This document shows positions 1 to 64,000 of a stretch of 64,000 nucleotides of DNA, piece by piece. The stretch spans positions 477,694 through 541,693 of the forward strand of contig NZ_KB913013.1 of assembly GCF_000383955.1 (NCBI RefSeq). Reading direction: 5' to 3'. The stretch's first letter is position 1. Each line of letters begins with the position of its first letter. The notes below the pieces were generated by a model, which was not told where the DNA came from, made no database searches, and saw only the letters and a program-made list of their open reading frames with translations. The stretch is from Rudanella lutea DSM 19387 (GTDB lineage Bacteria; Bacteroidota; Bacteroidia; Cytophagales; Spirosomataceae). Position numbers and translations under genes: made by a program.

Positions 1-1884
1 CCGCACCCCGCGTTCCTGCCCAAAGCCAGCTGCGGTCGGATTTGTATTCAGGCGGTCAATGTCACCCTCTGAAAGCGCTTTGAACCCGGTCGGCACTTCT
101 TTGAACTGGGCCTTATGAATACCTTCAATAAAAGTCTGTTTCTGCACTGAAGCGGGCATGGCAATTTTTTCGCCGTTGTACGGCCGAAATACCGATGTCA
201 GGTCTCCGCACACGGTCCGACGCCAGGGGCTAATGTTTGGCTCCCGAATCGGCTTACCCGTTTTGTGGCTCAGAAACCGCTCCAGCAACTGTAAAACAGA
301 CGTGTGATCGAACACCTCGGAGCATACATAGCCGCCCCGGCTCCAGGGCGACGCCACCAGCAACGGCACCCGGAAACCCAGCCCGATGGGGCCGGTGCGC
401 CCACCGTTGGGGCGTTTTGATTCCTGCTCGGCCGTTACAAACTCCTGCCAGGTATCGATACCCCGACTAGTCAGACCCGTTTCGGGTTTGTCGGGATGAG
501 CCGGTACAAACGGCGGCACGTGGTCGAAATAGCCGTCGTTTTCGTCGTAAGCCAGAATAAAAATTGTTTTCTTCCAAACCTCCGGGTCTTTGGTCAGAAT
601 ATCCATCACCTCCGAAATGTACCAGGCCCCGTACCAGGGCGCGCCGGGGTGATCAGAGAAGTTTTCGGGCGCGACCACCCACGAAACGGTCGGGAGTTTC
701 CGGTTTTGGACATCGGCCCGGAACTGATGGAGCACGTCACCTTTAGGCACGGTCATCCGGCGCTGGGTGTCCCCATCCTGATAGCTGATCGTTGAAAGGG
801 TGCGGTAATCTGGGTCGCCGGTATTCGTGGTAAAGGCTTTCTGGTGCAGGTTTTTCTCCCGTGCCGACAGGCTGTTGAATTTTTCGGGGGCGTATTTCAC
901 CAGATCCTGCTCAATGTACCCCAAAAACCGGCGGGCGTTGTCGAGTTCGCGCCGGGTGCGGCCATGAGCGGCATCGGTCTCGGCGAGGGTTTGCAGCTTC
1001 GTTTCCAGTTCTTTAATCTTTGCCGGAAGCTCTTTCTGCTGCTTTTGAATATACGGATAATAAGCCGGGTGGAACCGCACATTATACTGCGTAAACCACT
1101 CAATCGGGTTATCGGTAAAGTTGCTTAACCAACCATCTTCGTCGTTGGAAAGTCCCGTGGGCAGGCTTAGTTCATTCTGGTAAATCTTCCACGAAATACC
1201 GTTGTCTTCGAGCCGCTCGGGGAACGTAGTCCAGCCTGCTTCGCGCTCGTAGGTCACGTTTTCATTGCGGACATTGGCCGGGGCGTTGGGGTCGCGGGGG
1301 TCGCGCAGGGTGCCTGTCCAGAGGTATAGCCGGTTAGGTGTGGTGCCGGTCAGCGACGAGCAGAAATTCTGGTCGCAAATGGTGAAGGCATCAGCCAGGG
1401 CGTAGTAAAACGGAATGTCTTCGCGGTCATAATACCCCATTGTGAGGGGCATATCGGCGTAGTTTCGGTTACCCGAACGTTTGGAATCGAGCCACTTGTC
1501 GTAGCGTCCTCCATTGCGGGCATCTACCTGGTTTTCCCAGGAGTGCGGCAGGGCGCTCATCCAGGTGGCTTTTGTATCTTTAATATTCAGCCGGAACGGC
1601 GCGTAGGTCTGCCCGGCCTTGTTGGTCTGGAACCAGACTTTTCGTTTGTTGGGCAGGTCAATAGCGCGGGGGTCGTTGAAGCCCCGAACGCCCTGGAGGG
1701 TACCAAACGCATGGTCGAAGGAGCGGTTTTCCTGCATCAGAATCACCACATGTTCGGCGTCGAGGTAGGTAGTGCCCGGTTGCGGGTCAATAGCAAACGC
1801 CTTCTGAATAGAGGCAGGCAGCGCCCCCGATAGGCCCGCTGAAAGCAGGGCCGCCTTTTTAAGAAATTCTCTACGTGAGTCCAT
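1..1884 (-). CDS. Phosphocholine-specific phospholipase C, C-terminus cut by window edge
   Basis: Phosphoesterase-family (PF04185) phospholipase C, expected to hydrolyse phosphatidylcholine or sphingomyelin outside the cytoplasm. The 628 visible residues start with a twin-arginine export signal (SRREFLKK, residues 3-10, then a hydrophobic stretch to about residue 30). The family's metal/nucleophile motif ENRSFDH is at residues 52-58. Bacterial members are usually about 800 residues, so the missing part should be the C-terminal DUF756 repeats. The start ATG at 1884 directly precedes the Tat motif. It lies downstream of susD on the same strand, so it is probably co-expressed with, and may supply substrate to, that SusCD porter (inference). 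Family assignment is confident; the exact substrate is not. Confidence 0.9.
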   Translation of the reverse strand, partial: MDSRREFLKKAALLSAGLSGALPASIQKAFAIDPQPGTTYLDAEHVVILMQENRSFDHAFGTLQGVRGFNDPRAIDLPNKRKVWFQTNKAGQTYAPFRLNIKDTKATWMSALPHSWENQVDARNGGRYDKWLDSKRSGNRNYADMPLTMGYYDREDIPFYYALADAFTICDQNFCSSLTGTTPNRLYLWTGTLRDPRDPNAPANVRNENVTYEREAGWTTFPERLEDNGISWKIYQNELSLPTGLSNDEDGWLSNFTDNPIEWFTQYNVRFHPAYYPYIQKQQKELPAKIKELETKLQTLAETDAAHGRTRRELDNARRFLGYIEQDLVKYAPEKFNSLSAREKNLHQKAFTTNTGDPDYRTLSTISYQDGDTQRRMTVPKGDVLHQFRADVQNRKLPTVSWVVAPENFSDHPGAPWYGAWYISEVMDILTKDPEVWKKTIFILAYDENDGYFDHVPPFVPAHPDKPETGLTSRGIDTWQEFVTAEQESKRPNGGRTGPIGLGFRVPLLVASPWSRGGYVCSEVFDHTSVLQLLERFLSHKTGKPIREPNISPWRRTVCGDLTSVFRPYNGEKIAMPASVQKQTFIEGIHKAQFKEVPTGFKALSEGDIDRLNTNPTAAGFGQERGVR

Positions 1885-1892
1885 TCGGCATC

Positions 1893-1975
1893 CCAACCAA
1901 AAACTGTAAACCCTAAACCAAAAACTGCAAACTGTAAACCGTAAACTATAAACTGTAAACCGTAAATTATAAACA
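1893..1975. repeat. Iterated-word element, family A (GTTTA.GGTTTAYAG type)
   Basis: Low-complexity stretch made of degenerate copies of a word read on the minus strand as GTTTACAGTTTA or GTTTACGG, about nine copies. It lies between the phospholipase C start and a hairpin after susD. The same word family recurs at 3581-3717 and 36064-36117. Function unknown. Confidence 0.7.
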
Positions 1976-2009
1976 CTAACTTAGGGAGGATCCAGCCTCC
2001 CCAAGTTAG
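1976..2009 (-). terminator. Hairpin downstream of susD
   Basis: Two 14-base arms (1976-1989 and 1996-2009) pair with one mismatch around a 6-base loop, 17 bases after the susD stop codon. The minus strand beyond it is T-rich (GTTTATAATTTACGG) but has no clean T-run, so it may attenuate transcription into the phospholipase gene rather than end it. Confidence 0.55.
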
Positions 2010-2025
2010 CAAACTATAGCCCAAT

Positions 2026-3561
2026 CTATTTTAAAATCCACATAGCCTGATTGAAATCGTCGCTGCCGCCGTACTGACTGGCGATCGCCTGTTTTACATT
2101 CTCGGTGTTGTAATCCAGCTCTTTCTGTGGGTACAGCCACCGCACCGGCATCTTGTTCGAAGGCGTGTTGCTGTTCGAAGCCGGGTTGATCGGGAACGCC
2201 GGGTAGCCGGTCCGCCGGTTTTCGAAAAACGCGTGGAACGGTGCCTGCAGGTAGGTACTGAGGTAGCTCTGCGTCACAATCTGCTCGATCTGCTTCTCGT
2301 TTGTACCCGCCAGTTTCACCTTATCCGAAGCCAGATACGTCGTGATGTACGCATCGGTAATCTTCATGTTGTGGTGATAGAGTGCGTTGTCGGGGGTGTA
2401 ATTCGCTGTAAACTGCATGGCCGCCCGAATTCCGTCGTTGTAATAGGTAGCCGCGGGCGTTCCCGAAATCCAGCCCCGCACAGTTGCCTCAGCAAGCATG
2501 AACTTTAGCTGCGCAAAACTCACCAGTGCAACCGGCTCGGCGTTGGCTAACTCAGTATAGCGGCTGTTGAGGGGCGAATAATCTTTAGTCGAGAAGATTT
2601 TCGTGATGTCCGAATAAATCATCGACGGATCGGTGCCTTTGTACGCGGCATAGTCGCTCATCGACTTACCGGCCGCAATCTGCACGGGTGAGGGGTTGGC
2701 GTAGTAAAACAACCGCCGGTCGTCCAGGTCTTTAAGCTTCCCGATCAGTACTTCGGACACCATCGGGTAAATGACCGAGGGATTGCCCAGCTTGAAGAAC
2801 GGGTACCGCTGACCAGCCTTATCGGAGTAAACCAGCTGGAAATTATCGGCATTGCTCTGGAAGATGGGCCGCGTGTTGACAATCTCCTTAAACCGGTCGA
2901 CTACCCGCAGGTCAGCTTCGCCTGTTTTCTTGTACAGGTTGGTCAGTACGTACAATTCAAAGGTATTGACCAGCTTGCGCCACTTCGTTACGTCGCCCCC
3001 GTACACCGGGTCACCGTCAAATTTTACGCCCTGCGCAAATAGTTTGTCAGCTTCGTCGAGCTCATTCAGAATCCCCACAAACACCTGTTTCTGGGTGTCG
3101 TACTTCGGCGCAATTACGTTCGACTCGCCTTTGAGGGCATCCGAGTACGGAATGTCGCCCACACGCATGGTCAGCTCAAAAAACTTCCAGGCCCGTACAA
3201 ACTTACCCAGTGCCGTGTACGAATTTTTATAGGCATCAGGGGGCGAAAACGAGATCATTTTCTCGACGTTAGTGAGCGTCGGCAATCCGTCGAAGCTCGC
3301 CCGGCCGAGATAATTATACTGCAAATCCTCGGCAAATTCGGTGTATATCACCGACTTACTCAGGAAATGCGGAGACAGAAACCCTTTCTGCCCGCTCACA
3401 GTCCCCTCGGTGATATTCAGAATCAGCCCCGTGGCCAGCATAGGCGCGGTAGCCCGCACGGCCGCATCGGGGTTTGAGTTAAGTTCTTCAAACTCTCCGC
3501 AGCTGCTCAGCATCAGGGCAGTCAGGCCAAAGAGCGTCAATCGTTTTATAACTGGTTTCAT
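2026..3561 (-). CDS. SusD/RagB-type outer-membrane lipoprotein (SusD-like family 2)
   Basis: Surface substrate-binding lipoprotein that caps its SusC partner. 511 residues, with a signal peptide ending in the lipobox LMLSSC (Cys near residue 21) followed by the typical GEFEELNSNPDAA opening of the SusD-like_2 (PF12771) group. Downstream segments such as SYTALGKFVRAWKFFE and FMLAEATVRGW are the usual TPR-like helices, and the length is typical. It follows susC on the same strand after about 160 bases that hold a word-repeat element. The ligand cannot be read from the sequence; the adjacent phospholipase C suggests a lipid-headgroup or phosphodiester substrate (inference). Confidence 0.92.
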   Translation of the reverse strand: MKPVIKRLTLFGLTALMLSSCGEFEELNSNPDAAVRATAPMLATGLILNITEGTVSGQKGFLSPHFLSKSVIYTEFAEDLQYNYLGRASFDGLPTLTNVEKMISFSPPDAYKNSYTALGKFVRAWKFFELTMRVGDIPYSDALKGESNVIAPKYDTQKQVFVGILNELDEADKLFAQGVKFDGDPVYGGDVTKWRKLVNTFELYVLTNLYKKTGEADLRVVDRFKEIVNTRPIFQSNADNFQLVYSDKAGQRYPFFKLGNPSVIYPMVSEVLIGKLKDLDDRRLFYYANPSPVQIAAGKSMSDYAAYKGTDPSMIYSDITKIFSTKDYSPLNSRYTELANAEPVALVSFAQLKFMLAEATVRGWISGTPAATYYNDGIRAAMQFTANYTPDNALYHHNMKITDAYITTYLASDKVKLAGTNEKQIEQIVTQSYLSTYLQAPFHAFFENRRTGYPAFPINPASNSNTPSNKMPVRWLYPQKELDYNTENVKQAIASQYGGSDDFNQAMWILK

Positions 3562-3580
3562 CGGAAATTCGGTTAAACAA

Positions 3581-3717
3581 ATGGGTTTTGGTTCCTGGTT
3601 TATGGCAACCGGGCTTCTGATGACCGAACCGGCACATCAACCGATAACCCGCTATCTGTTAGTCGCTTACTCGCTACCCACCCCATAAACTAAAAACCAA
3701 AAACGATAAACTACAGG
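3581..3717. repeat. Iterated-word hairpin element, family A, between susC and susD
   Basis: The left side carries GGTTTTGGTTCCTGGTTTATGG and the right side carries complementary words (CCATAAACTAAAAACCAAAA), so the element can fold on itself. It fills the whole gap between the susC stop (3722) and the susD start (3561) and may adjust the SusC:SusD expression ratio (inference). Confidence 0.55.
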
Positions 3718-3721
3718 TTGC

Positions 3722-6700
3722 TTAGAACGTCAGCTGGAGGTTACCCCCTACGTACCGGACCGAGGGCGATGTCAGCTGGGTATCGTCAGCCTTGTCGGGG
3801 TCGGCAAACCGGAATGCTTTCGCCCACATCCAGACATTCTGTCCGGTAAACGAGATGGTTGCCGAGCGGGCTCCGAAACGCCGGGCCACGGCCGCTGGCA
3901 CGTTGTAGCCAATTGACAATTCGCGCAGTTTCAGGAATGTAGCATTCGTCACCCCACGGGTACCATCGCCGTAGGCGCGGGCGTAGTCCTGATACGACAC
4001 TTTGGTTTCGTTTTTGGCAAACTGCCGGGTATCGCTCGTGATGTTACCGAAGTTGTCGTACTTCACTTCACCTGAGGTAACCACTACGCCCGTACCCACA
4101 TACGACTTGTTCTTGTTCACGACCTCATCGTACCGCCAGAAATTGTCTGAATCAGGGTGCGAGCCGGTATCCCACATTTTAAACGCCGAGTAATTGTTGA
4201 GCACCCCGCCCACGCGACCATCGAAGCTAACGCCAAACCGGAAGTTGTTCCAGCGGATGTTGTTCGACAAACCCCACACAAACTTGGGATCGGTGTAGCC
4301 GTAGAGGTAGCTATAGTCGCTCTGCAACGGCAGGCCATTGGTCCGGTGTACCACATTGCCCGTCGGGTCGGTCACCCACACACGGCCCGTGTACGTATCG
4401 GTACGGCCGCCAGCGGTTGTCCAGCTGTTTTTAGCCGAATAGGTTGGGTCGAGAGTTTTAAAATAGCGGTGGTTGTACGAATAGTTAGCCACGGCATCCC
4501 AGCCAAAGTTGGCCCGCTTCATCACAGCCGCGTCGAGGCTCAGCTCTACCCCCCGGCGCACGTAGGTCTCGTCGATGTTGATGAGCGTGGTGGTAAAACC
4601 CGAAGCCGACGAGATGTTGGCACTCCGCTGAATGTTGTAGTTATACTTGTCGAAGTATGCCGCATCGAACTTGAAACGCTTGCCCAGGAAGTAGGCCGAT
4701 GTACCGATTTCCCACGTCCGGTTGGTTTCGGGGTTTACGGCCCCACCCCGGATGGTGGTTGGGTACACGGCTGAGTTGAAGTTATCCCAGTCGGCCGTAA
4801 CGGTGCCGTAGGTTTGGTTGGTGGCATACACACCAAGGTCGCTTTTCGACATGGTCCACGAGCCGCGCACTTTCCAGAAATCGAGCCAGGTAGGCAGAGC
4901 GTCGGTAAATTCGCTAATGACCACACTACCACCCACCGAGGGGTAGAAGTACGAACGCGAAATGCGGGGCATGGTCGAGCTCCAGTCATTGCGGCCCGTT
5001 ACGTCGAGGAAGAGCCGGTTTTGGTACGACAGAGTCGCCTTGGCAAACAAGCTGTTCACCTGCTTGCGGTTGGTAAACGTACTCACGTTGGGGCGCTCTA
5101 CCGAGTTGTTCAGCGAGTAGAAGCCCGGAATCACGATACCACCCCGGGTAGCACTGTACAGACCCTGATCGGTCCAGCGGTACATGGTTCCCCCCGCGAG
5201 GGCGTCGACGGCAAACGCACCGACCGTTTTGTTATACGTCAGGATAGCGTCGCCGTTGAAGCTGTAGCCCGACCGCTTGTCGAGCGAGTACAGACCGGCG
5301 GCATCCCAGCCCCGTGTCGAGAGAATATTGGGCGGGTTACGCTTCGTTTCGTCGTTCTGATACCAATCAAAACCAGGCCGCACAATCAGCTTAGCCCCCG
5401 GAAACAAGGCAAGCGTAGCCGTCAGGTTGGCGTTCATCTTGTTCTGCTCAATTCCGTTGAGTTTTTCGTAAGCCATCATGTACGGGTTGTCGTACCAGGC
5501 TTTGTAGTGCCAGTTTTGCCGCTCGTTCGGGATGAGCCAGTAGTCCTGGTACTTGCTCAGATCATATTCGGGGCCCATCCACATCAGAATGTTGTAGATG
5601 TAGCCCTGTGCGCTGTAACCCGACCCGAAAATCTGGGGGGCCGTTTTGCGGTTATAGCCCACCTGACTCGACAGGGTGAAGGCATTGCCCACTTTCATGT
5701 CGCCACTGAGGGCAAAATTGAACGCGTTCGATTTCAGGTTCGGGTATTGCCCTTTGTTATAAATGTGAGTCAGCGACGCCCGGAAACTGCCGTTTTCACC
5801 CGTTTGACTGATGCTGATGTTGTTGTTGGTCACCATGCCCGGCACCAGAAAGTCCCGGAAGTTATTTTTACCCCGCGATTGCAGCTCCATGAGTTCCATC
5901 TGCTTCGTTTCGGGGTTCAACTGCATGGCTTTGAGGCCGATGTCGAGCTTGGCACCCCATACGTAGTCGGTAGGATCGTAGTTACCACCCAGGCCGGCGC
6001 TGTAGCCCGTCTGCACTTCGGGCAGCATCAGAAAGCCTGCATTCACCATGTTGTTGGAGTTCACCGTCACGGTGAGCCCTTTGGAGCCCGCGCCCCGCTT
6101 GGTGGTCACGATAACGGCCCCACTGCCCCCACGCGAGCCGTAGAGGGCCGCAGCCGTAGGGCCTTTCAGCACGTCGATACTTTCGATATCATCCTGCGGA
6201 ATGTTGCTCAGGTTCATGTTGCCGTACGGCACACCATCAATCACGAGCAGTGGAGTTTCGCCCCGGAGCGAGAGCGTGGGCGCTTCGTTGAACTCGGTGC
6301 TGTTGCGCACCCACAAGCCCGACACACGGCCTGTCAGCGACGTAGCTACGTTCAGGCCTTTTACCGTCTGCAACGTGGCCCCGCTTACTTTTTGCACGGC
6401 GTAGCCCAGCGAACGCTCTTCGCGTTTTACACCGAGGGCCGTTACCACCACCTCGTCGAGTTGCTTCTGATCGTCGGCAAGCGTCACGTTGATTTCAGTC
6501 CGCGACCCCACTAATTCCTCTTTGGTTACGTACCCGATGAACGAAAAAATAAGTATCTCGTTGCTACCTGCTACCGACAACCGGTAGTTACCGCTCGCAT
6601 CGGTCGTGGTCCCGCGCATGGTTCCTTTCACCGCAACGTTCACGCCCGGCAGAGGGGCATTGGTTTGTGCATCTTTTACCTGACCCGTCACCACCACATC

Positions 6701-7108
6701 GGCCGAGGGGGCAGTCTCCACAGAGCCTGTGGTTTTGGCGGGGTTAGCACCGGCCGTGAGCAGAATCCGGCCTGATACGTAATCGTACGAAACCGACAGG
6801 GGCTTGAGCAACCGGTCGAGGGTTTCGGCGAGAGTGGCCTGATTCACGTTGAGCGATACCAGCCGGTTGGGGTTAACCACCTGCCGACTGTAGGCAAACT
6901 TGACATCGGCCTGACTCTCGATCTGGGTCAACACCGTTTTCAGTTCTTTACCGTCGACTTTCAGGGTGATTCGACGCCCAAAAATCTGCTGCGACTGCCC
7001 GTCGGCAGCGAGGGCGATCTGACACAACAAGGTCAGAAAAAGTAAATGCGGGATAAGAACTCGTAGCGAAGCCCGTCGGGGCACCCACTCGTTTAAAAAT
7101 GACTTCAT
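3722..7108 (-). CDS. SusC/RagA-family TonB-dependent outer-membrane transporter with STN domain
   Basis: TonB-linked import barrel, 1128 residues. Order: signal peptide (about residues 1-35), secretin/TonB short N-terminal (STN) domain (about 47-118), carboxypeptidase-D regulatory-like domain (about 139-211), TonB box DEVVVTALG (218-226), plug (LLVIDGVPYG, DVLKGPTAAALYGSRGGSG) and a C-terminal beta barrel ending in aromatic LQLTF. An STN domain is known to pass signals to a FecR anti-sigma factor, and one lies just upstream with its ECF sigma factor, so transport and induction are probably coupled. A short hairpin lies at 7157-7178 in the 5' leader. Substrate unknown. Confidence 0.95.
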   Translation of the reverse strand: MKSFLNEWVPRRASLRVLIPHLLFLTLLCQIALAADGQSQQIFGRRITLKVDGKELKTVLTQIESQADVKFAYSRQVVNPNRLVSLNVNQATLAETLDRLLKPLSVSYDYVSGRILLTAGANPAKTTGSVETAPSADVVVTGQVKDAQTNAPLPGVNVAVKGTMRGTTTDASGNYRLSVAGSNEILIFSFIGYVTKEELVGSRTEINVTLADDQKQLDEVVVTALGVKREERSLGYAVQKVSGATLQTVKGLNVATSLTGRVSGLWVRNSTEFNEAPTLSLRGETPLLVIDGVPYGNMNLSNIPQDDIESIDVLKGPTAAALYGSRGGSGAVIVTTKRGAGSKGLTVTVNSNNMVNAGFLMLPEVQTGYSAGLGGNYDPTDYVWGAKLDIGLKAMQLNPETKQMELMELQSRGKNNFRDFLVPGMVTNNNISISQTGENGSFRASLTHIYNKGQYPNLKSNAFNFALSGDMKVGNAFTLSSQVGYNRKTAPQIFGSGYSAQGYIYNILMWMGPEYDLSKYQDYWLIPNERQNWHYKAWYDNPYMMAYEKLNGIEQNKMNANLTATLALFPGAKLIVRPGFDWYQNDETKRNPPNILSTRGWDAAGLYSLDKRSGYSFNGDAILTYNKTVGAFAVDALAGGTMYRWTDQGLYSATRGGIVIPGFYSLNNSVERPNVSTFTNRKQVNSLFAKATLSYQNRLFLDVTGRNDWSSTMPRISRSYFYPSVGGSVVISEFTDALPTWLDFWKVRGSWTMSKSDLGVYATNQTYGTVTADWDNFNSAVYPTTIRGGAVNPETNRTWEIGTSAYFLGKRFKFDAAYFDKYNYNIQRSANISSASGFTTTLINIDETYVRRGVELSLDAAVMKRANFGWDAVANYSYNHRYFKTLDPTYSAKNSWTTAGGRTDTYTGRVWVTDPTGNVVHRTNGLPLQSDYSYLYGYTDPKFVWGLSNNIRWNNFRFGVSFDGRVGGVLNNYSAFKMWDTGSHPDSDNFWRYDEVVNKNKSYVGTGVVVTSGEVKYDNFGNITSDTRQFAKNETKVSYQDYARAYGDGTRGVTNATFLKLRELSIGYNVPAAVARRFGARSATISFTGQNVWMWAKAFRFADPDKADDTQLTSPSVRYVGGNLQLTF

Positions 7109-7156
7109 AAGCGGTACTTGTTTAGGTGAAATAGGTAGGACAGTTTAGGGAAGTAC

Positions 7157-7178
7157 GTTTCGTTGTCTCGGACGAAAC
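7157..7178 (-). other. Short hairpin in the susC leader
   Basis: Perfect 7-base arms (GTTTCGT and ACGAAAC) around an 8-base loop, about 50 bases before the susC start codon. It could be a leader structure or part of a regulator site. Only the pairing is directly visible. Confidence 0.3.
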
Positions 7179-7313
7179 GATTACCCCGGTACCATTGGCA
7201 AGCCAACGGCAGCCATAGTGCGAAAAAGGGGATGTACACGGTTTAGACCATACGCAACGAGAAGGTTAAGTGAACAGGGACTGCACAAAATACGCGAACG
7301 GGTATCGAACGGG

Positions 7314-8381
7314 CTATTGGCCGGGCATTACGTTTTTGTTACATCTTCCGCCTTCAATCCGGACAACCGTCTGCTCAACCCGGTACCGGGCCCCCACCGA
7401 ACGGCATACCAACTGAAGCTTTTGAAAAAATGGAATCTGGTTCAGATCGCCAGTAAAGGTGCATGTACGCAATCCATTGCCCTGAATCTGAATGGGTATT
7501 CCGTAAAGTTGGCTCAATCGAGCCATGATGTCTGGAATAGGAACATCGGCAAACAGTTGGTTACTTTGAACCTCAGCCAATGTTACCGGATTGTTGACAA
7601 GGCCCGTTGTCAGGGTACGATTTTGGGCCGTGTACACGGCTCGCTGATTAGGCAGCAGGGTTACCGGAGCAGGCTTTTCGGCTCCCGCCGGCGCACGCCC
7701 GGCCTCCCCTACCGATACTTTTCCCGATAACACGTCGACCTCCACAGCCCGGGCTTCAGGCTTCATTTTAACCCAGAAACTCGTACCCAACACCTGCGTG
7801 AACGTTGGCCCGGCGGTTACCCGAAACGGACGCGTCGTATCACGCCGAACATCGAAATACGCTTCGCCCCTGAGCCGGACATCCCGGCGGCTTTTCCCCG
7901 GATTCTCGGTATAGGTGAGCGTGCTAGCCGGTGCCAGCGACACCCACGAGCTATCGGGCAGTTGGTGCCATACGGGCTTATCGGTCTTGTTTTGGTACTG
8001 TTGGTGTATGGCTTGCAAGGGTGCCTGAGCCTGCCGGGTGAACCACCCGTAGACGCCAACGCCAAACCCAACCAATGCGATACAGGCCGCAGCAGCCACC
8101 CATTGGCGTCGGCCAATAGCGTACACGCGTGGCCGGGGAGCTGTTTGGGCCTCTATCCGGCTCCAGACCTCAGCCAGGGTTTGGGGATCAATCGGCCGGC
8201 GCTCGGCTTCGGCCAGTTGACGTACCCGTTCGGCGGCCTGCGCAAGCGTATCGGCTACTTCGGGCGAACGATCTGCCACTGCCAACCAGTATTGATCACT
8301 CTGTGCATCGGGCTGCAGCACCCAGCGCACAAAGTAATCGTCCTGCAAAAAATCGTCGACGGTATAGGATTGCTCGTTCAT
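7314..8381 (-). CDS. FecR-family anti-sigma factor
   Basis: Membrane anti-sigma regulator that binds the ECF sigma factor on the cytoplasmic side and the SusC STN domain in the periplasm. About 355 residues from the ATG at 8381; an upstream in-frame start at 8405 adds only an unlikely Cys/Arg-rich leader. The cytoplasmic N-terminus holds NEQSYTVDDFLQDDYFVRWV. One transmembrane segment follows (WVAAAACIALVGFGVGVYGW, about residues 116-135), then the periplasmic FecR domain (VWHQLPDSSWVSLAPASTLTY, RLRGEAYFDV) and a C-terminal DUF4974-like part (IPDIMARLSQLYGIPIQIQG). The ECF sigma gene is immediately upstream on the same strand and susC follows about 200 bases downstream. Confidence 0.93.
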   Translation of the reverse strand: MNEQSYTVDDFLQDDYFVRWVLQPDAQSDQYWLAVADRSPEVADTLAQAAERVRQLAEAERRPIDPQTLAEVWSRIEAQTAPRPRVYAIGRRQWVAAAACIALVGFGVGVYGWFTRQAQAPLQAIHQQYQNKTDKPVWHQLPDSSWVSLAPASTLTYTENPGKSRRDVRLRGEAYFDVRRDTTRPFRVTAGPTFTQVLGTSFWVKMKPEARAVEVDVLSGKVSVGEAGRAPAGAEKPAPVTLLPNQRAVYTAQNRTLTTGLVNNPVTLAEVQSNQLFADVPIPDIMARLSQLYGIPIQIQGNGLRTCTFTGDLNQIPFFQKLQLVCRSVGARYRVEQTVVRIEGGRCNKNVMPGQ

Positions 8382-8481
8382 CAGGCACCAACAGCGACGG
8401 GGCAAAATCGCTCCCCAATCGTAGTTTTACCTGTATGTGCACGGCCTACGGGTTTTGTACTGTACGAAATAGAAAAAAATT

Positions 8482-9087
8482 TTAGCCTATCCACTCAGCT
8501 ACCAGCAACAGGGCCAGATGCACATACGGCAAGACCAACTCGCGCAGGCGATTGAGGGCTCCGTGCAGCAGGTTTCGTACCGACTGTGACTGCATGTTCA
8601 TGACGGCGGCCATTTCGGCATGGCTGAGATTATGAAAAAAACGCAGATGAATGACCTCTTGCTGACGTGGAGCCAGCCGGGCAATTGCCTGTTGCAGGCG
8701 TTCGCGCTGCCCTTCTTCGTGCTGGGTTTGGATCAAGGCCTGTTCGGGTGAGAAATGGGGAAAGGCCCCCTCAGAAGCATCCGTCCAGCCCACATGGCGT
8801 TGTTGCCCCCGAATTGCTTTGGTCAGTTTATGCCGCAGAGCCCCCAGCAAATACAGCCGAAGGTTTTGCACCTCAGGTGCGATGAACAGACGTCGGTTCC
8901 AGAGCTCTATAAACAGGTCCTGCACGCAGTCTTTCACCAGGTGCTCGTCGTCGGTTAGTCGATAACCATATTGAATCAGTGCCTCCCCGTAACGCCCGTA
9001 CATAGTCGCCAGGGCTGCATGCGAATGAGCCCGCAAATGCTGCCACAACTGTGCGTCCGACTCGGCTGAAAGATTCTGATCCAGCAT
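8482..9087 (-). CDS. ECF sigma-70 factor, Bacteroidetes FecI-like group
   Basis: RNA polymerase sigma factor of the extracytoplasmic group, 201 residues. Region 2 is visible as ALATMYGRYGEALIQYGYRL...VKDCVQDLFIELWNRR (about residues 28-70). Region 4 is visible as LAPRQQEVIHLRFFHNLSHAEMA followed by the recognition helix (MQSQSVRNLLHGALNRL). Directly followed by its FecR partner and the SusCD transporter, the standard surface-signalling order, so it probably transcribes this cluster when the substrate is bound. Confidence 0.94.
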   Translation of the reverse strand: MLDQNLSAESDAQLWQHLRAHSHAALATMYGRYGEALIQYGYRLTDDEHLVKDCVQDLFIELWNRRLFIAPEVQNLRLYLLGALRHKLTKAIRGQQRHVGWTDASEGAFPHFSPEQALIQTQHEEGQRERLQQAIARLAPRQQEVIHLRFFHNLSHAEMAAVMNMQSQSVRNLLHGALNRLRELVLPYVHLALLLVAEWIG

Positions 9088-9410
9088 GGAACAATAGGCT
9101 AATTTTATAAGGCCAAAAGCACTATAAGTAAAATAATATTTTTTATTTTAGGCGTTACACCAAAACAGACAATGCTTTTGACTGAGCAATAATAGTTTTT
9201 TTACGGGCAGTTTCCAGCCGACTTACTAAATTTTTTTCAAAAGTTTTCCTTGTTTCAAAGTGACTCTATAGCTGCTAGTTTATCCTTTTTAGACGGTATT
9301 ACGTAAAAAAGTAGTAAAACATCGACCTAAGGATGAACTTTGGCCAGCGGAACGGGGTTCACTTGACACATACCGACAAATTTTACACCTTTTATATAAT
9401 TTCAGTTTCC
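9088..9410. promoter_or_regulatory. AT-rich divergent intergenic region
   Basis: About 320 bases between the ECF sigma gene (minus) and the TetR gene (plus). It is markedly AT-rich compared with the coding DNA and must hold promoters for both directions. No clear TAnnTTTG box, operator palindrome or RNA gene was found. Confidence 0.4.
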
Positions 9411-10055
9411 ATGAAAGTAAACGATTCATCCATTCCTTCCCCCGAGCTTAGCACAGCAGACCGGATTATCGAGGCTGCTATGGCCTTGTTTTTCCGGTAT
9501 GGCTATAGCCGGGTTGTAGTCGATGATATTGTGCGGGAACTGGCAATCAGTAAAAAAACGGTGTATAATCATTTCGGGGGAAAATCCGAGATTCTCAACG
9601 CTGGCATCGACCGATTTGCCCGGCGGTTTCAGCAACGCGCCGACGAGATTGTCGACAACGTTGACCTGTCGCTCCGGCAAAAGTTAAATGCTTATTTACA
9701 GCATATTGGCGAAAGTTTTTCACGCGTTTCAAAAGATTTCTGGGAAGATCTAAAACGCTCTGAGCCAACCGCATACCGACGAACCGTTGACTTCCGGCGT
9801 GACATGCAGCTTCGGTATTTGACCCAACTGGTTGAAGAGGGAGTTCGGGTTGGGTATATCCGGAATGATGAGTCGCGCAATTTGGCCATTATTATGTTTA
9901 TCAGCACAGTTGGCCAATTGACGGATGCCGATTTTCTGGGGCAATTCCCCGACGATATTACCCGCTCCATTCCGGCTACCACCACCGAACGCATTGATCA
10001 GGTGCTGAGCATTTTGTTACGGGGTATCCTGACTGATAAATTCTATCAGGAATAG
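9411..10055 (+). CDS. TetR/AcrR-family transcriptional regulator
   Basis: Probable repressor of the efflux genes that follow. 214 residues from the ATG at 9411; an upstream in-frame ATG at 9333 would add a leader unlike the family. The N-terminal TetR helix-turn-helix is clear: TADRIIEAAMALFFRYGYSR, then VVVDDIVRELAISKKTVYNHFGGKSEIL (about residues 15-62). The C-terminal ligand domain is helical and unspecific. It lies 58 bases before the TolC gene on the same strand, so it is likely autoregulatory and drug- or metabolite-responsive (inference). Confidence 0.92.
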   Translation: MKVNDSSIPSPELSTADRIIEAAMALFFRYGYSRVVVDDIVRELAISKKTVYNHFGGKSEILNAGIDRFARRFQQRADEIVDNVDLSLRQKLNAYLQHIGESFSRVSKDFWEDLKRSEPTAYRRTVDFRRDMQLRYLTQLVEEGVRVGYIRNDESRNLAIIMFISTVGQLTDADFLGQFPDDITRSIPATTTERIDQVLSILLRGILTDKFYQE

Positions 10056-10113
10056 CCTCTATTTTTTTAGCCCGATGGAAACCTAAAAAACATAAAAAGT
10101 GTAATTAATACAA

Positions 10114-11445
10114 ATGAAACCGAAACCAATATTCGCTTTTCTGCTGGGGTTGAGCCTGTCAAACGGGAGTATGGCGCAACCGACGCCCCCAACCCGGCAA
10201 ATGCTTATGGAGCAGGCTCTGAACAAGAGCTACGCCCTGGCCAACAATACCGCTGAGCAACGTAAAGTGCAGTTGGAGAAACAGGCGCTCAAAAATGCGT
10301 ATCTGCCCGAGCTTACCCTCAACCCGACCTACACGCACCTCGACCGCGATATTTCAATTACGGTACCTCGCCTGCCGTACCAGCCCCTGCCCAAAGAGGT
10401 GTACAGTGGCCCGTACGAGTTTAGTCAGCAATTGCAGCCGCGTAACATTCTGAAGGCCACCGCGCAAGCCAATATGCTCCTGTTCTCAGGCACCAAAATT
10501 CCGACACTATACAAAGCCCTGTCGTTCAAGCAACAGGCCGTGCAGGCCATAGCCGATAAAGACCGCATGGCCGTGATTCGCGATGTGGCTTTAGCCTACG
10601 ATCAACTGGCTCTCATTGCGCAGTCGGAACGGGTACTCGACGAAGCCGACAAGCGCCTGGCCGAAGGAGTCCGGTTTATCAATAAAGCCGTTAAAGAAGG
10701 TCTGGCGACGCCGTATGACCGCAGCAAAGTCGAACTGGCCGTGCAGGATTTGGCCGCCAAACGCGTCGATCTGAACGGCAAACGTCAGTTAGCGTTGGCC
10801 CGACTTACCCAACTGACTGGCACGCCCGCGGATCAGCTGGCGGGTATCCGCCCCGAACTGACGCGTCTCGTAGCCGACACCGTATCCAGCTCAGTCGAGA
10901 ACCGGCCCGAACTAAAATCACTGGCCCTGGCAAGCGAAGCTACCCGGTACCGCCAAAAAGCAACTCTGGCAGCCTACCTGCCGCAGGTTTACGCATTCGG
11001 CAAAAACGAACTGTATCGAAAAGACCTCTCGGCCATTGAACCGTACTGGTATGTGGGCGTAGGCGTTCGCTGGACGTTGTTCGACCGGTTTACGGCCCGC
11101 ACCGAGCGCCGAACCGCCGAACAGGACCTGCTCATTGCCCAGAATAACCTCGATCAAACCCGCGACTTATTGACGCTCAACCTTCAAAAAACGCAAACGG
11201 AGCTGCTCACAGCCAATCAGTTGGCCGATGTGGCAACCCAAAAAGTGACGCTGGCCCGCAAGGCGCTCGACATTGCGACCAAACAGTACGAGCAGGGCCT
11301 GATCCGCATTACGGAACGGCTCGAAGCCGAAACCGACTACCAGAAAGCCGAACTCGACTACGCACAGGCAGTAGCCAATCAGCGGGCGGCTCAGGTCGGG
11401 CAGCTCGAAGCAACTGGTACGTTAACCATCGCCGACATACGCTAA
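10114..11445 (+). CDS. TolC-family outer-membrane efflux protein
   Basis: Outer-membrane channel of a tripartite exporter, 443 residues, with a signal peptide ending MAQ (about residue 21). It shows the two repeated coiled-coil halves of the OEP family: NTAEQRKVQLEKQALKNAYLPELTL near the N-terminus and LASEATRYRQKATLAAYLPQVYAFG in the middle, plus the conserved VGVGVRWTLFDRF strand and long Ala/Gln-rich helices. First structural gene of the tetR-tolC-hlyD-permease unit. Confidence 0.92.
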   Translation: MKPKPIFAFLLGLSLSNGSMAQPTPPTRQMLMEQALNKSYALANNTAEQRKVQLEKQALKNAYLPELTLNPTYTHLDRDISITVPRLPYQPLPKEVYSGPYEFSQQLQPRNILKATAQANMLLFSGTKIPTLYKALSFKQQAVQAIADKDRMAVIRDVALAYDQLALIAQSERVLDEADKRLAEGVRFINKAVKEGLATPYDRSKVELAVQDLAAKRVDLNGKRQLALARLTQLTGTPADQLAGIRPELTRLVADTVSSSVENRPELKSLALASEATRYRQKATLAAYLPQVYAFGKNELYRKDLSAIEPYWYVGVGVRWTLFDRFTARTERRTAEQDLLIAQNNLDQTRDLLTLNLQKTQTELLTANQLADVATQKVTLARKALDIATKQYEQGLIRITERLEAETDYQKAELDYAQAVANQRAAQVGQLEATGTLTIADIR

Positions 11446-11499
11446 TCACACATTCCGTTTTTACATCTGGCCCAGAGCCAGTACAACCAATCAAATACC

Positions 11500-12468
11500 A
11501 TGAAACCGTATTTTTTGCCTATTCTGAGCCTCTTCACCCTTTCGCTCACGAGTTGCCAACCCGAGCAACCCCGCACCGACGAGCTGGAGGGAAAAGTGAA
11601 AAAAGAGACCGTTGGCGTAACGGCCAAAGTCCCCGGCCGCATCACCCAACTCTTAGTAAAAGAAGGGGATGTGGTTACGAAAGGGCAAGTTGTAGCCCGG
11701 ATCGACATTCCCGAAGCCGAGGCCAAACTGCTGCAGGCACAGGGGGCTTTCACCTCGGCAAAGGCGCAATACGAAATGGCGTTGCGTGGGGCTACCCCCA
11801 ACGAGCGTCGGCAGGCCGATGCCGCTCTCACAGCCGCCCGCGAACAGGCCGACTTAGCCGAAAAAAGCTTTAAACGAGTGCAACACATGTACCAGGACTC
11901 GCTTATTTCGGCTCAGCAGTACGACGAAATGCTGGCCAAATATGGGTCGGCACGGGCGCAGCTGAACGGTACACAGGCCAAGCGTGACGAAGTGGATGGG
12001 CGGATTCGGGCCGAGCGGATTCGGATGGCATACGGGGATATGCTCCGGGCCGAAGGAGCCCTGAAAGAGGTACAGGCGGCCATTCGGGAAAAAGTCATTG
12101 TGGCTCCGCAGGCAATGACCATCGAGAGTATCAGCCTGCACGAAGGCGAATTGGCTCCGGCGGGTTATACGGTGATGACCGGCTACGATAATAGCCGCAC
12201 CTATTTGCGGTTCACAGTGAGCGAGAAAGAGGTTGGCCCCTTCCAAAAAGGTCAGGTTTACACCGTTAAACTGCCCTACGCGCCTGACCAATCGGTAACG
12301 GCCCGACTGGTGACGGTCAAGGAATTGAGCGCTTATGCAGCCCGCACCACCAGCTATCCAGCGTATGAGCTGGGCGAGGCTACCTACGAACTCAAACTCA
12401 TCCCGACCGATCCTAACCAACAGGACAAGCTCTTATCCAATCAGACGGTGCTGTTGCCCCGTCGTTAA
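11500..12468 (+). CDS. HlyD-family membrane-fusion (periplasmic adaptor) lipoprotein
   Basis: Adaptor joining the inner-membrane permease to TolC. 322 residues with lipobox LTSC (Cys near residue 19). The biotinyl-lipoyl half-motifs are visible: VGVTAKVPGRITQLLVKEGD with KGQVVARIDIPEA near the N-terminus, and VIVAPQAMTIESISLHEGEL after the coiled-coil hairpin (about residues 95-190). The C-terminus ends abruptly in NQTVLLPRR. It is separated from the permease gene by only 11 bases, so they are co-transcribed. Confidence 0.9.
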   Translation: MKPYFLPILSLFTLSLTSCQPEQPRTDELEGKVKKETVGVTAKVPGRITQLLVKEGDVVTKGQVVARIDIPEAEAKLLQAQGAFTSAKAQYEMALRGATPNERRQADAALTAAREQADLAEKSFKRVQHMYQDSLISAQQYDEMLAKYGSARAQLNGTQAKRDEVDGRIRAERIRMAYGDMLRAEGALKEVQAAIREKVIVAPQAMTIESISLHEGELAPAGYTVMTGYDNSRTYLRFTVSEKEVGPFQKGQVYTVKLPYAPDQSVTARLVTVKELSAYAARTTSYPAYELGEATYELKLIPTDPNQQDKLLSNQTVLLPRR

Positions 12469-12479
12469 TCGACACCCAC

Positions 12480-13670
12480 ATGAAAGCCTTTTTTAATCTT
12501 TTTCTCCGCGAGTTTCGTCAGTTCTCGCGCAACGGGGTCGCGATGGCAGTGTTTCTGGGCGGCCCGGTGGTATTCGGGTTGCTGGTGGGATACACGTACA
12601 CCAACGCGACTGTGCGCAATCTGCCGGTTGCGATTGTCGATCTGAACGGCTCGGCACTGAGCGATAAAGTAGTCGATGCCCTCGGTGACACCCCTACTCT
12701 CCAGATCAAAACCGTTTTTCGGGACGAGGTGGCCGCCCGCAAGGCGTTTGCTACAGGCACTTACGAAGCAGTGGTCACGATTCCGGCCGGCTTTGAAGGC
12801 GACGTACAACAGCGCCGGACACCCGAAATCCAGGTCGACCTCAATATGGCCAACATCCTGACGGCCAACTTTGTATCCCGGGCTGTGCAAACTACCCTGT
12901 CGACACTCAACGCCGGCATCGAAATCGAAGGCCTGATGAAACGGGGGGTACCCGCTCTGGAAGCCCGCAATCTGTTTCAGGCATTTAGCATCAACAACAC
13001 CCGCTACTTCAACCCGTCGGGCAACTACGGCTACTACATGCTGCCGGGCGTTACGGGGGCAATTGTCCAGCAGGTTTTTTTACTGGTACTGGCGCTCGCA
13101 TTTAGCAAAGAATTTGAAGAAAACACCTTTGAGGAGGTGACTGAGCAAACCCGTTGGTCGGGGGTGGTGCTGCTGGCCAAAACACTGCCGTACTGGCTCA
13201 TGGGAGCGGGCGTGTGGGCGTTTGTGCTGGGAATTCTGTTCCCACTGTTTCGACTACCCGGCTTCGGGTCGACCTCGGCCCTGCTTGTGCTCGTTGCGGC
13301 TTTTACGCTCGCCTTAACGGGGCTGGGTATCCTGGTTAGCATTTTGATTCCGAACCAGTTGCGTGCCACCGAAATCCTGATGATTCTGGCCACCCCGGCC
13401 TTCATTATCAGCGGTTACTCGTGGCCTGCAAGTCAGATGCCGGTTTTTCTGCAACAGGTAGCTCAGGCGATTCCGCTGACGCACTACCTGAGCGCACTCC
13501 GTAGTGTCTATTTTCTGGGAGCGCCCCTATCGAGTATCCACCCGCAGGTACTTATCTTAACCCTGTACGGTATCGGAACCCTATTGCTCGCCTGGGCGGC
13601 TCTGTGGTGGAAAATGCGGAAACAAGAGCCGGTTGTGGTGGAAACGGTGGACGATTATCAACTAATGTAA
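12480..13670 (+). CDS. ABC-2 type transporter permease (ABC2_membrane_3, YhgE/YbhR-like)
   Basis: Inner-membrane permease, 396 residues. One N-terminal helix (VAMAVFLGGPVVFGLLVGYTY) is followed by a large extracytoplasmic domain (about residues 45-180) and five further helices including VFLLVLALAFSKEFEENTFEE and ILMILATPAFIISGYSWP, the typical ABC-2 end with LTHYLSALRSVYFLG. Homologues usually occur with a nucleotide-binding subunit and often a second permease. Neither is encoded here: the unit ends at this gene and the next gene is convergent. Confidence 0.88.
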   Translation: MKAFFNLFLREFRQFSRNGVAMAVFLGGPVVFGLLVGYTYTNATVRNLPVAIVDLNGSALSDKVVDALGDTPTLQIKTVFRDEVAARKAFATGTYEAVVTIPAGFEGDVQQRRTPEIQVDLNMANILTANFVSRAVQTTLSTLNAGIEIEGLMKRGVPALEARNLFQAFSINNTRYFNPSGNYGYYMLPGVTGAIVQQVFLLVLALAFSKEFEENTFEEVTEQTRWSGVVLLAKTLPYWLMGAGVWAFVLGILFPLFRLPGFGSTSALLVLVAAFTLALTGLGILVSILIPNQLRATEILMILATPAFIISGYSWPASQMPVFLQQVAQAIPLTHYLSALRSVYFLGAPLSSIHPQVLILTLYGIGTLLLAWAALWWKMRKQEPVVVETVDDYQLM

Positions 13671-13700
13671 GCTATGAAAATAGCTGACGCACAGGACCAA

Positions 13701-13761
13701 TTCGACAGGCTCAGCCTGGCTACAAAAGTAGAGGGTCTCCAGTCAGCCTGAGCCTGTCGAA
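13701..13761. repeat. REP-like inverted repeat (TTCGACAGGCTCAG arms)
   Basis: Perfect 14-base arms, TTCGACAGGCTCAG (13701-13714) and its complement (13748-13761), around a 33-base loop. It follows the ABC permease gene in a convergent intergenic region. The arm resembles a short palindromic repeat that I recall from many unrelated bacterial genomes; that comparison is from memory and unchecked. Confidence 0.7.
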
Positions 13762-13806
13762 GGCCCAGGTCGCACCGGCGCACCGGTCAGCAACTTTTTT
13801 ATTGAC

Positions 13807-13863
13807 GTTAGATACTGGACACCAGACTTCGTACGGAAAATAGTCTCCCATCCAGTATCTAAC
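13807..13863. repeat. Iterated-word hairpin, family D (GTTAGATACTGGA arms)
   Basis: Perfect 13-base arms (13807-13819 and 13851-13863) enclose a 31-base loop, 14 bases from the stop codon of the oxidoreductase gene. Words resemble the larger family D elements at 30572-30673 and 47396-47496. It could act as a bidirectional terminator between convergent genes. Confidence 0.7.
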
Positions 13864-13876
13864 CACCTACCCTCTA

Positions 13877-15043
13877 TTATTTCTTATATGATACCAGCTG
13901 CGCCTGTTTCTGGGCTTTCAGGGCCAGTTCGGTTGCCAGGAAACAATGCGTCTGCGACATAGCCGTTTCGGTTCGGTTCAGCACATCGTCGACCAATTGG
14001 GTGCCGTATGGCAAAGGCTCGTTGGTGCAGTCGATGTAGCGGGTTTCCTTATGGTCGGTCAGAAACAGGTGATTGCCACCCGACCGGCCACCGATGTCGA
14101 TATTCTTCCGAATTTCAATGTAGCCATCCGTACCCAATACGGTCAGACGGCCGTCGCCCCAGGTTTTCAGGCCGTCGGGCGTAAACCAATCGACCCGAAT
14201 GTAACCCATACCCCCGTTGCCCCGCAACATGGCATCGCCAAAATCTTCAAAACCGGGGTACTGTGGAAAATGCACGTTGCCCACCTGCGAGGTCACCACA
14301 TCAGCCTGTGTGGAGCCCGTGAAATACAGAAACTGATCGAACTGGTGCGAGCCAATGTCGCAAATGATACCCCCGAAGCGCTTTTTATCGAAAAACCACT
14401 CGGGCCGCGACTTCAGGTTTAGCCGGTGCGGCCCCAGCCCGATGGTCTGAATCACCTGCCCAATGGCCCCATCTTTCACCATCTGAGCAGCCTTCACCGT
14501 AGCCCGGTTTTCGAGCCGCTCGCTGTACATGATGGAGTAAATCCGCTTGGTTTCCTTCTGCACCCGCCGAACCTCGGCCAATTGACTCAGCGATGTGATA
14601 CCGGGCTTGTCGACCATGTAATCCTTACCGGCTTTCATCACCCGAATGCCGAGCGGAGCCCGTTCGTCGGGGATGGCCGCGCTCAAAATAAGCTGAATGG
14701 TGGAGTCCTGAAGAATTTCGTCTTCCGTGCGGGCCTGTTTGGCGTTTGGATGACGTTTGGCAAACTCGGCCGCTAATGCTGGTTCTTTGGCATAAAATGC
14801 CACCAACTCACCCCCACCGCGCACCACGGCCTCTACCTGCCCGTAGATATGCCCGTGATTGAGCCCAATCACCGAAAACCGAATCCGGTTGGCCCGTTTG
14901 GTGGTATCGTGAATGTAGAACGATGGGGTGCTTATGGGTGTTCCGGCCGATAGGCTCGGCACAGCCGGCGCCAAAACCAGCCCGGCAGCTGTGCTAATCG
15001 ATTCTTTCAGAAACCGACGACGGTTCGCGTGAATTTCGGTCAT
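13877..15043 (-). CDS. Tat-exported Gfo/Idh/MocA-family oxidoreductase
   Basis: NAD(P)-dependent sugar- or cyclitol-type dehydrogenase fold, 388 residues. It starts with a twin-arginine signal (NRRRFLKES, residues 7-15, then STAAGLVLAPAVPSLSAG), so it is exported folded with its cofactor. The Rossmann region reads IRFSVIGLNHGHIYGQVEAVV, with glycines less canonical than GxGxxG. The family motif DYMVDKPGI holds the Asp-Lys-Pro expected near the active site, and the alpha/beta domain contains GGIICDIGSHQFDQFLYFTG with its conserved His. Single gene, substrate unknown. Confidence 0.9.
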   Translation of the reverse strand: MTEIHANRRRFLKESISTAAGLVLAPAVPSLSAGTPISTPSFYIHDTTKRANRIRFSVIGLNHGHIYGQVEAVVRGGGELVAFYAKEPALAAEFAKRHPNAKQARTEDEILQDSTIQLILSAAIPDERAPLGIRVMKAGKDYMVDKPGITSLSQLAEVRRVQKETKRIYSIMYSERLENRATVKAAQMVKDGAIGQVIQTIGLGPHRLNLKSRPEWFFDKKRFGGIICDIGSHQFDQFLYFTGSTQADVVTSQVGNVHFPQYPGFEDFGDAMLRGNGGMGYIRVDWFTPDGLKTWGDGRLTVLGTDGYIEIRKNIDIGGRSGGNHLFLTDHKETRYIDCTNEPLPYGTQLVDDVLNRTETAMSQTHCFLATELALKAQKQAQLVSYKK

Positions 15044-15186
15044 ATTGTGGGTAAACGAATGCAGGTTACGTGTAGCGATTCATTGGGCGTACTCCCACGC
15101 TATAACCGGCTAACGGCCAAAATTTACCCATTTGAGTAAGGATGAAGCATGTGTTTGAGAAGGGAGAACCCAAAAACACGCCCTCT

Positions 15187-15290
15187 AACTACACTTTGAC
15201 ATGAAAAAGCCCCAAATTTCGCTGATTTGGGGCTTTTAGACTACGCGTCGCGGACTGCGCGTCGCGGTAGGAAGTAGCAGACTTAAAACT
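15187..15290. repeat. Decayed duplicate of the tRNA 3' end plus terminator
   Basis: A 31-base sequence at 15187-15217 is identical to 15338-15368. Both copies continue into a similar hairpin (15209-15233, perfect 9-base stem, A-run on one side and T-run on the other). About 35 bases further on, TAGGAAGTAGC at 15268-15278 repeats the 3' end of the tRNA-Val gene, followed by a diverged T-arm. Between them CGCGTCGCGG occurs twice. This looks like a tandem duplication of terminator and tRNA 3' end in which one copy has decayed. Confidence 0.65.
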
Positions 15291-15354
15291 GTGGAACTAA
15301 ATCAACTACACCTATAATGGCTTGTATCTACACTTTCAACTACACTTTGACATG

Positions 15355-15389
15355 AAAAAGCCCCAAATCTGGCTGATTTAGGGCTTTTT
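15355..15389 (-). terminator. Intrinsic terminator of the tRNA-Val gene (bidirectional)
   Basis: Arms 15360-15369 and 15375-15384 pair with one non-Watson-Crick position around a 5-base loop. The stem is flanked by five A residues on one side and five T residues on the other, so it reads as a terminator on both strands. It begins two bases after the tRNA discriminator base on the minus strand. Confidence 0.8.
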
Positions 15390-15390
15390 G

Positions 15391-15465
15391 TAGGAAGTAG
15401 CGGGCTCGAACCGCTGACCTCTGCTCTGTCAAAGCAGCGCTCTGAACCAACTGAGCTAACCTCCT
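15391..15465 (-). tRNA. tRNA-Val (anticodon GAC)
   Basis: A 75-base cloverleaf on the minus strand. The acceptor arm AGGAGGT pairs with ACTTCCT (one G-T wobble) and is followed by discriminator A. The D-arm is GCTC...GAGC, the anticodon stem CTGCT/AGCAG closes loop TTGACAG with anticodon GAC, the variable loop is AGGTC, and the T-arm is AGCGG-TTCGAGC-CCGCT. CCA is not encoded. GAC reads GUC/GUU valine codons. Confidence 0.93.
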
Positions 15466-15466
15466 T

Positions 15467-15531
15467 CAACAGTGATCAACGAACAACTACCAGTGAACAG
15501 TGAATTGATCGTTGTTCGTTGATCACTGTTG
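15467..15531. repeat. Long perfect inverted repeat, family E
   Basis: Perfect 21-base arms at 15467-15487 and 15511-15531 around a 23-base loop that itself repeats AGTGAACAGTGAA-type words. It fills the gap between the tRNA 5' end and the MFS stop codon. It could end transcription of the MFS gene; no T-run follows on the minus strand. Confidence 0.8.
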
Positions 15532-15548
15532 GTTGCTCGGGGGCAAAA

Positions 15549-16880
15549 CTACAAAACTTCCTCTGTTTTCAAGCGCAGGTGGTAGATTTTTTGCGACGGA
15601 ATACGCCACAACAAAAGCAATCCAACCACAAACAGAACCAGTAGCGCCAGCACACTGTTGCGCATACTGCCTGTGAGTTGCTCCACCAAACCGTACACCA
15701 GTGTACCCAATACGATAGACAACTTTTCGGTAACATCGTAAAAACTGAAGAATGAGGCCGTGTCGGCGGTATCGGCCGGAATCAGCTTCGAATAGGTCGA
15801 GCGGGAGAGCGATTGTACCCCGCCCATCACCAGGCCTACAATGCCCGCCAGGATGAAAAACTGAGTTTGGGTCTGTACCAGATAAGCCGCCCAGCAGATC
15901 CCAATCCAGATCCCAACGGCCACCATCAGGGCGTAAATATTTCCCCATCGCTCCGACAGTCGGGCAAACGCATAAGCCCCCGGAATAGCCACCAGCTGAA
16001 TCAGCAAAATAGTAGTAATTAAAGCGCTCGACTCCATTTTCAGCTCGTCGCTGGCAAAGATGGTGGCCACGTACATCACCGTCTGTACCCCCATGTTATA
16101 CACCGCAAACGACACCAGAAACCGCCGGAGCAATAGCTGTTGCCGCACCTGACCGAGGGTTTTTTGCAGCTCCCGGAAGCCGTTGAAAAACCAGGATCGC
16201 CACGATTCGGTCGCACTTTCGGGGGATTTGCGAATCCCGTCGGGCAGGACCGTAAAGGGAATCTGGGCAAACCCAAACCACCACAAGCCCACCGTCAGAA
16301 ACGCCACGCGCGAGGCCATCCCCTCCGAAATACCACCGAACCAGTCGCCTTTCAGAATCATCAGCAGGTTCAGGATCATCAGCAGCACACTCCCGATGTA
16401 CCCCATCGAAAAACCCCGCGCACTGACCCGGTCAAATTGATCTTCGGTCGCAATTTCGGGTAGGTACGAGTTGTAGAAAACAATACTACCCGCCCAGCCA
16501 ACAAGGCTCCAGCCGAAGCAAAAAACGGCAAACGTCGTGGTGTCTTTCGTAAAAAAGTACAACAAGGCGCAGGCTGCCGAACCCGTGTAGCAAAAGAACT
16601 TCATGAACGCCTTCTTGCGACCGCTATAGTCGGCCAGGGCTGTACAGAACGGGCTTAGCAGAGCCGCCAAGAGCATGGCCGCCGACACGGTGTACGAAAA
16701 TAATACCGAGTTTTTGATCGGGAAACCCAGGAAATTGATCACCGGTCCACCCGATTCGTTCAGGGCCGTAGCGGAAAAGTACACCGGAAAAATACTGGAA
16801 ACAATTACGAGCGAGTGTACCGAATTGGCCCAATCGTACAGTGTCCAGGCCCTGAGAATGCGCGGATTATTCTTTTGCAT
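15549..16880 (-). CDS. MFS transporter, UMF1/Atg22-like family
   Basis: Major-facilitator carrier of the UMF1 type, 443 residues and about 12 transmembrane helices. The N-terminal RAWTLYDWANSVHSLVIVSS is the family signature. The cytoplasmic loop after helix 2 reads ALADYSGRKKAFMKFFCYTG, and later helices include VGIWIGICWAAYLVQTQTQFF and GLVMGGVQSLSRSTYSKLIP. Bacterial substrates are unknown; fungal relatives export amino acids from the vacuole. It stands alone between the tRNA and a small lipoprotein gene, with a family C repeat element just upstream of its start. Confidence 0.9.
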   Translation of the reverse strand: MQKNNPRILRAWTLYDWANSVHSLVIVSSIFPVYFSATALNESGGPVINFLGFPIKNSVLFSYTVSAAMLLAALLSPFCTALADYSGRKKAFMKFFCYTGSAACALLYFFTKDTTTFAVFCFGWSLVGWAGSIVFYNSYLPEIATEDQFDRVSARGFSMGYIGSVLLMILNLLMILKGDWFGGISEGMASRVAFLTVGLWWFGFAQIPFTVLPDGIRKSPESATESWRSWFFNGFRELQKTLGQVRQQLLLRRFLVSFAVYNMGVQTVMYVATIFASDELKMESSALITTILLIQLVAIPGAYAFARLSERWGNIYALMVAVGIWIGICWAAYLVQTQTQFFILAGIVGLVMGGVQSLSRSTYSKLIPADTADTASFFSFYDVTEKLSIVLGTLVYGLVEQLTGSMRNSVLALLVLFVVGLLLLWRIPSQKIYHLRLKTEEVL

Positions 16881-16894
16881 GAAGGAAAAGGGCA

Positions 16895-17022
16895 GTTAAG
16901 TACTGAATCAAAATCAAATGGATAATGGCCAGTGTATAATGAATAATGAACAAGCTTACAATCAGCAAAATAAACCATTATTCATTTTCCATTATGCATT
17001 ATCCACTCTGCATTCACTTAAC
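16895..17022. repeat. Iterated-word hairpin element, family C, with terminal GTTAAGT/ACTTAAC
   Basis: Left end GTTAAGT (16895-16901) and right end ACTTAAC (17016-17022) are inverted repeats. Inside, the left half has ATAATG-type words and the right half the complementary CATTAT-type words, so the element folds as a long imperfect hairpin. It spans nearly exactly from the MFS start codon to the stop of the lipoprotein gene. The left end plus the next 20 bases recur almost unchanged at 30472. Confidence 0.75.
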
Positions 17023-17025
17023 TCC

Positions 17026-17481
17026 TCAGATATTCGGTACAAACACAAGGTTGGCAACCTGTTTGGTGCCGTTCACCTGTACCTGGTCCTGCTGTAAGAT
17101 GAGGGTTTGGCGGGTAAGCTGAATAATTTTGAACTTACCTTTGAAACCAGTCACCTGAATATCGAGCGCCGTGTTGTTGTCCACAAGCGACCAATCGCCC
17201 GCATTGATAATCTGGCGGGTTGTCAGGTTAATGGCCCGTACCACTTTGTTGGTGTTGAACTGAAACAGTAACTCAAACAGAACGGCGGTTTCGAGCCCCA
17301 ACGCCGATTTATTGATTTCTTTGCCCCCCGTATCCGTCACCCGGTCGACTCGCCAGGGGTTGGTGGTGAGCAGCTCGGTCTGACCCGTCTCCGTGACCGG
17401 TGCCGGATCGGTCTCCCGTTTGCATTGGGTAAACAGGCCTATGAGTAGAAAAAGAAGAAAACAACGGGTGAACAGACGCAT
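17026..17481 (-). CDS. Small lipoprotein of unknown function, lipocalin-like
   Basis: 151 residues. A signal peptide with lipobox LFTQC (Cys near residue 20) is followed by a beta-rich domain: TTNPWRVDRVTDTGG, then alternating strands such as NAGDWSLVDNNTALDIQVTG and KIIQLTRQTLILQQDQVQVNG. This layout is seen in the small lipocalin-like lipoproteins common in Bacteroidetes (assignment by general resemblance only). Divergent from the T9SS cargo gene, with 74 bases between the start codons. Confidence 0.7.
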   Translation of the reverse strand: MRLFTRCFLLFLLIGLFTQCKRETDPAPVTETGQTELLTTNPWRVDRVTDTGGKEINKSALGLETAVLFELLFQFNTNKVVRAINLTTRQIINAGDWSLVDNNTALDIQVTGFKGKFKIIQLTRQTLILQQDQVQVNGTKQVANLVFVPNI

Positions 17482-17555
17482 GAAACAGTCAGTTTTTGAT
17501 TTGTAGATGCCAAATTAGCGGTTAATTGATAGATTACGGAAAGGAGAGCCAAAGT

Positions 17556-19280
17556 ATGAGTATAAGGCACAACGGAAGCAGATGGGCATCCGCACTGACA
17601 GGGTTCGTCCGAAAGTGCCTGTTCAGCAGCATAATGATGTGGCTCGTTTGCATGGCGGCCTGGGGGCAAGACCGTTGCGCCGACCCACTCTCTTACACCC
17701 CCGTAAGCGCACCCGGCCGCATTGAGTGGGACAAGTTCCCTGCCTTCAACCTGCCGTTTACGATTGTGTACGGTGGTCCCCGCCTGGGCGACGTACAGGC
17801 CAAGCCCCTCCAGCATGGGTTTAGCCATATTTCGACCGTGCAGGAAGCCGAATTTGGCACGCTTGTACAACCCCGGCAACGGGCTATCGAGTGGAGCGGG
17901 TTTGCCTTTGGCCTCAACCAGCCCTGGGAAACCGCTGAAAGCCCCTGGAACAACGATTTGAATGCCTACCGTGCCCGCTGGGACCGCTGGCTCCGCGATG
18001 CGTCGGGTGGGGTTCGGAACGCGGCCGGTCAGTACCTGCTCCCGACCGATATTCTGATGGTCGACTACGAACGGATTCACGAAACCGACACCCGGATTCT
18101 ACGCTTAAAAACCGACCCTACCACCCCAGCGGCTTACCGGTCGCTGCCCGACGATCAGTTTTTGCTGCGGTACAAAAAAGACATAACGGCCCTCTACGCC
18201 GAGGGGCTGCGTTTCATCCGCGAACGCGCCGACCTGAGTCGGATTCGAATGAGCACCTACAGCGACACCCCCATTCTGAACACCTTTGTCAACGTGGTGG
18301 GTAACTCCTGGACCGACTGGAGTACCAACCCCAACCGCGTACACTATCTCCTGAAAGACACCACCTCGTTTGCGCGGGTGGGTGGCCCCTTCTACGAGCG
18401 TCTCGACTACGTGGGCCCATCGGGTTACTACTATTATGACTATCCCAGCGCACTGGCACCCGATTACTTAGCGTACCTTTTGTTTCAGGTCGAGGCCAAC
18501 CGCGCCTGGACAAACAAGCCCGTGATGCCGTTTGTCTGGATGCGTTTTCACGATTGCTGTGGCAACTACCCCCGGTTTATCCGGCCCGAAATGGCCGAAG
18601 CCACGGCTATTTTTCCGTTTTTCTCGGGCGCTAAGGGACTATGGCTCTGGGAGGTTCCCGGTTTCGACAACCCTCAGTCGAACATCTACCGGCCGAATGA
18701 TGTGTACACAGCCTACGAGTCATTCGTACATGGACTGTATCGGCTTTCGCGCTTTTCCGACATGTTTGAGGGTGATTACCAGCTTGTCATTCCCAAGCCC
18801 GCCCGCGACCTGATGGACGCCCGCGAGCCGGTTTGGCGGGGCGTAGTGAAAGGGCAAAACCTACTTATTGCCGCCCAAAACCCCTACGCAGCCGATGGCG
18901 CAACCACCACCATTCCGGTTCGGTATGGGAATTTTAGCCGCGACATTGTGCTGACGGGTCGGCAGGTATATCTCTGCCAGTTTAATCTGGCGGCCGTAAC
19001 GGCTGTGCCCGATGCACCCGCGTTTTCTGAGCTGACCGTATCGCCCAACCCTACTGCGGATTGGGCTACTGTTACATTCTCGGCGGCAAAGGCGGGCGAG
19101 ATTCGACTTCAGGCGGTTAATCTGCTCGGGCAGGTGGTGCTGGAGAAAGCTGTACGGGCCGCAATGGGTGTAAACAAACACCCACTTAAGCTCAATCGAC
19201 TTCCCACAGGAACCTACATTATTCAGGTTAGCAACGAACAAGGCAAAGCTGAAACCCGGCTGATTAAAGCAGACGAATAG
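17556..19280 (+). CDS. Secreted protein with type IX secretion sorting domain, possible glycosidase-like barrel
   Basis: 574 residues from the ATG at 17556, which has AGGAG ten bases upstream; the longer frame begins with TTG at 17526. A signal peptide ends near AAWGQ. The large central part is not a family I can name. It has features of a TIM-barrel glycosidase or related fold (DILMVDYERIH, LDYVGPSGYYYYDYPS, PVMPFVWMRFHD, GAKGLWLWEVPGF). The last about 80 residues (ELTVSPNPTADWATVTFS, NLLGQVVLEK, LPTGTYIIQV) are a type A T9SS C-terminal sorting domain, so the protein is exported across the outer membrane and probably anchored or released. Confidence 0.8.
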   Translation: MSIRHNGSRWASALTGFVRKCLFSSIMMWLVCMAAWGQDRCADPLSYTPVSAPGRIEWDKFPAFNLPFTIVYGGPRLGDVQAKPLQHGFSHISTVQEAEFGTLVQPRQRAIEWSGFAFGLNQPWETAESPWNNDLNAYRARWDRWLRDASGGVRNAAGQYLLPTDILMVDYERIHETDTRILRLKTDPTTPAAYRSLPDDQFLLRYKKDITALYAEGLRFIRERADLSRIRMSTYSDTPILNTFVNVVGNSWTDWSTNPNRVHYLLKDTTSFARVGGPFYERLDYVGPSGYYYYDYPSALAPDYLAYLLFQVEANRAWTNKPVMPFVWMRFHDCCGNYPRFIRPEMAEATAIFPFFSGAKGLWLWEVPGFDNPQSNIYRPNDVYTAYESFVHGLYRLSRFSDMFEGDYQLVIPKPARDLMDAREPVWRGVVKGQNLLIAAQNPYAADGATTTIPVRYGNFSRDIVLTGRQVYLCQFNLAAVTAVPDAPAFSELTVSPNPTADWATVTFSAAKAGEIRLQAVNLLGQVVLEKAVRAAMGVNKHPLKLNRLPTGTYIIQVSNEQGKAETRLIKADE

Positions 19281-19429
19281 AATCTAACGGCATAACCGTT
19301 CAATCGTCTATCTCAATTAATAGCTGACGCATAACCCTTGTTTTAAGCAATATAACAAAAATTGGCGATCTCTGGCACACATTCCCCTCCTTTCTCGGTT
19401 ATGCCTACAGGATCTAATGCCTGTAGAAC

Positions 19430-21517
19430 ATGCCCAACCGATTAGCCCACGAAACCAGCCCTTACCTGCTTCAGCACGCACACAACCCGGTCGACTGGTA
19501 CCCCTGGGGCGAAGATGCCCTGACCAAAGCCGTTCGGGAAGACAAACCCATTCTCGTGAGTATTGGCTACTCGGCCTGCCATTGGTGCCACGTGATGGAG
19601 CGCGAATCGTTTGAACGCGAGCAGATTGCCACCATCATGAACGAACGGTTTGTGTGTATTAAAGTCGACCGGGAGGAGCGGCCCGATGTAGACGCTATCT
19701 ACATGGATGCCGTGCAGGCGATGGGCGTGCGCGGAGGGTGGCCCCTCAATGTGTTTTTACTACCCGACGCCCGGCCGTTCTACGGGGTTACCTACCTGCC
19801 CCCGCAACAATGGGTAAACCTGCTGGTGAGCGTACGCAATGCTTTCGACGAGCACCGCGATCAACTTATCGAATCGGCCGAAGGGTTTACCAATGAACTC
19901 AACCTGAGCGATAGCGTGCGCTTTGGCCTGACCGATAGCAGCCCGCAGTACCGGCAGGCAGTGGCCGAGACCCTGTTTGAACAGGTTGCCACCAAATTCG
20001 ACCGGGAGAAAGGCGGCCTGAGCCGGGCACCCAAGTTTCCGATGCCCAGCATCTACACGTTTCTGCTCGCTTACCACCAACTCACCGCCGACGAACGCGC
20101 CCTGAATCAGCTGACGCTCACCCTCGACCGGATGGCCCTGGGTGGTATCTACGATCAGTCGGGCGGTGGATTTGCCCGGTACTCGGTTGATGAAGACTGG
20201 TTTGCCCCGCATTTCGAAAAAATGCTTTACGATAACGGGCAACTCCTGAGCCTCTATGCCGATGCCTGGCGCGTTACGGGCAATCCGCTTTACAAACAGA
20301 CAGTGTATCAAACCATTGCGTTTGCGCAGCGCGAACTCCTGAGTCCCGAAGGCGGGTTTTACTCGGCCCTCGACGCCGACAGCGAGGGCGAAGAAGGCAA
20401 GTTTTATACCTGGACCACGGCCGAACTCCGCGACATTCTGGGTTCCGATTTTGAGTGGTTTGCCGATCTGTACTCTATTGAGGAAGACGGCAACTGGGAG
20501 CATGAAACCGGTCACGGCAAAACCGGGCGCAACATTCTGCACCGCACCCTCACCGACGAACAGTTTGCCCAACGCGCCGACTGGACCGTGGCCGAGTTGC
20601 ACGAGATGCTTGCCGGAGCCCACCAGAAACTGATGGCCGTACGCGCAACCCGCATCCGGCCCGGCCTCGACGACAAAATACTGTGCTCCTGGAACGGGCT
20701 GATGCTTAAAGGGCTAGTTTCGGCTTACCGGGCTTTTGCCGAGCCCCATTTTTTAACCCTTGCCCTACGACTGGCCCATTTTCTGTTGCACAACATGCGC
20801 GACAAACGCAATCGGAACGCCGAACCGGGGCGGTTGTGGCACACGTACAAGAAAAACGGTGACGCCCCCGGCCGGGCCAAACAGGCCGCTTTTCTGGAAG
20901 ATTATGCCGCCGTGATCGACGGGCTACTGGCCTTGTACCAGGCTACGTTCACCGAAAGCTGGCTCCGCGAAGCCGATGCCCTCACCCAATACGTGCTCGG
21001 AAACTTTGCCGATACCGACAGTGACCCGCTCCTGTTTTTCACCGACAAAAACGCCGAAGACCTCATTGCCCGGCGCAAAGAGCTGTTCGACAATGTGGTG
21101 CCGGCTTCCAACTCCATCATGGCGGGTAACCTTCTTACCCTCAGCACCCTGCTCGACCGACCGGCCTACGCCGAACTGGCCGACCGGATGCTGGGCCGGA
21201 TTGGGCCACTGCTCGAAAAGAACCCCGATTACCTCACCAACTGGGCCGCCCTGTACACCCGCCGGGTGCTCCCCTCGGTCGAGATTGCAATTATCGGACC
21301 CGAAGCCGACGCCTACCGACGCGAGCTGGAAAGCCACCTGACCACGGGCGTCCTATTCTGTGGGCTTGTTTGCAACACACCCAACACCTGTGTATCGGAT
21401 TTACCACTGCTCCGCGACCGAACCATGCGCGACGGTCAAACGACTATCTACGTGTGTCATGACCGAGCCTGCCAGTTGCCGGTTACGAGTGTGGCTGAGG
21501 CTATTAAACTGCTATAA
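19430..21517 (+). CDS. DUF255 thioredoxin-fold / glycosyl-hydrolase-like protein (YyaL, SPATA20 family)
   Basis: 695 residues. The N-terminal thioredoxin-like DUF255 domain carries the family hallmark [21 protein letters not shown], and its CxxC is in [14 protein letters not shown] (about residues 47-60). The remainder forms an alpha/alpha toroid seen in six-hairpin glycosidases ([45 protein letters not shown]). Widespread in bacteria and animals, with no settled enzymatic role. Monocistronic as far as the spacing shows. Confidence 0.93.
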
Positions 21518-21849
21518 ACGCAACCAGCGTCATTCAATCAATGGTTAATTACGCTCAGCAGGGATAAAATGAGGCAAGAGTGTGCGGTTTTTAAGCACCT
21601 TTTAGCCGCCCGGCTTGTTATCGGTACATGCAGTAACTTTGCGTGTGCAACGGTTACCTGGTTGGTCGGCGTGGGGCATTGGTTTGCTCAACGGCTCGAC
21701 ACCTCCCTGCTACTTTATTATCTAACAGCCACTTAAGTGAATGTACAATGTAGAATGACTAATGAATAACTGGGTTACCTGTTGACAAACAGGCCTTTCG
21801 TTATACATTTCACACTGTTCATTATACATTTAATTCTGCTCCACTACTT
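21518..21849 (+). promoter_or_regulatory. Upstream region of the suf operon: promoter and word-repeat element
   Basis: About 330 bases without a gene. A Bacteroidetes -7 box TAACTTTG lies at 21634-21641 with TTG at 21615-21617 (16-base gap, slightly short). If used, the sufS leader is about 200 bases. That leader contains a family C word element (21731-21835) beginning ACTTAAGTG, with ATGTACAATGTAGAATG words on the left and ATACATT words on the right. No riboswitch was recognised. Confidence 0.5.
21731..21835. repeat. Iterated-word hairpin element, family C, before sufS
   Basis: ACTTAAGTG opens the element, followed by AATGTACAATGTAGAATGAC-type words. After a 29-base spacer, the complementary GTTATACATTTC...CATTATACATTT words follow. 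It lies in the probable leader of the suf transcript, so its hairpin could affect translation or stability of the mRNA (inference). Confidence 0.6.
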
Positions 21850-23085
21850 ATGCAATCCGTACTTAGCCCTATAGATGTTCAGCGTGTTCGGCAGGACTTT
21901 CCGATTCTCGACCAGATGGTCAACGGTAAGCCGCTGGTGTATCTTGATAATGCGGCCACTAACCAGAAACCCGTTTCGGTACTGAATGCACTGTCGCACT
22001 ATTACGAGCACGACAACGCCAACATCCACCGGGGTATCCATACACTGGCCGAGCGGGCTACGCACGATTTTGAGCTAACCCGTCAGAAGGTTCAGTCGTT
22101 TTTGAACGCTCAGCATGTTGAGGAGGTGATCTTTACCTATGGCACTACCGACGGTATCAATCTGGTGGCCCAAACCTACGGCCGTAAATTCCTGAACGAA
22201 GGCGACGAGATCATCATTTCAACCCTGGAGCACCACTCGAATATTGTGCCCTGGCAAATGCTCTGCGAAGAGAAAGGCTGCGTGTTGAACGTAATTCCGA
22301 TTGACGACAACGGCGACCTGCTTATCGACGAGTACGAGAAGATGCTGTCGGAACGTACCAAGTTTGTGTCGGTCGTGCACGTGTCAAACGCGCTGGGTAC
22401 CATCAATCCGGTCAAAACGATTGTCGATCTGGCGCACCGCGTGGGTGCCGTGGTCCTGATTGACGGGGCACAGGCATCGTCGCACATCACCCTCGATGTA
22501 CAGGCGCTCGACTGCGATTTCTATGTCTTCTCGGCCCATAAACTCTACGGGCCTACGGGTATGGGCGTGTTGTACGGCAAAAAAGCCCTGCTCGACGCCA
22601 TGCCGCCCTACCGAGGAGGGGGTGAAATGATTAAGGAAGTCACGTTTGAAAAAACGACCTACAATGAGCTTCCCTATAAGTTCGAAGCCGGTACACCCAA
22701 CATTGCCGATGTGATTGCGGTTCGGACGGCGATCGAGTACATGGAGTCGCTGGGAAAAGAGAACATGGCCGCCTACGAAGGCGAACTGCTCGATTATGCC
22801 AGCGCGCAACTGTCCGATATGCCGGGCTTACGGATTGTGGGGCAGGCGAAGGAAAAAATAAGTGTGGTTTCGTTTGTACTCGACGGTATTCACCATCAGG
22901 ACACGGGCGTTATTCTGGATCAGATGGGGATCGCCGTTCGGACGGGCCATCACTGTACCCAGCCCCTGATGCGCCGATTGGGCATTGCCGGAACCACACG
23001 GGCCTCATTTGCGGTTTATAACACCAAAGAAGAAATCGACCGGCTCGTAGCGGGTATCCGACGCGTGCAAAACATGATGGCTTGA
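21850..23085 (+). CDS. sufS: Cysteine desulfurase SufS
   Basis: PLP enzyme that removes sulfur from cysteine and delivers it as persulfide for Fe-S cluster assembly. 411 residues, normal length. Visible motifs: YLDNAATNQKP, NIHRGIHTLAERAT, EHHSNIVPWQ, the PLP lysine in SAHKLYGPTGMG (about residue 231) and the persulfide Cys in RTGHHCTQPLM (about residue 369), with the short SufS-type loop. First gene of sufS, toxin-antitoxin, sufE, DUF59, bacilliredoxin. The core scaffold genes sufB, sufC and sufD are not next to it. Confidence 0.96.
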   Translation: MQSVLSPIDVQRVRQDFPILDQMVNGKPLVYLDNAATNQKPVSVLNALSHYYEHDNANIHRGIHTLAERATHDFELTRQKVQSFLNAQHVEEVIFTYGTTDGINLVAQTYGRKFLNEGDEIIISTLEHHSNIVPWQMLCEEKGCVLNVIPIDDNGDLLIDEYEKMLSERTKFVSVVHVSNALGTINPVKTIVDLAHRVGAVVLIDGAQASSHITLDVQALDCDFYVFSAHKLYGPTGMGVLYGKKALLDAMPPYRGGGEMIKEVTFEKTTYNELPYKFEAGTPNIADVIAVRTAIEYMESLGKENMAAYEGELLDYASAQLSDMPGLRIVGQAKEKISVVSFVLDGIHHQDTGVILDQMGIAVRTGHHCTQPLMRRLGIAGTTRASFAVYNTKEEIDRLVAGIRRVQNMMA

Positions 23086-23104
23086 TCTTAAACAAGTGTG
23101 TACT

Positions 23105-23296
23105 ATGCTCTCTACGGCAACTATTCTGGAATCCTTCCAAAACCTACCAGAGAAAATAAGTTTAGATGAAGCTGTGGAACGGCTCATCATTCTCGACCGT
23201 TACGAACGGGCTATGGAAGAAATTGACCAGAAGAAAGGAAGTACTCACGCCGATGTAATGGCCGAAATGCGTCATTGGATACAGGCACAGAAATAA
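23105..23296 (+). CDS. Antitoxin-like small protein of a RelE/ParE module
   Basis: 63 residues from the ATG at 23105 (a GTG at 23096 is an alternative). The N-terminal half is helical (ATILESFQNLPEKISLDEAVERLIILDRYE read in two parts), and the C-terminal half is charged (GSTHADVMAEMRHWIQAQK), as in antitoxins that wrap around RelE/ParE toxins. It overlaps the toxin frame by 22 bases and lies 19 bases after sufS. Assigned from position, size and partner rather than from a strong signature. Confidence 0.7.
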   Translation: MLSTATILESFQNLPEKISLDEAVERLIILDRYERAMEEIDQKKGSTHADVMAEMRHWIQAQK

Positions 23297-23574
23297 TTTG
23301 GCGTGAAGAAGCCCGAGAAGACCTTCGAGATGTACTCCATTTTTTATCCAGGTCTTCACTGCGATACGTTCAGGAATGGGGCGAGTTATTAGACAACAAA
23401 CTGTCTCTGCTGGTTCGCTTCCCGGAAATGGGTAGAATAGTCCCAGAAAAGAGCGTAAAGCATCTTCGTGAAATTCAGGTTGGTCGGTATCGAGTACTTT
23501 ACATTTTTTTGAACGACGTCATTACGATCATCGCAATTCGGCACTCAGCCAGCGACATTAGTAAATTACAATGA
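23275..23574 (+). CDS. RelE/ParE-family toxin
   Basis: 99 residues from a TTG at 23275; there is no ATG near the start of the domain. Family features are clear: IIWREEAREDLRDVLHFLS, FPEMGRIVPE, LREIQVGRYRVLYIF and the C-terminal ITIIAIRHSASD, matching ParE/RelE plasmid-stabilisation proteins. RelE members cut mRNA on ribosomes and ParE members poison gyrase; which applies here cannot be told. Its stop codon overlaps the sufE start (ATGA), so toxin and sufE translation are coupled. Confidence 0.85.
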   Translation: MDTGTEIIWREEAREDLRDVLHFLSRSSLRYVQEWGELLDNKLSLLVRFPEMGRIVPEKSVKHLREIQVGRYRVLYIFLNDVITIIAIRHSASDISKLQ

Positions 23575-23999
23575 CAATCAACGAAAAACAGGACGAGATC
23601 ATTGAAGAGTTTGATCTTTTCGACGATCAGCTCGATAAAACGCAGTACATCATTGATCTGGGCAAAAAACTGCCCGCCATGCCCGAACAATACCTGACCG
23701 ACGAAAACCGGATTATGGGTTGCCAATCGAAGGTGTGGCTGGGCGCTGAGCTTCAGGGCGATACGCTTCATTTTTACGGCGACGCCGAGCCCACCGCCCA
23801 GATTTCGAAGGGGCTGATCAGTCTGCTGATTCGGGTCTTGTCAGACGAAAAGCCCGAAAACATCGCGCAGGCCGACCTGTACTTCATCGACCGGGTGGGC
23901 ATGGGTAGTCTGGTCACCTCGCGCCGGGCTGGGGGCCTTGCTTCCATGTTACAACGAATGAAAGAGTACGGTCGAGAGTACGCAGCTACGGCGCAGTAA
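23571..23999 (+). CDS. sufE: Sulfur-transfer protein SufE
   Basis: Accepts persulfide from SufS and stimulates it. 142 residues, normal length. The conserved acceptor Cys is in RIMGCQSKVW (C51), with the family opening EIIEEFDLFDDQLDKTQYII and the basic-aromatic end GLASMLQRMKEYG. Its ATG at 23571 overlaps the toxin stop by four bases, so it is probably translated by ribosomes finishing the toxin gene. Confidence 0.96.
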   Translation: MTINEKQDEIIEEFDLFDDQLDKTQYIIDLGKKLPAMPEQYLTDENRIMGCQSKVWLGAELQGDTLHFYGDAEPTAQISKGLISLLIRVLSDEKPENIAQADLYFIDRVGMGSLVTSRRAGGLASMLQRMKEYGREYAATAQ

Positions 24000-24042
24000 T
24001 ACCCGCCCAACCAACCAAACCAAAACCATTAAACGACCAACC

Positions 24043-24369
24043 ATGTCTGTATCGACATTAACCGAAGCCGAGCTGAAAGAGCAGGTGGTACTGGCGCTGA
24101 AAAGCGTGTACGACCCCGAAATCCCGGTCGACGTGTATGAACTGGGACTGATTTACGACATCAAAATTTTCCCTGTCAATAACGTGTACGTGCTCATGAC
24201 CCTTACTTCGCCCTCGTGCCCCTCGGCGGGTTCGTTGCCGGGTGAGATTGAGCAGAAAATACGCGAGATTGACAGTGTAAACGACGTGAGCGTTGAGCTG
24301 ACGTTCGACCCGCCCTACTCGACCGAAATGATGTCGGAAGTGGCAAAACTCGAGTTGGGTTTTATGTAG
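24043..24369 (+). CDS. DUF59 Fe-S cluster assembly factor (SufT/MIP18-like)
   Basis: 108 residues of the metal-sulfur cluster assembly family PF01883. It shows VYDPEIPVDVYELGLIYDI, LMTLTSPSCPSAGSLPGEIE with its conserved Cys, and VELTFDPPYSTEMMS. Family members help in late maturation of Fe-S proteins. 43 bases after sufE, same strand, so it belongs to the suf transcript. Confidence 0.93.
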   Translation: MSVSTLTEAELKEQVVLALKSVYDPEIPVDVYELGLIYDIKIFPVNNVYVLMTLTSPSCPSAGSLPGEIEQKIREIDSVNDVSVELTFDPPYSTEMMSEVAKLELGFM

Positions 24370-24416
24370 ATCCAACCCCAACTTGTAAAACTGTTAACAA
24401 TAAACTTAAACTGTTT

Positions 24417-24848
24417 ATGTATCCTCCTCACTTATTGGTCCCCATGCGTCAGGACCTCACCAGCGTAGGGTTTCAGGAATTAACAACCCCGCAGGAAGTT
24501 GACACAGCAATGAACGACGATCAAGGCACTATGCTCGTTATGGTCAATTCGGTATGTGGTTGTGCAGCGGGTGCGGCCCGTCCCGGCGTAAAAGCCGCTT
24601 TGGCCAATAGCAGCATCAAGCCCGATAAACTGGTTACGGTTTTTGCCGGGGGCGATGTAGAAGCAACCGCCCGGATGCGGGAATATCTGCTGCCCTACCC
24701 CCCATCGTCTCCCGCTATTGGCATTTTCAAGAATGGCGAACTGGTGCATTTCATTGAGCGCCACCATATCGAAGGGCGTTCGGCGCAGATGATTGCCCAG
24801 CACCTCGAAATGGCTTTCGAAGAGTTTTGCACGCCCCAACAGGCGTAA
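24417..24848 (+). CDS. BrxA/BrxB-family bacilliredoxin (YphP/YqiW)
   Basis: 143 residues. The unusual CGC active site is seen in MVNSVCGCAAGAARPG (C47, G48, C49), with the family end EGRSAQMIAQHLEMAFEEFC. In Firmicutes these proteins remove bacillithiol from oxidised proteins, and Bacteroidetes homologues are common beside suf genes. Last gene of the suf transcript, followed by a strong terminator. Confidence 0.93.
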   Translation: MYPPHLLVPMRQDLTSVGFQELTTPQEVDTAMNDDQGTMLVMVNSVCGCAAGAARPGVKAALANSSIKPDKLVTVFAGGDVEATARMREYLLPYPPSSPAIGIFKNGELVHFIERHHIEGRSAQMIAQHLEMAFEEFCTPQQA

Positions 24849-24866
24849 CCGATACCCGAGTACACA

Positions 24867-24909
24867 AAGCCGCCGGGCAGATCAACAGGTCTGTCCGGCG
24901 GCTTTTTTT
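24867..24909 (+). terminator. Intrinsic terminator of the suf operon
   Basis: Perfect 10-base arms AAGCCGCCGG (24867-24876) and CCGGCGGCTT (24895-24904) are followed by a T-run, 19 bases after the bacilliredoxin stop codon. Confidence 0.92.
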
Positions 24910-25068
24910 ATAGGTACGAAGAGCAGCTTGCGAGGGTAATTTTTAATCAGAAATCTACCCAACGGCGCACCGTTTCGCCCTTATTTTCAGCACGTTAAAA
25001 AGCAACTGTATAAATAAGCGGATAAACTGTTGTCGAAATACCTCACACAGTCGACACTATACTGCGCG

Positions 25069-26037
25069 CTACAGGTACAGAACCCGGTACTTCACAGACC
25101 CGTACAGGCGCCAGTAGACCGAGAGAAAAGGTGTTGCTATGGCGGTAGTCGCGGCCTGTTTCACACCCTGCCAGGTTATCGGCCCGGCGGGCAGGCGTTT
25201 CCAGAACAGATCGGCGGTAAGCAACACCCACACGCCAAGTGCCAGCGACGCCAGGTCGAACCGACCGCTCAGCGCCCCAGCCAGCACCGCCGACACACTC
25301 AGCACCACGCCGGCATAGTGCGCCGTTTGCATACGCGAGTGGGGCATCCGCTGCCGGTATAAATCAGGATGACGCTTGTACAAAAGGGCATCATACGACC
25401 GTCGGCGCTCCTCTTCCAGAATAGAACGCGTAGGCTGTGACGGATGCAACACTACAGCTTCGGGACACTTGGCAATCGGAATTCCCTTACGAATAAGCCG
25501 AAACTGAAGGTCATTGTCTTCATACCAGGTAATCCCAAACTCCTCCGAAAACCCACCTACGCGGTGAATAGCCGTGCGCAGGCAAAAACAGTTGGCCACC
25601 GTAAAATCGCCACTTTCGGCAAATGCAGGGGCATACCCGTACGGATGCAAGCGGGCCGACGGGGCCGTGCGCATCTGTCCCGAAACCACCTGCGCCCCCC
25701 GGCGGAAACACGTCCAGGCCGCCGAAAGCCAATCAGGTTGCGGCTCACAATCTTCATTGGTAAAGGCGATGATTCGTCCCCGGGCCGCTTGCCAGCCGCG
25801 GTTACGGGCGGCCGCAATTCCGCGCCGTCGGGGCTGGCTCAGGTATCGGGCCTCGATACCGAAAACTTGCGTGAACGACCGAACAGCCTCGGCCGTAGCA
25901 CGGTCGTTGGCGTCATCGACTACAATAATTTCGAATTGCCCGTGGGGCAGCCGCTGACGACTCAATGCGTCGAGGCATTTCAGAAGGTGGGTGGTTTTTT
26001 GGCTTGTAGGCACGACCACCGAAAAGTCAGGAATCAT
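25069..26037 (-). CDS. Family 2 glycosyltransferase with C-terminal membrane segments
   Basis: 322 residues, GT-A fold. N-terminal nucleotide-sugar site: FSVVVPTSQKTTHLLKCLDA, FEIIVVDDANDR, AAARNRGWQAARGRIIAFTN followed by EDCEPQPDW. The acceptor region includes GITWYEDNDLQFRLIRKG, a variant of the ED-x(n)-DxxxR pattern. Two or three hydrophobic segments follow after about residue 235 (VVLSVSAVLAGALSG, LALGVWVLLTADLFW), so it acts at the inner membrane, likely in exopolysaccharide or lipid glycosylation. Single gene, acceptor unknown. Confidence 0.88.
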   Translation of the reverse strand: MIPDFSVVVPTSQKTTHLLKCLDALSRQRLPHGQFEIIVVDDANDRATAEAVRSFTQVFGIEARYLSQPRRRGIAAARNRGWQAARGRIIAFTNEDCEPQPDWLSAAWTCFRRGAQVVSGQMRTAPSARLHPYGYAPAFAESGDFTVANCFCLRTAIHRVGGFSEEFGITWYEDNDLQFRLIRKGIPIAKCPEAVVLHPSQPTRSILEEERRRSYDALLYKRHPDLYRQRMPHSRMQTAHYAGVVLSVSAVLAGALSGRFDLASLALGVWVLLTADLFWKRLPAGPITWQGVKQAATTAIATPFLSVYWRLYGSVKYRVLYL

Positions 26038-26149
26038 AACGTGTAGCGATTAATGTAGGGTTGGTGTCTGTCCGGTTGAACAACGGGGCAACGCTTAGTC
26101 GTGGAAAAAGAAGACCAGGACAACAGCATGTGTTGATAAGCGAGCAATA

Positions 26150-26182
26150 TTTGGGCCAAAGTATATTTAGATCGTAGCTTTG
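26150..26182 (+). promoter_or_regulatory. Bacteroidetes-type promoter of the SDR gene
   Basis: TTTG at 26150-26153 and TAGCTTTG at 26175-26182 match the Bacteroidetes -33/-7 elements with a 21-base gap. The SDR start codon is at 26206, giving a leader of about 17 bases. Confidence 0.7.
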
Positions 26183-26205
26183 ACGGTCTTAACCAACGAC
26201 AAACC

Positions 26206-26973
26206 ATGACACGCACTGCTCTCATTACCGGTGCCACATCGGGCATTGGACGCGCTACCGCCGAAGCCTTCGCGGCACTCGGTTACCGCCTTATCCTGTG
26301 CGGCCGCCGTACCGACCGGCTCACCGAACTTACCGATCTTTTTGCCCCCCAAACGCCGGTTACTACGCTTACGTTTGACGTGCGCGACCGGCAGGGTGTC
26401 GAGAATGCCCTGTTGAGCTTACCCGCCGACTGGCAGCAGGACGGCCACCCGCTCGTGGATATTCTGGTGAACAATGCGGGTAATGCCCACGGGTTATCGG
26501 CCATTCAGGATGGCGACGTGGCCGATTGGGATCAGATGATCGACGGCAATGTGCAGGGACTTCTGTACGTCTCGAAGGCCGTTATTCCCGGTATGGTTGA
26601 CCGGGGCCGGGGGCATATTGTCAATATCAGCTCCATTGCCGGCAAACAAACGTACGCCAACGGGGCCGTGTACTGCGCCAGCAAGGCAGCCGTAGAAGCC
26701 CTCAGCACGGGCATGCGGCTCGACCTCACCCAGCACGGCATCAAAGTGACCAATATTGCGCCCGGCGCTGTAGAAACCGAATTTTCGGTAGTCCGCTTCA
26801 AAGGTGATACCGAACGCGCAGCCAAAGTGTACGAAGGATTTGAGCCGCTAACGGCCAACGACATTGCCGATACGATTGTGTATGCCGTAACCGCTCCCGC
26901 CCACGTCACCATTGCCGACCTGACCATTCTGGCCAGTGCCCAGGCAGCCGCCACGACGTTGTATCGGAAGTAA
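26206..26973 (+). CDS. Short-chain dehydrogenase/reductase (YdfG-like)
   Basis: 255 residues, classical SDR. Cofactor motif GATSGIGRAT (about residues 9-18) with CGRRTDR after strand 2, which favours NADP. NNAG is in LVNNAGNAHG, and the catalytic Ser, Tyr and Lys are in NISSIAGK and YCASKAAVE (YxxxK). The close resemblance is to NADP-dependent 3-hydroxy acid/serine dehydrogenases such as YdfG, which is a family-level inference. Confidence 0.92.
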   Translation: MTRTALITGATSGIGRATAEAFAALGYRLILCGRRTDRLTELTDLFAPQTPVTTLTFDVRDRQGVENALLSLPADWQQDGHPLVDILVNNAGNAHGLSAIQDGDVADWDQMIDGNVQGLLYVSKAVIPGMVDRGRGHIVNISSIAGKQTYANGAVYCASKAAVEALSTGMRLDLTQHGIKVTNIAPGAVETEFSVVRFKGDTERAAKVYEGFEPLTANDIADTIVYAVTAPAHVTIADLTILASAQAAATTLYRK

Positions 26974-27064
26974 AGAGTGAAAGAGCGAATGAGTGAATGA
27001 AAAGGAGGCCTCCCTCGCACTCTTTCACTCTTTCGCTCTTTCACTCTTTCGCTCTTTCACTCAT
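26974..27064. repeat. Iterated-word element, family B (GAAAGAGT), after the SDR gene
   Basis: Begins one base after the SDR stop codon. GAGTGAAAGAGCGAATGAGTG on the left is complementary to ACTCTTTCGCTCTTTCACTC words on the right; the 15-base string at 26975-26989 has exact complements at 27032-27046. Same family as 42642-42706, 43560-43620 and 55938-55974. Confidence 0.75.
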
Positions 27065-27192
27065 TCCCCCGTCCCATTCAATTAGATTAATCTATATTAT
27101 TTATATACTTAAGCCAAATAACGTATATTGCCCACCGTATAACTTACTCTCGGCTCTTCGGTTTACCGGATAGCCCACACAACTCCGTTAGA

Positions 27193-29433
27193 ATGACTTT
27201 TCAGGACGTTGACCTGACCAATTGCGAGCAGGAGCCTATCCATATTCTGGGTCATGTCCAGGGGCATGGCTATTTGGTCGGTATTTTACCCGAAAACTAT
27301 ACCATTGTCCACGTCAGTGCCAATGTTGCCGACCTCATTGGTCGACCTGTAGCCGAAGTGCTTGGTCAACCCATTGACACCCTGCTGGCCCATACCGATT
27401 TACCCACCTCGACCCTGATCGAACTGCTCAATGTGGGGCAGCGTAACAAAGCCTGGGATACCATTAATCCCTACCGGCTTCAGTTCAGCGGGCGATCCTG
27501 GAACCTGATCGTCCACGAACATAACGGCCTGATTTTACTCGAATGGGAGCCCGTGGGTGAGAGCACCCAGCAGATTATGAATCAGCGACTCATTGCCGAG
27601 GCCCTCACCGAGATGCAATCGAGCCGCCAACTGATTGAGTTGCTCCAGAATACCGCCCGGCGGGTAAAAACCATCATCGGCTTCGACCGGGTCATGGTGT
27701 ACCGGTTTGCTCCCGACTGGCACGGTCAGGTGGTTGCCGAAGAAAAAGAAGAGCATCTGGAGCCCTTTCTGGGTCTCCACTATCCGGCTTCCGATATACC
27801 AAGGCAGGCCCGCGAACTCTACAAAACCAATCTGGTCAGGATCATTGCCGATGTTGGTAGCAGCCCCGCCCCTATTCTGTCGCTGCCTGAGTGGCCCGCC
27901 GACCAACCCGTCGACTTAACTCATTCGGTGCTGCGGGCAGTATCGCCCGTGCACATCGAGTACCTCAAAAACATGGGCGTGGGTGCGTCGATGAGTATTT
28001 CGCTGCTGTATCAGGGCGAGCTATGGGGCCTTATGTCGTGCCATCACTACTCACCCCGGTTTGTGGACTTCAGCGCGCGGCAAGCCGCCAGGTTTGTGAG
28101 TCAGTTGCTCTCGGCCGCCCTGGAGTTTCGGAAAGATGAGGAAGACAGCCAACTGCTCAAACTAAGCCGACAAAACGGGCAACATCTGAATAGTCAGTTA
28201 CGGTCCGACGAAGACGTAGTACGCGCCCTGACCCGGCACCCGGTTACGGCCCTCGACCTCACCTCGGCTACGGGTGCGGTGCTGCTGTTCAACAACCAGC
28301 AGTACCGGCTCGGCCAAACACCCGATGAGGCCGCCATCAACAACCTGACAGAGTGGCTCAAGTCGATCGAAACCGACTCATTTTTGGAAACCAATCACTT
28401 AGCCAGCCTGTATCCGCCCGCCGAAACGTTTCGTGACACGGGCGCCGGTATGCTGGCCATTGTGTTGTCGAAAGAAATGAACGAATACCTGCTCTGGTTT
28501 AAGCCCGAACAGATTCAGCAGGTGACATGGGCCGGGAATCCCGACAAACCCGTCACCGTAAACCCCAACGGGCAACATCAGATTAGCCCCCGCAAGAGCT
28601 TTGAAGCCTGGACCGAACTGGTTCGGAACACCTCGGAACCCTGGACCGAGGCCGAGGTAGCAGCCGCCGTCAAACTCCGCGAGGACATTCTACAAATTGT
28701 AACCCGGCAGGCCAACGAGATCCGGTTACTGAACCAGCGTTTGCAGGCAGCCTACGAAGAGCTCGATGCGTTTAGCTACACGGTATCGCACGATTTGCGG
28801 ACACCCCTCTCGTCGATTCGCTGTTACACCGAAATTTTGCTCGAAGAGTACCGCGCCGATTTTAACCCCGACGCACAGGTGCTGTTTCAGAAGGTAATCG
28901 ACTCGACAGACCGGATGCGGGCCCTGATCCGGCACATTCTGTACTACTCGCGCATGGGCCGGGTCGATATTAAAAAGCAGCCAATCAACACCAACGGCCT
29001 CTTGCAAACCATCCGGGAGGAGATTCTGGTTGTGGAAAAAGACCGATCTCTGGCCATTTTGATCGGCGAAACGCCACCTCTGCACGCCGACCCGGTGATG
29101 ATTACCCAGTTGTTTACCAACCTGATTTCCAATGCCGCCAAATACACCCGGTCGGTTCCGTCGGGACTGGTTCACGTAAAAGGGCACGAGGTCGACGGCG
29201 AAGTGATCTATACCGTTTCCGACAACGGAATTGGCTTCGATATGAAAGAAGCGGGCAAAATGTTCGACTTGTTCAAACGGCTCGAAAACGCGCGTCCGTA
29301 CAAAGGCACGGGCGTGGGATTAGCCATCGTGAAGCGGATTATCAATCGGCACGGCGGCAAAATATGGTACCACAGTGAGTTGAATCGGGGAGCCACTTTT
29401 TTTGTTTCGTTACCTGGCGCTCAGGCTCAGTAA
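27193..29433 (+). CDS. bphP: Bacteriophytochrome histidine kinase
   Basis: Red/far-red photoreceptor kinase, 746 residues. The chromophore-binding Cys is C11 in the hallmark NCEQEPIHILGHVQGHGYL, expected to hold biliverdin. Domains: PAS-2 (about 10-115), GAF (about 140-305, with RVMVYRFAPDWHG and GLHYPASDIPRQARELY), PHY (about 320-500), HisKA with YTVSHDLRTPLSS (His about 533), and HATPase with SDNGIGFDM and GTGVGLAIVKR. A receiver gene follows three bases after the stop and a heme oxygenase after that, so sensor, output partner and chromophore supply are together. Confidence 0.96.
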   Translation: MTFQDVDLTNCEQEPIHILGHVQGHGYLVGILPENYTIVHVSANVADLIGRPVAEVLGQPIDTLLAHTDLPTSTLIELLNVGQRNKAWDTINPYRLQFSGRSWNLIVHEHNGLILLEWEPVGESTQQIMNQRLIAEALTEMQSSRQLIELLQNTARRVKTIIGFDRVMVYRFAPDWHGQVVAEEKEEHLEPFLGLHYPASDIPRQARELYKTNLVRIIADVGSSPAPILSLPEWPADQPVDLTHSVLRAVSPVHIEYLKNMGVGASMSISLLYQGELWGLMSCHHYSPRFVDFSARQAARFVSQLLSAALEFRKDEEDSQLLKLSRQNGQHLNSQLRSDEDVVRALTRHPVTALDLTSATGAVLLFNNQQYRLGQTPDEAAINNLTEWLKSIETDSFLETNHLASLYPPAETFRDTGAGMLAIVLSKEMNEYLLWFKPEQIQQVTWAGNPDKPVTVNPNGQHQISPRKSFEAWTELVRNTSEPWTEAEVAAAVKLREDILQIVTRQANEIRLLNQRLQAAYEELDAFSYTVSHDLRTPLSSIRCYTEILLEEYRADFNPDAQVLFQKVIDSTDRMRALIRHILYYSRMGRVDIKKQPINTNGLLQTIREEILVVEKDRSLAILIGETPPLHADPVMITQLFTNLISNAAKYTRSVPSGLVHVKGHEVDGEVIYTVSDNGIGFDMKEAGKMFDLFKRLENARPYKGTGVGLAIVKRIINRHGGKIWYHSELNRGATFFVSLPGAQAQ

Positions 29434-29436
29434 GTT

Positions 29437-29868
29437 ATGACCGACATTTTATACGTTGAAGACAATCCCGACGACGTGGAGGTCTTCAGACGATTGCTGA
29501 ACAAGTTGGAGCGTCCGCTTCAGTACACAATTCTAACAAGCGGTTCGGACGCGATCCGGTACCTCTCGGCCGAGGGGGCAGAGCCTCACCGAACTATGTC
29601 TTTACCTAGACTGGTGTTGCTCGACATTAATCTGGTGGGTATCAGCGGTATTGACGTGCTGCGGTGGGCGCGTACCGACGAACGCACCCGCCTGCTGCCC
29701 ATCATTGCCTACAGTACCTCCGACAACCCAAGCGATATTCGGCAGGCCTACGAAGCCGGGGCCAACGCCTACATCGTAAAACCGGGCAGTTATCCTGAAA
29801 CCGGGGCCCTGCTCCGGCGGCTCTGCCATTTTTGGTTGGACGATAACGCCCAAATTGACCACCCATGA
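29437..29868 (+). CDS. Rcp1-type single-domain response regulator
   Basis: 143 residues, receiver domain only. Acidic pocket YVEDNPDD (residues 6-13), phospho-acceptor D63 in LVLLDINL, and the switch Lys in YIVKPGSY (K115). This is the Rcp1 group paired with phytochrome kinases in cyanobacteria and Bacteroidetes. No DNA-binding output, so it must act through protein contacts. It lies between the phytochrome and heme oxygenase genes and overlaps the latter by four bases. Confidence 0.94.
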   Translation: MTDILYVEDNPDDVEVFRRLLNKLERPLQYTILTSGSDAIRYLSAEGAEPHRTMSLPRLVLLDINLVGISGIDVLRWARTDERTRLLPIIAYSTSDNPSDIRQAYEAGANAYIVKPGSYPETGALLRRLCHFWLDDNAQIDHP

Positions 29869-30476
29869 ACGAGCTGCTCCTGCGTCTGCGCGACGAAACG
29901 CGCCCACACCATATCGAAACCGAACAACTGCTCTATACCGATGCGCTCCGGTCGGGCACCTTGTCGACCGATCAGTACCGGCACCTGTTGCTGACCCACG
30001 GCGTTTTTCATCAGGCGCTCGAAGCCGCCATCGACAACGAGCCGGCTTTTTTCTCGGACTACCGGCCCGATACCCGCCGAAAAACAGAGTGGCTTCGGGC
30101 CGATCTGGAAACCGTTCAATTGTCGCTACCTGCTTTTCCCCAACCGGTATTCTCAGGCTGGAGCCCGGTTCAACTACTCGGAGCTGCGTATGTGGGCGAA
30201 GGCTCCATGCTGGGCGGCAAAACGGTCTGGCATTATTTGGAACAAAGCGAAGCCCTGCAACCCCTGCTCCACAGTGCCCGCTTTTACCGGGGCTATGGTA
30301 TGCATACGGGGCCGTTATGGCGTGAGTTTGGCGAGTTTGCCTTTGCGCAAGGTGCCCCCGATGCCGATGCCGTTGTAGCCGCTGCCCAGCAGGCTTTTGA
30401 TTGTTACCGCAAAATCTTTGGGTATACAGCCCCTCAGGTATTTGGCCATCTCCCAGCCGATACCAGCGTGTGTTAA
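29865..30476 (+). CDS. bphO: Heme oxygenase (biliverdin-producing), BphO-like
   Basis: 203 residues. Cleaves heme to biliverdin, the chromophore of the neighbouring phytochrome. The N-terminal RDETRPHHIETEQLLYTDAL holds the candidate proximal His (H15 or H16). The distal-helix glycine motif is represented by LLGAAYVGEGSMLGGKTVW. Its ATG overlaps the receiver stop codon (ATGA). The stop TAA at 30474-30476 lies inside the terminal GTTAAGT of a family C repeat element. Confidence 0.9.
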   Translation: MNELLLRLRDETRPHHIETEQLLYTDALRSGTLSTDQYRHLLLTHGVFHQALEAAIDNEPAFFSDYRPDTRRKTEWLRADLETVQLSLPAFPQPVFSGWSPVQLLGAAYVGEGSMLGGKTVWHYLEQSEALQPLLHSARFYRGYGMHTGPLWREFGEFAFAQGAPDADAVVAAAQQAFDCYRKIFGYTAPQVFGHLPADTSVC

Positions 30477-30718
30477 GTGCTGAATCAAAATCAAATGTAT
30501 AATGTACAATGTAGAATGAATAGTGAAAGGCTGACAACCAGCACATTGAGCCTTTTTCCATTATTCATTACTGAGTACTGGACATTAGATGTTAGACATT
30601 AGACGTTAGACCTCCATATATAAAGGTAGTGAGTTTAACGTCCAGTGTCTGAAGTCCGAATGTCCAATACTGAATTTTCATTATTCACTACCCATTGTAC
30701 ATTATTCTTTCACTTAAT
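30472..30718. repeat. Family C element spanning stop codon to stop codon, with a nested family D element
   Basis: Begins GTTAAGT at 30472 (containing the heme oxygenase stop TAA) and ends ACTTAAT at 30718 (containing, on the minus strand, the stop TAA of the PAS kinase). Arms share ATAATGTACAATG and its complement. The first about 30 bases match the left end of the element at 16895 nearly exactly. A family D element (30572-30673) interrupts the right arm. Confidence 0.8.
30572..30673. repeat. Family D repeat copy 1, nested in a family C element
   Basis: 102 bases with imperfect terminal inverted repeats TGAGTACTGG and CCAATACTGA. Its interior closely matches the copy at 47396-47496, including ACATTAGACGTTAGACCTCC and CGTCCAGTGTCTGAAGTCCG. 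Two long, near-identical copies in one window point to a dispersed, once-mobile unit. Confidence 0.8.
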
Positions 30719-32270
30719 CGACAGGCAGAAATACTTTAAACGTGGTACCCTCGTCTGGAATGCTGCTCACGTCGATTGCCCCACCGTGGCTTTCGACCAC
30801 CCGCTGGCAAATAGCCAACCCAATGCCCGTACCTGTGTAATCGGCCGGGTCGTGTAGCCGCTGGAATGGCTGGAAGATACGACCTTTGTACTTCTCGTCG
30901 AACCCGATACCGTTGTCGGTCACGGTGATGAGCCAGTACGAGTTGGAACGGGGCAAATCGTCAGGCAGGTCGGCGGGTGTGGCCTGCCGGGCTTTTATTT
31001 GTACCACGGGCGGGCGGTTGGCCCCGGCAAACTTAAGCGCATTGGCCAGCAGGTTCTGCATCAGTTGGCGTAACCGGAAGGCGCTACCCCGAACCACGGG
31101 CAAAGCCGCCACTTCTATCGTCGCTTTTTTCTCCGAAATACCTATTTCCAGATCACTCACGACCTCGTTAACAATCTCATTGAGCCGAACAGGCTGATGG
31201 GCTTCCCGCCGACCCGCCAACTGCGAGTACGCGAGCAGGTCTTTGATGAGCATCTGCATCCGCCGGGCTGATTTCTGAATCCGGCGGGTCATGTCGCGCT
31301 CACCGTCCGACAGGTTATCTTCAAATTGATTTTGTAGAATATCGCTGAACGTCTGAATCTTACGCAGGGGCTCCTGCAAATCGTGCGAAGCCACGTAAGC
31401 AAACGACTGGAGGTTTTCGTTGGATTGCCGCAGGCTTTGGTTCATGGCCTCAAGCTGATGCCGGTACTGCCGGTCGATGGTGATATCGACGGCAGAGGTC
31501 ACCACACCTTTGTCGGCGCGGGCAACGGTCACGGCATACAGCCGGTCGTTGTAAGCCAGTTCATACGATTCGGGTTCGCCGGTGGTAGCCACCCGCACCA
31601 GCCGATCGAACTCACCCGATTCGCGGGCTTCGGGCTCGATCGTCAACAGGGATTCACGGAGCCGGGCCTGCCCTCGTTCGCCCCAGTTAACCAAGGCCTG
31701 CCCGTTGGCCTGTAATGTCTGAAAATCAACAATTTGAGAATCATCGTTGTACACGGCTTCGTGCAGGGCGACGGCTGTCTGCGAATAATCCAGAATTGCC
31801 TGCACAACAGGCGAAAGCGGCCCATCGGCAGCGGCTTTTTTCTGGGAGGTGATATCCGTCCACGACAGCACCAGCCCATTACCAAATGGCTCAGCCCCGG
31901 CCAGAAACCAGGTTTCTTCGGTGTCGATCGTGTATGAAAACTCGAAGGAGACGGCTTGCTTCTGGAGAAACGCAGCGGTGTAGTGTGCCAGATGACCTGC
32001 GGGTACCAGATTGGGAAACAAATCCCGGAGAGTTTGCCCCGTTACCGGCCCCTCAACCCAACTCACGAGCGTGCTGAACCGGGCGTTGGCTACCCGAACA
32101 ACCCAGTCGTCTATCGCCCCGGTATCCGGGCCATCAACCGGTTCACAGTACGCTATATAGCCCGGGGTAGCGTCGAAAATCCCTCCGATCAGCCCCGCTG
32201 ACGAGAAAGAAGCCCGTTGGTTTGGTATGTTCTCACCGTCAGCGTGTCGGTGAGTCTGGTTGAATAACAA
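30714..32270 (-). CDS. PAS-domain sensor histidine kinase
   Basis: 518 residues from a TTG at 32270; no ATG precedes the first domain, and the frame stays open for about 90 bases upstream without a better start. Two PAS-like regions (about 20-150 and 165-285) lead into a coiled coil (LEAMNQSLRQSNENLQSF), HisKA with YVASHDLQEPLRKIQTFSDI, and HATPase with VTDNGIGFDEKYKGRIFQPF and GTGIGLAICQRVVESHGG. The SHDLQEPLRKI phosphorylation motif is typical of phytochrome-type kinases. No cognate receiver is adjacent. Confidence 0.9.
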   Translation of the reverse strand: MLFNQTHRHADGENIPNQRASFSSAGLIGGIFDATPGYIAYCEPVDGPDTGAIDDWVVRVANARFSTLVSWVEGPVTGQTLRDLFPNLVPAGHLAHYTAAFLQKQAVSFEFSYTIDTEETWFLAGAEPFGNGLVLSWTDITSQKKAAADGPLSPVVQAILDYSQTAVALHEAVYNDDSQIVDFQTLQANGQALVNWGERGQARLRESLLTIEPEARESGEFDRLVRVATTGEPESYELAYNDRLYAVTVARADKGVVTSAVDITIDRQYRHQLEAMNQSLRQSNENLQSFAYVASHDLQEPLRKIQTFSDILQNQFEDNLSDGERDMTRRIQKSARRMQMLIKDLLAYSQLAGRREAHQPVRLNEIVNEVVSDLEIGISEKKATIEVAALPVVRGSAFRLRQLMQNLLANALKFAGANRPPVVQIKARQATPADLPDDLPRSNSYWLITVTDNGIGFDEKYKGRIFQPFQRLHDPADYTGTGIGLAICQRVVESHGGAIDVSSIPDEGTTFKVFLPVD

Positions 32271-32427
32271 GGATCGTTGAGTCGGTTTATCGCTGTTGGC
32301 TCCAAATTGATCGACAATATAAGGAGCACGGGATTTTTTACCTACCCACTCGCCCGGATTCGTGCGCTAAAACTACTTTGGGGTCAACACACGGGTCTAT
32401 CGACCCTTCGGCGATCTACTTTCCCCT

Positions 32428-32838
32428 CTATACGGCAGCATACGTACGCTGCCCGCATAGCTGGCAAAGTTGCGTCTGAGTCTGGGTTAACAGTGCCGAT
32501 GCAGCCTCGGAAAGGCCCAGCTGCTCATCGTCGACAAGCATATAGTCGTAGCCCCGCAGCAGCAGATGAAGGGTAGCCGCCAGTTCGGGTTCGGCCAGCA
32601 GGGTTTCGGTACGCACCTCACCCGGCCATACCTGCGGCAGTTGGGTGGCCCAGCCTTGCAGGCGGGTTTCGGCCTGATTTTTAGCCTGATGAAACGAATC
32701 TTTGGTCAAAGCCCGACCTGTTTCGATCGTGTACGGATACACAACCGTGAGCCGCACGGGCTCGTCGGTCGAGGACCAGCGATGCAGGATCTGCGAGGCA
32801 TCGGCTGTACAATTCGTGAGATAGAGGGCAGTCTTCAT
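32428..32838 (-). CDS. Small protein of unknown function, possibly UspA-like fold
   Basis: 136 residues. No confident family. The N-terminus (MKTALYLTNCTADASQILHR) and alternating hydrophobic strands (VRLTVVYPY, YDYMLVDDE) suggest a Rossmann-like or universal-stress-like alpha/beta fold, shorter than usual UspA and without its ATP motif. It has its own promoter (TAGTTTTG, 32865-32872) and a palindrome near -60 that could bind the Crp-type regulator encoded just upstream. Confidence 0.6.
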   Translation of the reverse strand: MKTALYLTNCTADASQILHRWSSTDEPVRLTVVYPYTIETGRALTKDSFHQAKNQAETRLQGWATQLPQVWPGEVRTETLLAEPELAATLHLLLRGYDYMLVDDEQLGLSEAASALLTQTQTQLCQLCGQRTYAAV

Positions 32839-32864
32839 GCGCCGGTTGACGATTAATTACCCCA

Positions 32865-32872
32865 CAAAACTA
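32865..32872 (-). promoter_or_regulatory. -7 promoter box of the 32428-32838 gene
   Basis: Minus-strand TAGTTTTG fits TAnnTTTG, about 30 bases before the start codon. No clear TTG is found at -33, which would fit an activator-dependent promoter. Confidence 0.5.
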
Positions 32873-32911
32873 ATCGGCCCCATCCGCTGCCCGAATGAGA
32901 CCGATTAGGTT

Positions 32912-32930
32912 CTGACCTGATGTTGGTCAG
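32912..32930. promoter_or_regulatory. Candidate Crp/FNR-type operator CTGACC-N7-GGTCAG
   Basis: Perfect 6-base arms with a 7-base spacer, centred about 60 bases before the predicted start of transcription of the 32428-32838 gene. This is the usual place for a class I Crp-family activator. It lies between that gene and the receiver-Crp regulator gene, the natural candidate to bind it (inference). Confidence 0.45.
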
Positions 32931-32947
32931 GTTGGTAAAAAATTAGC

Positions 32948-34000
32948 TTACCAGTTGGCCCGGCGGAGCTTTTCAGCCTGCACCACCCGAATACTCGACC
33001 CCACCATTTCGATCAGGCCATCCTGCTTAAACTCGCTCAGGGTGCGAATAAGCGACTCGGTTGCCGTACCGACAAGCGAAGCCAGATCGTCGCGTGAGAG
33101 CTGAATCAGGCCCGGCCCCGACTGGGGCTGCCGGCTGTGTAGCCACAGGAGCGCATCGGCCACCCGCCGACGGAGCGAATGGTACGCCATGCCCACCAGC
33201 TGCTGCTCCCGCTCGCCCACGCGCCCGGCCAGCAACTGAATAAACTGATGGCTAACGTCCTGATTGGCCAGCAAAAGCTGCTGAAAATCGGCCTGCGGAA
33301 TATACACCAGCTCTGAGTCGTCGATGGTCACCGCCGACTCCGTGTATTCGCGGTCTTCGAGCAGGGCCAGATATCCGAAAAATTCACCCGCGTTATAGAT
33401 TCCCGTAATGAGCTCTTTACCGTCGGCATTGGTCCGTACGGTTTTTACTTTGCCTGATTTCAGGAAATACAAACGGGTTGGTTCGTCGCCCTCGGTGTAC
33501 AGATACTGCTTTTTCCGAACGGCATGCACCTTACGGTCGGCCGAAAGGCTTTCCAGATTGGCCGTGCTGCGGGCATCGTCAAGAAACTGGTCGAGGCCGT
33601 TTTGCTGGAGATCGTAAGCCGGGCGCATGTGCTGAAACCGGTTTAGCCGGCCCTCAATGGCGCTCAGGAGTTCGCTTTCTTCAAACGGCTTGGTGAGGTA
33701 ATCATCGGCCCCCAGTTCCATCCCTTTACGGAAATCGGTACGCTCGGTTTTGGCGGTCAGAAAGATAAACGGCACGCCCGACAGCTGCGGGTTCTTATTA
33801 AAGATCTGCAATACCCCGTAGCCATCGAGCACGGGCATCATAATGTCGCAGATAACCAGGTCGGGCCGGGTTGCCAGAGCCTTTTCTACGCCCACCTTAC
33901 CGTTTTCGGCCGTGAGCACGTTGTAGTTGGCTAACTCCAGAATTTCGGCGGTGGTTTCGCGTATAGCCTCGTTATCTTCAATCAAGAGGATGGTCTTCAT
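32948..34000 (-). CDS. Response regulator fused to Crp/FNR: REC-cNMP-HTH
   Basis: 350 residues. Receiver at 1-120 with D52 in LVICDIMMPVLDGYG and the switch Lys in YLTKPFEESEL. Cyclic-nucleotide-binding-like domain at about 145-260 (KSGKVKTVRTNADGKELITG, YNAGEFFGYLALLEDREY). Crp-type winged helix at about 275-345 (LSRDDLASLVGTATESLIRTLSEF). No cysteines suited to an FNR Fe-S cluster are seen in the N-terminal part, so phosphorylation rather than oxygen may be the direct input. Its kinase gene lies immediately upstream and overlaps by 23 bases. Confidence 0.93.
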   Translation of the reverse strand: MKTILLIEDNEAIRETTAEILELANYNVLTAENGKVGVEKALATRPDLVICDIMMPVLDGYGVLQIFNKNPQLSGVPFIFLTAKTERTDFRKGMELGADDYLTKPFEESELLSAIEGRLNRFQHMRPAYDLQQNGLDQFLDDARSTANLESLSADRKVHAVRKKQYLYTEGDEPTRLYFLKSGKVKTVRTNADGKELITGIYNAGEFFGYLALLEDREYTESAVTIDDSELVYIPQADFQQLLLANQDVSHQFIQLLAGRVGEREQQLVGMAYHSLRRRVADALLWLHSRQPQSGPGLIQLSRDDLASLVGTATESLIRTLSEFKQDGLIEMVGSSIRVVQAEKLRRANW

Positions 34001-35582
34001 AAGGGAGAATAAGGGTGATAGTCGTTCCGTTGTTAAGTTCGCTCTGCAACTGCACCGAGCCCTGCATCAGTTCAGCGTATTTGGCCACAATATGCAACCC
34101 AAGGCCCGTACCGGCCACATTAATTGCGTTTTTGGCCCGGAAAAACTGCTCAAACAGATGCTGCTGGTCATCGGGCGAAATACCAATGCCCTGGTCAGTA
34201 ACCGTCATGGTCAGCTGCCCCTCCTGGCAGGTTGCCCGAATAGCGATTTCGGAGCCTTCGCCTGAGTACTTGATGGCGTTGGACAGCACGTTGACAATCA
34301 TTTTGCGGAGCAGCGAAGGATCGAGCCAGATCGGTTTCGGGCAGTCCAGGTCGGTATGCACTACCTGCCCGGTTTTGAGCATGCTGTGCATATCGGCTAC
34401 GGTTTCGGTAACCAGTTGGGGCAGACTGACCCGCGCCGGGTGGGCCACAATTTTACCCTCTTCGAGTTTACCGACCGACAAAAACTCCTCCAGAATATCG
34501 TTGAGATGCTTCACCGACGCCCGAATCCGGTGCAGATGCCGGAGCCGCTTCTCCTGCTGATCGCCCTCGGGGTATTTTTCAATCAGGGTGGTGGCGTTGA
34601 GTACCGCCGTGAGTGGCGTGCGAAACTCGTGCGATGCCATCGAGACAAAGCGCGATTTCAGCTCGCCCAGTTCGCGCTCCGTTTTGAGAGCCTGCGCCAG
34701 CTCATCTTTCGATTGTTCGAGCTGTTCGAGCGTATTCATGAGCGCGTGCGTGCGGTCGGCCACTTTTTGTTCCAGTTCGGCGTTGAGCCGCTCCACCTGG
34801 CTTTTCTGTTCGAGCAGTTGCCGCTCCACTTCGCGCTTAAACGTAATGTCGATAATGTAGGCCACGGCGTACAGGGCCTGATCGAGCCGGAAGTAGCTGA
34901 GGCTAATCTCGACCGGAAACAGCGTGCCGTTTTTGCGTTGCGCGTGCAAATCGCGGTTGTGCCCCATGGGCCGAACCTGCGGGTTACGGTTAAACGACTT
35001 GCGGAGATTTTCGTGCTGATGACTCACTGAATCGGGCACAAGTTGCTCAATGGATAGGCCTACGAGCTCGCCTTCTTCGTACCCAAACAGTTGATCCGCC
35101 AGTTGATTGGCCGACACAACCCGCCCCTGTTGGTCGGAGACAATGATGCCGATGGTCGCGTTTGAAAAGATAGCCTCGTAGCGCCGGACACTGTGGTTCA
35201 GCTCGCGCTCGGTGCGGTGCAGTTGCTCGCGGTTTACGAGTCGGACCAGCGCCAGCTTGCCTTCGGGAAACAGGGTGATGGTAAGCCGCGCCCAGAACGT
35301 AGACCCGTCGTGCCGCACCATCTCGGCTTCTTCTTCGTGTGCACCCACCTGAAGCAATCGGGCCAGGGCCTCGTGCTGCCCCTCTGCCGAGAGGGGCTCC
35401 TGCCGGAACCAGGGCCCGGTCTGCTGTAGCAAGGGTTCCTCTGAGGGGTAGCCCAACAACCGGATACCCGCCTGATTGATACGCACGTACCGGTTTTGCT
35501 CCAGGTCAAATACGCCCAGAAAATCATCTTCCTGCTCAAACAACAGATCGGTCAATGTATTGGTGTACAAGCCAGTAAGCAT
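33978..35582 (-). CDS. PAS-PAS sensor histidine kinase, partner of the REC-Crp regulator
   Basis: 534 residues from the ATG at 35582 (a TTG at 35612 is also in frame). Two PAS domains (about 10-125 and 130-250; YEAIFSNATIGIIVSDQQGR, PVEISLSYFRLDQALYAVAY) are followed by a long coiled coil (QLLEQKSQVERLNAELEQKV). Then HisKA with MASHEFRTPLTAVLNATTL and HATPase with NVLSNAIKYSGEG, VTDQGIGISPDDQ and GTGLGLHIVAKY. No membrane helix, so it is a cytoplasmic sensor. It overlaps the regulator start by 23 bases, which argues for a dedicated pair. Confidence 0.92.
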   Translation of the reverse strand: MLTGLYTNTLTDLLFEQEDDFLGVFDLEQNRYVRINQAGIRLLGYPSEEPLLQQTGPWFRQEPLSAEGQHEALARLLQVGAHEEEAEMVRHDGSTFWARLTITLFPEGKLALVRLVNREQLHRTERELNHSVRRYEAIFSNATIGIIVSDQQGRVVSANQLADQLFGYEEGELVGLSIEQLVPDSVSHQHENLRKSFNRNPQVRPMGHNRDLHAQRKNGTLFPVEISLSYFRLDQALYAVAYIIDITFKREVERQLLEQKSQVERLNAELEQKVADRTHALMNTLEQLEQSKDELAQALKTERELGELKSRFVSMASHEFRTPLTAVLNATTLIEKYPEGDQQEKRLRHLHRIRASVKHLNDILEEFLSVGKLEEGKIVAHPARVSLPQLVTETVADMHSMLKTGQVVHTDLDCPKPIWLDPSLLRKMIVNVLSNAIKYSGEGSEIAIRATCQEGQLTMTVTDQGIGISPDDQQHLFEQFFRAKNAINVAGTGLGLHIVAKYAELMQGSVQLQSELNNGTTITLILPYEDHPLD

Positions 35583-35751
35583 ACTGTAAAGGCGGTATCT
35601 GTGAGTAATCAACTGAGTGTTTGAGGTTGCAAATTACGCCGAATCTGGTCACCGGGGAAACGATTAGTCAATTGCCTGATAAAAGTCATATACCCAAAAC
35701 TACCCTGGCTCGTATTTTTATCCCTGAATTCGCCCGGGCGAACCCGGGTTG

Positions 35752-35759
35752 TAGCTTTG
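35752..35759 (+). promoter_or_regulatory. -7 promoter box of the thioredoxin-like gene
   Basis: TAGCTTTG fits TAnnTTTG, 7 bases before the ATG at 35767. The mRNA would therefore be almost leaderless. No TTG is obvious at -33. Confidence 0.5.
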
Positions 35760-35766
35760 ATTTCCC

Positions 35767-36057
35767 ATGAATCCAGACCGTAAAAAAACGCATGTTTCGG
35801 ATACCTCGGCGGCCGTTCTGCTGATTTTTATGCCTGTCGATGCGACTCTACGCCCATCGGTGCAGGTATTGATCGAGCGGCTACGCGGGCATCTGGGCAC
35901 TGGAGTTCGGGTGATGAAGCTCGATGAGGCCGTTCATCCAGACATTTTCCGGAGCTTTGAGATTACGCAACTACCCACCTTTGTCCTGATCCGGCAGGGC
36001 ATCGAACTATGGCGGCAGGAAGGCCTGCCCGAAACCACCTCCCCCTCGGTGGTTTGA
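35767..36057 (+). CDS. Thioredoxin-fold protein without a CxxC site
   Basis: 96 residues. The later half has the thioredoxin pattern VRVMKLDEAVHPDIFRSFEI then TQLPTFVLIRQGIELWRQEG, with the cis-proline loop TQLPTF. The N-terminal region where CxxC would sit reads FMPVDATLRPSVQVLIERL, with no cysteine at all, so it cannot act as a redox thioredoxin. It could be a binding or scaffold protein. It is divergent from the kinase-regulator pair. Confidence 0.75.
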   Translation: MNPDRKKTHVSDTSAAVLLIFMPVDATLRPSVQVLIERLRGHLGTGVRVMKLDEAVHPDIFRSFEITQLPTFVLIRQGIELWRQEGLPETTSPSVV

Positions 36058-36367
36058 GGAAGGCTTAGTTTATGGTTTATGGTTTATAGTTTGTGGTTTG
36101 TGGTTTGTGGTTTTTAGCGGCCGACGCTCCGTTGTTTGGCTTGACAATCTGGACTTTCAAGGTCTTGATGATTTTGACCCAAGTTCCCCCTTGAATGCCC
36201 CGTTAGGGGCTCAGTGTGGGTAGCTAACCCGGAAACTAAACCGAATATCAGAGCCCCAAAGGGGCGTAACCCTAAACAAGTTACGCCCCTTTGGGGCTCT
36301 GATATTGGCCGGATACGTCTTTTCTGCCAACCTTCGGCGTCGGCCAACCGCGCCCCCACCCCGTCAC
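36058..36367. other. Convergent intergenic region with two repeat structures
   Basis: About 310 bases. It holds a family A word tract (36064-36117: GTTTATGGTTTATAGTTTGTGG words), a small GC-rich hairpin (GCCCCGTTAGGGGC, 36187-36200) and a very strong inverted repeat (36244-36306). No gene was seen in it. Confidence 0.7.
36244..36306. repeat. Perfect 27-base inverted repeat
   Basis: Arms 36244-36270 and 36280-36306 are exact complements around a 9-base loop, with a GCCCCAAAGGGGC core that is itself palindromic. It lies between convergent genes (thioredoxin-like, plus; safE, minus) and could terminate both. Arm length and perfection exceed normal terminators and suggest a REP-like mobile palindrome. 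Confidence 0.85.
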
Positions 36368-37063
36368 TCAACCGTGACAGACAGGAATGGGCTTATCAGG
36401 GGCGGCTTTGTCGATCCAGTGCGGGTACACACTCAGTCCCCGAATGAGCAAAAGCACGCCCACCAGAATAGTAGCAACGGGCAGGGCGCGGGTAAGTCGC
36501 TGACGTAGAGGCACTGTGAGATAGGCCGTCAGCGTGCGGATACCCACCAAGGCCGGCAACGTACCGAGGCCGAAAAGAAGCATATAGGTCATGCCTGCCA
36601 GTGGGCTTGCACTCACAAGTGTGCCGGTGAGTGCGGTGTAAATGAGCCCACAGGGCAACAGCCCGTTCAGGAAACCCAGCCCCAGAAACGCCCCCAGGCG
36701 TGGCTGCGTAAGCAACCGGGCCATCAGCACCGACAGCCCCAGCCTGTGCGTAAGCGAACTCGCTACGCCCCCGTGTGCCCGACCGCTGAACCCCCAGATC
36801 AACAGCAGTAGCCCCGATCCGATCGACACGGGGCCTTGCAGATTGACCAGCCAGAGCCCCTGCCCCACCAGACCGACTACGGCACCCAACAGCCCGTAGG
36901 CTGACAGTCGGCCGAGCTGGTAGGTGAGCAAACCCCACGGCCGTTGGTGCTGCGGCAACCGCCCCAGCGGAAGGGCCATCGCCAGTGGACCACACATGCC
37001 TACGCAGTGCAGGCTACCCGCCAGGCCCGTCAGGAATGCCGCTGCCCACCACCACGTACTCAT
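36368..37063 (-). CDS. SafE/TauE-like (UreH-domain) membrane protein of the cbb3 locus
   Basis: 231 residues with about six transmembrane helices. The N-terminal WAAAFLTGLAGSLHCVGMCG is the hallmark of the DsbD-like UreH/SafE group linked to cbb3 genes, and a second half has FLGLGFLNGLLPCGLIYTAL with a conserved Pro-Cys. Members are thought to help copper or thiol handling during oxidase assembly. The start codon overlaps the ccoH stop by four bases; last gene of the cco operon. Confidence 0.88.
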   Translation of the reverse strand: MSTWWWAAAFLTGLAGSLHCVGMCGPLAMALPLGRLPQHQRPWGLLTYQLGRLSAYGLLGAVVGLVGQGLWLVNLQGPVSIGSGLLLLIWGFSGRAHGGVASSLTHRLGLSVLMARLLTQPRLGAFLGLGFLNGLLPCGLIYTALTGTLVSASPLAGMTYMLLFGLGTLPALVGIRTLTAYLTVPLRQRLTRALPVATILVGVLLLIRGLSVYPHWIDKAAPDKPIPVCHG

Positions 37064-37488
37064 AATACCAGTTCTTTTTCGGCGTAGTATTCATGTTCAC
37101 CGTCCGACCAGCTGATCTGCACTTTCCAGAAGCCGCTCGCCAGCCTGGCGGTCGATACCGCTCGGGCACCGGCAGGGCCTGCCATGAGGGTCTGATGCAC
37201 ATCGAGCCGACGGTCGGCGGGGCGGTAAAAGGTCACTTCGCCTTTTTTGACGGCGGCAGCCAGCGTAAACGCGACCTCTTGCCGGGTGGCCTCGTAGGTC
37301 ATGCTAACCGGAGCCGCCAGTCGGGCCGTGTTGGCCACCCGATCAATGTGCTGCTGGTATTTTATTTCATCCTGATAGTAATCATCGCGAACGAGGTCGA
37401 CGCGCTGACGGGTCATCCAGAAAACCATGCTACCGATAAAACCGGCAAACACAACGAAGGTGAGCACAATGCTTTTTCCCCAGTTCAT
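37060..37488 (-). CDS. ccoH: cbb3 oxidase assembly protein CcoH (FixH)
   Basis: 142 residues. One N-terminal transmembrane helix (GKSIVLTFVVFAGFIGSMVFW) and a periplasmic beta domain with FixH features (VDLVRDDYYQDEIKYQQHID, VTFYRPADRRLDVHQTL, WKVQISWSDGEHEYYAEKEL). Required for assembly of the oxidase. It lies between ccoG and safE. Confidence 0.93.
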   Translation of the reverse strand: MNWGKSIVLTFVVFAGFIGSMVFWMTRQRVDLVRDDYYQDEIKYQQHIDRVANTARLAAPVSMTYEATRQEVAFTLAAAVKKGEVTFYRPADRRLDVHQTLMAGPAGARAVSTARLASGFWKVQISWSDGEHEYYAEKELVL

Positions 37489-37548
37489 AGGTTTGTTGTG
37501 GTAATGACCAGCGGGGCCGGTAGTACCGCAGCCCCGCCAGCCGGTGTT

Positions 37549-39036
37549 TTATTTCATTGGACCCAGGAAGGTCGTTTTTATCGTATCAACAACTTCGCCG
37601 TCCGACAGCACTTCGATTTGGAGCGGAGTGCTCGCCATCTGAATCGATGACTCCGGCAAGAGAATAAAGAAGGTTCCCTTGGCCAGTTCGTTGGCGGGGG
37701 CTTTGGTTATGGGTTGCACAAACCGCAGTTTGGCGTCGGGGTTGGTGATCCGAAACTGTACCGTCCGGGCGTCGTAGCTTTTGTTGACCAGCTCAACCAG
37801 GTACAGGTTCGACACCAGGTTGCCTGCCTCGCGCTGATAGAGTTGACCCGGTGCGCGCAGCACGGTTACTTCGAGGGCCGTGCGGCTTACCATCAGGTAC
37901 ACCAGTACGCCAATCAGGGCGAGCAACACGCCCGTGTACGCGGCCATACGGCCCGAGAACCGGGTAGGCTTACCTTTTTCAATGCCGTTGAGCGAGTCGA
38001 TACGGATGAGGCCCCGGGGGCGCTCAATCTTGTCCATGATCTGATCGCAGGCGTCAATACAAAGTGTGCAGTTGATACACTCCAGTTGCGTACCATTGCG
38101 AATGTCGATACCCATAGGGCACACCTGAACACACAACTTACAATCGACACAATCGCCTTTGGCTTTGGGTGTCGAAGCGGGCGCTGTAGGGGCCGCTCCT
38201 GCTTTCAATTTGAGAGCCTCTTCTACAGCATTCCAGCCGTCGGGTTGTGCGGGCGAGGTGGCTCGTTCCTTTTTGCCACGGGGTTCGCCCCGGATATAAT
38301 CGTAAGCCACCACGAGCGAGCTTTTGTCGAGCAAAACGCCCTGCAACCGGCCATAGGGGCAGATGGTGGAGCAAACGATTTCGCGGAGCTTGGCAAATAC
38401 GAGGTAAAAAACCGCCGTAAAAATGAGCATGGCCGACAAACCGGCGAGGTGCTCGGCTGGGTTGTCGGTGATCAGCTTCAACCACTCGTCGCGCCCGATC
38501 AGGTAGGCCAGAAAGGTGTTGCTGATGATAAACGAAATAAGAAAAAAGACGCTGTGTTTCAGTCCTTTTTTGAGAACTTTCTCGGGCGTCCAGGGCCCGG
38601 CATCCAGCCGTTGCCGGGCCTTGTAATCGCCTTCGATCAGGTGTTCGATCTTGCGGAATACCATCTCCATAAAGATGGTCTGCGGGCAAGCCCAACCGCA
38701 CCATACCCGACCATACACTACCGTAAACAAGGCCACAAACGTGATAAACGTGAGCAACCCAATCGCAACCAGGTGAAAGTCCTGCGGCCAGAACGTAGCC
38801 CCGAAGAAGATAAACTTCCGCTCCATCACGTTGAACAGGAACAACGGGTGTCCGTCGACCCAGATAAACGGTCCGGCAAACAAAGCAGCCAACAGTACCC
38901 AGGCAACAACGGTACGCCAGCGGGTAAACCGGCCACTCTGTGCGCGAGGGTACAACCAGCGCCGTTCGCCTTTCGAATCGGCAATGGGCACCCGGTCGCG
39001 GAAGCTTTGAGGAGGAGGTACTACGTTACTTTCCAT
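37549..39036 (-). CDS. ccoG: cbb3 oxidase accessory protein CcoG (FixG/RdxA), polyferredoxin
   Basis: 495 residues, membrane-bound cupric-reductase-type ferredoxin. Five or six helices with WCGWACPQTIFMEMVFRKIE and CSTICPYGRLQGVL. Two 4Fe-4S clusters are expected from CVDCKLCVQVCPMGID and CINCTLCIDACDQIM (about residues 290-345). A C-terminal periplasmic Ig-like domain follows (VELVNKSYDARTVQFRITNP). Supports copper supply to CcoN in known systems. 13 bases after ccoP, same strand. Confidence 0.96.
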   Translation of the reverse strand: MESNVVPPPQSFRDRVPIADSKGERRWLYPRAQSGRFTRWRTVVAWVLLAALFAGPFIWVDGHPLFLFNVMERKFIFFGATFWPQDFHLVAIGLLTFITFVALFTVVYGRVWCGWACPQTIFMEMVFRKIEHLIEGDYKARQRLDAGPWTPEKVLKKGLKHSVFFLISFIISNTFLAYLIGRDEWLKLITDNPAEHLAGLSAMLIFTAVFYLVFAKLREIVCSTICPYGRLQGVLLDKSSLVVAYDYIRGEPRGKKERATSPAQPDGWNAVEEALKLKAGAAPTAPASTPKAKGDCVDCKLCVQVCPMGIDIRNGTQLECINCTLCIDACDQIMDKIERPRGLIRIDSLNGIEKGKPTRFSGRMAAYTGVLLALIGVLVYLMVSRTALEVTVLRAPGQLYQREAGNLVSNLYLVELVNKSYDARTVQFRITNPDAKLRFVQPITKAPANELAKGTFFILLPESSIQMASTPLQIEVLSDGEVVDTIKTTFLGPMK

Positions 39037-39049
39037 GGTTGTTGAGTGG

Positions 39050-39874
39050 TTAATTCATAGCAACGGGTGTCGCTTCTTTTTCGCCCTGAGGCTCTTTGGC
39101 ACCGGCAGGTTTGGTTCCCTGCAACGACAGGATATAGCTCGAAACCTGCTGGATTTGCAGCGGATTCAGCTGCTTTTTCCAGGAAATCATGCCTTTTTCG
39201 GGTACCCCTTCGGTTACCGTGTGGAAAATAGCTTTCACACTGCCGCCGTGCAGCCAGTATTCGTCGGTGAGGTTCGGCCCCACTTTACCTTCACCACTCG
39301 CACCGTGGCAAGCCGTGCAGTATTGGGTGTACAGCACCTGCCCATCGCCAATGCTTTTGGCATCTTTGAGTACCGTCACCGAATTTTCGTTGATTGAACC
39401 CGCTACTTTCTTAATGTACTCTTCGCGTTGCTGCTCGGCAATAGCAACCTCCTGCGTGTACTCCTGCAACTGATCGTCGCCGGTTTTGAAGACGTGGAAA
39501 ATGGCCAGATACACAGCCGCAAATCCGATGGTACCGTAAAAGAGATACATAAACCAGGGCGGGGTTGGGTTGTCGAGCTCATGGATATCATCGTAGGCGT
39601 GTTCCATCATCAGCTCGCGCTCCTGACTCAGGGGTTTCAGGCCGGTGAGGTGTTGCCAGAACGTTTTGCTTTCCTGAGCCTCGGCGGCCGGGTTCAGCAT
39701 CGCCCGAATTTTGTAGAACAACATGAGCGACACCACCGCCAGCACCACGCAACCGGCCAGTACCAGCAGCAGAATCGTAACCATCAGCAGGTCTTCGCCA
39801 TCGCGCAGTTTCCAGAACGACGACGTCTCGGGTGCCACCATCAGCACCAGGCTATTGAACAAATGGGTATTCAT
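39050..39874 (-). CDS. ccoP: cbb3 oxidase subunit III CcoP, single-heme form
   Basis: 274 residues from the ATG at 39874, which leaves a 10-base gap after ccoQ; an in-frame ATG at 39892 would overlap ccoQ. Two N-terminal helices (LLLVLAGCVVLAVVSLMLFY; LFYGTIGFAAVYLAIFHVF, the latter in the CcoP anchor context DNPTPPWFMY) precede one cytochrome c domain with CTACH (about residues 185-189). Proteobacterial CcoP has two CxxCH sites; only one is present here, and the Met ligand candidate is in PEKGMISWKK. Confidence 0.93.
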   Translation of the reverse strand: MNTHLFNSLVLMVAPETSSFWKLRDGEDLLMVTILLLVLAGCVVLAVVSLMLFYKIRAMLNPAAEAQESKTFWQHLTGLKPLSQERELMMEHAYDDIHELDNPTPPWFMYLFYGTIGFAAVYLAIFHVFKTGDDQLQEYTQEVAIAEQQREEYIKKVAGSINENSVTVLKDAKSIGDGQVLYTQYCTACHGASGEGKVGPNLTDEYWLHGGSVKAIFHTVTEGVPEKGMISWKKQLNPLQIQQVSSYILSLQGTKPAGAKEPQGEKEATPVAMN

Positions 39875-39884
39875 AATTTGAAGG

Positions 39885-40055
39885 TTAAGCATCGAGAGAA
39901 TCGTCCAGTGGCAAGCGACTGATATGGTCTACGTACTTGCGGTCGATAAAAAACAGGTACAGCCCCACCAGTATGAAGAAGACCAGAAAGATCAGAAACG
40001 AAGTGACGAGGTAAACGTCGGCACCGGGCATCTTGGAAATGAATTGCTTAAACAT
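39885..40055 (-). CDS. ccoQ: Small CcoQ-like subunit
   Basis: 56 residues from the ATG at 40055; longer readings run into the word repeat upstream. One transmembrane helix (YLVTSFLIFLVFFILVGLYL) and a charged tail (FIDRKYVDHISRLPLDDS), as in CcoQ proteins that stabilise the oxidase. It lies between ccoNO and ccoP. Assigned mainly from size, topology and place. Confidence 0.85.
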   Translation of the reverse strand: MFKQFISKMPGADVYLVTSFLIFLVFFILVGLYLFFIDRKYVDHISRLPLDDSLDA

Positions 40056-40071
40056 GGCTTTGTATGAGGAG

Positions 40072-40148
40072 TAATGAACGATGATTGATGAGCGATGACC
40101 GGAAAGTGTCCGCCACAAACCACTCATCGCTCATCCCGTATCATTCGT
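40072..40148. repeat. Iterated-word hairpin, family E, inside the cco operon
   Basis: Perfect 12-base arms GATGAGCGATGA (40087-40098) and its complement (40124-40135) are extended outward by imperfect pairing (AATGAACGATGATT against ATCATTCGTTAATT). It fills the gap between the ccoNO stop and ccoQ start. A hairpin here could protect the 3' end of ccoNO mRNA or reduce read-through. Confidence 0.75.
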
Positions 40149-42346
40149 TAATTGCTGGCGGTTTCGAGTTTCTTAATGTCAGTACCTAACCGTTGCAGGT
40201 ATGCAATCAGGGCAACGATCTCCCGATCCGACTGCACCTTGATGCCTTCTTTGGCCAGACGGTCGCTGATTTCCTGCGCCTGCTTGTTCAGGTCGGCGTT
40301 GGCGTGGGCGATGGCGGTATCATCGTACGGCACCCCTACTTTGCTCAGGCCGCGCATCTTGGCCGAGGTGGTCGATACGTCGAGCTGCTGGGTCAACAGC
40401 CACGGGTAAGCGGGCATAACCGATCCGGGCGACATAGACTCGGGCTCACGCATGTGGTGGTAGTGCCACGAGTCGGGGTACTTGCCTCCTTCGCGGTGCA
40501 GGTCGGGTCCGGTGCGTTTCGAGCCCCACAGGAAGGGGTGATCGTACACAAACTCACCTGCTTTCGAGTAGTCGCCGTAGCGTTCGGTTTCTGACCGGAA
40601 TGGCCGCACCAGCTGACTGTGGCAGTTCACGCACCCCTCGCGGATGTACAGGTCGCGGCCCTGCACCTCAAGGGGTGTGTACGGCTGTACCGACGCGATG
40701 GTGGGCACATTGGACTTCACCATGAAGGTGGGCACGAGTTCGACGAGTGAGCCAATCAGGATCATCACGAGTGAGCCAACCAGCAGCGGCATAGGCTTAC
40801 GCTCAAACCAACGGTGCCAGTAGGTATCGGTACCCGTTGGGGTGTACGCTTTGGCCAAAGCGGGGGCTTCGGCGGGTTCGTTGGCCGTCAGCGAGCCGGC
40901 AGCCATCGTTTTGAAGAGGTTGTACGCCATCACGATAGCCCCGATCAGGTACAAACCGCCACCCAGGGCCCGCATTTTGTGCATGGGCAGAATCTGAAGC
41001 GTGGTTTCGAGGAAGCTTGGGTATTTGAGCACGCCATCGGGCGTAAACTCTTTCCACATCATACCCTGCGTGAAGCCTGAGATGTACATCGGCACGGCGT
41101 AGAACAGAATACCCAGCGTACCAATCCAGAAGTGCACATTCATCAGTTTTTTCGAGTGCAGCGGGGTGTGGTACATGCGTGGAATGAGCCAGTACAGAAT
41201 GGCAAACGACAGGAAGCCGTTCCAGCCCAGGGCGCCTACGTGTACGTGCGACACCACCCAGTCAGTGAAGTGCGCAATGGCGTTCACGTTTTTGAGCGAC
41301 AGCATCGGGCCTTCAAACGTGGCCATACCGTAGGCCGTCAGACCCACCACCATGAATTTCAGGATGGCATCTTCCCGCACTTTGTCCCAGGCACCCCGCA
41401 GCGTGAGCAGACCGTTGATCATACCCCCCCACGATGGCGCGATGAGCATAATCGAGAACACCACACCGAGCGACTGCGCCCAGTCGGGCAGTGAGCTATA
41501 CAGCAGGTGGTGCGGCCCGGCCCAGATGTAGATGAAAATAAGGGCCCAGAAGTGCAGAATCGACAGTTTGTACGAATACACCGGGCGGTTGGCCATTTTG
41601 GGCAGGAAGTAGTACATCATGCCCAGGTACGGGGTAGTCAGGAAGAACGCTACCGCGTTGTGACCATACCACCACTGCACGAGCGCATCCTGCACACCGG
41701 CGTAAAGCGAGTAGCTTTTGAACAGGCTCACGGGCATCTCCATCGAGTTCACCAGGTGCAACACGGCCACCGTGATAAACGTAGCGATGTAGAACCAGAT
41801 GGCTACGTACAGGTGACGCTCCCGGCGTTTGATGATGGTACCGAACATATTGACCCCGAAAGCCACCCACATGAGCGTAATGGCTATGTCGATGGGCCAT
41901 TCGAGTTCGGCGTATTCTTTCGAGGTAGTCAGGCCGAGCGGCAGGGTGATGGCGGCCGCCACAATAATGGCCTGCCAGCCCCAGAAGTGAATCCGGCTCA
42001 GCAGGTCCGAAAACATCCGGGCCTTGCACAACCGCTGAAGTGAATAGTACACGCCCATAAAAATGGCGTTGCCCACAAAGGCAAAAATGACCGCGTTGGT
42101 GTGCAGCGGCCGAATCCGCCCGAAGGTGGTGTACTGATTGCCGAGGTTGGCCGCTGGTGCAAACAACTGCGTCGCTACGAGCACCCCCACGAGCATTCCG
42201 ACAATACCCCAGATAATGGTGGCAATGGCGAAATTGCGGACAATGGCGTTGTCGTAGCTGAAATGCTCCACGTCGGGAGATTGACCTCGCCCAAGCTGGG
42301 TTCGGTCGGCTGAGATGATCGTAGGGGGTTGCTGCGAAACATTCAT
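40148..42346 (-). CDS. ccoN: cbb3 cytochrome c oxidase, fused CcoN-CcoO
   Basis: 732 residues. Catalytic subunit I occupies about residues 1-490: twelve-helix core with metal-ligand histidines in FGRIRPLHTNAVIFAFVGN, WWYGHNAVAFFLTTPYLG, WAGPHHLLYSSLPDW and THFTD-type HFTDWVVSHVHVGALGWNG. A linker and a helix lead to a CcoO-type mono-heme cytochrome c (about 530-732) with YIREGCVNCHSQLVRPF and PGSVMPAYPWL (Met ligand). In proteobacteria these are two genes; the fusion is known in Bacteroidetes. 12 bases after ccoS, same strand. Confidence 0.95.
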   Translation of the reverse strand: MNVSQQPPTIISADRTQLGRGQSPDVEHFSYDNAIVRNFAIATIIWGIVGMLVGVLVATQLFAPAANLGNQYTTFGRIRPLHTNAVIFAFVGNAIFMGVYYSLQRLCKARMFSDLLSRIHFWGWQAIIVAAAITLPLGLTTSKEYAELEWPIDIAITLMWVAFGVNMFGTIIKRRERHLYVAIWFYIATFITVAVLHLVNSMEMPVSLFKSYSLYAGVQDALVQWWYGHNAVAFFLTTPYLGMMYYFLPKMANRPVYSYKLSILHFWALIFIYIWAGPHHLLYSSLPDWAQSLGVVFSIMLIAPSWGGMINGLLTLRGAWDKVREDAILKFMVVGLTAYGMATFEGPMLSLKNVNAIAHFTDWVVSHVHVGALGWNGFLSFAILYWLIPRMYHTPLHSKKLMNVHFWIGTLGILFYAVPMYISGFTQGMMWKEFTPDGVLKYPSFLETTLQILPMHKMRALGGGLYLIGAIVMAYNLFKTMAAGSLTANEPAEAPALAKAYTPTGTDTYWHRWFERKPMPLLVGSLVMILIGSLVELVPTFMVKSNVPTIASVQPYTPLEVQGRDLYIREGCVNCHSQLVRPFRSETERYGDYSKAGEFVYDHPFLWGSKRTGPDLHREGGKYPDSWHYHHMREPESMSPGSVMPAYPWLLTQQLDVSTTSAKMRGLSKVGVPYDDTAIAHANADLNKQAQEISDRLAKEGIKVQSDREIVALIAYLQRLGTDIKKLETASN

Positions 42347-42358
42347 AAAGGTAACAGA

Positions 42359-42532
42359 CTAGTTATTGGGTACGTCGGTCGTAGAAGCTGAGTCGGTATC
42401 ATCGAGCAGAATACGCATCGAGGGGGTGTAGAGGTCGTCGTGCTGACCGTTGCGCATCGACCAGAAAAAGGCGCCCAGAAACCCCAGGGCCATCATCAGG
42501 CTGACTCCGATCATAAAGAAGATAATGTGCAT
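42359..42532 (-). CDS. ccoS: cbb3 oxidase assembly protein CcoS
   Basis: 57 residues from the ATG at 42532. The longer open frame upstream is made of a leader plus the GAAAGAGT word repeat and should be ignored. One helix (IIFFMIGVSLMMALGFLGAF) is followed by the CcoS signature FWSMRNGQHDDLYTPSMRIL. Needed for heme/copper insertion into CcoN. Directly before ccoNO. Confidence 0.93.
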   Translation of the reverse strand: MHIIFFMIGVSLMMALGFLGAFFWSMRNGQHDDLYTPSMRILLDDTDSASTTDVPNN

Positions 42533-42589
42533 AACCGTCGATCTTTGGTTATGCAAAAGTGCCCCCCCACCAGTTGGAACGGCATGAGG

Positions 42590-42613
42590 TTTATCAGGCA
42601 GCAGGTTGATAAA
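42590..42613. promoter_or_regulatory. Candidate operator TTTATCA-N10-TGATAAA upstream of ccoS
   Basis: Perfect 7-base arms with a 10-base spacer, 58-81 bases before the ccoS start codon in the probable promoter region of the cco operon. The half-sites are loosely like those of Crp/FNR-family regulators. A weak -7 box (CACTTTTG, minus strand, 42561-42554) lies downstream. Confidence 0.35.
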
Positions 42614-42641
42614 GTTCAGGCGCAGGCCAAAAAGAGATAAA

Positions 42642-42706
42642 GAGCGAAAGAGTGAAAGAGTGGAATAGTGGATTATTCGCTCTTTCACTCTTTCACTCTT
42701 TCGCTC
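42642..42706. repeat. Iterated-word hairpin, family B, after the desaturase gene
   Basis: Perfect 21-base arms at 42642-42662 and 42686-42706, made of GAAAGAGTG words, around a 23-base loop. Its right edge is three bases from the desaturase stop codon. Probably a terminator or mRNA 3' end structure. Confidence 0.8.
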
Positions 42707-42708
42707 TC

Positions 42709-43461
42709 CTACATGTATTTCAAATCATTATTCGCCTTGAGCCGGATGATTCCGATGGCGTTCATGAGCCGGATAATCGGGTAGGTCGGGTCGAACTCGT
42801 GCCAGCGGAAGCCGCCAAAATTGGCCCGGCCTCCAAATTTGTGGTGGTTGTTATGGTACGATTCGCCCATCATCAGAAAATCGAACGGCAGCAGATTTTT
42901 GGCGGTGTCTTCCAACTCAAAATTGGCGTATCCGTAGCGGTGTGCGTACCAGTTGATGATAGCCCCGTGGATCGGCCCCATCAGGAAGTGAATCGGCAGC
43001 AAAAGAAAGAACCAGGGCGAGGGCGCAAAGGCAATGTACACCAGTGTGTAGAGCGTGCCCCAGGCCAGCCGCACGGGCCACCGGTCGCCGAGCCACTCCA
43101 TAAATACCCAGTTGGGAACTCCTTTCTTAAACTTGGCCGGAATATGGTCGCGGTTGTTGACGATGTCGTTATAGAACAGGCGCGTTTTCCACATCATATC
43201 AAAAATACCTTTCGAGTACGAGGGTGAGTGCGGGTCATACTCGGTATCGGCATGGGCATGGTGCAGGCGGTGCATGATTCCATACGCGCGGGGGCTCAGA
43301 AACGACGAACCCTGCCCGATAAACGTTAGAATATAAAAGAATTTCTCCCAGCGCGGACTCATCGTAAACATACCGTGGGCCGCGTAGCGATGCAAAAAGA
43401 AGGTTTGCGTAAAAATGGAGAGGTACCAGTGACCCAGAAAGAAGAGGATAATAACAAGCAT
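42709..43461 (-). CDS. Acyl-CoA/fatty-acid desaturase, membrane di-iron type
   Basis: 250 residues from the ATG at 43461 (a TTG seven codons upstream is in frame). The three His boxes of delta-9-type desaturases are visible: HRYAAHG (first), HRLHHAHAD (second) and ESYHNNHH (third), between hydrophobic segments. It introduces a double bond into membrane fatty acids using oxygen. It lies between ccoI and ccoS on the same strand, an unexpected position inside the oxidase locus; shared dependence on oxygen is a possible reason (inference). Confidence 0.93.
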   Translation of the reverse strand: MLVIILFFLGHWYLSIFTQTFFLHRYAAHGMFTMSPRWEKFFYILTFIGQGSSFLSPRAYGIMHRLHHAHADTEYDPHSPSYSKGIFDMMWKTRLFYNDIVNNRDHIPAKFKKGVPNWVFMEWLGDRWPVRLAWGTLYTLVYIAFAPSPWFFLLLPIHFLMGPIHGAIINWYAHRYGYANFELEDTAKNLLPFDFLMMGESYHNNHHKFGGRANFGGFRWHEFDPTYPIIRLMNAIGIIRLKANNDLKYM

Positions 43462-43559
43462 AGTACAAATGAAAAATGGCAAGGCAAAATTGACCCCGCC
43501 CCCCGGTTGCAGGCATGACGAAGATCAAACAAGGAGCTGATTTGGAACAGAAGCAAAGA

Positions 43560-43620
43560 GTGAAAGAGTGAAAGAGCGAAAGAGCGCGTGCGTCACTCTT
43601 TCGCTCTTTCACTCTTTCAC
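43560..43620. repeat. Iterated-word hairpin, family B, overlapping the end of ccoI
   Basis: Perfect 25-base arms at 43560-43584 and 43596-43620 around an 11-base loop. The right arm overlaps the ccoI coding end: its words encode the last residues VKE and supply the TGA stop (GAGTGA on the minus strand). Confidence 0.88.
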
Positions 43621-46044
43621 CAATTGTTTATTCACCCGCATCCCGATGGTTGCGATGAGGACCATGGTGGTTGAGCTGAGGGGCATCAGGATGGCGGCAA
43701 CCACCGGCGAGAGATTGCCGGTGAGGGCGTAGCTAAGGCCCACAAAGTTGTAGAGGAGCGAAATCATGAAGCTGAACCGGATGAGCCGCATCCCGAAGCG
43801 GCTATAGCTCAGGAACTGGGGCAACTCGCGCAGGGCACCTGCTTCCAGAATACCGTCGCTCGCGGGGGTAAACTGCACTGTATCGTCGGTGACGGCAATC
43901 CCCACATCGGCCTGTTTGAGAGCCCCCGCATCGTTGAGGCCATCACCAACCATCAATACCCGGTGGCCTTTGGCCTGAAGCTGCCGCACCACGTCGAGCT
44001 TTTGTTGCGGACTGCATTCAAACACCATCCGGTCTTTGCGGAACCAACGGCTCAATTGAAGCCCGGTTGAGCTGCGCAGGGCCGAGGCATGGTCGCCCGA
44101 GAGCAGGTGTAGCGTATGGGTTTTGCCCAATTCGGCTAACATCGACTCGATACCCGGCCGGTACTGACCGGGGAACCGAAAACAGCCCCGGTAGTGTCCT
44201 TCGATGCTCAGGTGTACGACTGAATCGCCCGTGTTGACCGGCTGCCCCGCCCCTTCGTCGCCGACAAACTCCCGCCGACCGAGTTTCACCATCCATCCAT
44301 CTACCAGGGCCAGAATCCCCTGCCCGGCCACTTCCGTAAAGCTTTCGGTAGGCAGCGTGTGCACGTTGTCAAAATGCGTGTTGAGCCGCCGGCTCAGCGG
44401 GTGTGCCGACTGCCGAACGAGCGATTTCACCATCGACTGCTCATAAGTGGTCAATTCGGCCGCAAACTCTTCGCGCACACTGGCCGGGGTTGTGGTGGTC
44501 AGGGTGCCGGTTTTGTCCAGAATAACGGTATCACAGGCGGCCATTTGCTCGATCACGTCGGCGTTGCGGAGGTAGAACTTCCGCTTACCCAGCAGCCGCA
44601 GGCCGTGACCGAGTGCTACCGGATACGAAAGCGACAGCACGCAGGGGCAGGCAACAATCAGAATAGCCGTGAAGGCATTGACGGCCGTGCCCGCATCGCC
44701 CCGATACGCGTACCAGTACAGCCCCGTAAGCAGGGCAATCGTCAGCACCGAAATGGTGAAATACTTACCTACGTAATCGGCAAAGGTGGTAAACCGTCCG
44801 GTAGGGCTGGGGGTTTCGCTCTTTGTTTCGGCTTTTCGGAAGGTGTCGTTGTTCCAGAGCTGGGTCAGGTAGCTCTGCGAGGTTTCGCGCACCACTTCGA
44901 GGTCGATGGCTTCGCCCGTTTGCCGACCACCGGCAAACAACAGCGTGCCCGGCTCCCGGCGTTCGGGTTCCGACTCACCCGTGACAAACGAGTAGTCGAT
45001 CAGGCCCGAGCCCCGGTAGAGCATCCCATCGGCCGGAATCAGTTCCCCGTGCCGAATCCGGATGTGGTCGCCTTTGCGGAGATTACCCACCGGCACCGGC
45101 ACTTCGCGGTCGGCTTCGAGCCGCATGACGGCCAACGGAAAATAGGACTTGTAGTCGCGCTCAAACGACAGAAAGTCGTAGGTGCGTTGCTGGAACCATT
45201 TACCGCATAACAAAAAGAAAATCAGACCCGTAACGGAGTCGTAATACCCCGCACCGTTGAGGGCAAACACCTCGTAGGTACCCCGGAAGTAAGCCACCAG
45301 AATACCGAGCAAAATCGGAAAGTCGATGTTGATGATACCCCGGCGCAGGCTTTGCCAAACGGACTGGAAATAGCCCGAGCCCGAAAAAAATACCACGGGC
45401 GTCGCCAGAATCAGGTTGATAATACCAAACCACTGCTTAAACGTGGAGTCTTCGAGGCCGAGGTATTCGGGGAAGCTGAACAACATGATGTTGCCCGCAC
45501 AAAAACCGGCCACGGCCAGGCGGTACAGCAAGGGGCGGTACGTGGGTTTCTGCGCATCTTTGACCACATCGTTGAGGCTGATAAGCGGCTCGTAGCCGAG
45601 CGAACTGAGCAGCTCAACTACCTCGCGTAACGACAGGTCGGGGTGCGAAAACGTCAGGTGTACCTGCTTTTTAAGAAAATCGACGCGGGTTTGCCGAATA
45701 GCCGGATTGATGCGGTACAGGTGCTCCAGCAACCACAGGCACGAGCTACAGTGAATAGTGGGTACGTAAAACGTGACCGTGGTTTGCGTCTCATTCTGAA
45801 ACTCCACCAGTTGCTGCTGTACTTCGGGCAGGTCCAGAAACGCAAATCGGGCAATTGCCTGCGGCCGCGCCTGCTGAATACCCGGCCGATTGTTGAGGTC
45901 GTAGTATTGGCAAAGCTGGTGTTCACTCAGAATAGTATAGACCGTGCGGCATCCGTCGCAGCAAAAGTTTTTTTCGCCAGACGTGATGGGCTGTTCGGGA
46001 CAGGGGTTGCCGCAGTGATCGCAGGAGGTGGCAGTAGTAACCAT
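43609..46044 (-). CDS. ccoI: Copper-transporting P-type ATPase CcoI (FixI)
   Basis: 811 residues from the ATG at 46044. The N-terminus has a Cys-rich metal-binding segment (CDHCGNPC, NFCCDGCRTVYT), then an HMA domain with CSSC (99-102). Eight helices surround the transport motif ACPCVLSLSYP (about residue 466) and the phosphorylation site DKTGTLT (about 509). The hinge is in MVGDGLNDAGALKQADVGIA. Exports copper needed for CcoN maturation. First gene of the cco locus; its stop codon is supplied by a word-repeat hairpin. Confidence 0.95.
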   Translation of the reverse strand: MVTTATSCDHCGNPCPEQPITSGEKNFCCDGCRTVYTILSEHQLCQYYDLNNRPGIQQARPQAIARFAFLDLPEVQQQLVEFQNETQTTVTFYVPTIHCSSCLWLLEHLYRINPAIRQTRVDFLKKQVHLTFSHPDLSLREVVELLSSLGYEPLISLNDVVKDAQKPTYRPLLYRLAVAGFCAGNIMLFSFPEYLGLEDSTFKQWFGIINLILATPVVFFSGSGYFQSVWQSLRRGIINIDFPILLGILVAYFRGTYEVFALNGAGYYDSVTGLIFFLLCGKWFQQRTYDFLSFERDYKSYFPLAVMRLEADREVPVPVGNLRKGDHIRIRHGELIPADGMLYRGSGLIDYSFVTGESEPERREPGTLLFAGGRQTGEAIDLEVVRETSQSYLTQLWNNDTFRKAETKSETPSPTGRFTTFADYVGKYFTISVLTIALLTGLYWYAYRGDAGTAVNAFTAILIVACPCVLSLSYPVALGHGLRLLGKRKFYLRNADVIEQMAACDTVILDKTGTLTTTTPASVREEFAAELTTYEQSMVKSLVRQSAHPLSRRLNTHFDNVHTLPTESFTEVAGQGILALVDGWMVKLGRREFVGDEGAGQPVNTGDSVVHLSIEGHYRGCFRFPGQYRPGIESMLAELGKTHTLHLLSGDHASALRSSTGLQLSRWFRKDRMVFECSPQQKLDVVRQLQAKGHRVLMVGDGLNDAGALKQADVGIAVTDDTVQFTPASDGILEAGALRELPQFLSYSRFGMRLIRFSFMISLLYNFVGLSYALTGNLSPVVAAILMPLSSTTMVLIATIGMRVNKQLVKE

Positions 46045-46134
46045 GAGAATGCTATCGAACGTACCTGCAAGGTCACGCTTCGACGCCCAAACGGGCATGA
46101 CTCCCGTCACTACCCGTTCTGATTCCCGTCAGCC

Positions 46135-46833
46135 CTATTCGGCAGCACCCGGCAGCCCACGCCCGAACAACCGCTTAATCACCTCGCGTTCAACCACATG
46201 CTTACCGTCAAAAGGCACTACCTGCAAGGTGGGCAAATCGGCTTGCAGCCGGGCTATGTAGGCTTCGGGGTCAGGCATCTGCACAATGTATTCGTCGGCC
46301 CGGCCGTAGATGTACAGCGTTTCGAGGGGAGCCAGGGCCGCCGGGTCAATCACATCGGCCAGCCCGTTGGGGAAGAAACCCGCCCAAAGCACCAGCCGCA
46401 CCACGGCTCCGCCCCTACCCGCGCCCAGCCGGTTGGCCAGCCACCGACAGGCCGTTGCGGCTCCCTGCGAAAAACCGAAGAAGGTGACGCGCAGGGGTTT
46501 ATCGGTCAGGTTGTACTGAGCCAGCACGGTATCGTACAGGGTGTTCAGGTACACCGTATAGTCGGCAATTTCGTGGTCTCGGTCTTCACGGGTAATCCAC
46601 GAAGCCCCGATTTTGCCGTATTCAGCATCAAGGTACAACCGCGACAGCCCCTCAGGTGCCACCACGAGGGTATGGTCGAGGTCGAGCACATCGAACCGCC
46701 GGATAAAGTAGCGGGCCAGTTGGCCGTAGCCGTGCAGCACAAACCAGAGGTCGGTGACCTGCTCGGGGGCCTCGCCACCCAGAGTGTAGTACCGGGCCGT
46801 TCGGCTGACGGTCAGATGGTGTTCCTGCGCCAT
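46135..46833 (-). CDS. Alpha/beta hydrolase, phospholipase/carboxylesterase type
   Basis: 232 residues. Oxyanion region LWFVLHGYGQLARYF, nucleophile elbow GFSQGAA (about residues 119-125), acid in YIYGRADEYI and His in PFDGKHVVE, so the full Ser-Asp-His triad is present. No signal peptide, so cytoplasmic. Substrate unknown. Its ATG follows the DUF4442 gene stop by two bases, so the two are co-translated. Confidence 0.88.
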   Translation of the reverse strand: MAQEHHLTVSRTARYYTLGGEAPEQVTDLWFVLHGYGQLARYFIRRFDVLDLDHTLVVAPEGLSRLYLDAEYGKIGASWITREDRDHEIADYTVYLNTLYDTVLAQYNLTDKPLRVTFFGFSQGAATACRWLANRLGAGRGGAVVRLVLWAGFFPNGLADVIDPAALAPLETLYIYGRADEYIVQMPDPEAYIARLQADLPTLQVVPFDGKHVVEREVIKRLFGRGLPGAAE

Positions 46834-46835
46834 GA

Positions 46836-47375
46836 TTAGCTGTTTTGAAAGCGCGACGACTGCCGTTCGCCTTTGCGTTTTTCGTAATGGGCTTTATCGG
46901 CAATGTAGCATATCCGTTCGATTTCGGCGTGGACAACACCCGCCTTGTCTACCCATTGCAGGGTAAACGGGTATTCGGTCTGCCCCTTTTGGGCTACCTC
47001 CTCCCGTATCCGGGCCAGCACATCGTCGGTCAGTTCGTAGCGCATGTAGAGCGTTGTTCGGCCGGGTTTCCGAAACCGGATACTGGCCGCTTTGTCCCAA
47101 ACCACATACCGACTACCCAGTACCTGCAAGATCATGAGCATGTAAAACGGGTCCGACGCGGCAAACATACTCCCACCAAATATGGTCCCGACAAAATTGT
47201 AGGTCCACACGTTGCGCCGGAGCCGCAAGTGCACCTCCCGCCAATCGCCCGACCAGAATAGGATTTTGCCACCCGTTCCGAAATACATCGGGTACCAGTT
47301 CATAATCGTCCGAAACCGCCAGGTTTTAAACGATTCGCGCCGGTGGGTTTCTAAAAATTGAGGTCGCTTAGCCAT
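46836..47375 (-). CDS. DUF4442 protein, hotdog thioesterase-like
   Basis: 179 residues. DUF4442 features: FRTIMNWYPMYFGTGGKILF, VHLRLRRNVWTYNFVGTIFG with GGSMFAASDPFYMLMILQVL, and WDKAASIRFRKPGRTTLYM. The fold is that of acyl-CoA thioesterases, though activity is not established for this family. It is followed closely by an alpha/beta hydrolase. Confidence 0.9.
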   Translation of the reverse strand: MAKRPQFLETHRRESFKTWRFRTIMNWYPMYFGTGGKILFWSGDWREVHLRLRRNVWTYNFVGTIFGGSMFAASDPFYMLMILQVLGSRYVVWDKAASIRFRKPGRTTLYMRYELTDDVLARIREEVAQKGQTEYPFTLQWVDKAGVVHAEIERICYIADKAHYEKRKGERQSSRFQNS

Positions 47376-47395
47376 TTTGTGCTGATGTCTTGGTC

Positions 47396-47496
47396 TCAGT
47401 ACTGGGCATTAGATATTGGACATTAGACGTTAGACCTCCATGTCTAAAGGTAGTATGTCTAACGTCCAGTGTCTGAAGTCCGAAGTCCAGTACTGA
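47396..47496. repeat. Family D repeat copy 2
   Basis: 101 bases with perfect 10-base terminal inverted repeats TCAGTACTGG and CCAGTACTGA. The inside is made of GGACATTAGACGTTAGAC words on the left and complementary GTCTAACGTCCAGTGTCTGA words on the right. It closely matches 30572-30673. It lies between the DUF4442 start and the YheT-type hydrolase stop. Confidence 0.85.
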
Positions 47497-47532
47497 ATAT
47501 CTTGGTTGTCATTATCCCGTCAGAGAGGCTCT

Positions 47533-48492
47533 CTACACGCCCGAATCCAGAAACGCCACGGCCCGTTCTTCGGCCCAGCATCGGTTGAGCGAATGATGCG
47601 AAAACCCACAGTGCCCGCCGTGCCGGGGAATTTCGAGGGTCACGGCCGGGGCATTGGCCACCAACGCCGGGTTGTAGCACTCCTGGGGCAGAAACGGGTC
47701 ATTTTGGGCGTTCAGGATCAGGGTCGGCACAGTAATCTTGTCCAGAAAGTACATTGACGCATTGTGCGCGTAGTAATCGTCGGCATCCTTAAACCCGTGA
47801 ATAGGGCCGCTGTAATACTCGTCGAAATCGCGCATGGTTTTGATACGGGTGATGTACGACAGGTCAATGTCGTGCTGCGTTGCCTTCTCGCGCACCTTGG
47901 CAATCAGCGTTTTCAGAAACCGCTTGTCGTAAATCCGATTACTCAGCCGCTTGAAATGATTGGCCACCGCATCGAGGTCGAGCGGCACCGAAAACGTGAC
48001 CACCCGCTTGATGATAGTCGGGATGTCGGCCCCCTGCTCGCCGGCATACTTAAGCGTAATGTTGCCCCCGGCACTAAACCCCAGCAAGGCCACCTCATCA
48101 TACTCTCCACTCGCTACCACCCGCCGGACTATCAGGTCCAGATCGTCGGACTTGCCGATATGGTACGAGGTGCGCAGCCGATTCTGCTCCCCGGCGCAAC
48201 TCCGAAAATTCCAGCCGAGGGCGTCCCAACCGGCCCCATTCAGCGCCTTTACCATACCTTTGAGATACGGGCGGTGGGCGTCGCCTTCAAGACCATGAGC
48301 CACAATTCCCAACCGTCGATTTCCCCGGCGCGACCAATCGAGCAGCAGAAAATCGTGGTCGGGGGTATCGATGCGCTCGCGTTGGTACGTAACCCCGTCG
48401 ATCCGCCGGGCCATACTTGGCCAGATGGTTTGCAGATGTCCATTCCAAAGGTAAACCGGAGGCTTCACCCGGTCATGCGTAACGTAGGGCAT
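47533..48492 (-). CDS. YheT-family alpha/beta hydrolase
   Basis: 319 residues from the ATG at 48492; the longer frame runs into the DinB gene. Family hallmark at the start: PPVYLWNGHLQTIWPSMARR. Nucleophile elbow LLGFSAGGNI, acid in LILNAQNDPFLPQ and His in RHGGHCGFSHH. Related to YheT/ABHD1-3 esterases acting on medium-chain or phospholipid substrates. 16 bases after the DinB gene, same strand. Confidence 0.93.
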   Translation of the reverse strand: MPYVTHDRVKPPVYLWNGHLQTIWPSMARRIDGVTYQRERIDTPDHDFLLLDWSRRGNRRLGIVAHGLEGDAHRPYLKGMVKALNGAGWDALGWNFRSCAGEQNRLRTSYHIGKSDDLDLIVRRVVASGEYDEVALLGFSAGGNITLKYAGEQGADIPTIIKRVVTFSVPLDLDAVANHFKRLSNRIYDKRFLKTLIAKVREKATQHDIDLSYITRIKTMRDFDEYYSGPIHGFKDADDYYAHNASMYFLDKITVPTLILNAQNDPFLPQECYNPALVANAPAVTLEIPRHGGHCGFSHHSLNRCWAEERAVAFLDSGV

Positions 48493-48508
48493 GGTGTAAG
48501 CGAAAGAG

Positions 48509-48958
48509 TTAAAACCGGCTACCTTTCTTGGCCGCCTGCGCAATCTGACCGGCATGATACGAATTGTGGTGCATCAGAAACGCCAGCACACCCATGCGCG
48601 TCGATACCCCGAAAGGCGTCTGAATCTCTTCTGTCCACTGCTCGTCGGGAAGGGCGGTAATCTGCCCGGCAATCATGGCGAAACTATCCGACACAAACTG
48701 TTTCAGCTCATCCAGATCAATGGGCTGCCCGGTATCAGACACCCCACCCACGGCCCGGGTCTCGATGGTCACGGGCCTACCGAACATGATCTGGGCAAAG
48801 TTGTGTATAGCCTCGGCCGCATGGAGAGCAATAAACCCGGCCGTAGCCGTTTCGGGCGTCAGTCGATTCTGGTAATTTTCGGGCGTCAGTTTGTTGATAG
48901 GCCCCTGCGCACTCGCCTGATTGATGCGCCACAGGTTTGCCAGTAGGTGTCCGGTCAT
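48509..48958 (-). CDS. DinB-family protein
   Basis: 149 residues, four-helix bundle of the DinB/YfiT superfamily. The N-terminal His normally seen in DinB is replaced here by a Trp/Gln-rich stretch (LLANLWRINQASAQG), but a later metal-type motif is present in FLMHHNSYHAGQIAQ (His-His...His). Some relatives are thiol transferases and many have no known role. Divergence at the first ligand makes metal binding uncertain. Confidence 0.85.
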   Translation of the reverse strand: MTGHLLANLWRINQASAQGPINKLTPENYQNRLTPETATAGFIALHAAEAIHNFAQIMFGRPVTIETRAVGGVSDTGQPIDLDELKQFVSDSFAMIAGQITALPDEQWTEEIQTPFGVSTRMGVLAFLMHHNSYHAGQIAQAAKKGSRF

Positions 48959-49072
48959 AAAGGGTTGTTGGTTTGTGATTTTGGGTTGAAAAAAACGAGG
49001 CTACAGCCGTTTCCATTAGGCAGCATCCCGGCTAAGGCCCGGTTATTCATTCGGTTTGAGCGCCACACGGGG

Positions 49073-49486
49073 TCAGGGCTCCGGGCTGCTCATTTGCTGA
49101 AGCCGGGCCGAGAGCACACTCAGACCATCAATGGCTTCGGGGCCAAGGTCTTCCCGGAGCGACGCGTTCAACTGTTTCCAGATTTTATGACAGCGTTTGG
49201 CTGTCAGGGTCCCCGACTCGGTCAGGTGCAGCCCCGCCCGCACATTCGCATCGAGCCAGCCGTGACGGTGCAGCAACTGAATATCGCGGCTCATGGCCGA
49301 CTTCTCAATCAGCAACGCTTTTGAAAGGGCCACCTGCCGAATGCCGGGCTGGGCAAAAATTCGCATCAGCAAAGCAGCCTGCGCCATCGTAACCCCCTCC
49401 CCCGTAAACGCGTCGTTGTAGCGCATCGTCACTACCCGCGCCAACATACGCAACCGACCCGCAACGCAGTAGTTTTCTGTTTCCAC
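49073..49486 (-). CDS. MarR-family transcriptional regulator
   Basis: 137 residues. The winged helix is visible as MAQAALLMRIFAQPGIRQ, VALSKALLIEKSAMSRDIQLLHRHG (about residues 33-80) and a basic wing, within the usual helical dimer region. It lies divergent from the metal-efflux locus and upstream of the DinB gene. A 16-base near-palindrome 21 bases before its start codon is a likely operator, so autoregulation is expected. Confidence 0.9.
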   Translation of the reverse strand: METENYCVAGRLRMLARVVTMRYNDAFTGEGVTMAQAALLMRIFAQPGIRQVALSKALLIEKSAMSRDIQLLHRHGWLDANVRAGLHLTESGTLTAKRCHKIWKQLNASLREDLGPEAIDGLSVLSARLQQMSSPEP

Positions 49487-49506
49487 GCCGTAAAGGTAAC
49501 GGGTAA

Positions 49507-49522
49507 AGTTGTATATGCAACT
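49507..49522. promoter_or_regulatory. Probable MarR operator
   Basis: AGTTGTATATGCAACT is palindromic at 7 of 8 base-pair positions. It lies 21 bases before the marR start codon in the divergent promoter region, and the spacing and size fit a MarR dimer site. Confidence 0.65.
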
Positions 49523-49594
49523 ATTGTGGTGTAGACGGACTAAATTGTTGGACTACTTCTAAATTAGATAACAAGGGATTTGGTGGGGAATTTT

Positions 49595-49602
49595 TACATT
49601 TG
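49595..49602 (+). promoter_or_regulatory. -7 promoter box of the metal-efflux locus
   Basis: TACATTTG fits TAnnTTTG, 32 bases before the ATG at 49635. A TTTG at 49579-49582 is closer than the usual -33 distance. Confidence 0.5.
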
Positions 49603-49634
49603 CCGAACGTTACCGAAGTATCATCTCCAACCGC

Positions 49635-50021
49635 ATGAAGTCGATTGTCGCCCTTTTACTGGCCACGCTGATTCTGGGAAGCAGTACGCTGCCCATATTC
49701 AGCATCGATCAATCGGCGCGGTGGGCGCAGGTGCTCCGTCACTACGAGCAGCATCAGCAGGAAAACCCGCAACTCGGCTTTATCGATTTCCTGAGTATGC
49801 ACTACGGGGCTGATTCTGAACACCAGAAACACCCCAACCACTGCCACCACGACATGCCGCTCGTGGGCCATTCGGTGCCGGTTTTTCCGCCCGCTATTCT
49901 GGGTTTCAGTGCCTCCCCGCTTGTGCAGATCATACCCCTCGCACAGGCTCTTTTCAAACGCCAGAACGACCTTTATTCGTTTCTGGGGGTATTCTCCCTC
50001 ATTAATCCCCCCCGACGTTAG
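49635..50021 (+). CDS. Small periplasmic His-rich protein of the metal-efflux locus
   Basis: 128 residues with a signal peptide (SIVALLLATLILGSSTLPIF). A central FIDFLSMHYGADSEHQKHPN is followed by HCHHDMPL, giving a cluster of six His and one Cys (about residues 60-80) suited to metal binding. Proteins of this shape often precede CusA/CzcA genes in Bacteroidetes. It probably senses or buffers the exported metal (inference). 180 bases before the RND gene on the same strand. Confidence 0.75.
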   Translation: MKSIVALLLATLILGSSTLPIFSIDQSARWAQVLRHYEQHQQENPQLGFIDFLSMHYGADSEHQKHPNHCHHDMPLVGHSVPVFPPAILGFSASPLVQIIPLAQALFKRQNDLYSFLGVFSLINPPRR

Positions 50022-50201
50022 TTCGGGTTCTTCGGCTGGATTCCTATGCCCGTACTTTTTTGGTAACCGGGCCCTAACACCCAGTTTTGGGCATTTTGCG
50101 CGTTTCGGGCCGTAGGCTTCTACACGTCGGCTCTTCGACTCCTTTTCCCGTTTATTCCCCTTCCGAACAGGCGATTACAGGTCGCCCTTCCCGCTTATCC
50201 C

Positions 50202-53200
50202 ATGTTGGATCGCATTATCTATTTTTCCATCCGTAACAAATTGATTATCGGGCTCTTTACGGCAGCCCTCGTTATCTGGGGAGGCTATTCGCTCACGCAA
50301 CTCCCCATCGACGCCCTGCCCGATATTACCAACAATCAGGTACAGGTCATCACCCGTAGCCCCGCCCTGTCGGCTACCGACGTGGAGCGGCTTATCACGT
50401 TCCCGGTCGAGCAAACGATGGCTACCCTGCCCGATCTGGTCGAAATTCGGTCGTTTTCGCGCTTTGGGTTGTCGGTGATCACCATCGTGTTTAAAGAAAA
50501 CGTCGACGTGTACTGGGCCCGGCAGCAGGTTTTTGAGCGGCTGGCGAAGGCCCGTTCGCAAATACCGCCCTCAGCCGGAGACCCCGAACTGGCTCCCGTG
50601 ACAACCGGGCTTGGCGAAATCTACCAGTACGTGGTGCAGCCCAAAAAGGGGTTTGAAAACCGTTACTCCCCCACCGAACTCCGCTCCATTCAGGACTGGA
50701 TTGTCCGGCGGCAACTGCTGGGCACCCCCGGCGTGGCCGATGTCAGCACGTTTGGCGGGTACCTCAAGCAGTACGAAGTGGCCGTCGACCCGGCCCGGCT
50801 GGCGGCTGCGGGTGTAAGCATGAACGAGCTGTTTACGGCCCTCGACCAGAATAATCAGAATGCCGGAGGGGCCTACATCGACCGGCGGCCGAATGCCTTT
50901 TTTATACGAACCGAAGGCCTGCTCACCAGCCTGGGCGATGTGGGCAGCGTGGTGGTGAAACGAACGGGCGAAGGGGTACCGGTGCTCGTACGCGACCTGG
51001 CCGAGGTGCAGATTGGCCACGCCGTGCGCTACGGCGCCGTCACGCGCAACGGCGAAGAAGAAGTGGTGGGCGCGGTGGTTATGATGCTGAAAGGCGAAAA
51101 CTCGTCGCGCGTGATTGCCAACGTGAAAGAACGGATTACGCAGATCGAGAAGTCGCTGCCCGAAGGTGTCGAGATTGTGGCCTTCCTGGACCGGACCGAC
51201 CTTGTCAACCGGGCCATCAGCACGGTATCGCGCAACCTGATTGAAGGGGCACTCATTGTTATTTTCGTGCTGGTGCTCATGCTCGGCAACTGGCGGGCGG
51301 GCGTGGTGGTGGCTTCGGTGATTCCGCTGGCCATGCTCTTTGCGGTGTCGATGATGAACCTGTTTGGGGTATCGGGCAACCTGATGAGCCTGGGGGCCAT
51401 TGACTTCGGCCTGATTGTAGACGGGGCCGTGATTATTGTCGAAGCCACGCTCCATCACCTGGCCCTACGCACCCGGGCGCTGGGCCACCGGGCCACGCTC
51501 ACGCAGGCCGAGATGGACGATGAAGTGTTTGAATCGGCCAGCCGGATCCGGTCGTCGGCCGCGTTCGGCGAGCTCATCATTCTGATCGTGTACCTGCCTT
51601 TGCTGGCGCTGGTGGGTGTAGAGGGCAAAATGTTTCGGCCGATGGCCCAAACGGTAGCCTTTGCCATTCTGGGCGCGTTCATCCTGTCGCTCACCTACGT
51701 ACCCATGCTGTCGGCCCTGCTGCTGAGCAAAAAAGTCCAGCCCGAAGGTCATCAGACCATTTCGGACCGGATCATGGGCTTTTTCCACCGCATCTACGAC
51801 CCCACGATCCGCTGGACACTGGCGCACCGGGGGCTGGTAGTGGGCACTGCTGTAGCCGCTTTCGTCGGGTCACTGATGCTCTTTTCCCGACTCGGTGGCG
51901 AGTTCATACCCGAACTCGACGAGGGCGACTTTGCTGTGGATACCCGCCTGATTCCGGGCAGCTCACTCTCTGAATCCATCGACGCGACGCTCAAAGCCGA
52001 ACGCATGCTCAAGGCTAAATTTCCTGAGGTGAAACAGATTGTGGGCAAAATTGGCGCGGGTGAGATTCCGACCGACCCGATGCCCATTGAAGCGGCCGAC
52101 ATGATGGTGATTCTGAAGGACCCGAGCGAATGGACATCGGCCACCACGATGAACGACATGGCCGAGAAAATGCACGCCGAACTCTCCCGCTTGCCGGGCG
52201 TCAGCTTTAGTTTTCAACAACCGATTCAAATGCGATTCAACGAACTGATGACCGGCATCCGGCAGGATGTGGCTGTGAAACTGTACGGCGAAGACCTCGC
52301 TCAACTCTCCGAATATGCCCGCCGGATTGGCCGCGTGGTCAGTAGCGTACCCGGTGCCACCGAACTGTACGTCGAACAGGTGTCGGGTTTGCCGCAGATC
52401 GTGATCCGCTTCGACCGGGCGGCTCTGGCCCGCTTTGGTATCGCCATCAACGACGCTAACCGACTGGTACAGGCCGCCTTTGCCGGTGCCGATGCGGGCA
52501 TGGTGTACGAAGGTGAACGCCGGTACGGGCTGGCGGTGCGCCTGCGCGAGCAAAGCCGACAGCAACTCGACGATGTGCAAAACCTTTTGCTGAGCGGAGC
52601 CAACGGGCAGGCCGTACCGCTTGGGCAGGTGGCCGATGTCCGCTTTGAAAACAGTGTCAACCAGATTCAGCGCGACAACGCCCAACGCCGGATTACGGTT
52701 GCCTTCAACGTACGGGGCCGCGACGTAGAATCGGTTGTGAACGATCTCAAAGCCCGGCTCGATAAAGAGGTAAAACTCCCGGCAGGCTATTATGTGACAT
52801 TTGGGGGGCAGTTCCAGAACCTCGAAGAAGCCCGCAAACGGCTCTCTATTGCGGTTCCGGTGGCCCTGGGGCTTATTTTCCTGCTCTTATACTTCACCTT
52901 CGGCTCACTCCGGCAGGCGCTGCTGGTTTTCATGGCTATTCCGCTGGCAGCTATCGGGGGGATATTGGCCCTGTGGGTACGCGACATGCCGTTTAGCATT
53001 TCGGCCGGGGTGGGTTTTATTGCCCTGTTTGGAGTTTCGGTGCTCAACGGGATTGTGCTCATCGGTGAGTTCAATCATCTCCGGCAAGAAGGCAACCTGT
53101 CGCTTTTCGACCGTATTCTGGCGGGTACCGCCACTCGACTACGGCCGGTGCTGATGACGGCCCTGGTTGCGTCGCTCGGCTTTTTGCCGATGGCTCTCTC

Positions 53201-54599
53201 CCAAACGGCCGGAGCCGAAGTGCAAAAACCGCTGGCCACCGTCGTGATTGGCGGCCTTATTTCAGCCACCCTGCTCACCCTGCTCGTGCTACCCTGCCTG
53301 TACTGGTGGGAGCAAAACGGATTTCGGAACCAACGGTCCACCCCAACGCCCCCGGCCGGTACAGTAGCCGTACTGTTGCTGCTGGGTCTGGTGGGGCCTA
53401 GCCTTCCGAAAGCGACCGCCCAAACGCCCGCACCGGTAACCTTGCAACAGGCGATTGATCGAGCACTGGTCAATAACGGGGCCGCCCGAATCGGCGAGCT
53501 ACAGGTGGCCTTACAACGAACCGCCCGACCTACGGCTCTGGTTGTACCCCGTACCGAAGTCACGCTCCTGAGTGGTCAATACAACAGCTACCGCTGGGAC
53601 AACAACCTGACCCTCAGCCAGACACTACCCAACTTCCGGCTCAACAACCGCTTGAGTCAACTGGCCGATGCAGGCATTCGGGGTAGCGAGCTGGCCGCCC
53701 AGGTCACCCGCAACGAGTTGCGCACGCAGGTCCGGTCGGTGTATTACCAGCTGGTGTACCTCAACGAACGCGCCCGACTACTGGGTCAGCAGGATAGCCT
53801 GCTGGTAGAGTTTCGGCGGGCTACCGATGTCCGCCGACGGACCGGCGAGGGTACAGCGCTTGAGGTTGCCACGGCCGATAACCTGCTGGGTGAAGTTCGG
53901 AATCTGGTAGCCTTGACAACGGCCGATCAGGCCATTACCCGGAACGATCTGCAAACGTTGCTCCACACGGATGCCCCGCTCACCGTAGCCGACAACGTAC
54001 TGAACCGCCGGGCCATTCCGCCCCTGTCCGACTCAGCCCTGGCTCAAAACCCAACACTGGCCCTTTTGCAGCAACAGACAACCATTGCCCAGCAACAAAT
54101 TGGCGTAGAACAGGCCCGGCTCCGGCCCGACCTGACCGTGGGCTACTTTAACCAGTCGCTGCGGGGACCGCAAACCACCGATGCCGGTCAGGAGCGTTTG
54201 TACGGGGGCGGCACCCGGTTTCAGGGCGTGCAGGCCGGGGTTTCGATTCCAATTTTTGCCAAAGCCGGCCGTGCCCGTGTGGCTACGGCCCGGCTCGAGC
54301 AACAGGTTGCTGAGGCTACGCTGACGTACAACCAACGGGTGTTGCAGGGTAGCCTGGCCTCGGCCGTGCAGGAGATCAGGAAGCAACAGGCGAGCCTCTC
54401 GTACTTTGAACAAACGGGCCTCCCCACCGCCCAACAACTGGCTGAAGGAGCCCGCAAAGCATTTCGGGCGGGTGAGATTGGCTATCTGGAGTATTCACAG
54501 GCCCTCACCCGCTCCTACCAAACCCGCACCAATTACCTCGACACAATCAACGCCTACAATCAGGCCGTGATCACGCTCGAAGGGCTGCTGGGGCAGTAA
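50202..54599 (+). CDS. Heavy-metal RND efflux pump fused to its TolC outer-membrane channel
   Basis: 1465 residues. Residues about 1-1050 are a CusA/CzcA-type pump: N-terminal RNKLIIGLFTAALVIWGGYS, AIDFGLIVDGAVIIVEATLH in helix 4 with the proton-relay acids, periplasmic TRLIPGSSLSESIDATLK, and a second helix set (GVGFIALFGVSVLNGIVLIG). After the last pump helix (LLTLLVLPCLYWWEQN) another hydrophobic segment (TVAVLLLLGLVGPSL) acts as signal or anchor. Residues about 1080-1465 are then an OEP/TolC domain (VTLQQAIDRALVNNGAA, AGVSIPIFAKAGRARV, GEIGYLEYSQALTRS). Pump and channel in one chain is known from Bacteroidetes. The adaptor gene follows. Confidence 0.94.
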   Translation: MLDRIIYFSIRNKLIIGLFTAALVIWGGYSLTQLPIDALPDITNNQVQVITRSPALSATDVERLITFPVEQTMATLPDLVEIRSFSRFGLSVITIVFKENVDVYWARQQVFERLAKARSQIPPSAGDPELAPVTTGLGEIYQYVVQPKKGFENRYSPTELRSIQDWIVRRQLLGTPGVADVSTFGGYLKQYEVAVDPARLAAAGVSMNELFTALDQNNQNAGGAYIDRRPNAFFIRTEGLLTSLGDVGSVVVKRTGEGVPVLVRDLAEVQIGHAVRYGAVTRNGEEEVVGAVVMMLKGENSSRVIANVKERITQIEKSLPEGVEIVAFLDRTDLVNRAISTVSRNLIEGALIVIFVLVLMLGNWRAGVVVASVIPLAMLFAVSMMNLFGVSGNLMSLGAIDFGLIVDGAVIIVEATLHHLALRTRALGHRATLTQAEMDDEVFESASRIRSSAAFGELIILIVYLPLLALVGVEGKMFRPMAQTVAFAILGAFILSLTYVPMLSALLLSKKVQPEGHQTISDRIMGFFHRIYDPTIRWTLAHRGLVVGTAVAAFVGSLMLFSRLGGEFIPELDEGDFAVDTRLIPGSSLSESIDATLKAERMLKAKFPEVKQIVGKIGAGEIPTDPMPIEAADMMVILKDPSEWTSATTMNDMAEKMHAELSRLPGVSFSFQQPIQMRFNELMTGIRQDVAVKLYGEDLAQLSEYARRIGRVVSSVPGATELYVEQVSGLPQIVIRFDRAALARFGIAINDANRLVQAAFAGADAGMVYEGERRYGLAVRLREQSRQQLDDVQNLLLSGANGQAVPLGQVADVRFENSVNQIQRDNAQRRITVAFNVRGRDVESVVNDLKARLDKEVKLPAGYYVTFGGQFQNLEEARKRLSIAVPVALGLIFLLLYFTFGSLRQALLVFMAIPLAAIGGILALWVRDMPFSISAGVGFIALFGVSVLNGIVLIGEFNHLRQEGNLSLFDRILAGTATRLRPVLMTALVASLGFLPMALSQTAGAEVQKPLATVVIGGLISATLLTLLVLPCLYWWEQNGFRNQRSTPTPPAGTVAVLLLLGLVGPSLPKATAQTPAPVTLQQAIDRALVNNGAARIGELQVALQRTARPTALVVPRTEVTLLSGQYNSYRWDNNLTLSQTLPNFRLNNRLSQLADAGIRGSELAAQVTRNELRTQVRSVYYQLVYLNERARLLGQQDSLLVEFRRATDVRRRTGEGTALEVATADNLLGEVRNLVALTTADQAITRNDLQTLLHTDAPLTVADNVLNRRAIPPLSDSALAQNPTLALLQQQTTIAQQQIGVEQARLRPDLTVGYFNQSLRGPQTTDAGQERLYGGGTRFQGVQAGVSIPIFAKAGRARVATARLEQQVAEATLTYNQRVLQGSLASAVQEIRKQQASLSYFEQTGLPTAQQLAEGARKAFRAGEIGYLEYSQALTRSYQTRTNYLDTINAYNQAVITLEGLLGQ

Positions 54600-54600
54600 A

Positions 54601-54735
54601 TGATTGAGCGGGGCGCGCAGCCTGATTGAGCGATTGAGCGGGCGCGCAGTCTGATTGAGTGCATCAAACTCACTGTTCATTCTGCATTATCCATTACTCA
54701 TTGTTCATTATCCATTACCCATTATCCATTACGAA
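54601..54735. repeat. Composite word-repeat region before czcB
   Basis: Two copies of TGATTGAGCGGG(G)CGCGCAG at 54602-54654, followed by about six CATTATCCATTA-type words (54668-54732). A similar composite follows the same gene at 55938-56071. The tract lies between the pump stop and the adaptor start. Confidence 0.65.
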
Positions 54736-54746
54736 CAATTCCGTCC

Positions 54747-55943
54747 ATGAACTATATAGCCATTGCCCTGATACTTACCCTTCCCTTCGCCTGTAAGCCG
54801 AAAACTGAGTCGGGGGAGAGTACCGATAAACCGACAACCGAAGCCACTGCCCAAACCCCGGCGGATTCGGCCGAGGCCCCTTCCGACGAAGTACTTCTGA
54901 CAGCCGATCAGATTCGGCTCGCGGGTATCGCCACGGGTCTGGTTGAGTACCGCAATCTGAGCCAAACCCTCGCCCTGAACGGCCGGGTGGTAGCCAGTGC
55001 GCAAAATCGGGTCTCTATTTCGGCCCTGCAAGGCGGCTTTGTCCGTCAGATTACCTTATTGCCGGGCCAACGGGTTCGGAAAGGACAAGTGCTCGCTCGG
55101 GTCGAAAACCCTGATCTGATTCAGGTGCAGCAGGACTACGCCGAAAACCGCGCCCGCCTGACCTATCTGGAAGCCGAATACGCCCGGCAGCAGGAACTGA
55201 GCCGCGAAAACGTGGGGGCCCTGAAAGTATTTCAGCAAACTAGTTCGGACCTCAACGCGACCCGCGCCCGCCTGAGCGCCCTGGCCCTGCGCATCCGTCG
55301 GCTGGGCCTCTCGCCCGAATCGGCCACCAAAGGGCAGTTTACGAGTACCTATACCGTCAGCTCACCCGTCAACGGCGTTGTGACCGAGGTACCGGCTAAT
55401 CTGGGCCAATACGTACAACCCGCCGACGTACTAGCGCAGCTGGTCGGCACCGATCAATTGTTTGCTGAACTGACAGTTTTTGAAAAAGACCTACCCCTTG
55501 TGCGGGAGGGCCAACGGGTGCGCGTGCGACTGGCGGGGGCAGGCCGGGGCGAACAAACGGCCCGGATTTATCTCATCAACCGCAGCATCGACACCGACCG
55601 CTCGGTTCGGGTGCTGGCCCGGTTTGAGGGGGGCTCCGCGGCCGCCACCATGCCGCCCAACGCGTTTTTACAGGCCGTTGTGGAGCTGGGAGCCAACCGC
55701 TCACCCGCTCTCCCCGAAGGTGCCATCGTGTCGTCGGAGGGGAAGGAGTATATTTTTGTCGCACAGGCTCCGCACGGTAACAATACCTCTTACAAGGCCC
55801 TGCCCATTCGCCGGGGCGTTACCGAAGATGGGTATTCGGGCGTGGTGCTACCCGCCGGTTTCGACCCGGCCCAAACACCCGTGGTTGTCAAAGGTGCCTA
55901 CGCCATTCTCTCGCAATGGAAAGGCGGAGGGGAGGAAGAGTGA
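54747..55943 (+). CDS. Periplasmic adaptor of the metal RND pump (CzcB/CusB-like)
   Basis: 398 residues. Lipoprotein signal with LPFAC (Cys near residue 16) and an acidic linker. The adaptor core has QNRVSISALQGGFVRQITLL with GQRVRKGQVLARVENPDLIQ, the coiled coil at about 125-195, YTVSSPVNGVVTEVPANLGQ with YVQPADVLAQLVG, and a beta-barrel part. No C-terminal metallochaperone domain. Its stop TGA is formed by the GAGTGAAAGAGC words of a family B repeat that starts at the gene end. Third gene of the efflux locus. Confidence 0.92.
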   Translation: MNYIAIALILTLPFACKPKTESGESTDKPTTEATAQTPADSAEAPSDEVLLTADQIRLAGIATGLVEYRNLSQTLALNGRVVASAQNRVSISALQGGFVRQITLLPGQRVRKGQVLARVENPDLIQVQQDYAENRARLTYLEAEYARQQELSRENVGALKVFQQTSSDLNATRARLSALALRIRRLGLSPESATKGQFTSTYTVSSPVNGVVTEVPANLGQYVQPADVLAQLVGTDQLFAELTVFEKDLPLVREGQRVRVRLAGAGRGEQTARIYLINRSIDTDRSVRVLARFEGGSAAATMPPNAFLQAVVELGANRSPALPEGAIVSSEGKEYIFVAQAPHGNNTSYKALPIRRGVTEDGYSGVVLPAGFDPAQTPVVVKGAYAILSQWKGGGEEE

Positions 55944-56071
55944 AAGAGCGAAAGAGTGAAAGAGTGGAGTGCGTTGCTTTATTGAGTGAATGAGCGGGGC
56001 GCGTAGCCTGACTGGGCAGGTCAAACGCGTTACGCATTATCCATTCCTCATTATCCATTACGCATTCCCAT
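55938..56071. repeat. Composite word-repeat region after czcB
   Basis: GAAAGAGTG words (55938-55974) that include the czcB stop codon, then GAGCGGGGCGCGTAGCCTGA (55992-56011), then CATTATCCATTCCTCATTAT-type words to 56071. The middle and last parts parallel the region before czcB in the same order. It separates convergent czcB and the hybrid kinase gene, which ends four bases further on. Confidence 0.65.
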
Positions 56072-56074
56072 TCC

Positions 56075-58861
56075 TCACAGCATCTTCAACTGCTGTACTA
56101 CAGCCCGAATCGACTGTTCAAATTCGTGGAGAAGTGTTTCAAGCTCTGTGGATTTCGTGTCGGTTTGGGCCATTTTTTCGATCTGCCGAATGACTTCCCC
56201 CTGTCCTTTTACTTCCAGATTATCAATGGATGGCCTAATCCGGTGCGCCAGTTCACGTACCGTTTTCATGTCGCCGTTATCGTAGGCTGTTATCATACGC
56301 GACGCAATGGCGGGCGTTTCCCGGCAAAACAACTCGACCATAAGACCGATAAACTCACGGTTTCCGCGACCCACAGCCTCTAGTTTTGTTAGGCTGTAAA
56401 GCACCGGCGGGGGTGGTTCGCCCGGAGCCGAACGACCTGGGCCCAGCCACCGGGTGAGCTGATTCAGGAGGTCGCGTTCATCGAAGGGTTTGGCCAGAAA
56501 ATCGTTCATACCAGCCCCATAACAGGCTTCTTTCTCGGTACGAATAGCGCTGGCGGTAAGGGCAATAATGGGCAGCGTGGAACTGATGTCGCGCCGAATA
56601 AGCCGGGTTGCCTCCAGCCCATCCATTACGGGCATTTGCACGTCCATCAAAACCAGGTCGAACGACTCCTGTAGCAGGGTGCTGACGGCCTGTTTGCCGT
56701 TAACAACCTCGGTTACCTGTACGTTGTACGGCTTGAGAATCATTTTCACCACCAGCCGATTCATCTCGTTATCTTCAACCAGCAGAATCCGTTTGCCTGG
56801 TAAAAAGCCCTCCTGCGGGTTCCCCTGCTCCTGCTTATTCATATCCGTCGTGTGTCCAATCGGGAAACTCACCCGAACCGTTACGGTCGTACCCTTCTGC
56901 GGGCTGCTCTCCACGGCGATTGTTCCGCCCATAAGTGTCACGAGTTGCTTCGTGATGCTCATCCCCAGCCCGGTTCCGCCGTATCGGCGGACAATACTCC
57001 CGTCTTCCTGCGTAAATGTATGAAAAATCTTCTCTTTGAAGTCGGGATCAATGCCGATACCTGTATCAATTACCTGCAACTCTACCTCCTGCACACCCTC
57101 CTTCTGCCAGCCCAGGCAGGCCAGCGTTACCCGACCCTGATCGGTGAATTTCAGGGCGTTACCCAGCAGGTTAACCAAAATCTGATTGAGCCGATAGGGA
57201 TCACCGAGCAACACCGGCGCAATGCCCGAATCGATGCGCGTAACCAGTTCGAGTTGTTTTTCTTCGGCCTGATGTGCCAGCACGTGCACCGCCCCCTTTA
57301 CCAACTCAGGCAGATTGAACCCGATTTGTTCGAGCGAAAGCTGGCCGGCTTCAATCTTCGAAAAATCCAGAATATCGTTCAGAATCACAAGCAGGTTGCT
57401 GGCCGCCGTGTTGATTGTTGTCAGCAAAAACTGCTGGCCTTCGGTGAGGGTCGTTTTGGTCAGTTGCTGCCCCAGGCTCAGAATCGCATTCATTGGCGTC
57501 CTAATCTCGTGGCTCATATTGGCCAGAAACAGTTCTTTAGCCCGCGCGGAGTCTTCGGCCTGCTGCTTGGCAATGCGCAATTCAGATTCCAGCTGCTTTT
57601 GCTTTGTAATATCCAGATGAATACCCGTTGAGCCAACTACCTCGCCCGTATCGGCATACATGGGCGCTCCGCTGATCAACCACCACAACGCTTCGCCTTG
57701 CTTATTGTGCACGGCCACTTCGTACGTATCCATCACGCCCCGCAGTCGGCTCTGGTTCTTCGACTTCATAAAATCGGTCGACTGCCCACCCAGCATGATC
57801 TCGCTGGCAACCCGACCAATCAACTCATCGGGTTCGTAGCCGCTCATGGTGCAAAAGCTTTGATTGGTGTACACAATCCGCTCGTCGAGATCAACTTCAA
57901 TCAGGCCGAGATTCATGTTTTCGATAATCCGCTGGTACTTTTCGCGTTGCCGCTGGGTAGCCTCTTCGGCCCGTTTCCGGCGGGTAATGTCGGAGTATTT
58001 CCAGAGGTTACCGGCAAACGCACCGTCAATTATCAGAGGAATGTAATCCCGCTCAAAGGTCCGGCCGTCGGCCAGTTCCATTTCTTCGCCCAGTACCGGT
58101 AATCGCTCGGTCAGAATCTGATTTACCCGACTCACAAACGTGTCGGGCATCCGAAAAAGCGACTTGTACTGCTCTACCAACGACCGGCAGTCGAGCCCTG
58201 TGAGTTCATCCGGTGACTCGGCCAACTGGAACATCTCGCAAAATTTCCCATTGGCCACCACCACCATCCGGTGTTCGTCTTCGAGCAGCACCCCCTCCTG
58301 CAACTGAGCCACCAGATTCGCCAGCCGATTCGCCTGCCGGCTCAGGCGGTGTTCCTGCTGATGGTGATCGGTCAGAATAGTCGATACCCCCCGGAGCAAC
58401 TGCGGCTGCCCCTCGGCCGAATAGCCAAACACCCGCCCTCGGTCGAGGAGGTAGAAATAGCCGCCATTGTAGCCGCGTACCCGGTACGTAACCCGAAAAT
58501 GAACTTGCCGGCCCAACCGGCAGGCTTCCTGCTCGTATAGCCAGGTATGTAAATCCTGCGGGTGCACCAGCGTATGCCAGTCGGCGGGCGGCAGGCTGTC
58601 GGAAGGGTAACCCAGGTACTGGTAATAAATTGGTGATCGTTGCAGTTGGTCCGACAGCAGATCGAACGACCAGTTGGCCTCACCAAGCCCGTCAAACAGT
58701 GATTGCCATTGCGTATCAAGCCTGTTTTTTTCATCCTCAAGCGCTTTGAGTTGCGCTTCAAGTTGCTTTTGCTGGGCCAGTAAATGGTCAATCTCATTCA
58801 TGGGCATACCCACTGAAGGGTCGGCAGAAGGTATTGTAAACGAAGCCATTGGCTGTTTCAT
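56075..58861 (-). CDS. Hybrid histidine kinase with PAS domains, receiver and Hpt
   Basis: 928 residues. An N-terminal coiled coil (IDHLLAQQKQLEAQLKALED) leads into at least three PAS/PAC domains to about residue 430. HisKA with LANMSHEIRTPMNAILSLGQ, HATPase with LGNALKFTDQGRV, VIDTGIGIDPDFK and GTGLGMSITKQLV. A receiver (RILLVEDNEMNRLVVKMILK, Asp in LVLMDVQMPVMDG) and a C-terminal Hpt with His in ELAHRIRPSIDNL follow. No membrane helix: cytoplasmic phosphorelay. 41 bases after the NtrC-type gene on the same strand. Confidence 0.93.
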   Translation of the reverse strand: MKQPMASFTIPSADPSVGMPMNEIDHLLAQQKQLEAQLKALEDEKNRLDTQWQSLFDGLGEANWSFDLLSDQLQRSPIYYQYLGYPSDSLPPADWHTLVHPQDLHTWLYEQEACRLGRQVHFRVTYRVRGYNGGYFYLLDRGRVFGYSAEGQPQLLRGVSTILTDHHQQEHRLSRQANRLANLVAQLQEGVLLEDEHRMVVVANGKFCEMFQLAESPDELTGLDCRSLVEQYKSLFRMPDTFVSRVNQILTERLPVLGEEMELADGRTFERDYIPLIIDGAFAGNLWKYSDITRRKRAEEATQRQREKYQRIIENMNLGLIEVDLDERIVYTNQSFCTMSGYEPDELIGRVASEIMLGGQSTDFMKSKNQSRLRGVMDTYEVAVHNKQGEALWWLISGAPMYADTGEVVGSTGIHLDITKQKQLESELRIAKQQAEDSARAKELFLANMSHEIRTPMNAILSLGQQLTKTTLTEGQQFLLTTINTAASNLLVILNDILDFSKIEAGQLSLEQIGFNLPELVKGAVHVLAHQAEEKQLELVTRIDSGIAPVLLGDPYRLNQILVNLLGNALKFTDQGRVTLACLGWQKEGVQEVELQVIDTGIGIDPDFKEKIFHTFTQEDGSIVRRYGGTGLGMSITKQLVTLMGGTIAVESSPQKGTTVTVRVSFPIGHTTDMNKQEQGNPQEGFLPGKRILLVEDNEMNRLVVKMILKPYNVQVTEVVNGKQAVSTLLQESFDLVLMDVQMPVMDGLEATRLIRRDISSTLPIIALTASAIRTEKEACYGAGMNDFLAKPFDERDLLNQLTRWLGPGRSAPGEPPPPVLYSLTKLEAVGRGNREFIGLMVELFCRETPAIASRMITAYDNGDMKTVRELAHRIRPSIDNLEVKGQGEVIRQIEKMAQTDTKSTELETLLHEFEQSIRAVVQQLKML

Positions 58862-58902
58862 ACCTGATCAGTGTTGGGGAATATGGAAAGGTAATTGTTT
58901 TT

Positions 58903-60264
58903 TCAAATAAGCGAAAGTTCGTTATTCTGAATCATCTTGTAAATCGTCGATTTTCCAATATCCAGCTTTGCCGCAACCAGCACCACATTGTTATCGTACC
59001 GTTTCAGGTGCGACCGAATAATCTGAATCATGTACTGACGCAGTGTACCGCCTTCGGGTTCTACAGAGAGGTGGGTAACCGGGGAGGTAGTCATCAGCAA
59101 ATCATCAGGCCCGATTGTGTGTCCTTCGGCCATGACCGCGGCCATCTGCACCAGCGCCCGCAGCTCGCGAACGTTACCCGGAAACCCATACCGGAGCAAT
59201 TTTTCCGTAGCCGGGGGAGCAAACGTGGGCGGGGTCATGCGGTTTTCGTGGCAAAAGGCCTCCAGAAAATGCCGGGCCAGCAACATAATGTCTTCCGGGC
59301 GGTCGCGGAGGGGGGGCAGGGCAATGGGAAGGCCCATGAGCCGGTAGTATAAATCTTCCCGGAAACGTCCCTGCCGAACTTCTTCGAGCAGATTTTTGTG
59401 TGAGGCCACCACCAACCGAATATCCAGTCCCACGCGCTCGGTGCCGCCTACCCGTACCAGTTCGCGTTCCTGCAACACCCGCAGCAGCTTGTTTTGCAAC
59501 GATGGATCCATTTCGGCAATCTCATCGAGAAACAGCGTGCCTTTGTTCGCTTCTTCGAACCGGCCAATCTTGCGGCTAGTGGCCCCGGTAAAGGCCCCTT
59601 TTTCATGACCAAACAACTCGCTCTCAGCCAGTTCGCGCGGAATAGCCGCCATATTGACGGCCACAAACGGTCGTTTGCACCGGTCCGAATAGTCGTGAAT
59701 GGCCCGGGCAACGAGTTCCTTGCCGGTACCGGTCTCGCCCGTGATCGACACGTTGATATTTGTTCGGGCTGACTTCGCGATCAGGGCAAACACTTTCCGA
59801 ATAGCAGGACTGTTGCCAATGATGAGCGGACAATCCGCTGAAACACTGTCGAGCGGATCGGGCACCACCTCCGACCGGACGGGTTGCTCTTCCCTGATTT
59901 TCAGAATCGCTTTCCAGAGCAGGTCTTTGGTTCGGTGGTCTTTTACAAAATAATCATGTACGCCAGCCTGCAAAAGCGCCACGGCCGTTTCAACGTCCTG
60001 CTGCTCGCTAATAACAATAACTGGCGTGTGCGGAAGCCGCTCCCGAATCCGCGCAAACAGTTGTGCACCGTCGGTATCGGGCAGTGAGTAGTTGATCGTA
60101 ATCAGGTGAGGTGGGTTCAGAGCGATCTGATTCAGGCACTCTTCACCCGTTGCAATTCGGTGAAGCTCGTAGTCTGGATTTAACGACAGATGGTATTTCA
60201 GCACTTCGCCATACCAGGGATCATCCTCAACAATGAAAATGCGGTAAGGACCCGACTCCTTCAT
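58903..60264 (-). CDS. NtrC-family sigma-54 activator with a pseudo-receiver
   Basis: 453 residues. The receiver domain (1-120) keeps the acidic pair in FIVEDDPW and the Lys in YFVKDHRTK. However, the phospho-acceptor position reads LITINYSLPDTDG: Asn58 (codon AAC) where Asp is expected. AAA+ domain: Walker A GETGTGKE, GAFTGA loop for sigma-54 contact, Walker B GTLFLDEIAEM, sensor region GFPGNVRELRALV. A Fis-type C-terminal HTH reads VLVAAKLDIGKSTIYKMIQ. The hybrid kinase downstream is the natural partner, yet cannot phosphorylate this site in the usual way. Confidence 0.93.
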   Translation of the reverse strand: MKESGPYRIFIVEDDPWYGEVLKYHLSLNPDYELHRIATGEECLNQIALNPPHLITINYSLPDTDGAQLFARIRERLPHTPVIVISEQQDVETAVALLQAGVHDYFVKDHRTKDLLWKAILKIREEQPVRSEVVPDPLDSVSADCPLIIGNSPAIRKVFALIAKSARTNINVSITGETGTGKELVARAIHDYSDRCKRPFVAVNMAAIPRELAESELFGHEKGAFTGATSRKIGRFEEANKGTLFLDEIAEMDPSLQNKLLRVLQERELVRVGGTERVGLDIRLVVASHKNLLEEVRQGRFREDLYYRLMGLPIALPPLRDRPEDIMLLARHFLEAFCHENRMTPPTFAPPATEKLLRYGFPGNVRELRALVQMAAVMAEGHTIGPDDLLMTTSPVTHLSVEPEGGTLRQYMIQIIRSHLKRYDNNVVLVAAKLDIGKSTIYKMIQNNELSLI

Positions 60265-60442
60265 AAAATCTATGGGTTGGCCAAAAAAAATACTTACAAT
60301 TTAACACATATGAACAAAGCAAATATGATAAAATTTTGTTTTCTACAACCTAAGCTTCGTAATATTTAGCACTATTTAATACACCGATCTAAAACCTAGT
60401 CTTCATTATCAATTAGTTACCCCCAACTTCTTAACCACCCTA

Positions 60443-60450
60443 TAACTTTG
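60443..60450 (+). promoter_or_regulatory. -7 promoter box before a small ORF
   Basis: TAACTTTG fits TAnnTTTG exactly and lies 9 bases before an ATG at 60460. No TTG is seen at -33, so the promoter is only a candidate. Confidence 0.4.
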
Positions 60451-60459
60451 CAGCAACGA

Positions 60460-60630
60460 ATGACTCACCTGAATCGGCGCTGTGTAGCCGATTGTGCCCC
60501 CAACTTGTGCAGTAAAGACTGTAGTTATACTCAGGAAATACAAGCCGATAGGCGATACCATCACCACCAGCCTATGCACACTGGGCAACGTCTATCGGGT
60601 GGTATCGATGTCGACGAGCTGAAACGTTAG
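60460..60630 (+). CDS. Possible small Cys-rich peptide gene
   Basis: 56-residue frame beginning MTHLNRRCVADCAPNLCSKD, giving a C-x3-C-x4-C-x3-C spacing, with HHHQPMH further on. No family is recognised and there is no signal peptide. Support is limited to the upstream -7 box and an otherwise empty intergenic region; the frame may be fortuitous. Confidence 0.25.
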   Translation: MTHLNRRCVADCAPNLCSKDCSYTQEIQADRRYHHHQPMHTGQRLSGGIDVDELKR

Positions 60631-60677
60631 TTCCTGTTCTTCCACCCGTACCGAAGTATCCCTGTAGTAAACGAAAA

Positions 60678-60704
60678 CCCCTGTCCGATGCATTCAGACA
60701 GGGG
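60678..60704 (-). terminator. Intrinsic terminator of the glutaminase-like gene
   Basis: Perfect 8-base arms CCCCTGTC (60678-60685) and GACAGGGG (60697-60704). On the minus strand the stem is followed by TTTTCGTTT, 33 bases after the stop codon. Confidence 0.8.
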
Positions 60705-60736
60705 CTTTGAAAGGGTGTTCCGTAACGGGGCAGAAC

Positions 60737-63244
60737 TTACTTTTTTGCCTTGCCGGGACCAATGCGGCTTTCGAGCATCTTGATAAAATACCCGCCTACC
60801 ACCGAGCGGGCCTGAAAGCCCACTTGCTTCGCGTTGGTGGTCTCGTGCCAGTCGGTGAGGGGAACGCGGCTCGGGGTCTCGTTGGCAAACTTCCAGATTG
60901 GCGTAATCAGGGCCTGAAAATCGCGGTCAGAGTCGGCCATGGTGGCCGTCCACATAATCCAGTCCGATTTAGTGTACGTTTTCCGGCTATCGAGTGGGAG
61001 GCCGTAGGGTTGCTGGTTTTTAAGGTAGAAGGCAATCTCTTTTTGCGCCACCTCTTTCGGGAACACGTTTAGCCCGAGCAGCTTATCCCACACAATATTG
61101 TATTTCTGACTCCAGCTTCCCGCCGTTTTATCAAACGTCAGGGCGTAGCGGTCGCCGAGGTCGTCCATCTGCATCCATTTGCGGGCCAGTTCGCGGGCCA
61201 GCGTCAGGTGTTCGTCGGCGGTTTTTTGGTCGCCCAGAGCCTGCGCCATCTGACCGTAACAGGCAATACCCATAATGGCTTTGGCCGATAGGTTGGCGTT
61301 GCGGGCCAGATGACCGGCAAAGTCGTCGGTACAGAGCTGATTGGCCGGATCGAAACCGTCGCGTTTCAGAAAGCCAACCCATTTGGTTAGTGTGGGCCAG
61401 TGTTGGCGGGCAAAGTCGGGCTTACCGTCCATCTGCACGGCAGCTGCCGTCAGAATCACCATATTACCGGCTTCCTCCACGGGCATGTCTTCGCCGTAGG
61501 TTTGCCCGTTGGCCAGCGGGTAGGTGCCTACATCGTGGGCCGGGAAATCTTTTTTCCAACGCCCCGACTCGCTATACTCAAATATAAACCGGAGCAGGCC
61601 CTTGGCCAACTCGTTGTTATACACCAGAAAGAGCGGAGCCGAAGGGTACGTCACGTCGACGGTACCGATGGAACCGTTTGAAAAATTTTCTTTGGAGAAA
61701 AACAGGACTTCGCCGGTCGGACTTGCCACAATTTTATGGGCCGCAATGGCCTGCCGGTAAGCCAGCACACACAAATCGGCGTACTCCTTACCACCAGCCT
61801 TTTGGGCATCGGCCCGGAGTCTGGCGTCGAAAGCGGTGCTTTTCTGCCGTAATTGATTGTATTCTTTACCGGCTGTCAGGAGCAGATCGTTCATGGTTGT
61901 TTTACCATCCCGGCGCCACCAGGGCCGCAGGTTCTCCCCGAAATACTGCACCGAGTACAGGTCATCGTAGGCGAGCATCAGGTATTTCTGCACCGGCCTG
62001 GCCCCCACCGAACCCATCGGCAGATTTACGGCCATGGCCAGTTCGGCGGCTGCCCCTTTCTTACCACCCAGCGCGCCAGCGGGTAGTTTACCGCTTTCGG
62101 CAAACGCCTGCTTGAGCGTCTCCAGCGAGCCCGTAGCCAGCTGCATACCGGCCCCGTTGGGTACGGCGAGGTACGCGTACCCCCAGTCGATGCGCACGTT
62201 GTCGCCTTTCTTTTTCAGAACGGGCTGCTCCTGCGTCCCCACCGTGAGCCAGCGGAAATTACCCGACTGCCCCGCATCTGTAACCACGCCCTGCCCCGCG
62301 GTGTTGGTGGCTACCGCAGCCGATTCGCCAAAGAATACTTCCACCTTGTGGGCTTTACCGTCGCGCGCACGGGCGTTGAACGTCACATATGTAACCGGGC
62401 GGGCTACCACCTCCAGATCTTCCAGCAGCAGGGGCGACAGGAAATTGACCTTCAGGTCGACAGGCCCTGCCGTAAACGTGTATTCGGTTTGGGTGGCCGT
62501 CACTTTCACGTCGGTTTGGGTGGCTTTGGCGAGCGTGGGCACCTCGGCCGGGCTCACCAACCCCACATCAATAATGGCCCCACCGACTGGGCTCACGCAA
62601 TGCGCAGCCAGCACGTTTCGACCGGGCTTGAGGGCTTTCTGCCCCTCAGCCGAGAGCGGCAGGTAGATATGGTCGCCCGCGCAGCATTTTTTCTGGAGAA
62701 TCTGCACGCCATTGAGATACACCTCCACATCGTCGTCGTGGCTAATAGCCAGCAAGAGTTTCGAGGGGTCGGTTTTACCGTCGTACGTAAACTCACGCCG
62801 AACATGAATCCCGTTTTTATCGGACCGGCTGCTGTTCCAGACCGTGCGGGCATCGGGGGTATTGCCAAACGGACCGGGGCCGGTTTTCCAGCCCTCAGCC
62901 TTGTAATCGAGTTGCTGCCAACCCGGCTGTGGCTGCTCAAAGGTGTACTGCGCCATGTAGGGCTTCGCTTCGCCGGTGGGCAATAAGGCATTGTACACGG
63001 TTGGAGGGGCTCCGAGAAACCCATACGCTTTGCCATCGACGCGCACCACGCCTTCGAGCGACTGTGGCTTGCCGGTCCAGTGGCGGGTGGGACTATCGTT
63101 GAGGTTGTCGGTATTGCTCCAGAGGCTAAAGTAAGGGTCGTGCGTCACCAGCGGGTACGAAGGGGGCCGGAGCGTTTGGGCCTGTGCCGGACCAACCGTC
63201 AGGGCCGAGGCCAGCAGGATAAGTTGAAGAGATAGTTTGGTCAT
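60737..63244 (-). CDS. Secreted DUF4964/DUF5127/DUF4965/DUF1793 glutaminase A-like protein
   Basis: 835 residues from the ATG at 63244, which opens a signal peptide (LSLQLILLASALTVGPAQAQ); the 38 codons upstream are not credible. DUF4964 start PPSYPLVTHDPYFSLWSNTD, then a DUF5127 beta domain, DUF4965 (YDDLYSVQYFGENLRPWWRR, QAIAAHKIVAS) and the C-terminal helical barrel (FPAHDVGTYPLANGQTYGED, DKLLGLNVFP, WIMWTATMADS). The family is named after fungal glutaminase A; bacterial activity is largely untested. An extra galactose-binding-like segment (about residues 100-230, AISHDDDVEVYLNGVQIL) interrupts the N-terminal part. Own terminator downstream. Confidence 0.9.
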   Translation of the reverse strand: MTKLSLQLILLASALTVGPAQAQTLRPPSYPLVTHDPYFSLWSNTDNLNDSPTRHWTGKPQSLEGVVRVDGKAYGFLGAPPTVYNALLPTGEAKPYMAQYTFEQPQPGWQQLDYKAEGWKTGPGPFGNTPDARTVWNSSRSDKNGIHVRREFTYDGKTDPSKLLLAISHDDDVEVYLNGVQILQKKCCAGDHIYLPLSAEGQKALKPGRNVLAAHCVSPVGGAIIDVGLVSPAEVPTLAKATQTDVKVTATQTEYTFTAGPVDLKVNFLSPLLLEDLEVVARPVTYVTFNARARDGKAHKVEVFFGESAAVATNTAGQGVVTDAGQSGNFRWLTVGTQEQPVLKKKGDNVRIDWGYAYLAVPNGAGMQLATGSLETLKQAFAESGKLPAGALGGKKGAAAELAMAVNLPMGSVGARPVQKYLMLAYDDLYSVQYFGENLRPWWRRDGKTTMNDLLLTAGKEYNQLRQKSTAFDARLRADAQKAGGKEYADLCVLAYRQAIAAHKIVASPTGEVLFFSKENFSNGSIGTVDVTYPSAPLFLVYNNELAKGLLRFIFEYSESGRWKKDFPAHDVGTYPLANGQTYGEDMPVEEAGNMVILTAAAVQMDGKPDFARQHWPTLTKWVGFLKRDGFDPANQLCTDDFAGHLARNANLSAKAIMGIACYGQMAQALGDQKTADEHLTLARELARKWMQMDDLGDRYALTFDKTAGSWSQKYNIVWDKLLGLNVFPKEVAQKEIAFYLKNQQPYGLPLDSRKTYTKSDWIMWTATMADSDRDFQALITPIWKFANETPSRVPLTDWHETTNAKQVGFQARSVVGGYFIKMLESRIGPGKAKK

Positions 63245-63420
63245 TCGTGTACAGTTAGCAGCCGGTGAGTCGCCAGCCGCTTCATAAAGACATAAAACGG
63301 GGGAGTGTCTACTAATTGGGGCCTGAAATTTCGTTAATCGAACCAACTGACCCCGCAACGAAAACCGCCAAACGGCTCGCCGTGTACCTTTACGGTTCGA
63401 ACTCTCCTTTTCGACACAAT

Positions 63421-64000
63421 ATGCTACGCGCCTTGCTCTTTTTGGGAGCTTTCCTACTCGGCTCTTCCTTAACCTCCGCTCAGATCGGCCCTACGGGTGG
63501 CCGCGACACCTCGTTTACGGTACGCAAATCGTTTATTCAGGAGAAGAAACGGCACCCGAACATTACCCTCGTCGACTCTGCGCTGCCGTCGGGTGTGCGC
63601 GTGACACGCAACCTTCCGTACAGCACCCCGACACCCGGCCGCTCCCTCGTCCTCGACGTGTACGCGCCCCCTCGGAGCCGTACGCGCCAGCACCCGGCCG
63701 TACTGATGATTCACGGGGGCGGATGGCGCTCTGGCGACCGCTCGCACAACAATACCCTGGCCGGGCGACTTGCCGAGCGGGGCTTTGTGGCTATTCCGGT
63801 TGAATATCGGCTGTCGACGGAGGCTCTGTACCCGGCTTCGGTACATGATGTGAAGGCGGCCCTCCGCTGGATGCGGGCCAATGCCAAACGCTACCAGATC
63901 GACCCGAACCGGATAGCGGTGCTGGGGTTTTCGTCGGGTGGGCAACTGGCCGCGCTCATCGGTAGTACCAACGAAAATCCGGCCTTTGAAGGTGCGGGTG
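63421..64000 (+). CDS. Secreted alpha/beta hydrolase (BD-FAE-like esterase), cut by right edge
   Basis: 193 residues visible of probably about 300. Signal peptide ends LTSAQ (about residue 21). Hormone-sensitive-lipase-type oxyanion motif HGGGW (98-102) in VLMIHGGGWRSGDRSHN. Nucleophile elbow LGFSSGGQ (Ser about 171) after MRANAKRYQIDPNRIAV. The acid and His lie beyond the window. Resembles acetyl-xylan/feruloyl esterases of Bacteroidetes. Divergent from the glutaminase-like gene across 176 bases. Confidence 0.9.
   Translation, partial: MLRALLFLGAFLLGSSLTSAQIGPTGGRDTSFTVRKSFIQEKKRHPNITLVDSALPSGVRVTRNLPYSTPTPGRSLVLDVYAPPRSRTRQHPAVLMIHGGGWRSGDRSHNNTLAGRLAERGFVAIPVEYRLSTEALYPASVHDVKAALRWMRANAKRYQIDPNRIAVLGFSSGGQLAALIGSTNENPAFEGAG

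Follow-up and report, generated by a model that had tools for sequence, protein, structure and literature searches.

The gaps between genes in Rudanella lutea DSM 19387 hold a dense system of inverted word arrays, in which two arms of 7- or 8-bp words enclose a short core, and single arms are partial forms (Table 1). The account that we favour, with moderate confidence, is a composite one: family D is a MITE-like element; family C is likely so; families A and B would be shaped by slippage, template switching and the exchange of words; and gene boundaries would tolerate the results. When arrays that stay in place are compared with those of a sister species, they often differ by whole words (7, 8, 14 or 21 bp), a few have inverted cores, and compensatory changes exceed chance. 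The elements are treated here as mostly selfish or neutral, with a regulatory role that is only putative.

Word arrays in the gaps between genes

The DNA analysed (GCF_000383955.1, NZ_KB913013.1:477,694-541,693, forward strand) is a stretch of 64,000 nt, referred to here as the window. All 17 tracts that a sequence-only reading of the window had listed, in families A to E, were scored for self-match at fixed lags (per 28 positions) and for inverted repeats, with 100 dinucleotide shuffles as control. The claimed period is present in 16 of the 17, with 18 to 25 matches at lag 7 in families A, C, D and E and 20 to 25 at lag 8 in family B; the exception is the tract with D-like ends at 13807-13863. 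Predicted RNA hairpins are strong, with fold z-scores down to -12.6, and perfect arms of 21 to 25 bases, as the reading had reported, occur at 15467-15531 and 43560-43620. Its statement that most tracts carry a complementary second arm stands for the 11 whose inverted repeat exceeds the best of the shuffles, but not for five single arms without a hairpin, nor for 21731-21835, which ties its best shuffle.

The periodicity was also scanned in 464 kb (the window plus 400 kb; 290 intergenic stretches) at a threshold of at least 17 self-matches in 28. At lag 7, 47 stretches pass, against 1.8 in shuffles and none in coding controls, and at lag 8 the corresponding figures are 21, 1.6 and two. Lags 5 and 10 are close to background, lag 4 is mildly raised (11 versus 2.4), and at lag 9 the coding controls outnumber the intergenic stretches (13 versus 7). 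Over 864 kb, counting only gaps of up to 700 bp, intergenic DNA (92,433 bp) holds 120 periodic segments and gene interiors (689,841 bp) hold four; genes were called by a simple codon-score script and not by an annotation pipeline, and the gap cut-offs used elsewhere are 600 bp (indel count), 330 bp (paired-site count) and 900 bp (another intergenic count). The signal is absent from 200 kb of E. coli, scanned irrespective of gene calls (none at lag 7, one at lag 8). The tracts of short repeated words are thus real, with a 7- or 8-bp periodicity that greatly exceeds shuffles between genes and is nearly lacking inside them.

A search of the window against Rfam at the gathering score matched no family except a tRNA at 15391-15465. 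Judged by eye, the word hairpins carry no T-run. In some convergent gaps a plain terminator-like hairpin adjoins a word element.

That the elements are never inside genes holds generally, but arms reach 1-12 bases into gene ends (at 30472, 43560, 55938 and 40072). The observation that they touch gene 3' ends is correct yet incomplete: the distance to a 3' end is at most 3 nt for 38 of 112 segments, and 16 of 95 are equally close to a 5' end. Divergent gaps are poor in segments (6/92, versus 75/411 co-directional and convergent gaps). A G-first order is found in all 36 two-arm loci of families A, B and C, by word lists that were picked for the arm and polarity tests after the sequences had been seen. 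Of the 82 segments no more than 15 nt from a gene end, 70 are outward-G, 10 outward-C and 2 equal, and those farther from 3' ends show the reverse trend (7 G, 15 C). A strict rule that the 5' arm is G-rich was rejected in favour of a strong tendency, given these distal segments and family E, which breaks the polarity. Arrays may gather at gene boundaries because insertions are tolerated there, and the G-rich strand, mostly directed away from the gene, would place words with TGA, TAG or TAA at the boundary. Arrays that lie in operon gaps would form hairpins in the mRNA.

Table 1. Word tracts of the window, with lag self-matches per 28 positions
Family	Position	Strand	Features
A	1893-1975	.	Single arm of AAACNNT heptamers (complement, GTTTANR type); lag 7 = 23; inverted repeat 10, shuffle maximum 14; no hairpin
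A	3581-3717	.	Two separated arms, long core; lag 7 = 19; inverted repeat 25, shuffle maximum 20; RNA fold z only -1.8
A	36064-36117	.	Single arm, GTTTRTG heptamers, 6 nt past stop codon; lag 7 = 25; TRF period 7; no hairpin
B	26974-27064	.	Octamer hairpin (GAGYGAAA) starting at stop codon; lag 8 = 25; inverted repeat 27/29
B	42642-42706	.	Octamer hairpin adjoining cbb3-operon genes; lag 8 = 23; arms 26/28; sister ortholog with GAGYGAWT-type words
B	43560-43620	.	Octamer hairpin, perfect arms 25/25; RNA dG -42.7, z -9.3; ortholog words switched; last 12 nt overlap gene 3' end at 43609
B	55938-55974	.	Single arm; lag 8 = 20; no hairpin; stop codon of gene within first word
C	16895-17022	.	GTTAAGTACTGAATC...CATTCACTTAAC; arms 24/30
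C	21731-21835	.	Opposite orientation; lag 7 = 18; inverted repeat 22, the same as the shuffle maximum
C	30472-30718	.	Split by D element; arms 25/30; CDS overlap 10 nt; both convergent genes end within its TTAAGTG termini
C-listed single arm	54668-54732	.	CATTATC heptamers, 14 nt upstream of start codon; lag 7 = 23; no hairpin
C-listed single arm	56031-56071	.	CATTNNN heptamers, 3 nt from gene 3' end; lag 7 = 18; no hairpin
D-like palindrome	13807-13863	.	GTTAGATACTGGA...TCCAGTATCTAAC; arms 13/13; not iterated, lag 7 only 13
D	30572-30673	.	MITE-like, about 102 bp, nested within C element 30472-30718; 90% identity to 47396-47496; CATTATTCA at both junctions
D	47396-47496	.	MITE-like, TCAGTACTGG...CCAGTACTGA; TCTTGGT duplication flanks; occurs in sister species too
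E	15467-15531	.	AACAGTG/AACGAAC words; perfect arms 21/21, z -11.0; 5' arm not G-rich
E-like	40072-40148	.	ATGAGCG words, fills ccoNO-ccoQ gap; lag 7 = 18; inverted repeat 24, shuffle maximum 20; differs from sister species by 14 bp of words

Mobility of family D and probable mobility of family C

Family D is a MITE-like element of 102 bp that spreads by transposition, makes target duplications of about 9-10 bp and often enters older C and A arrays. With 47396-47496 as query, and 40 of the 79 candidates scored, copies were found in at least 40 distinct places. Both ends, TCAGTACTGG and CCAGTACTGA, are present with at most three mismatches each in 28 of the 30 copies fetched, and 25 of these 28 are 102 bp long (the others are 88, 95 and 101 bp). 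Target duplications of at least seven matching nucleotides flank 20 of the 28, whereas control flank pairs show this in 5 of 756 cases. Inspection by eye places about 12 of the 30 copies within C or A arrays, and there are two orthologous empty sites, one per species (r1 83127 and r2 334065).

The target duplications also argue against the elements being REP or REPIN sequences that the genome's Y1 (RAYT) transposases move, an explanation that we find scarcely credible; REP transposition is not known to make such duplications. Y1_Tnp matches do occur, four in this genome and two in the sister, and gene L257 has two A-like words upstream. However, the 260-nt flanks of 12 genes, from 18 Y1_Tnp matches in the genus, contain no word hairpin by eye, and several Y1 gene flanks hold other palindromes, such as CCCCGTAGGGG types.

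Family C is likely a second MITE-like family with one consensus from end to end, as suggested by 19 copies read by eye. It is dispersed, with at least 57 matches, some of which are the same place on both strands (40 of 116 candidates scored), and one empty site, r1 116847, fits a TAA duplication. The two arms of a C element are no closer to each other than to arms at other loci (p 0.66). When family C words were searched for as exact 19-mers, there was no match, perhaps, in our view, because the words drift. The sequence-only reading had set its proposal against a match to a known transposon family; such a match, in kind, was found for D and probably for C, that is, for one or two of the five families.

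Change in place and the switching of words

In family B, arm words are nearly identical and cores are unrelated. Among 21 cores (loci with at least two words per arm and a core of up to 90 nt), the 210 pairs show no mutual similarity (mean score 5.1 versus 4.8 shuffled; scores of at least 10, one versus none), and no target duplication stood out in the B copies inspected by eye. A subset of B seems to have a GC-rich insert in common. The favoured word also differs between species: GAGYGAAA and GAGYGAWT have 102 and 23 hits here versus 9 and 92 in the sister species, which is about 90% identical (overlapping exact hits, not loci). The switch is seen at orthologous loci as well, between the same flanking genes, and one word-switched element, r2 79883-79969, retains a core that is recognisable but inverted. 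That unrelated words have one architecture in common is borne out. The view that this reflects a shared generating process, and not descent from a single sequence, suits B best, with its unrelated cores and switched dictionary; it does not apply to D, and probably not to C.

These observations bear on an alternative explanation, in which all families are MITEs with heptamer or octamer terminal repeats and the species differ through recent subfamily bursts into the same tolerant gaps. Such a scheme is true for D and likely for C, the insertion of D into older arrays means that arrays can be landing pads, the ccoNO-ccoQ gap has elements with different words in several genera, and the apparent GC-rich insert of the B subfamily would fit as well. 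Nevertheless, we think it rather unlikely for the whole system, as copies of one MITE should have the same core, whereas the B cores are unrelated, the switched B loci have the same neighbouring genes in both species, with an inverted core retained at one of them, and the inspected B copies lack an evident target duplication.

Comparison with the sister species shows how arrays change. Indels of at least 5 bp that measure 7, 8, 14 or 21 bp make up 23/42 within arrays versus 19/57 outside, although lengths of 7-8 bp are frequent outside as well (16/57). Core inversion was found in 3/41 orthologous cores versus 14/1640 non-orthologous pairs, one of the three being a 13/13 match; a further case by eye is locus 196212 (score 19.1 inverted and 6.0 direct, against 13 for the best of 200 shuffles), and the total is about four. 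The 41 come from 79 element pairs, the rest having no score-20 hairpin or usable core length, and the comparison took the best hairpin per gap, which was not always the word hairpin (at 196212 it was not). Neither orientation was clear in 14 of the 41, and 74910, labelled inverted but weak (p 0.075), was excluded from the count. The notion that the two arms of a locus are copied from one another is upheld for A and B, where arms are closer within a locus than between loci (p 0.009 and 0.0185), and fails for C. At paired sites of word hairpins there are 19 two-sided changes versus 5.1 expected, with each locus counted in both directions, and 16 of them keep the pair.

The compensatory excess is larger still in plain hairpins (36 versus 4.9), so covariation at word hairpins could partly be ordinary selection on RNA. 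An alternative explanation holds that the elements are maintained by selection as mRNA stabilisers, processing sites or reinitiation bridges, with a word-reading protein in trans that drives the matching of words. It would account for the strong predicted hairpins, the compensatory excess, the parallel gains in one operon gap and the scarcity of elements in divergent gaps, and a word switch would suit an altered binding specificity. We consider it doubtful, since one-sided breaks at paired sites are about as frequent as in plain hairpins, or more so (83/1243 versus 73/1580), five of the 17 listed tracts are single-armed, cores and words turn over, and scarcity in divergent gaps is equally expected from harm avoidance. 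We know of no protein that reads such words.

The polarity and the word switch had also suggested template-directed writing, in which a polymerase, telomerase-like or of another kind, extends the 3' ends of breaks between genes with G-rich words, two such ends are joined into head-to-head arms, and a template in trans sets the word. The consistent G-first order, the independence in detail of the C arms, the genome-wide switch and the unrelated B cores would all fit. Most support was lost, however, when no RVT_1 reverse transcriptase match was found in four genomes of the genus, one of them 71% complete (the control search matched 3/14 known genomes). The closeness of A and B arms within loci and the departure of family E from the polarity also count against this explanation, and polarity within a family can arise by descent; we regard it as very improbable.

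In the composite account, slippage together with template switching between the two arms would keep the A and B hairpins. Slippage, and DNA-polymerase template switching between inverted repeats that match imperfectly, are invoked because whole-word indels, inverted cores and compensatory changes are their published marks. The genome-wide dictionary switch is the reason to propose, in addition, exchange among dispersed arrays with common words, through ectopic template switching or short-tract conversion; such exchange would spread new words until the favoured word switches across the genome.

Similar hairpins with different words occur in other Bacteroidota genera, even in the ccoNO-ccoQ gap (the downstream gene being the first frame that opens with ATG and has 38 codons or more; taxon groups in the cross-taxon periodicity scans, which ignore gene calls, were self-assigned from record titles). 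We put forward only tentatively a hairpin-writing process of the Bacteroidota, in which the words of arrays at gene boundaries are replaced in place by those of a dictionary common to the species, dozens of arrays switch word together, and ectopic template switching or a trans factor sets the word.

Relation to known repeat systems

In this dense system, with a sister species that is about 90% identical, orthologous sites can be examined for gain, for slippage, for inverted cores and for word switches, which makes the mechanism directly testable. The changes also suggest that compensatory-looking hairpin changes may come from mutation and not from selection, and covariation at such sites need not imply a functional RNA. 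In-place rewriting, if true, would be concerted evolution of dispersed bacterial non-coding hairpins without transposition of whole copies.

The statement that no named class matches these elements was too strong, because intergenic heptamer repeats have been described in cyanobacteria, Beggiatoaceae, Xanthomonas and some Bacteroidetes. The system is an unusually dynamic variant of heptamer repeats plus MITEs. Heptamer repeats are reported to be over-represented in many bacterial genomes and little studied (PMC4692102), and TAACTGA and related repeats have been described in Beggiatoaceae, cyanobacteria and five Bacteroidetes (MacGregor 2015, PMC4679880). Tandem 7-bp intergenic units of the STRR or TAACTGA type are present here, but the family B unit is 8 bp, and by eye the words differ from TAACTGA, GGGGATT and similar published words. 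In PMC2267715, on stem-loop families, the terms looked for do not occur.

Like the arrays described here, the TAACTGA repeats have a 7-bp unit, are intergenic, lie near start codons or between stop codons, and include mixed heptamers in some genomes and 7-nt indels between close strains (PMC4679880). In the sections of that report available to us one word is followed, mostly in direct repeats and in sense to a start codon, with one indirect repeat in the main genome, whereas the present arrays have many words and inverted arms of strong polarity, some inverted cores, and a favoured word that changes between species. The GGGNATC/GGGGAYT repeats of Xanthomonas and Nostoc share the intergenic excess and the variation in length and sequence among close species, and an inverted pair is shown; as far as the accessible text of that report goes, they differ in having words of a single G-quadruplex type, which were examined chiefly in single arrays (PMC4692102). 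The same report relays a hypothesis that links 7-bp units to polymerase slippage.

The P6b stem of the cyanobacterial tRNA-Leu intron likewise carries 7-nt repeats on either side, with gains and losses on one side or on both, but in the available part of its description it is a single intron site and not dispersed over a genome (PMC4476775). Template switching is reported to homogenise arms and invert spacers at short inverted repeats (PMC8604942) and to create and maintain hairpins (PMC8794818), and hairpin-bound small inversions are described in chloroplast DNA (PMC12928735). The two template-switch reports, in the portions available, concern inverted repeats generally, whereas here the process would act on word arrays dispersed in a bacterial genome. 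MITEs such as BrickBuilt of Porphyromonas gingivalis are small and intergenic with inverted-repeat ends, one with a minisatellite, and this likeness fits D and probably C; BrickBuilt, as partly available to us, has 23-nt direct repeats between a leader and a tail, whereas here the arms themselves are 7- or 8-bp arrays and family B has no common core (PMC4596501).

Iterated words between genes

The window (positions 477694-541693 of contig C1 in the R. lutea source genome, G000, which has 6.55 Mb in 4 contigs and a G+C content of about 55%) was analysed with the adjoining 400 kb, where a codon-score script called 360 genes (86% coding, window included). The periodicity test, with a threshold of 17/28 self-matches, covered 290 intergenic stretches (61,642 bp). 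At lag 7, 47 of them reach the threshold (shuffles 1.8, coding controls 0), and 21 do so at lag 8 (shuffles 1.6, coding controls 2); lags 5 and 10 are close to background and lag 4 is slightly raised (11 versus 2.4). Inverted repeats scoring at least 28 occur in 62 of 264 intergenic stretches and in no shuffles. Iterated words and palindromes are commoner between genes than chance predicts, as the sequence-only reading had expected. That reading described tracts of iterated words that mostly fold as hairpins. When all 17 of its tracts were tested, the claimed period was found in 16; the hairpin beats the best of 100 shuffles in 11 and ties in one, but the other five are single arms. The original observation of word-built intergenic tracts stands.

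With a second 400-kb stretch added for segment positions, intergenic DNA (92,433 bp) contains 120 periodic segments and the interiors of genes (689,841 bp) contain 4. Occupied gaps make up 60 of the 333 between co-directional genes, 15 of the 78 between convergent genes and 6 of the 92 between divergent genes. The proposed contact with gene 3' ends holds in part: 38 of 112 segments lie 3 nt or less from a 3' end, but 16 of 95 lie equally close to a 5' end. Many segments start at the stop codon and some stop at the following start codon. The strand leading away from the gene is mostly G-rich, both within 15 nt of 3' ends (47 G, 7 C, 1 equal) and of 5' ends (23 G, 3 C, 1 equal); farther out, the tallies are 7 G and 15 C for 3' ends and 13 G, 2 C and 1 equal for 5' ends. 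The arm of G-bearing words comes first in all 36 two-arm loci recognised via word lists in the three largest families (B 10, A 7, C 19), family E being the exception to this order. Since G-bearing words also contain TGA, TAG or TAA, the G-first order would set stop codons beside genes.

Other hairpins were seen nearby. A near-perfect one at 1976-2009 of the window (CTAACTTAGGGAGG-ATCCAG-CCTCCCCAAGTTAG), terminator-like without a clear T-run, adjoins an A-type arm close to the 3' end of the gene at 2026. At 15044-15548, next to a tRNA gene, two copies of a CAACTACACTTTGACATGAAAAAGCCCCAAAT-like segment with a GGGGCTTTT-type hairpin flank a GACTACGCGTCGCG repeat. Palindromes based on ACAGGATTACAGGATAAACAGGATT (region coordinates 73396, 124427 and 364890, in DNA of loci L001-L020) form a further dispersed family of iterated hairpins with 8-9-bp units, outside families A to E.

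Families of differing origin

Family D, queried with 47396-47496, occupies at least 40 separate sites; this count comes from the 40 candidates scored among 79. Both ends are present, with at most 3 mismatches each, in 28 of 30 fetched copies; 25 of these 28 measure 102 bp and the remaining three 88, 95 and 101 bp. Target duplications of at least 7 matching nucleotides flank 20 of the 28, versus 5 of 756 mismatched flank pairs. By eye, a D-bearing locus of R. lutea (r2 334065-334392) faces an empty site in the sister species (G001), a D-bearing locus of the sister species faces one in R. lutea (83127-83251), and about 12 of the 30 copies lie inside C or A arrays. D is MITE-like. C is probably so too: its copies share by eye a single consensus, from TTAAGTGAATG to GACTACTTAA with core GCTGATAATCAGC, and one empty site fits a TAA duplication (116847).

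In family B, 21 usable cores are mutually unrelated (of 210 pairs, one reaches a score of 10, versus 0 shuffled) despite near-identical arm octamers across loci, although a few loci have a GC-rich insert in common. The single generating process proposed for all families agrees with B, but is not supported for D, with its target duplications and empty sites, and probably not for C; the word families are of differing origin. At 54602-54659, which holds a 29-bp direct repeat, and 55975-56014, B-like words are broken by GGGGCGCGCAGCCTGATTGAGC-type units, possibly a B subfamily with its own insert. A 1465-aa ORF (50202-54599, +), apparently a pump-channel fusion, has matches both to ACR_tran, for AcrB-type pumps, and to OEP, for outer-membrane efflux proteins.

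Mobile elements and RNA families were also searched. RVT_1 has no match in four genomes of the genus, one of them 71% complete, and Rfam matches nothing in the window except a tRNA. Y1 transposase (Y1_Tnp) has 18 matches in the genus, and a link to it was rejected: one gene has two A-like words upstream, but no word hairpin lies in the flanks of the 12 genes examined out of the 18. RAYT-like Y1_Tnp genes at L257, L259, L261 and L265 lie among REP-like palindromes, such as TTTACCCCGTAGGGGTTTGCGGTTAATAG and AACCCCAACGGGGTT, that vary per gene.

Locations and frequencies of word-array features (r1, an analysed stretch of G000; Lnnn, fetched loci; G002 and G003, two further genomes)
Feature	Genome or group	Location or value
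D element nested in C element	G000, window	30572 within 30472-30718
Similar GC-rich insert between B arms	G000	L207 (GCCGAACCGGTGCGCCGGAGCGACGGCCCGC), r1 94182, r1 99497
Similar GC-rich insert between B arms	G001	ortholog of r1 69112
GAGYGAAA-type / GAGYGAWT-type matches	G000	102/23
GAGYGAAA-type / GAGYGAWT-type matches	G001	9/92
GAGYGAAA-type / GAGYGAWT-type matches	G002	8/45
GAGYGAAA-type / GAGYGAWT-type matches	G003	1/30
Lag 7 per Mb	G000	101 and 92
Lag 7 per Mb	G001	88
Lag 7 per Mb	E. coli	0 in 200 kb; lag 8 one match
Lag 7 per Mb	Larkinella	192 (36 kb)
Lag 7 per Mb	Siphonobacter	221 (18 kb); other lags 28
Lag 7 per Mb	Flavobacteriales	84; other lags 21
Lag 7 per Mb	Chitinophagales	36
Lag 7 per Mb	Sphingobacteriales	28
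Lag 7 per Mb	other Cytophagales	5.5
Lag 7 per Mb	Ignavibacteria	50; other lags 15
Lag 7 per Mb	Verrucomicrobiota	43 (2 matches)

Change between sister species

B words were counted in whole genomes as overlapping exact 19-mers, with a reversed pattern, absent from G000-G003, as control. The sister species is 87.6-94.3% identical to R. lutea among the aligned blocks listed, and 343 of 384 tested gaps could be paired. Nine gap pairs have at least two B-type words in both species: four set the AAA type against the WT type, two pair a mixed array with a single type, and the combinations AAA/AAA, WT/WT and mixed/mixed occur once each; a further seven have at least two such words in one species only. 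Whole-genome counts and paired gaps thus show that the B dictionary, the set of preferred words, differs both genome-wide and at orthologous loci. Among 150 genomes of the family, the GAGYGAAA type occurs in 27 and the GAGYGAWT type in 74, and the balance within genus g4 spans 143/17 (G148) to 20/62 (G105). GTTTAYR words (27 of 150) and AGTTAAG/AGTGAAG-like words (18 of 150, a few genomes also giving sizeable counts for the control) are patchy. Ectopic exchange among arrays could explain the switch; we infer that B consists of word arrays that change in place as a concertedly evolving set, and perhaps A does likewise.

Elements are present in both species in 61 gap pairs, in R. lutea only in 18, in the sister species only in 7 and in neither in 257. 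Within arrays, 23 of 42 clean indels (5 bp or longer) have a length of 7, 8, 14 or 21 bp, versus 19 of 57 outside. Among 41 orthologous hairpin cores, the direct alignment is the better one for 23 and the inverted one for 4; the other 14 favour neither (margin 3; not all significant). At a cut-off of 10, inversion is found in three orthologous pairs (214916, which matches 13/13, 79883 and 103140), versus 14 of 1640 non-orthologous pairs; a fourth inverted core, at 196212, was spotted by eye. Two-sided changes at paired sites, every locus being entered in both directions, number 19 in word hairpins versus 5.1 expected, and 36 versus 4.9 in plain hairpins.

Other genera and known repeats

In 80 named loci pooled, lag 7 occurs 61 times versus 6-16 for lags 5, 8, 10, 11 and 13, with codon-phase lags at 31-38. 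The ccoNO-ccoQ gap is at most 30 nt in 66 of 80 loci and holds a word hairpin in five (two Larkinella, Siphonobacter, Pontibacter and Flavisolibacter) and plain hairpins in two more. The words vary by genus and differ from those of the window, which suggests that one architecture was gained repeatedly within this tight gap. The ORF at 40148-42346 (-) of the window matches COX1 and FixO, an apparent CcoN-CcoO fusion of cbb3 oxidase; the closest named relatives of the ccoNO protein are in two Larkinella genomes (86% identity).

The heptamer repeats of cyanobacteria are named STRR. Neither inverted heptamer/octamer arrays across Bacteroidota nor a species-level word switch is described among the open-licence literature matches listed. 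Heptamer repeats between genes are already known (MacGregor 2015, PMC4679880), also in Xanthomonas and Nostoc (PMC4692102, which cites a 2007 survey finding heptamers over-represented), and related material concerns prokaryote satellites (PMC6749651), a tRNA-Leu intron stem (PMC4476775) and structure-related sequence features of prokaryotic genomes (PMC4060949). Template switching between inverted repeats leaves arm homogenisation and spacer inversion as its signature (PMC8604942) and can create and maintain hairpins (PMC8794818). The interest of the present arrays is that individual steps of change are readable at orthologous sites; in kind, they are variations on heptamer repeats, MITEs and template switching, all of them already known.
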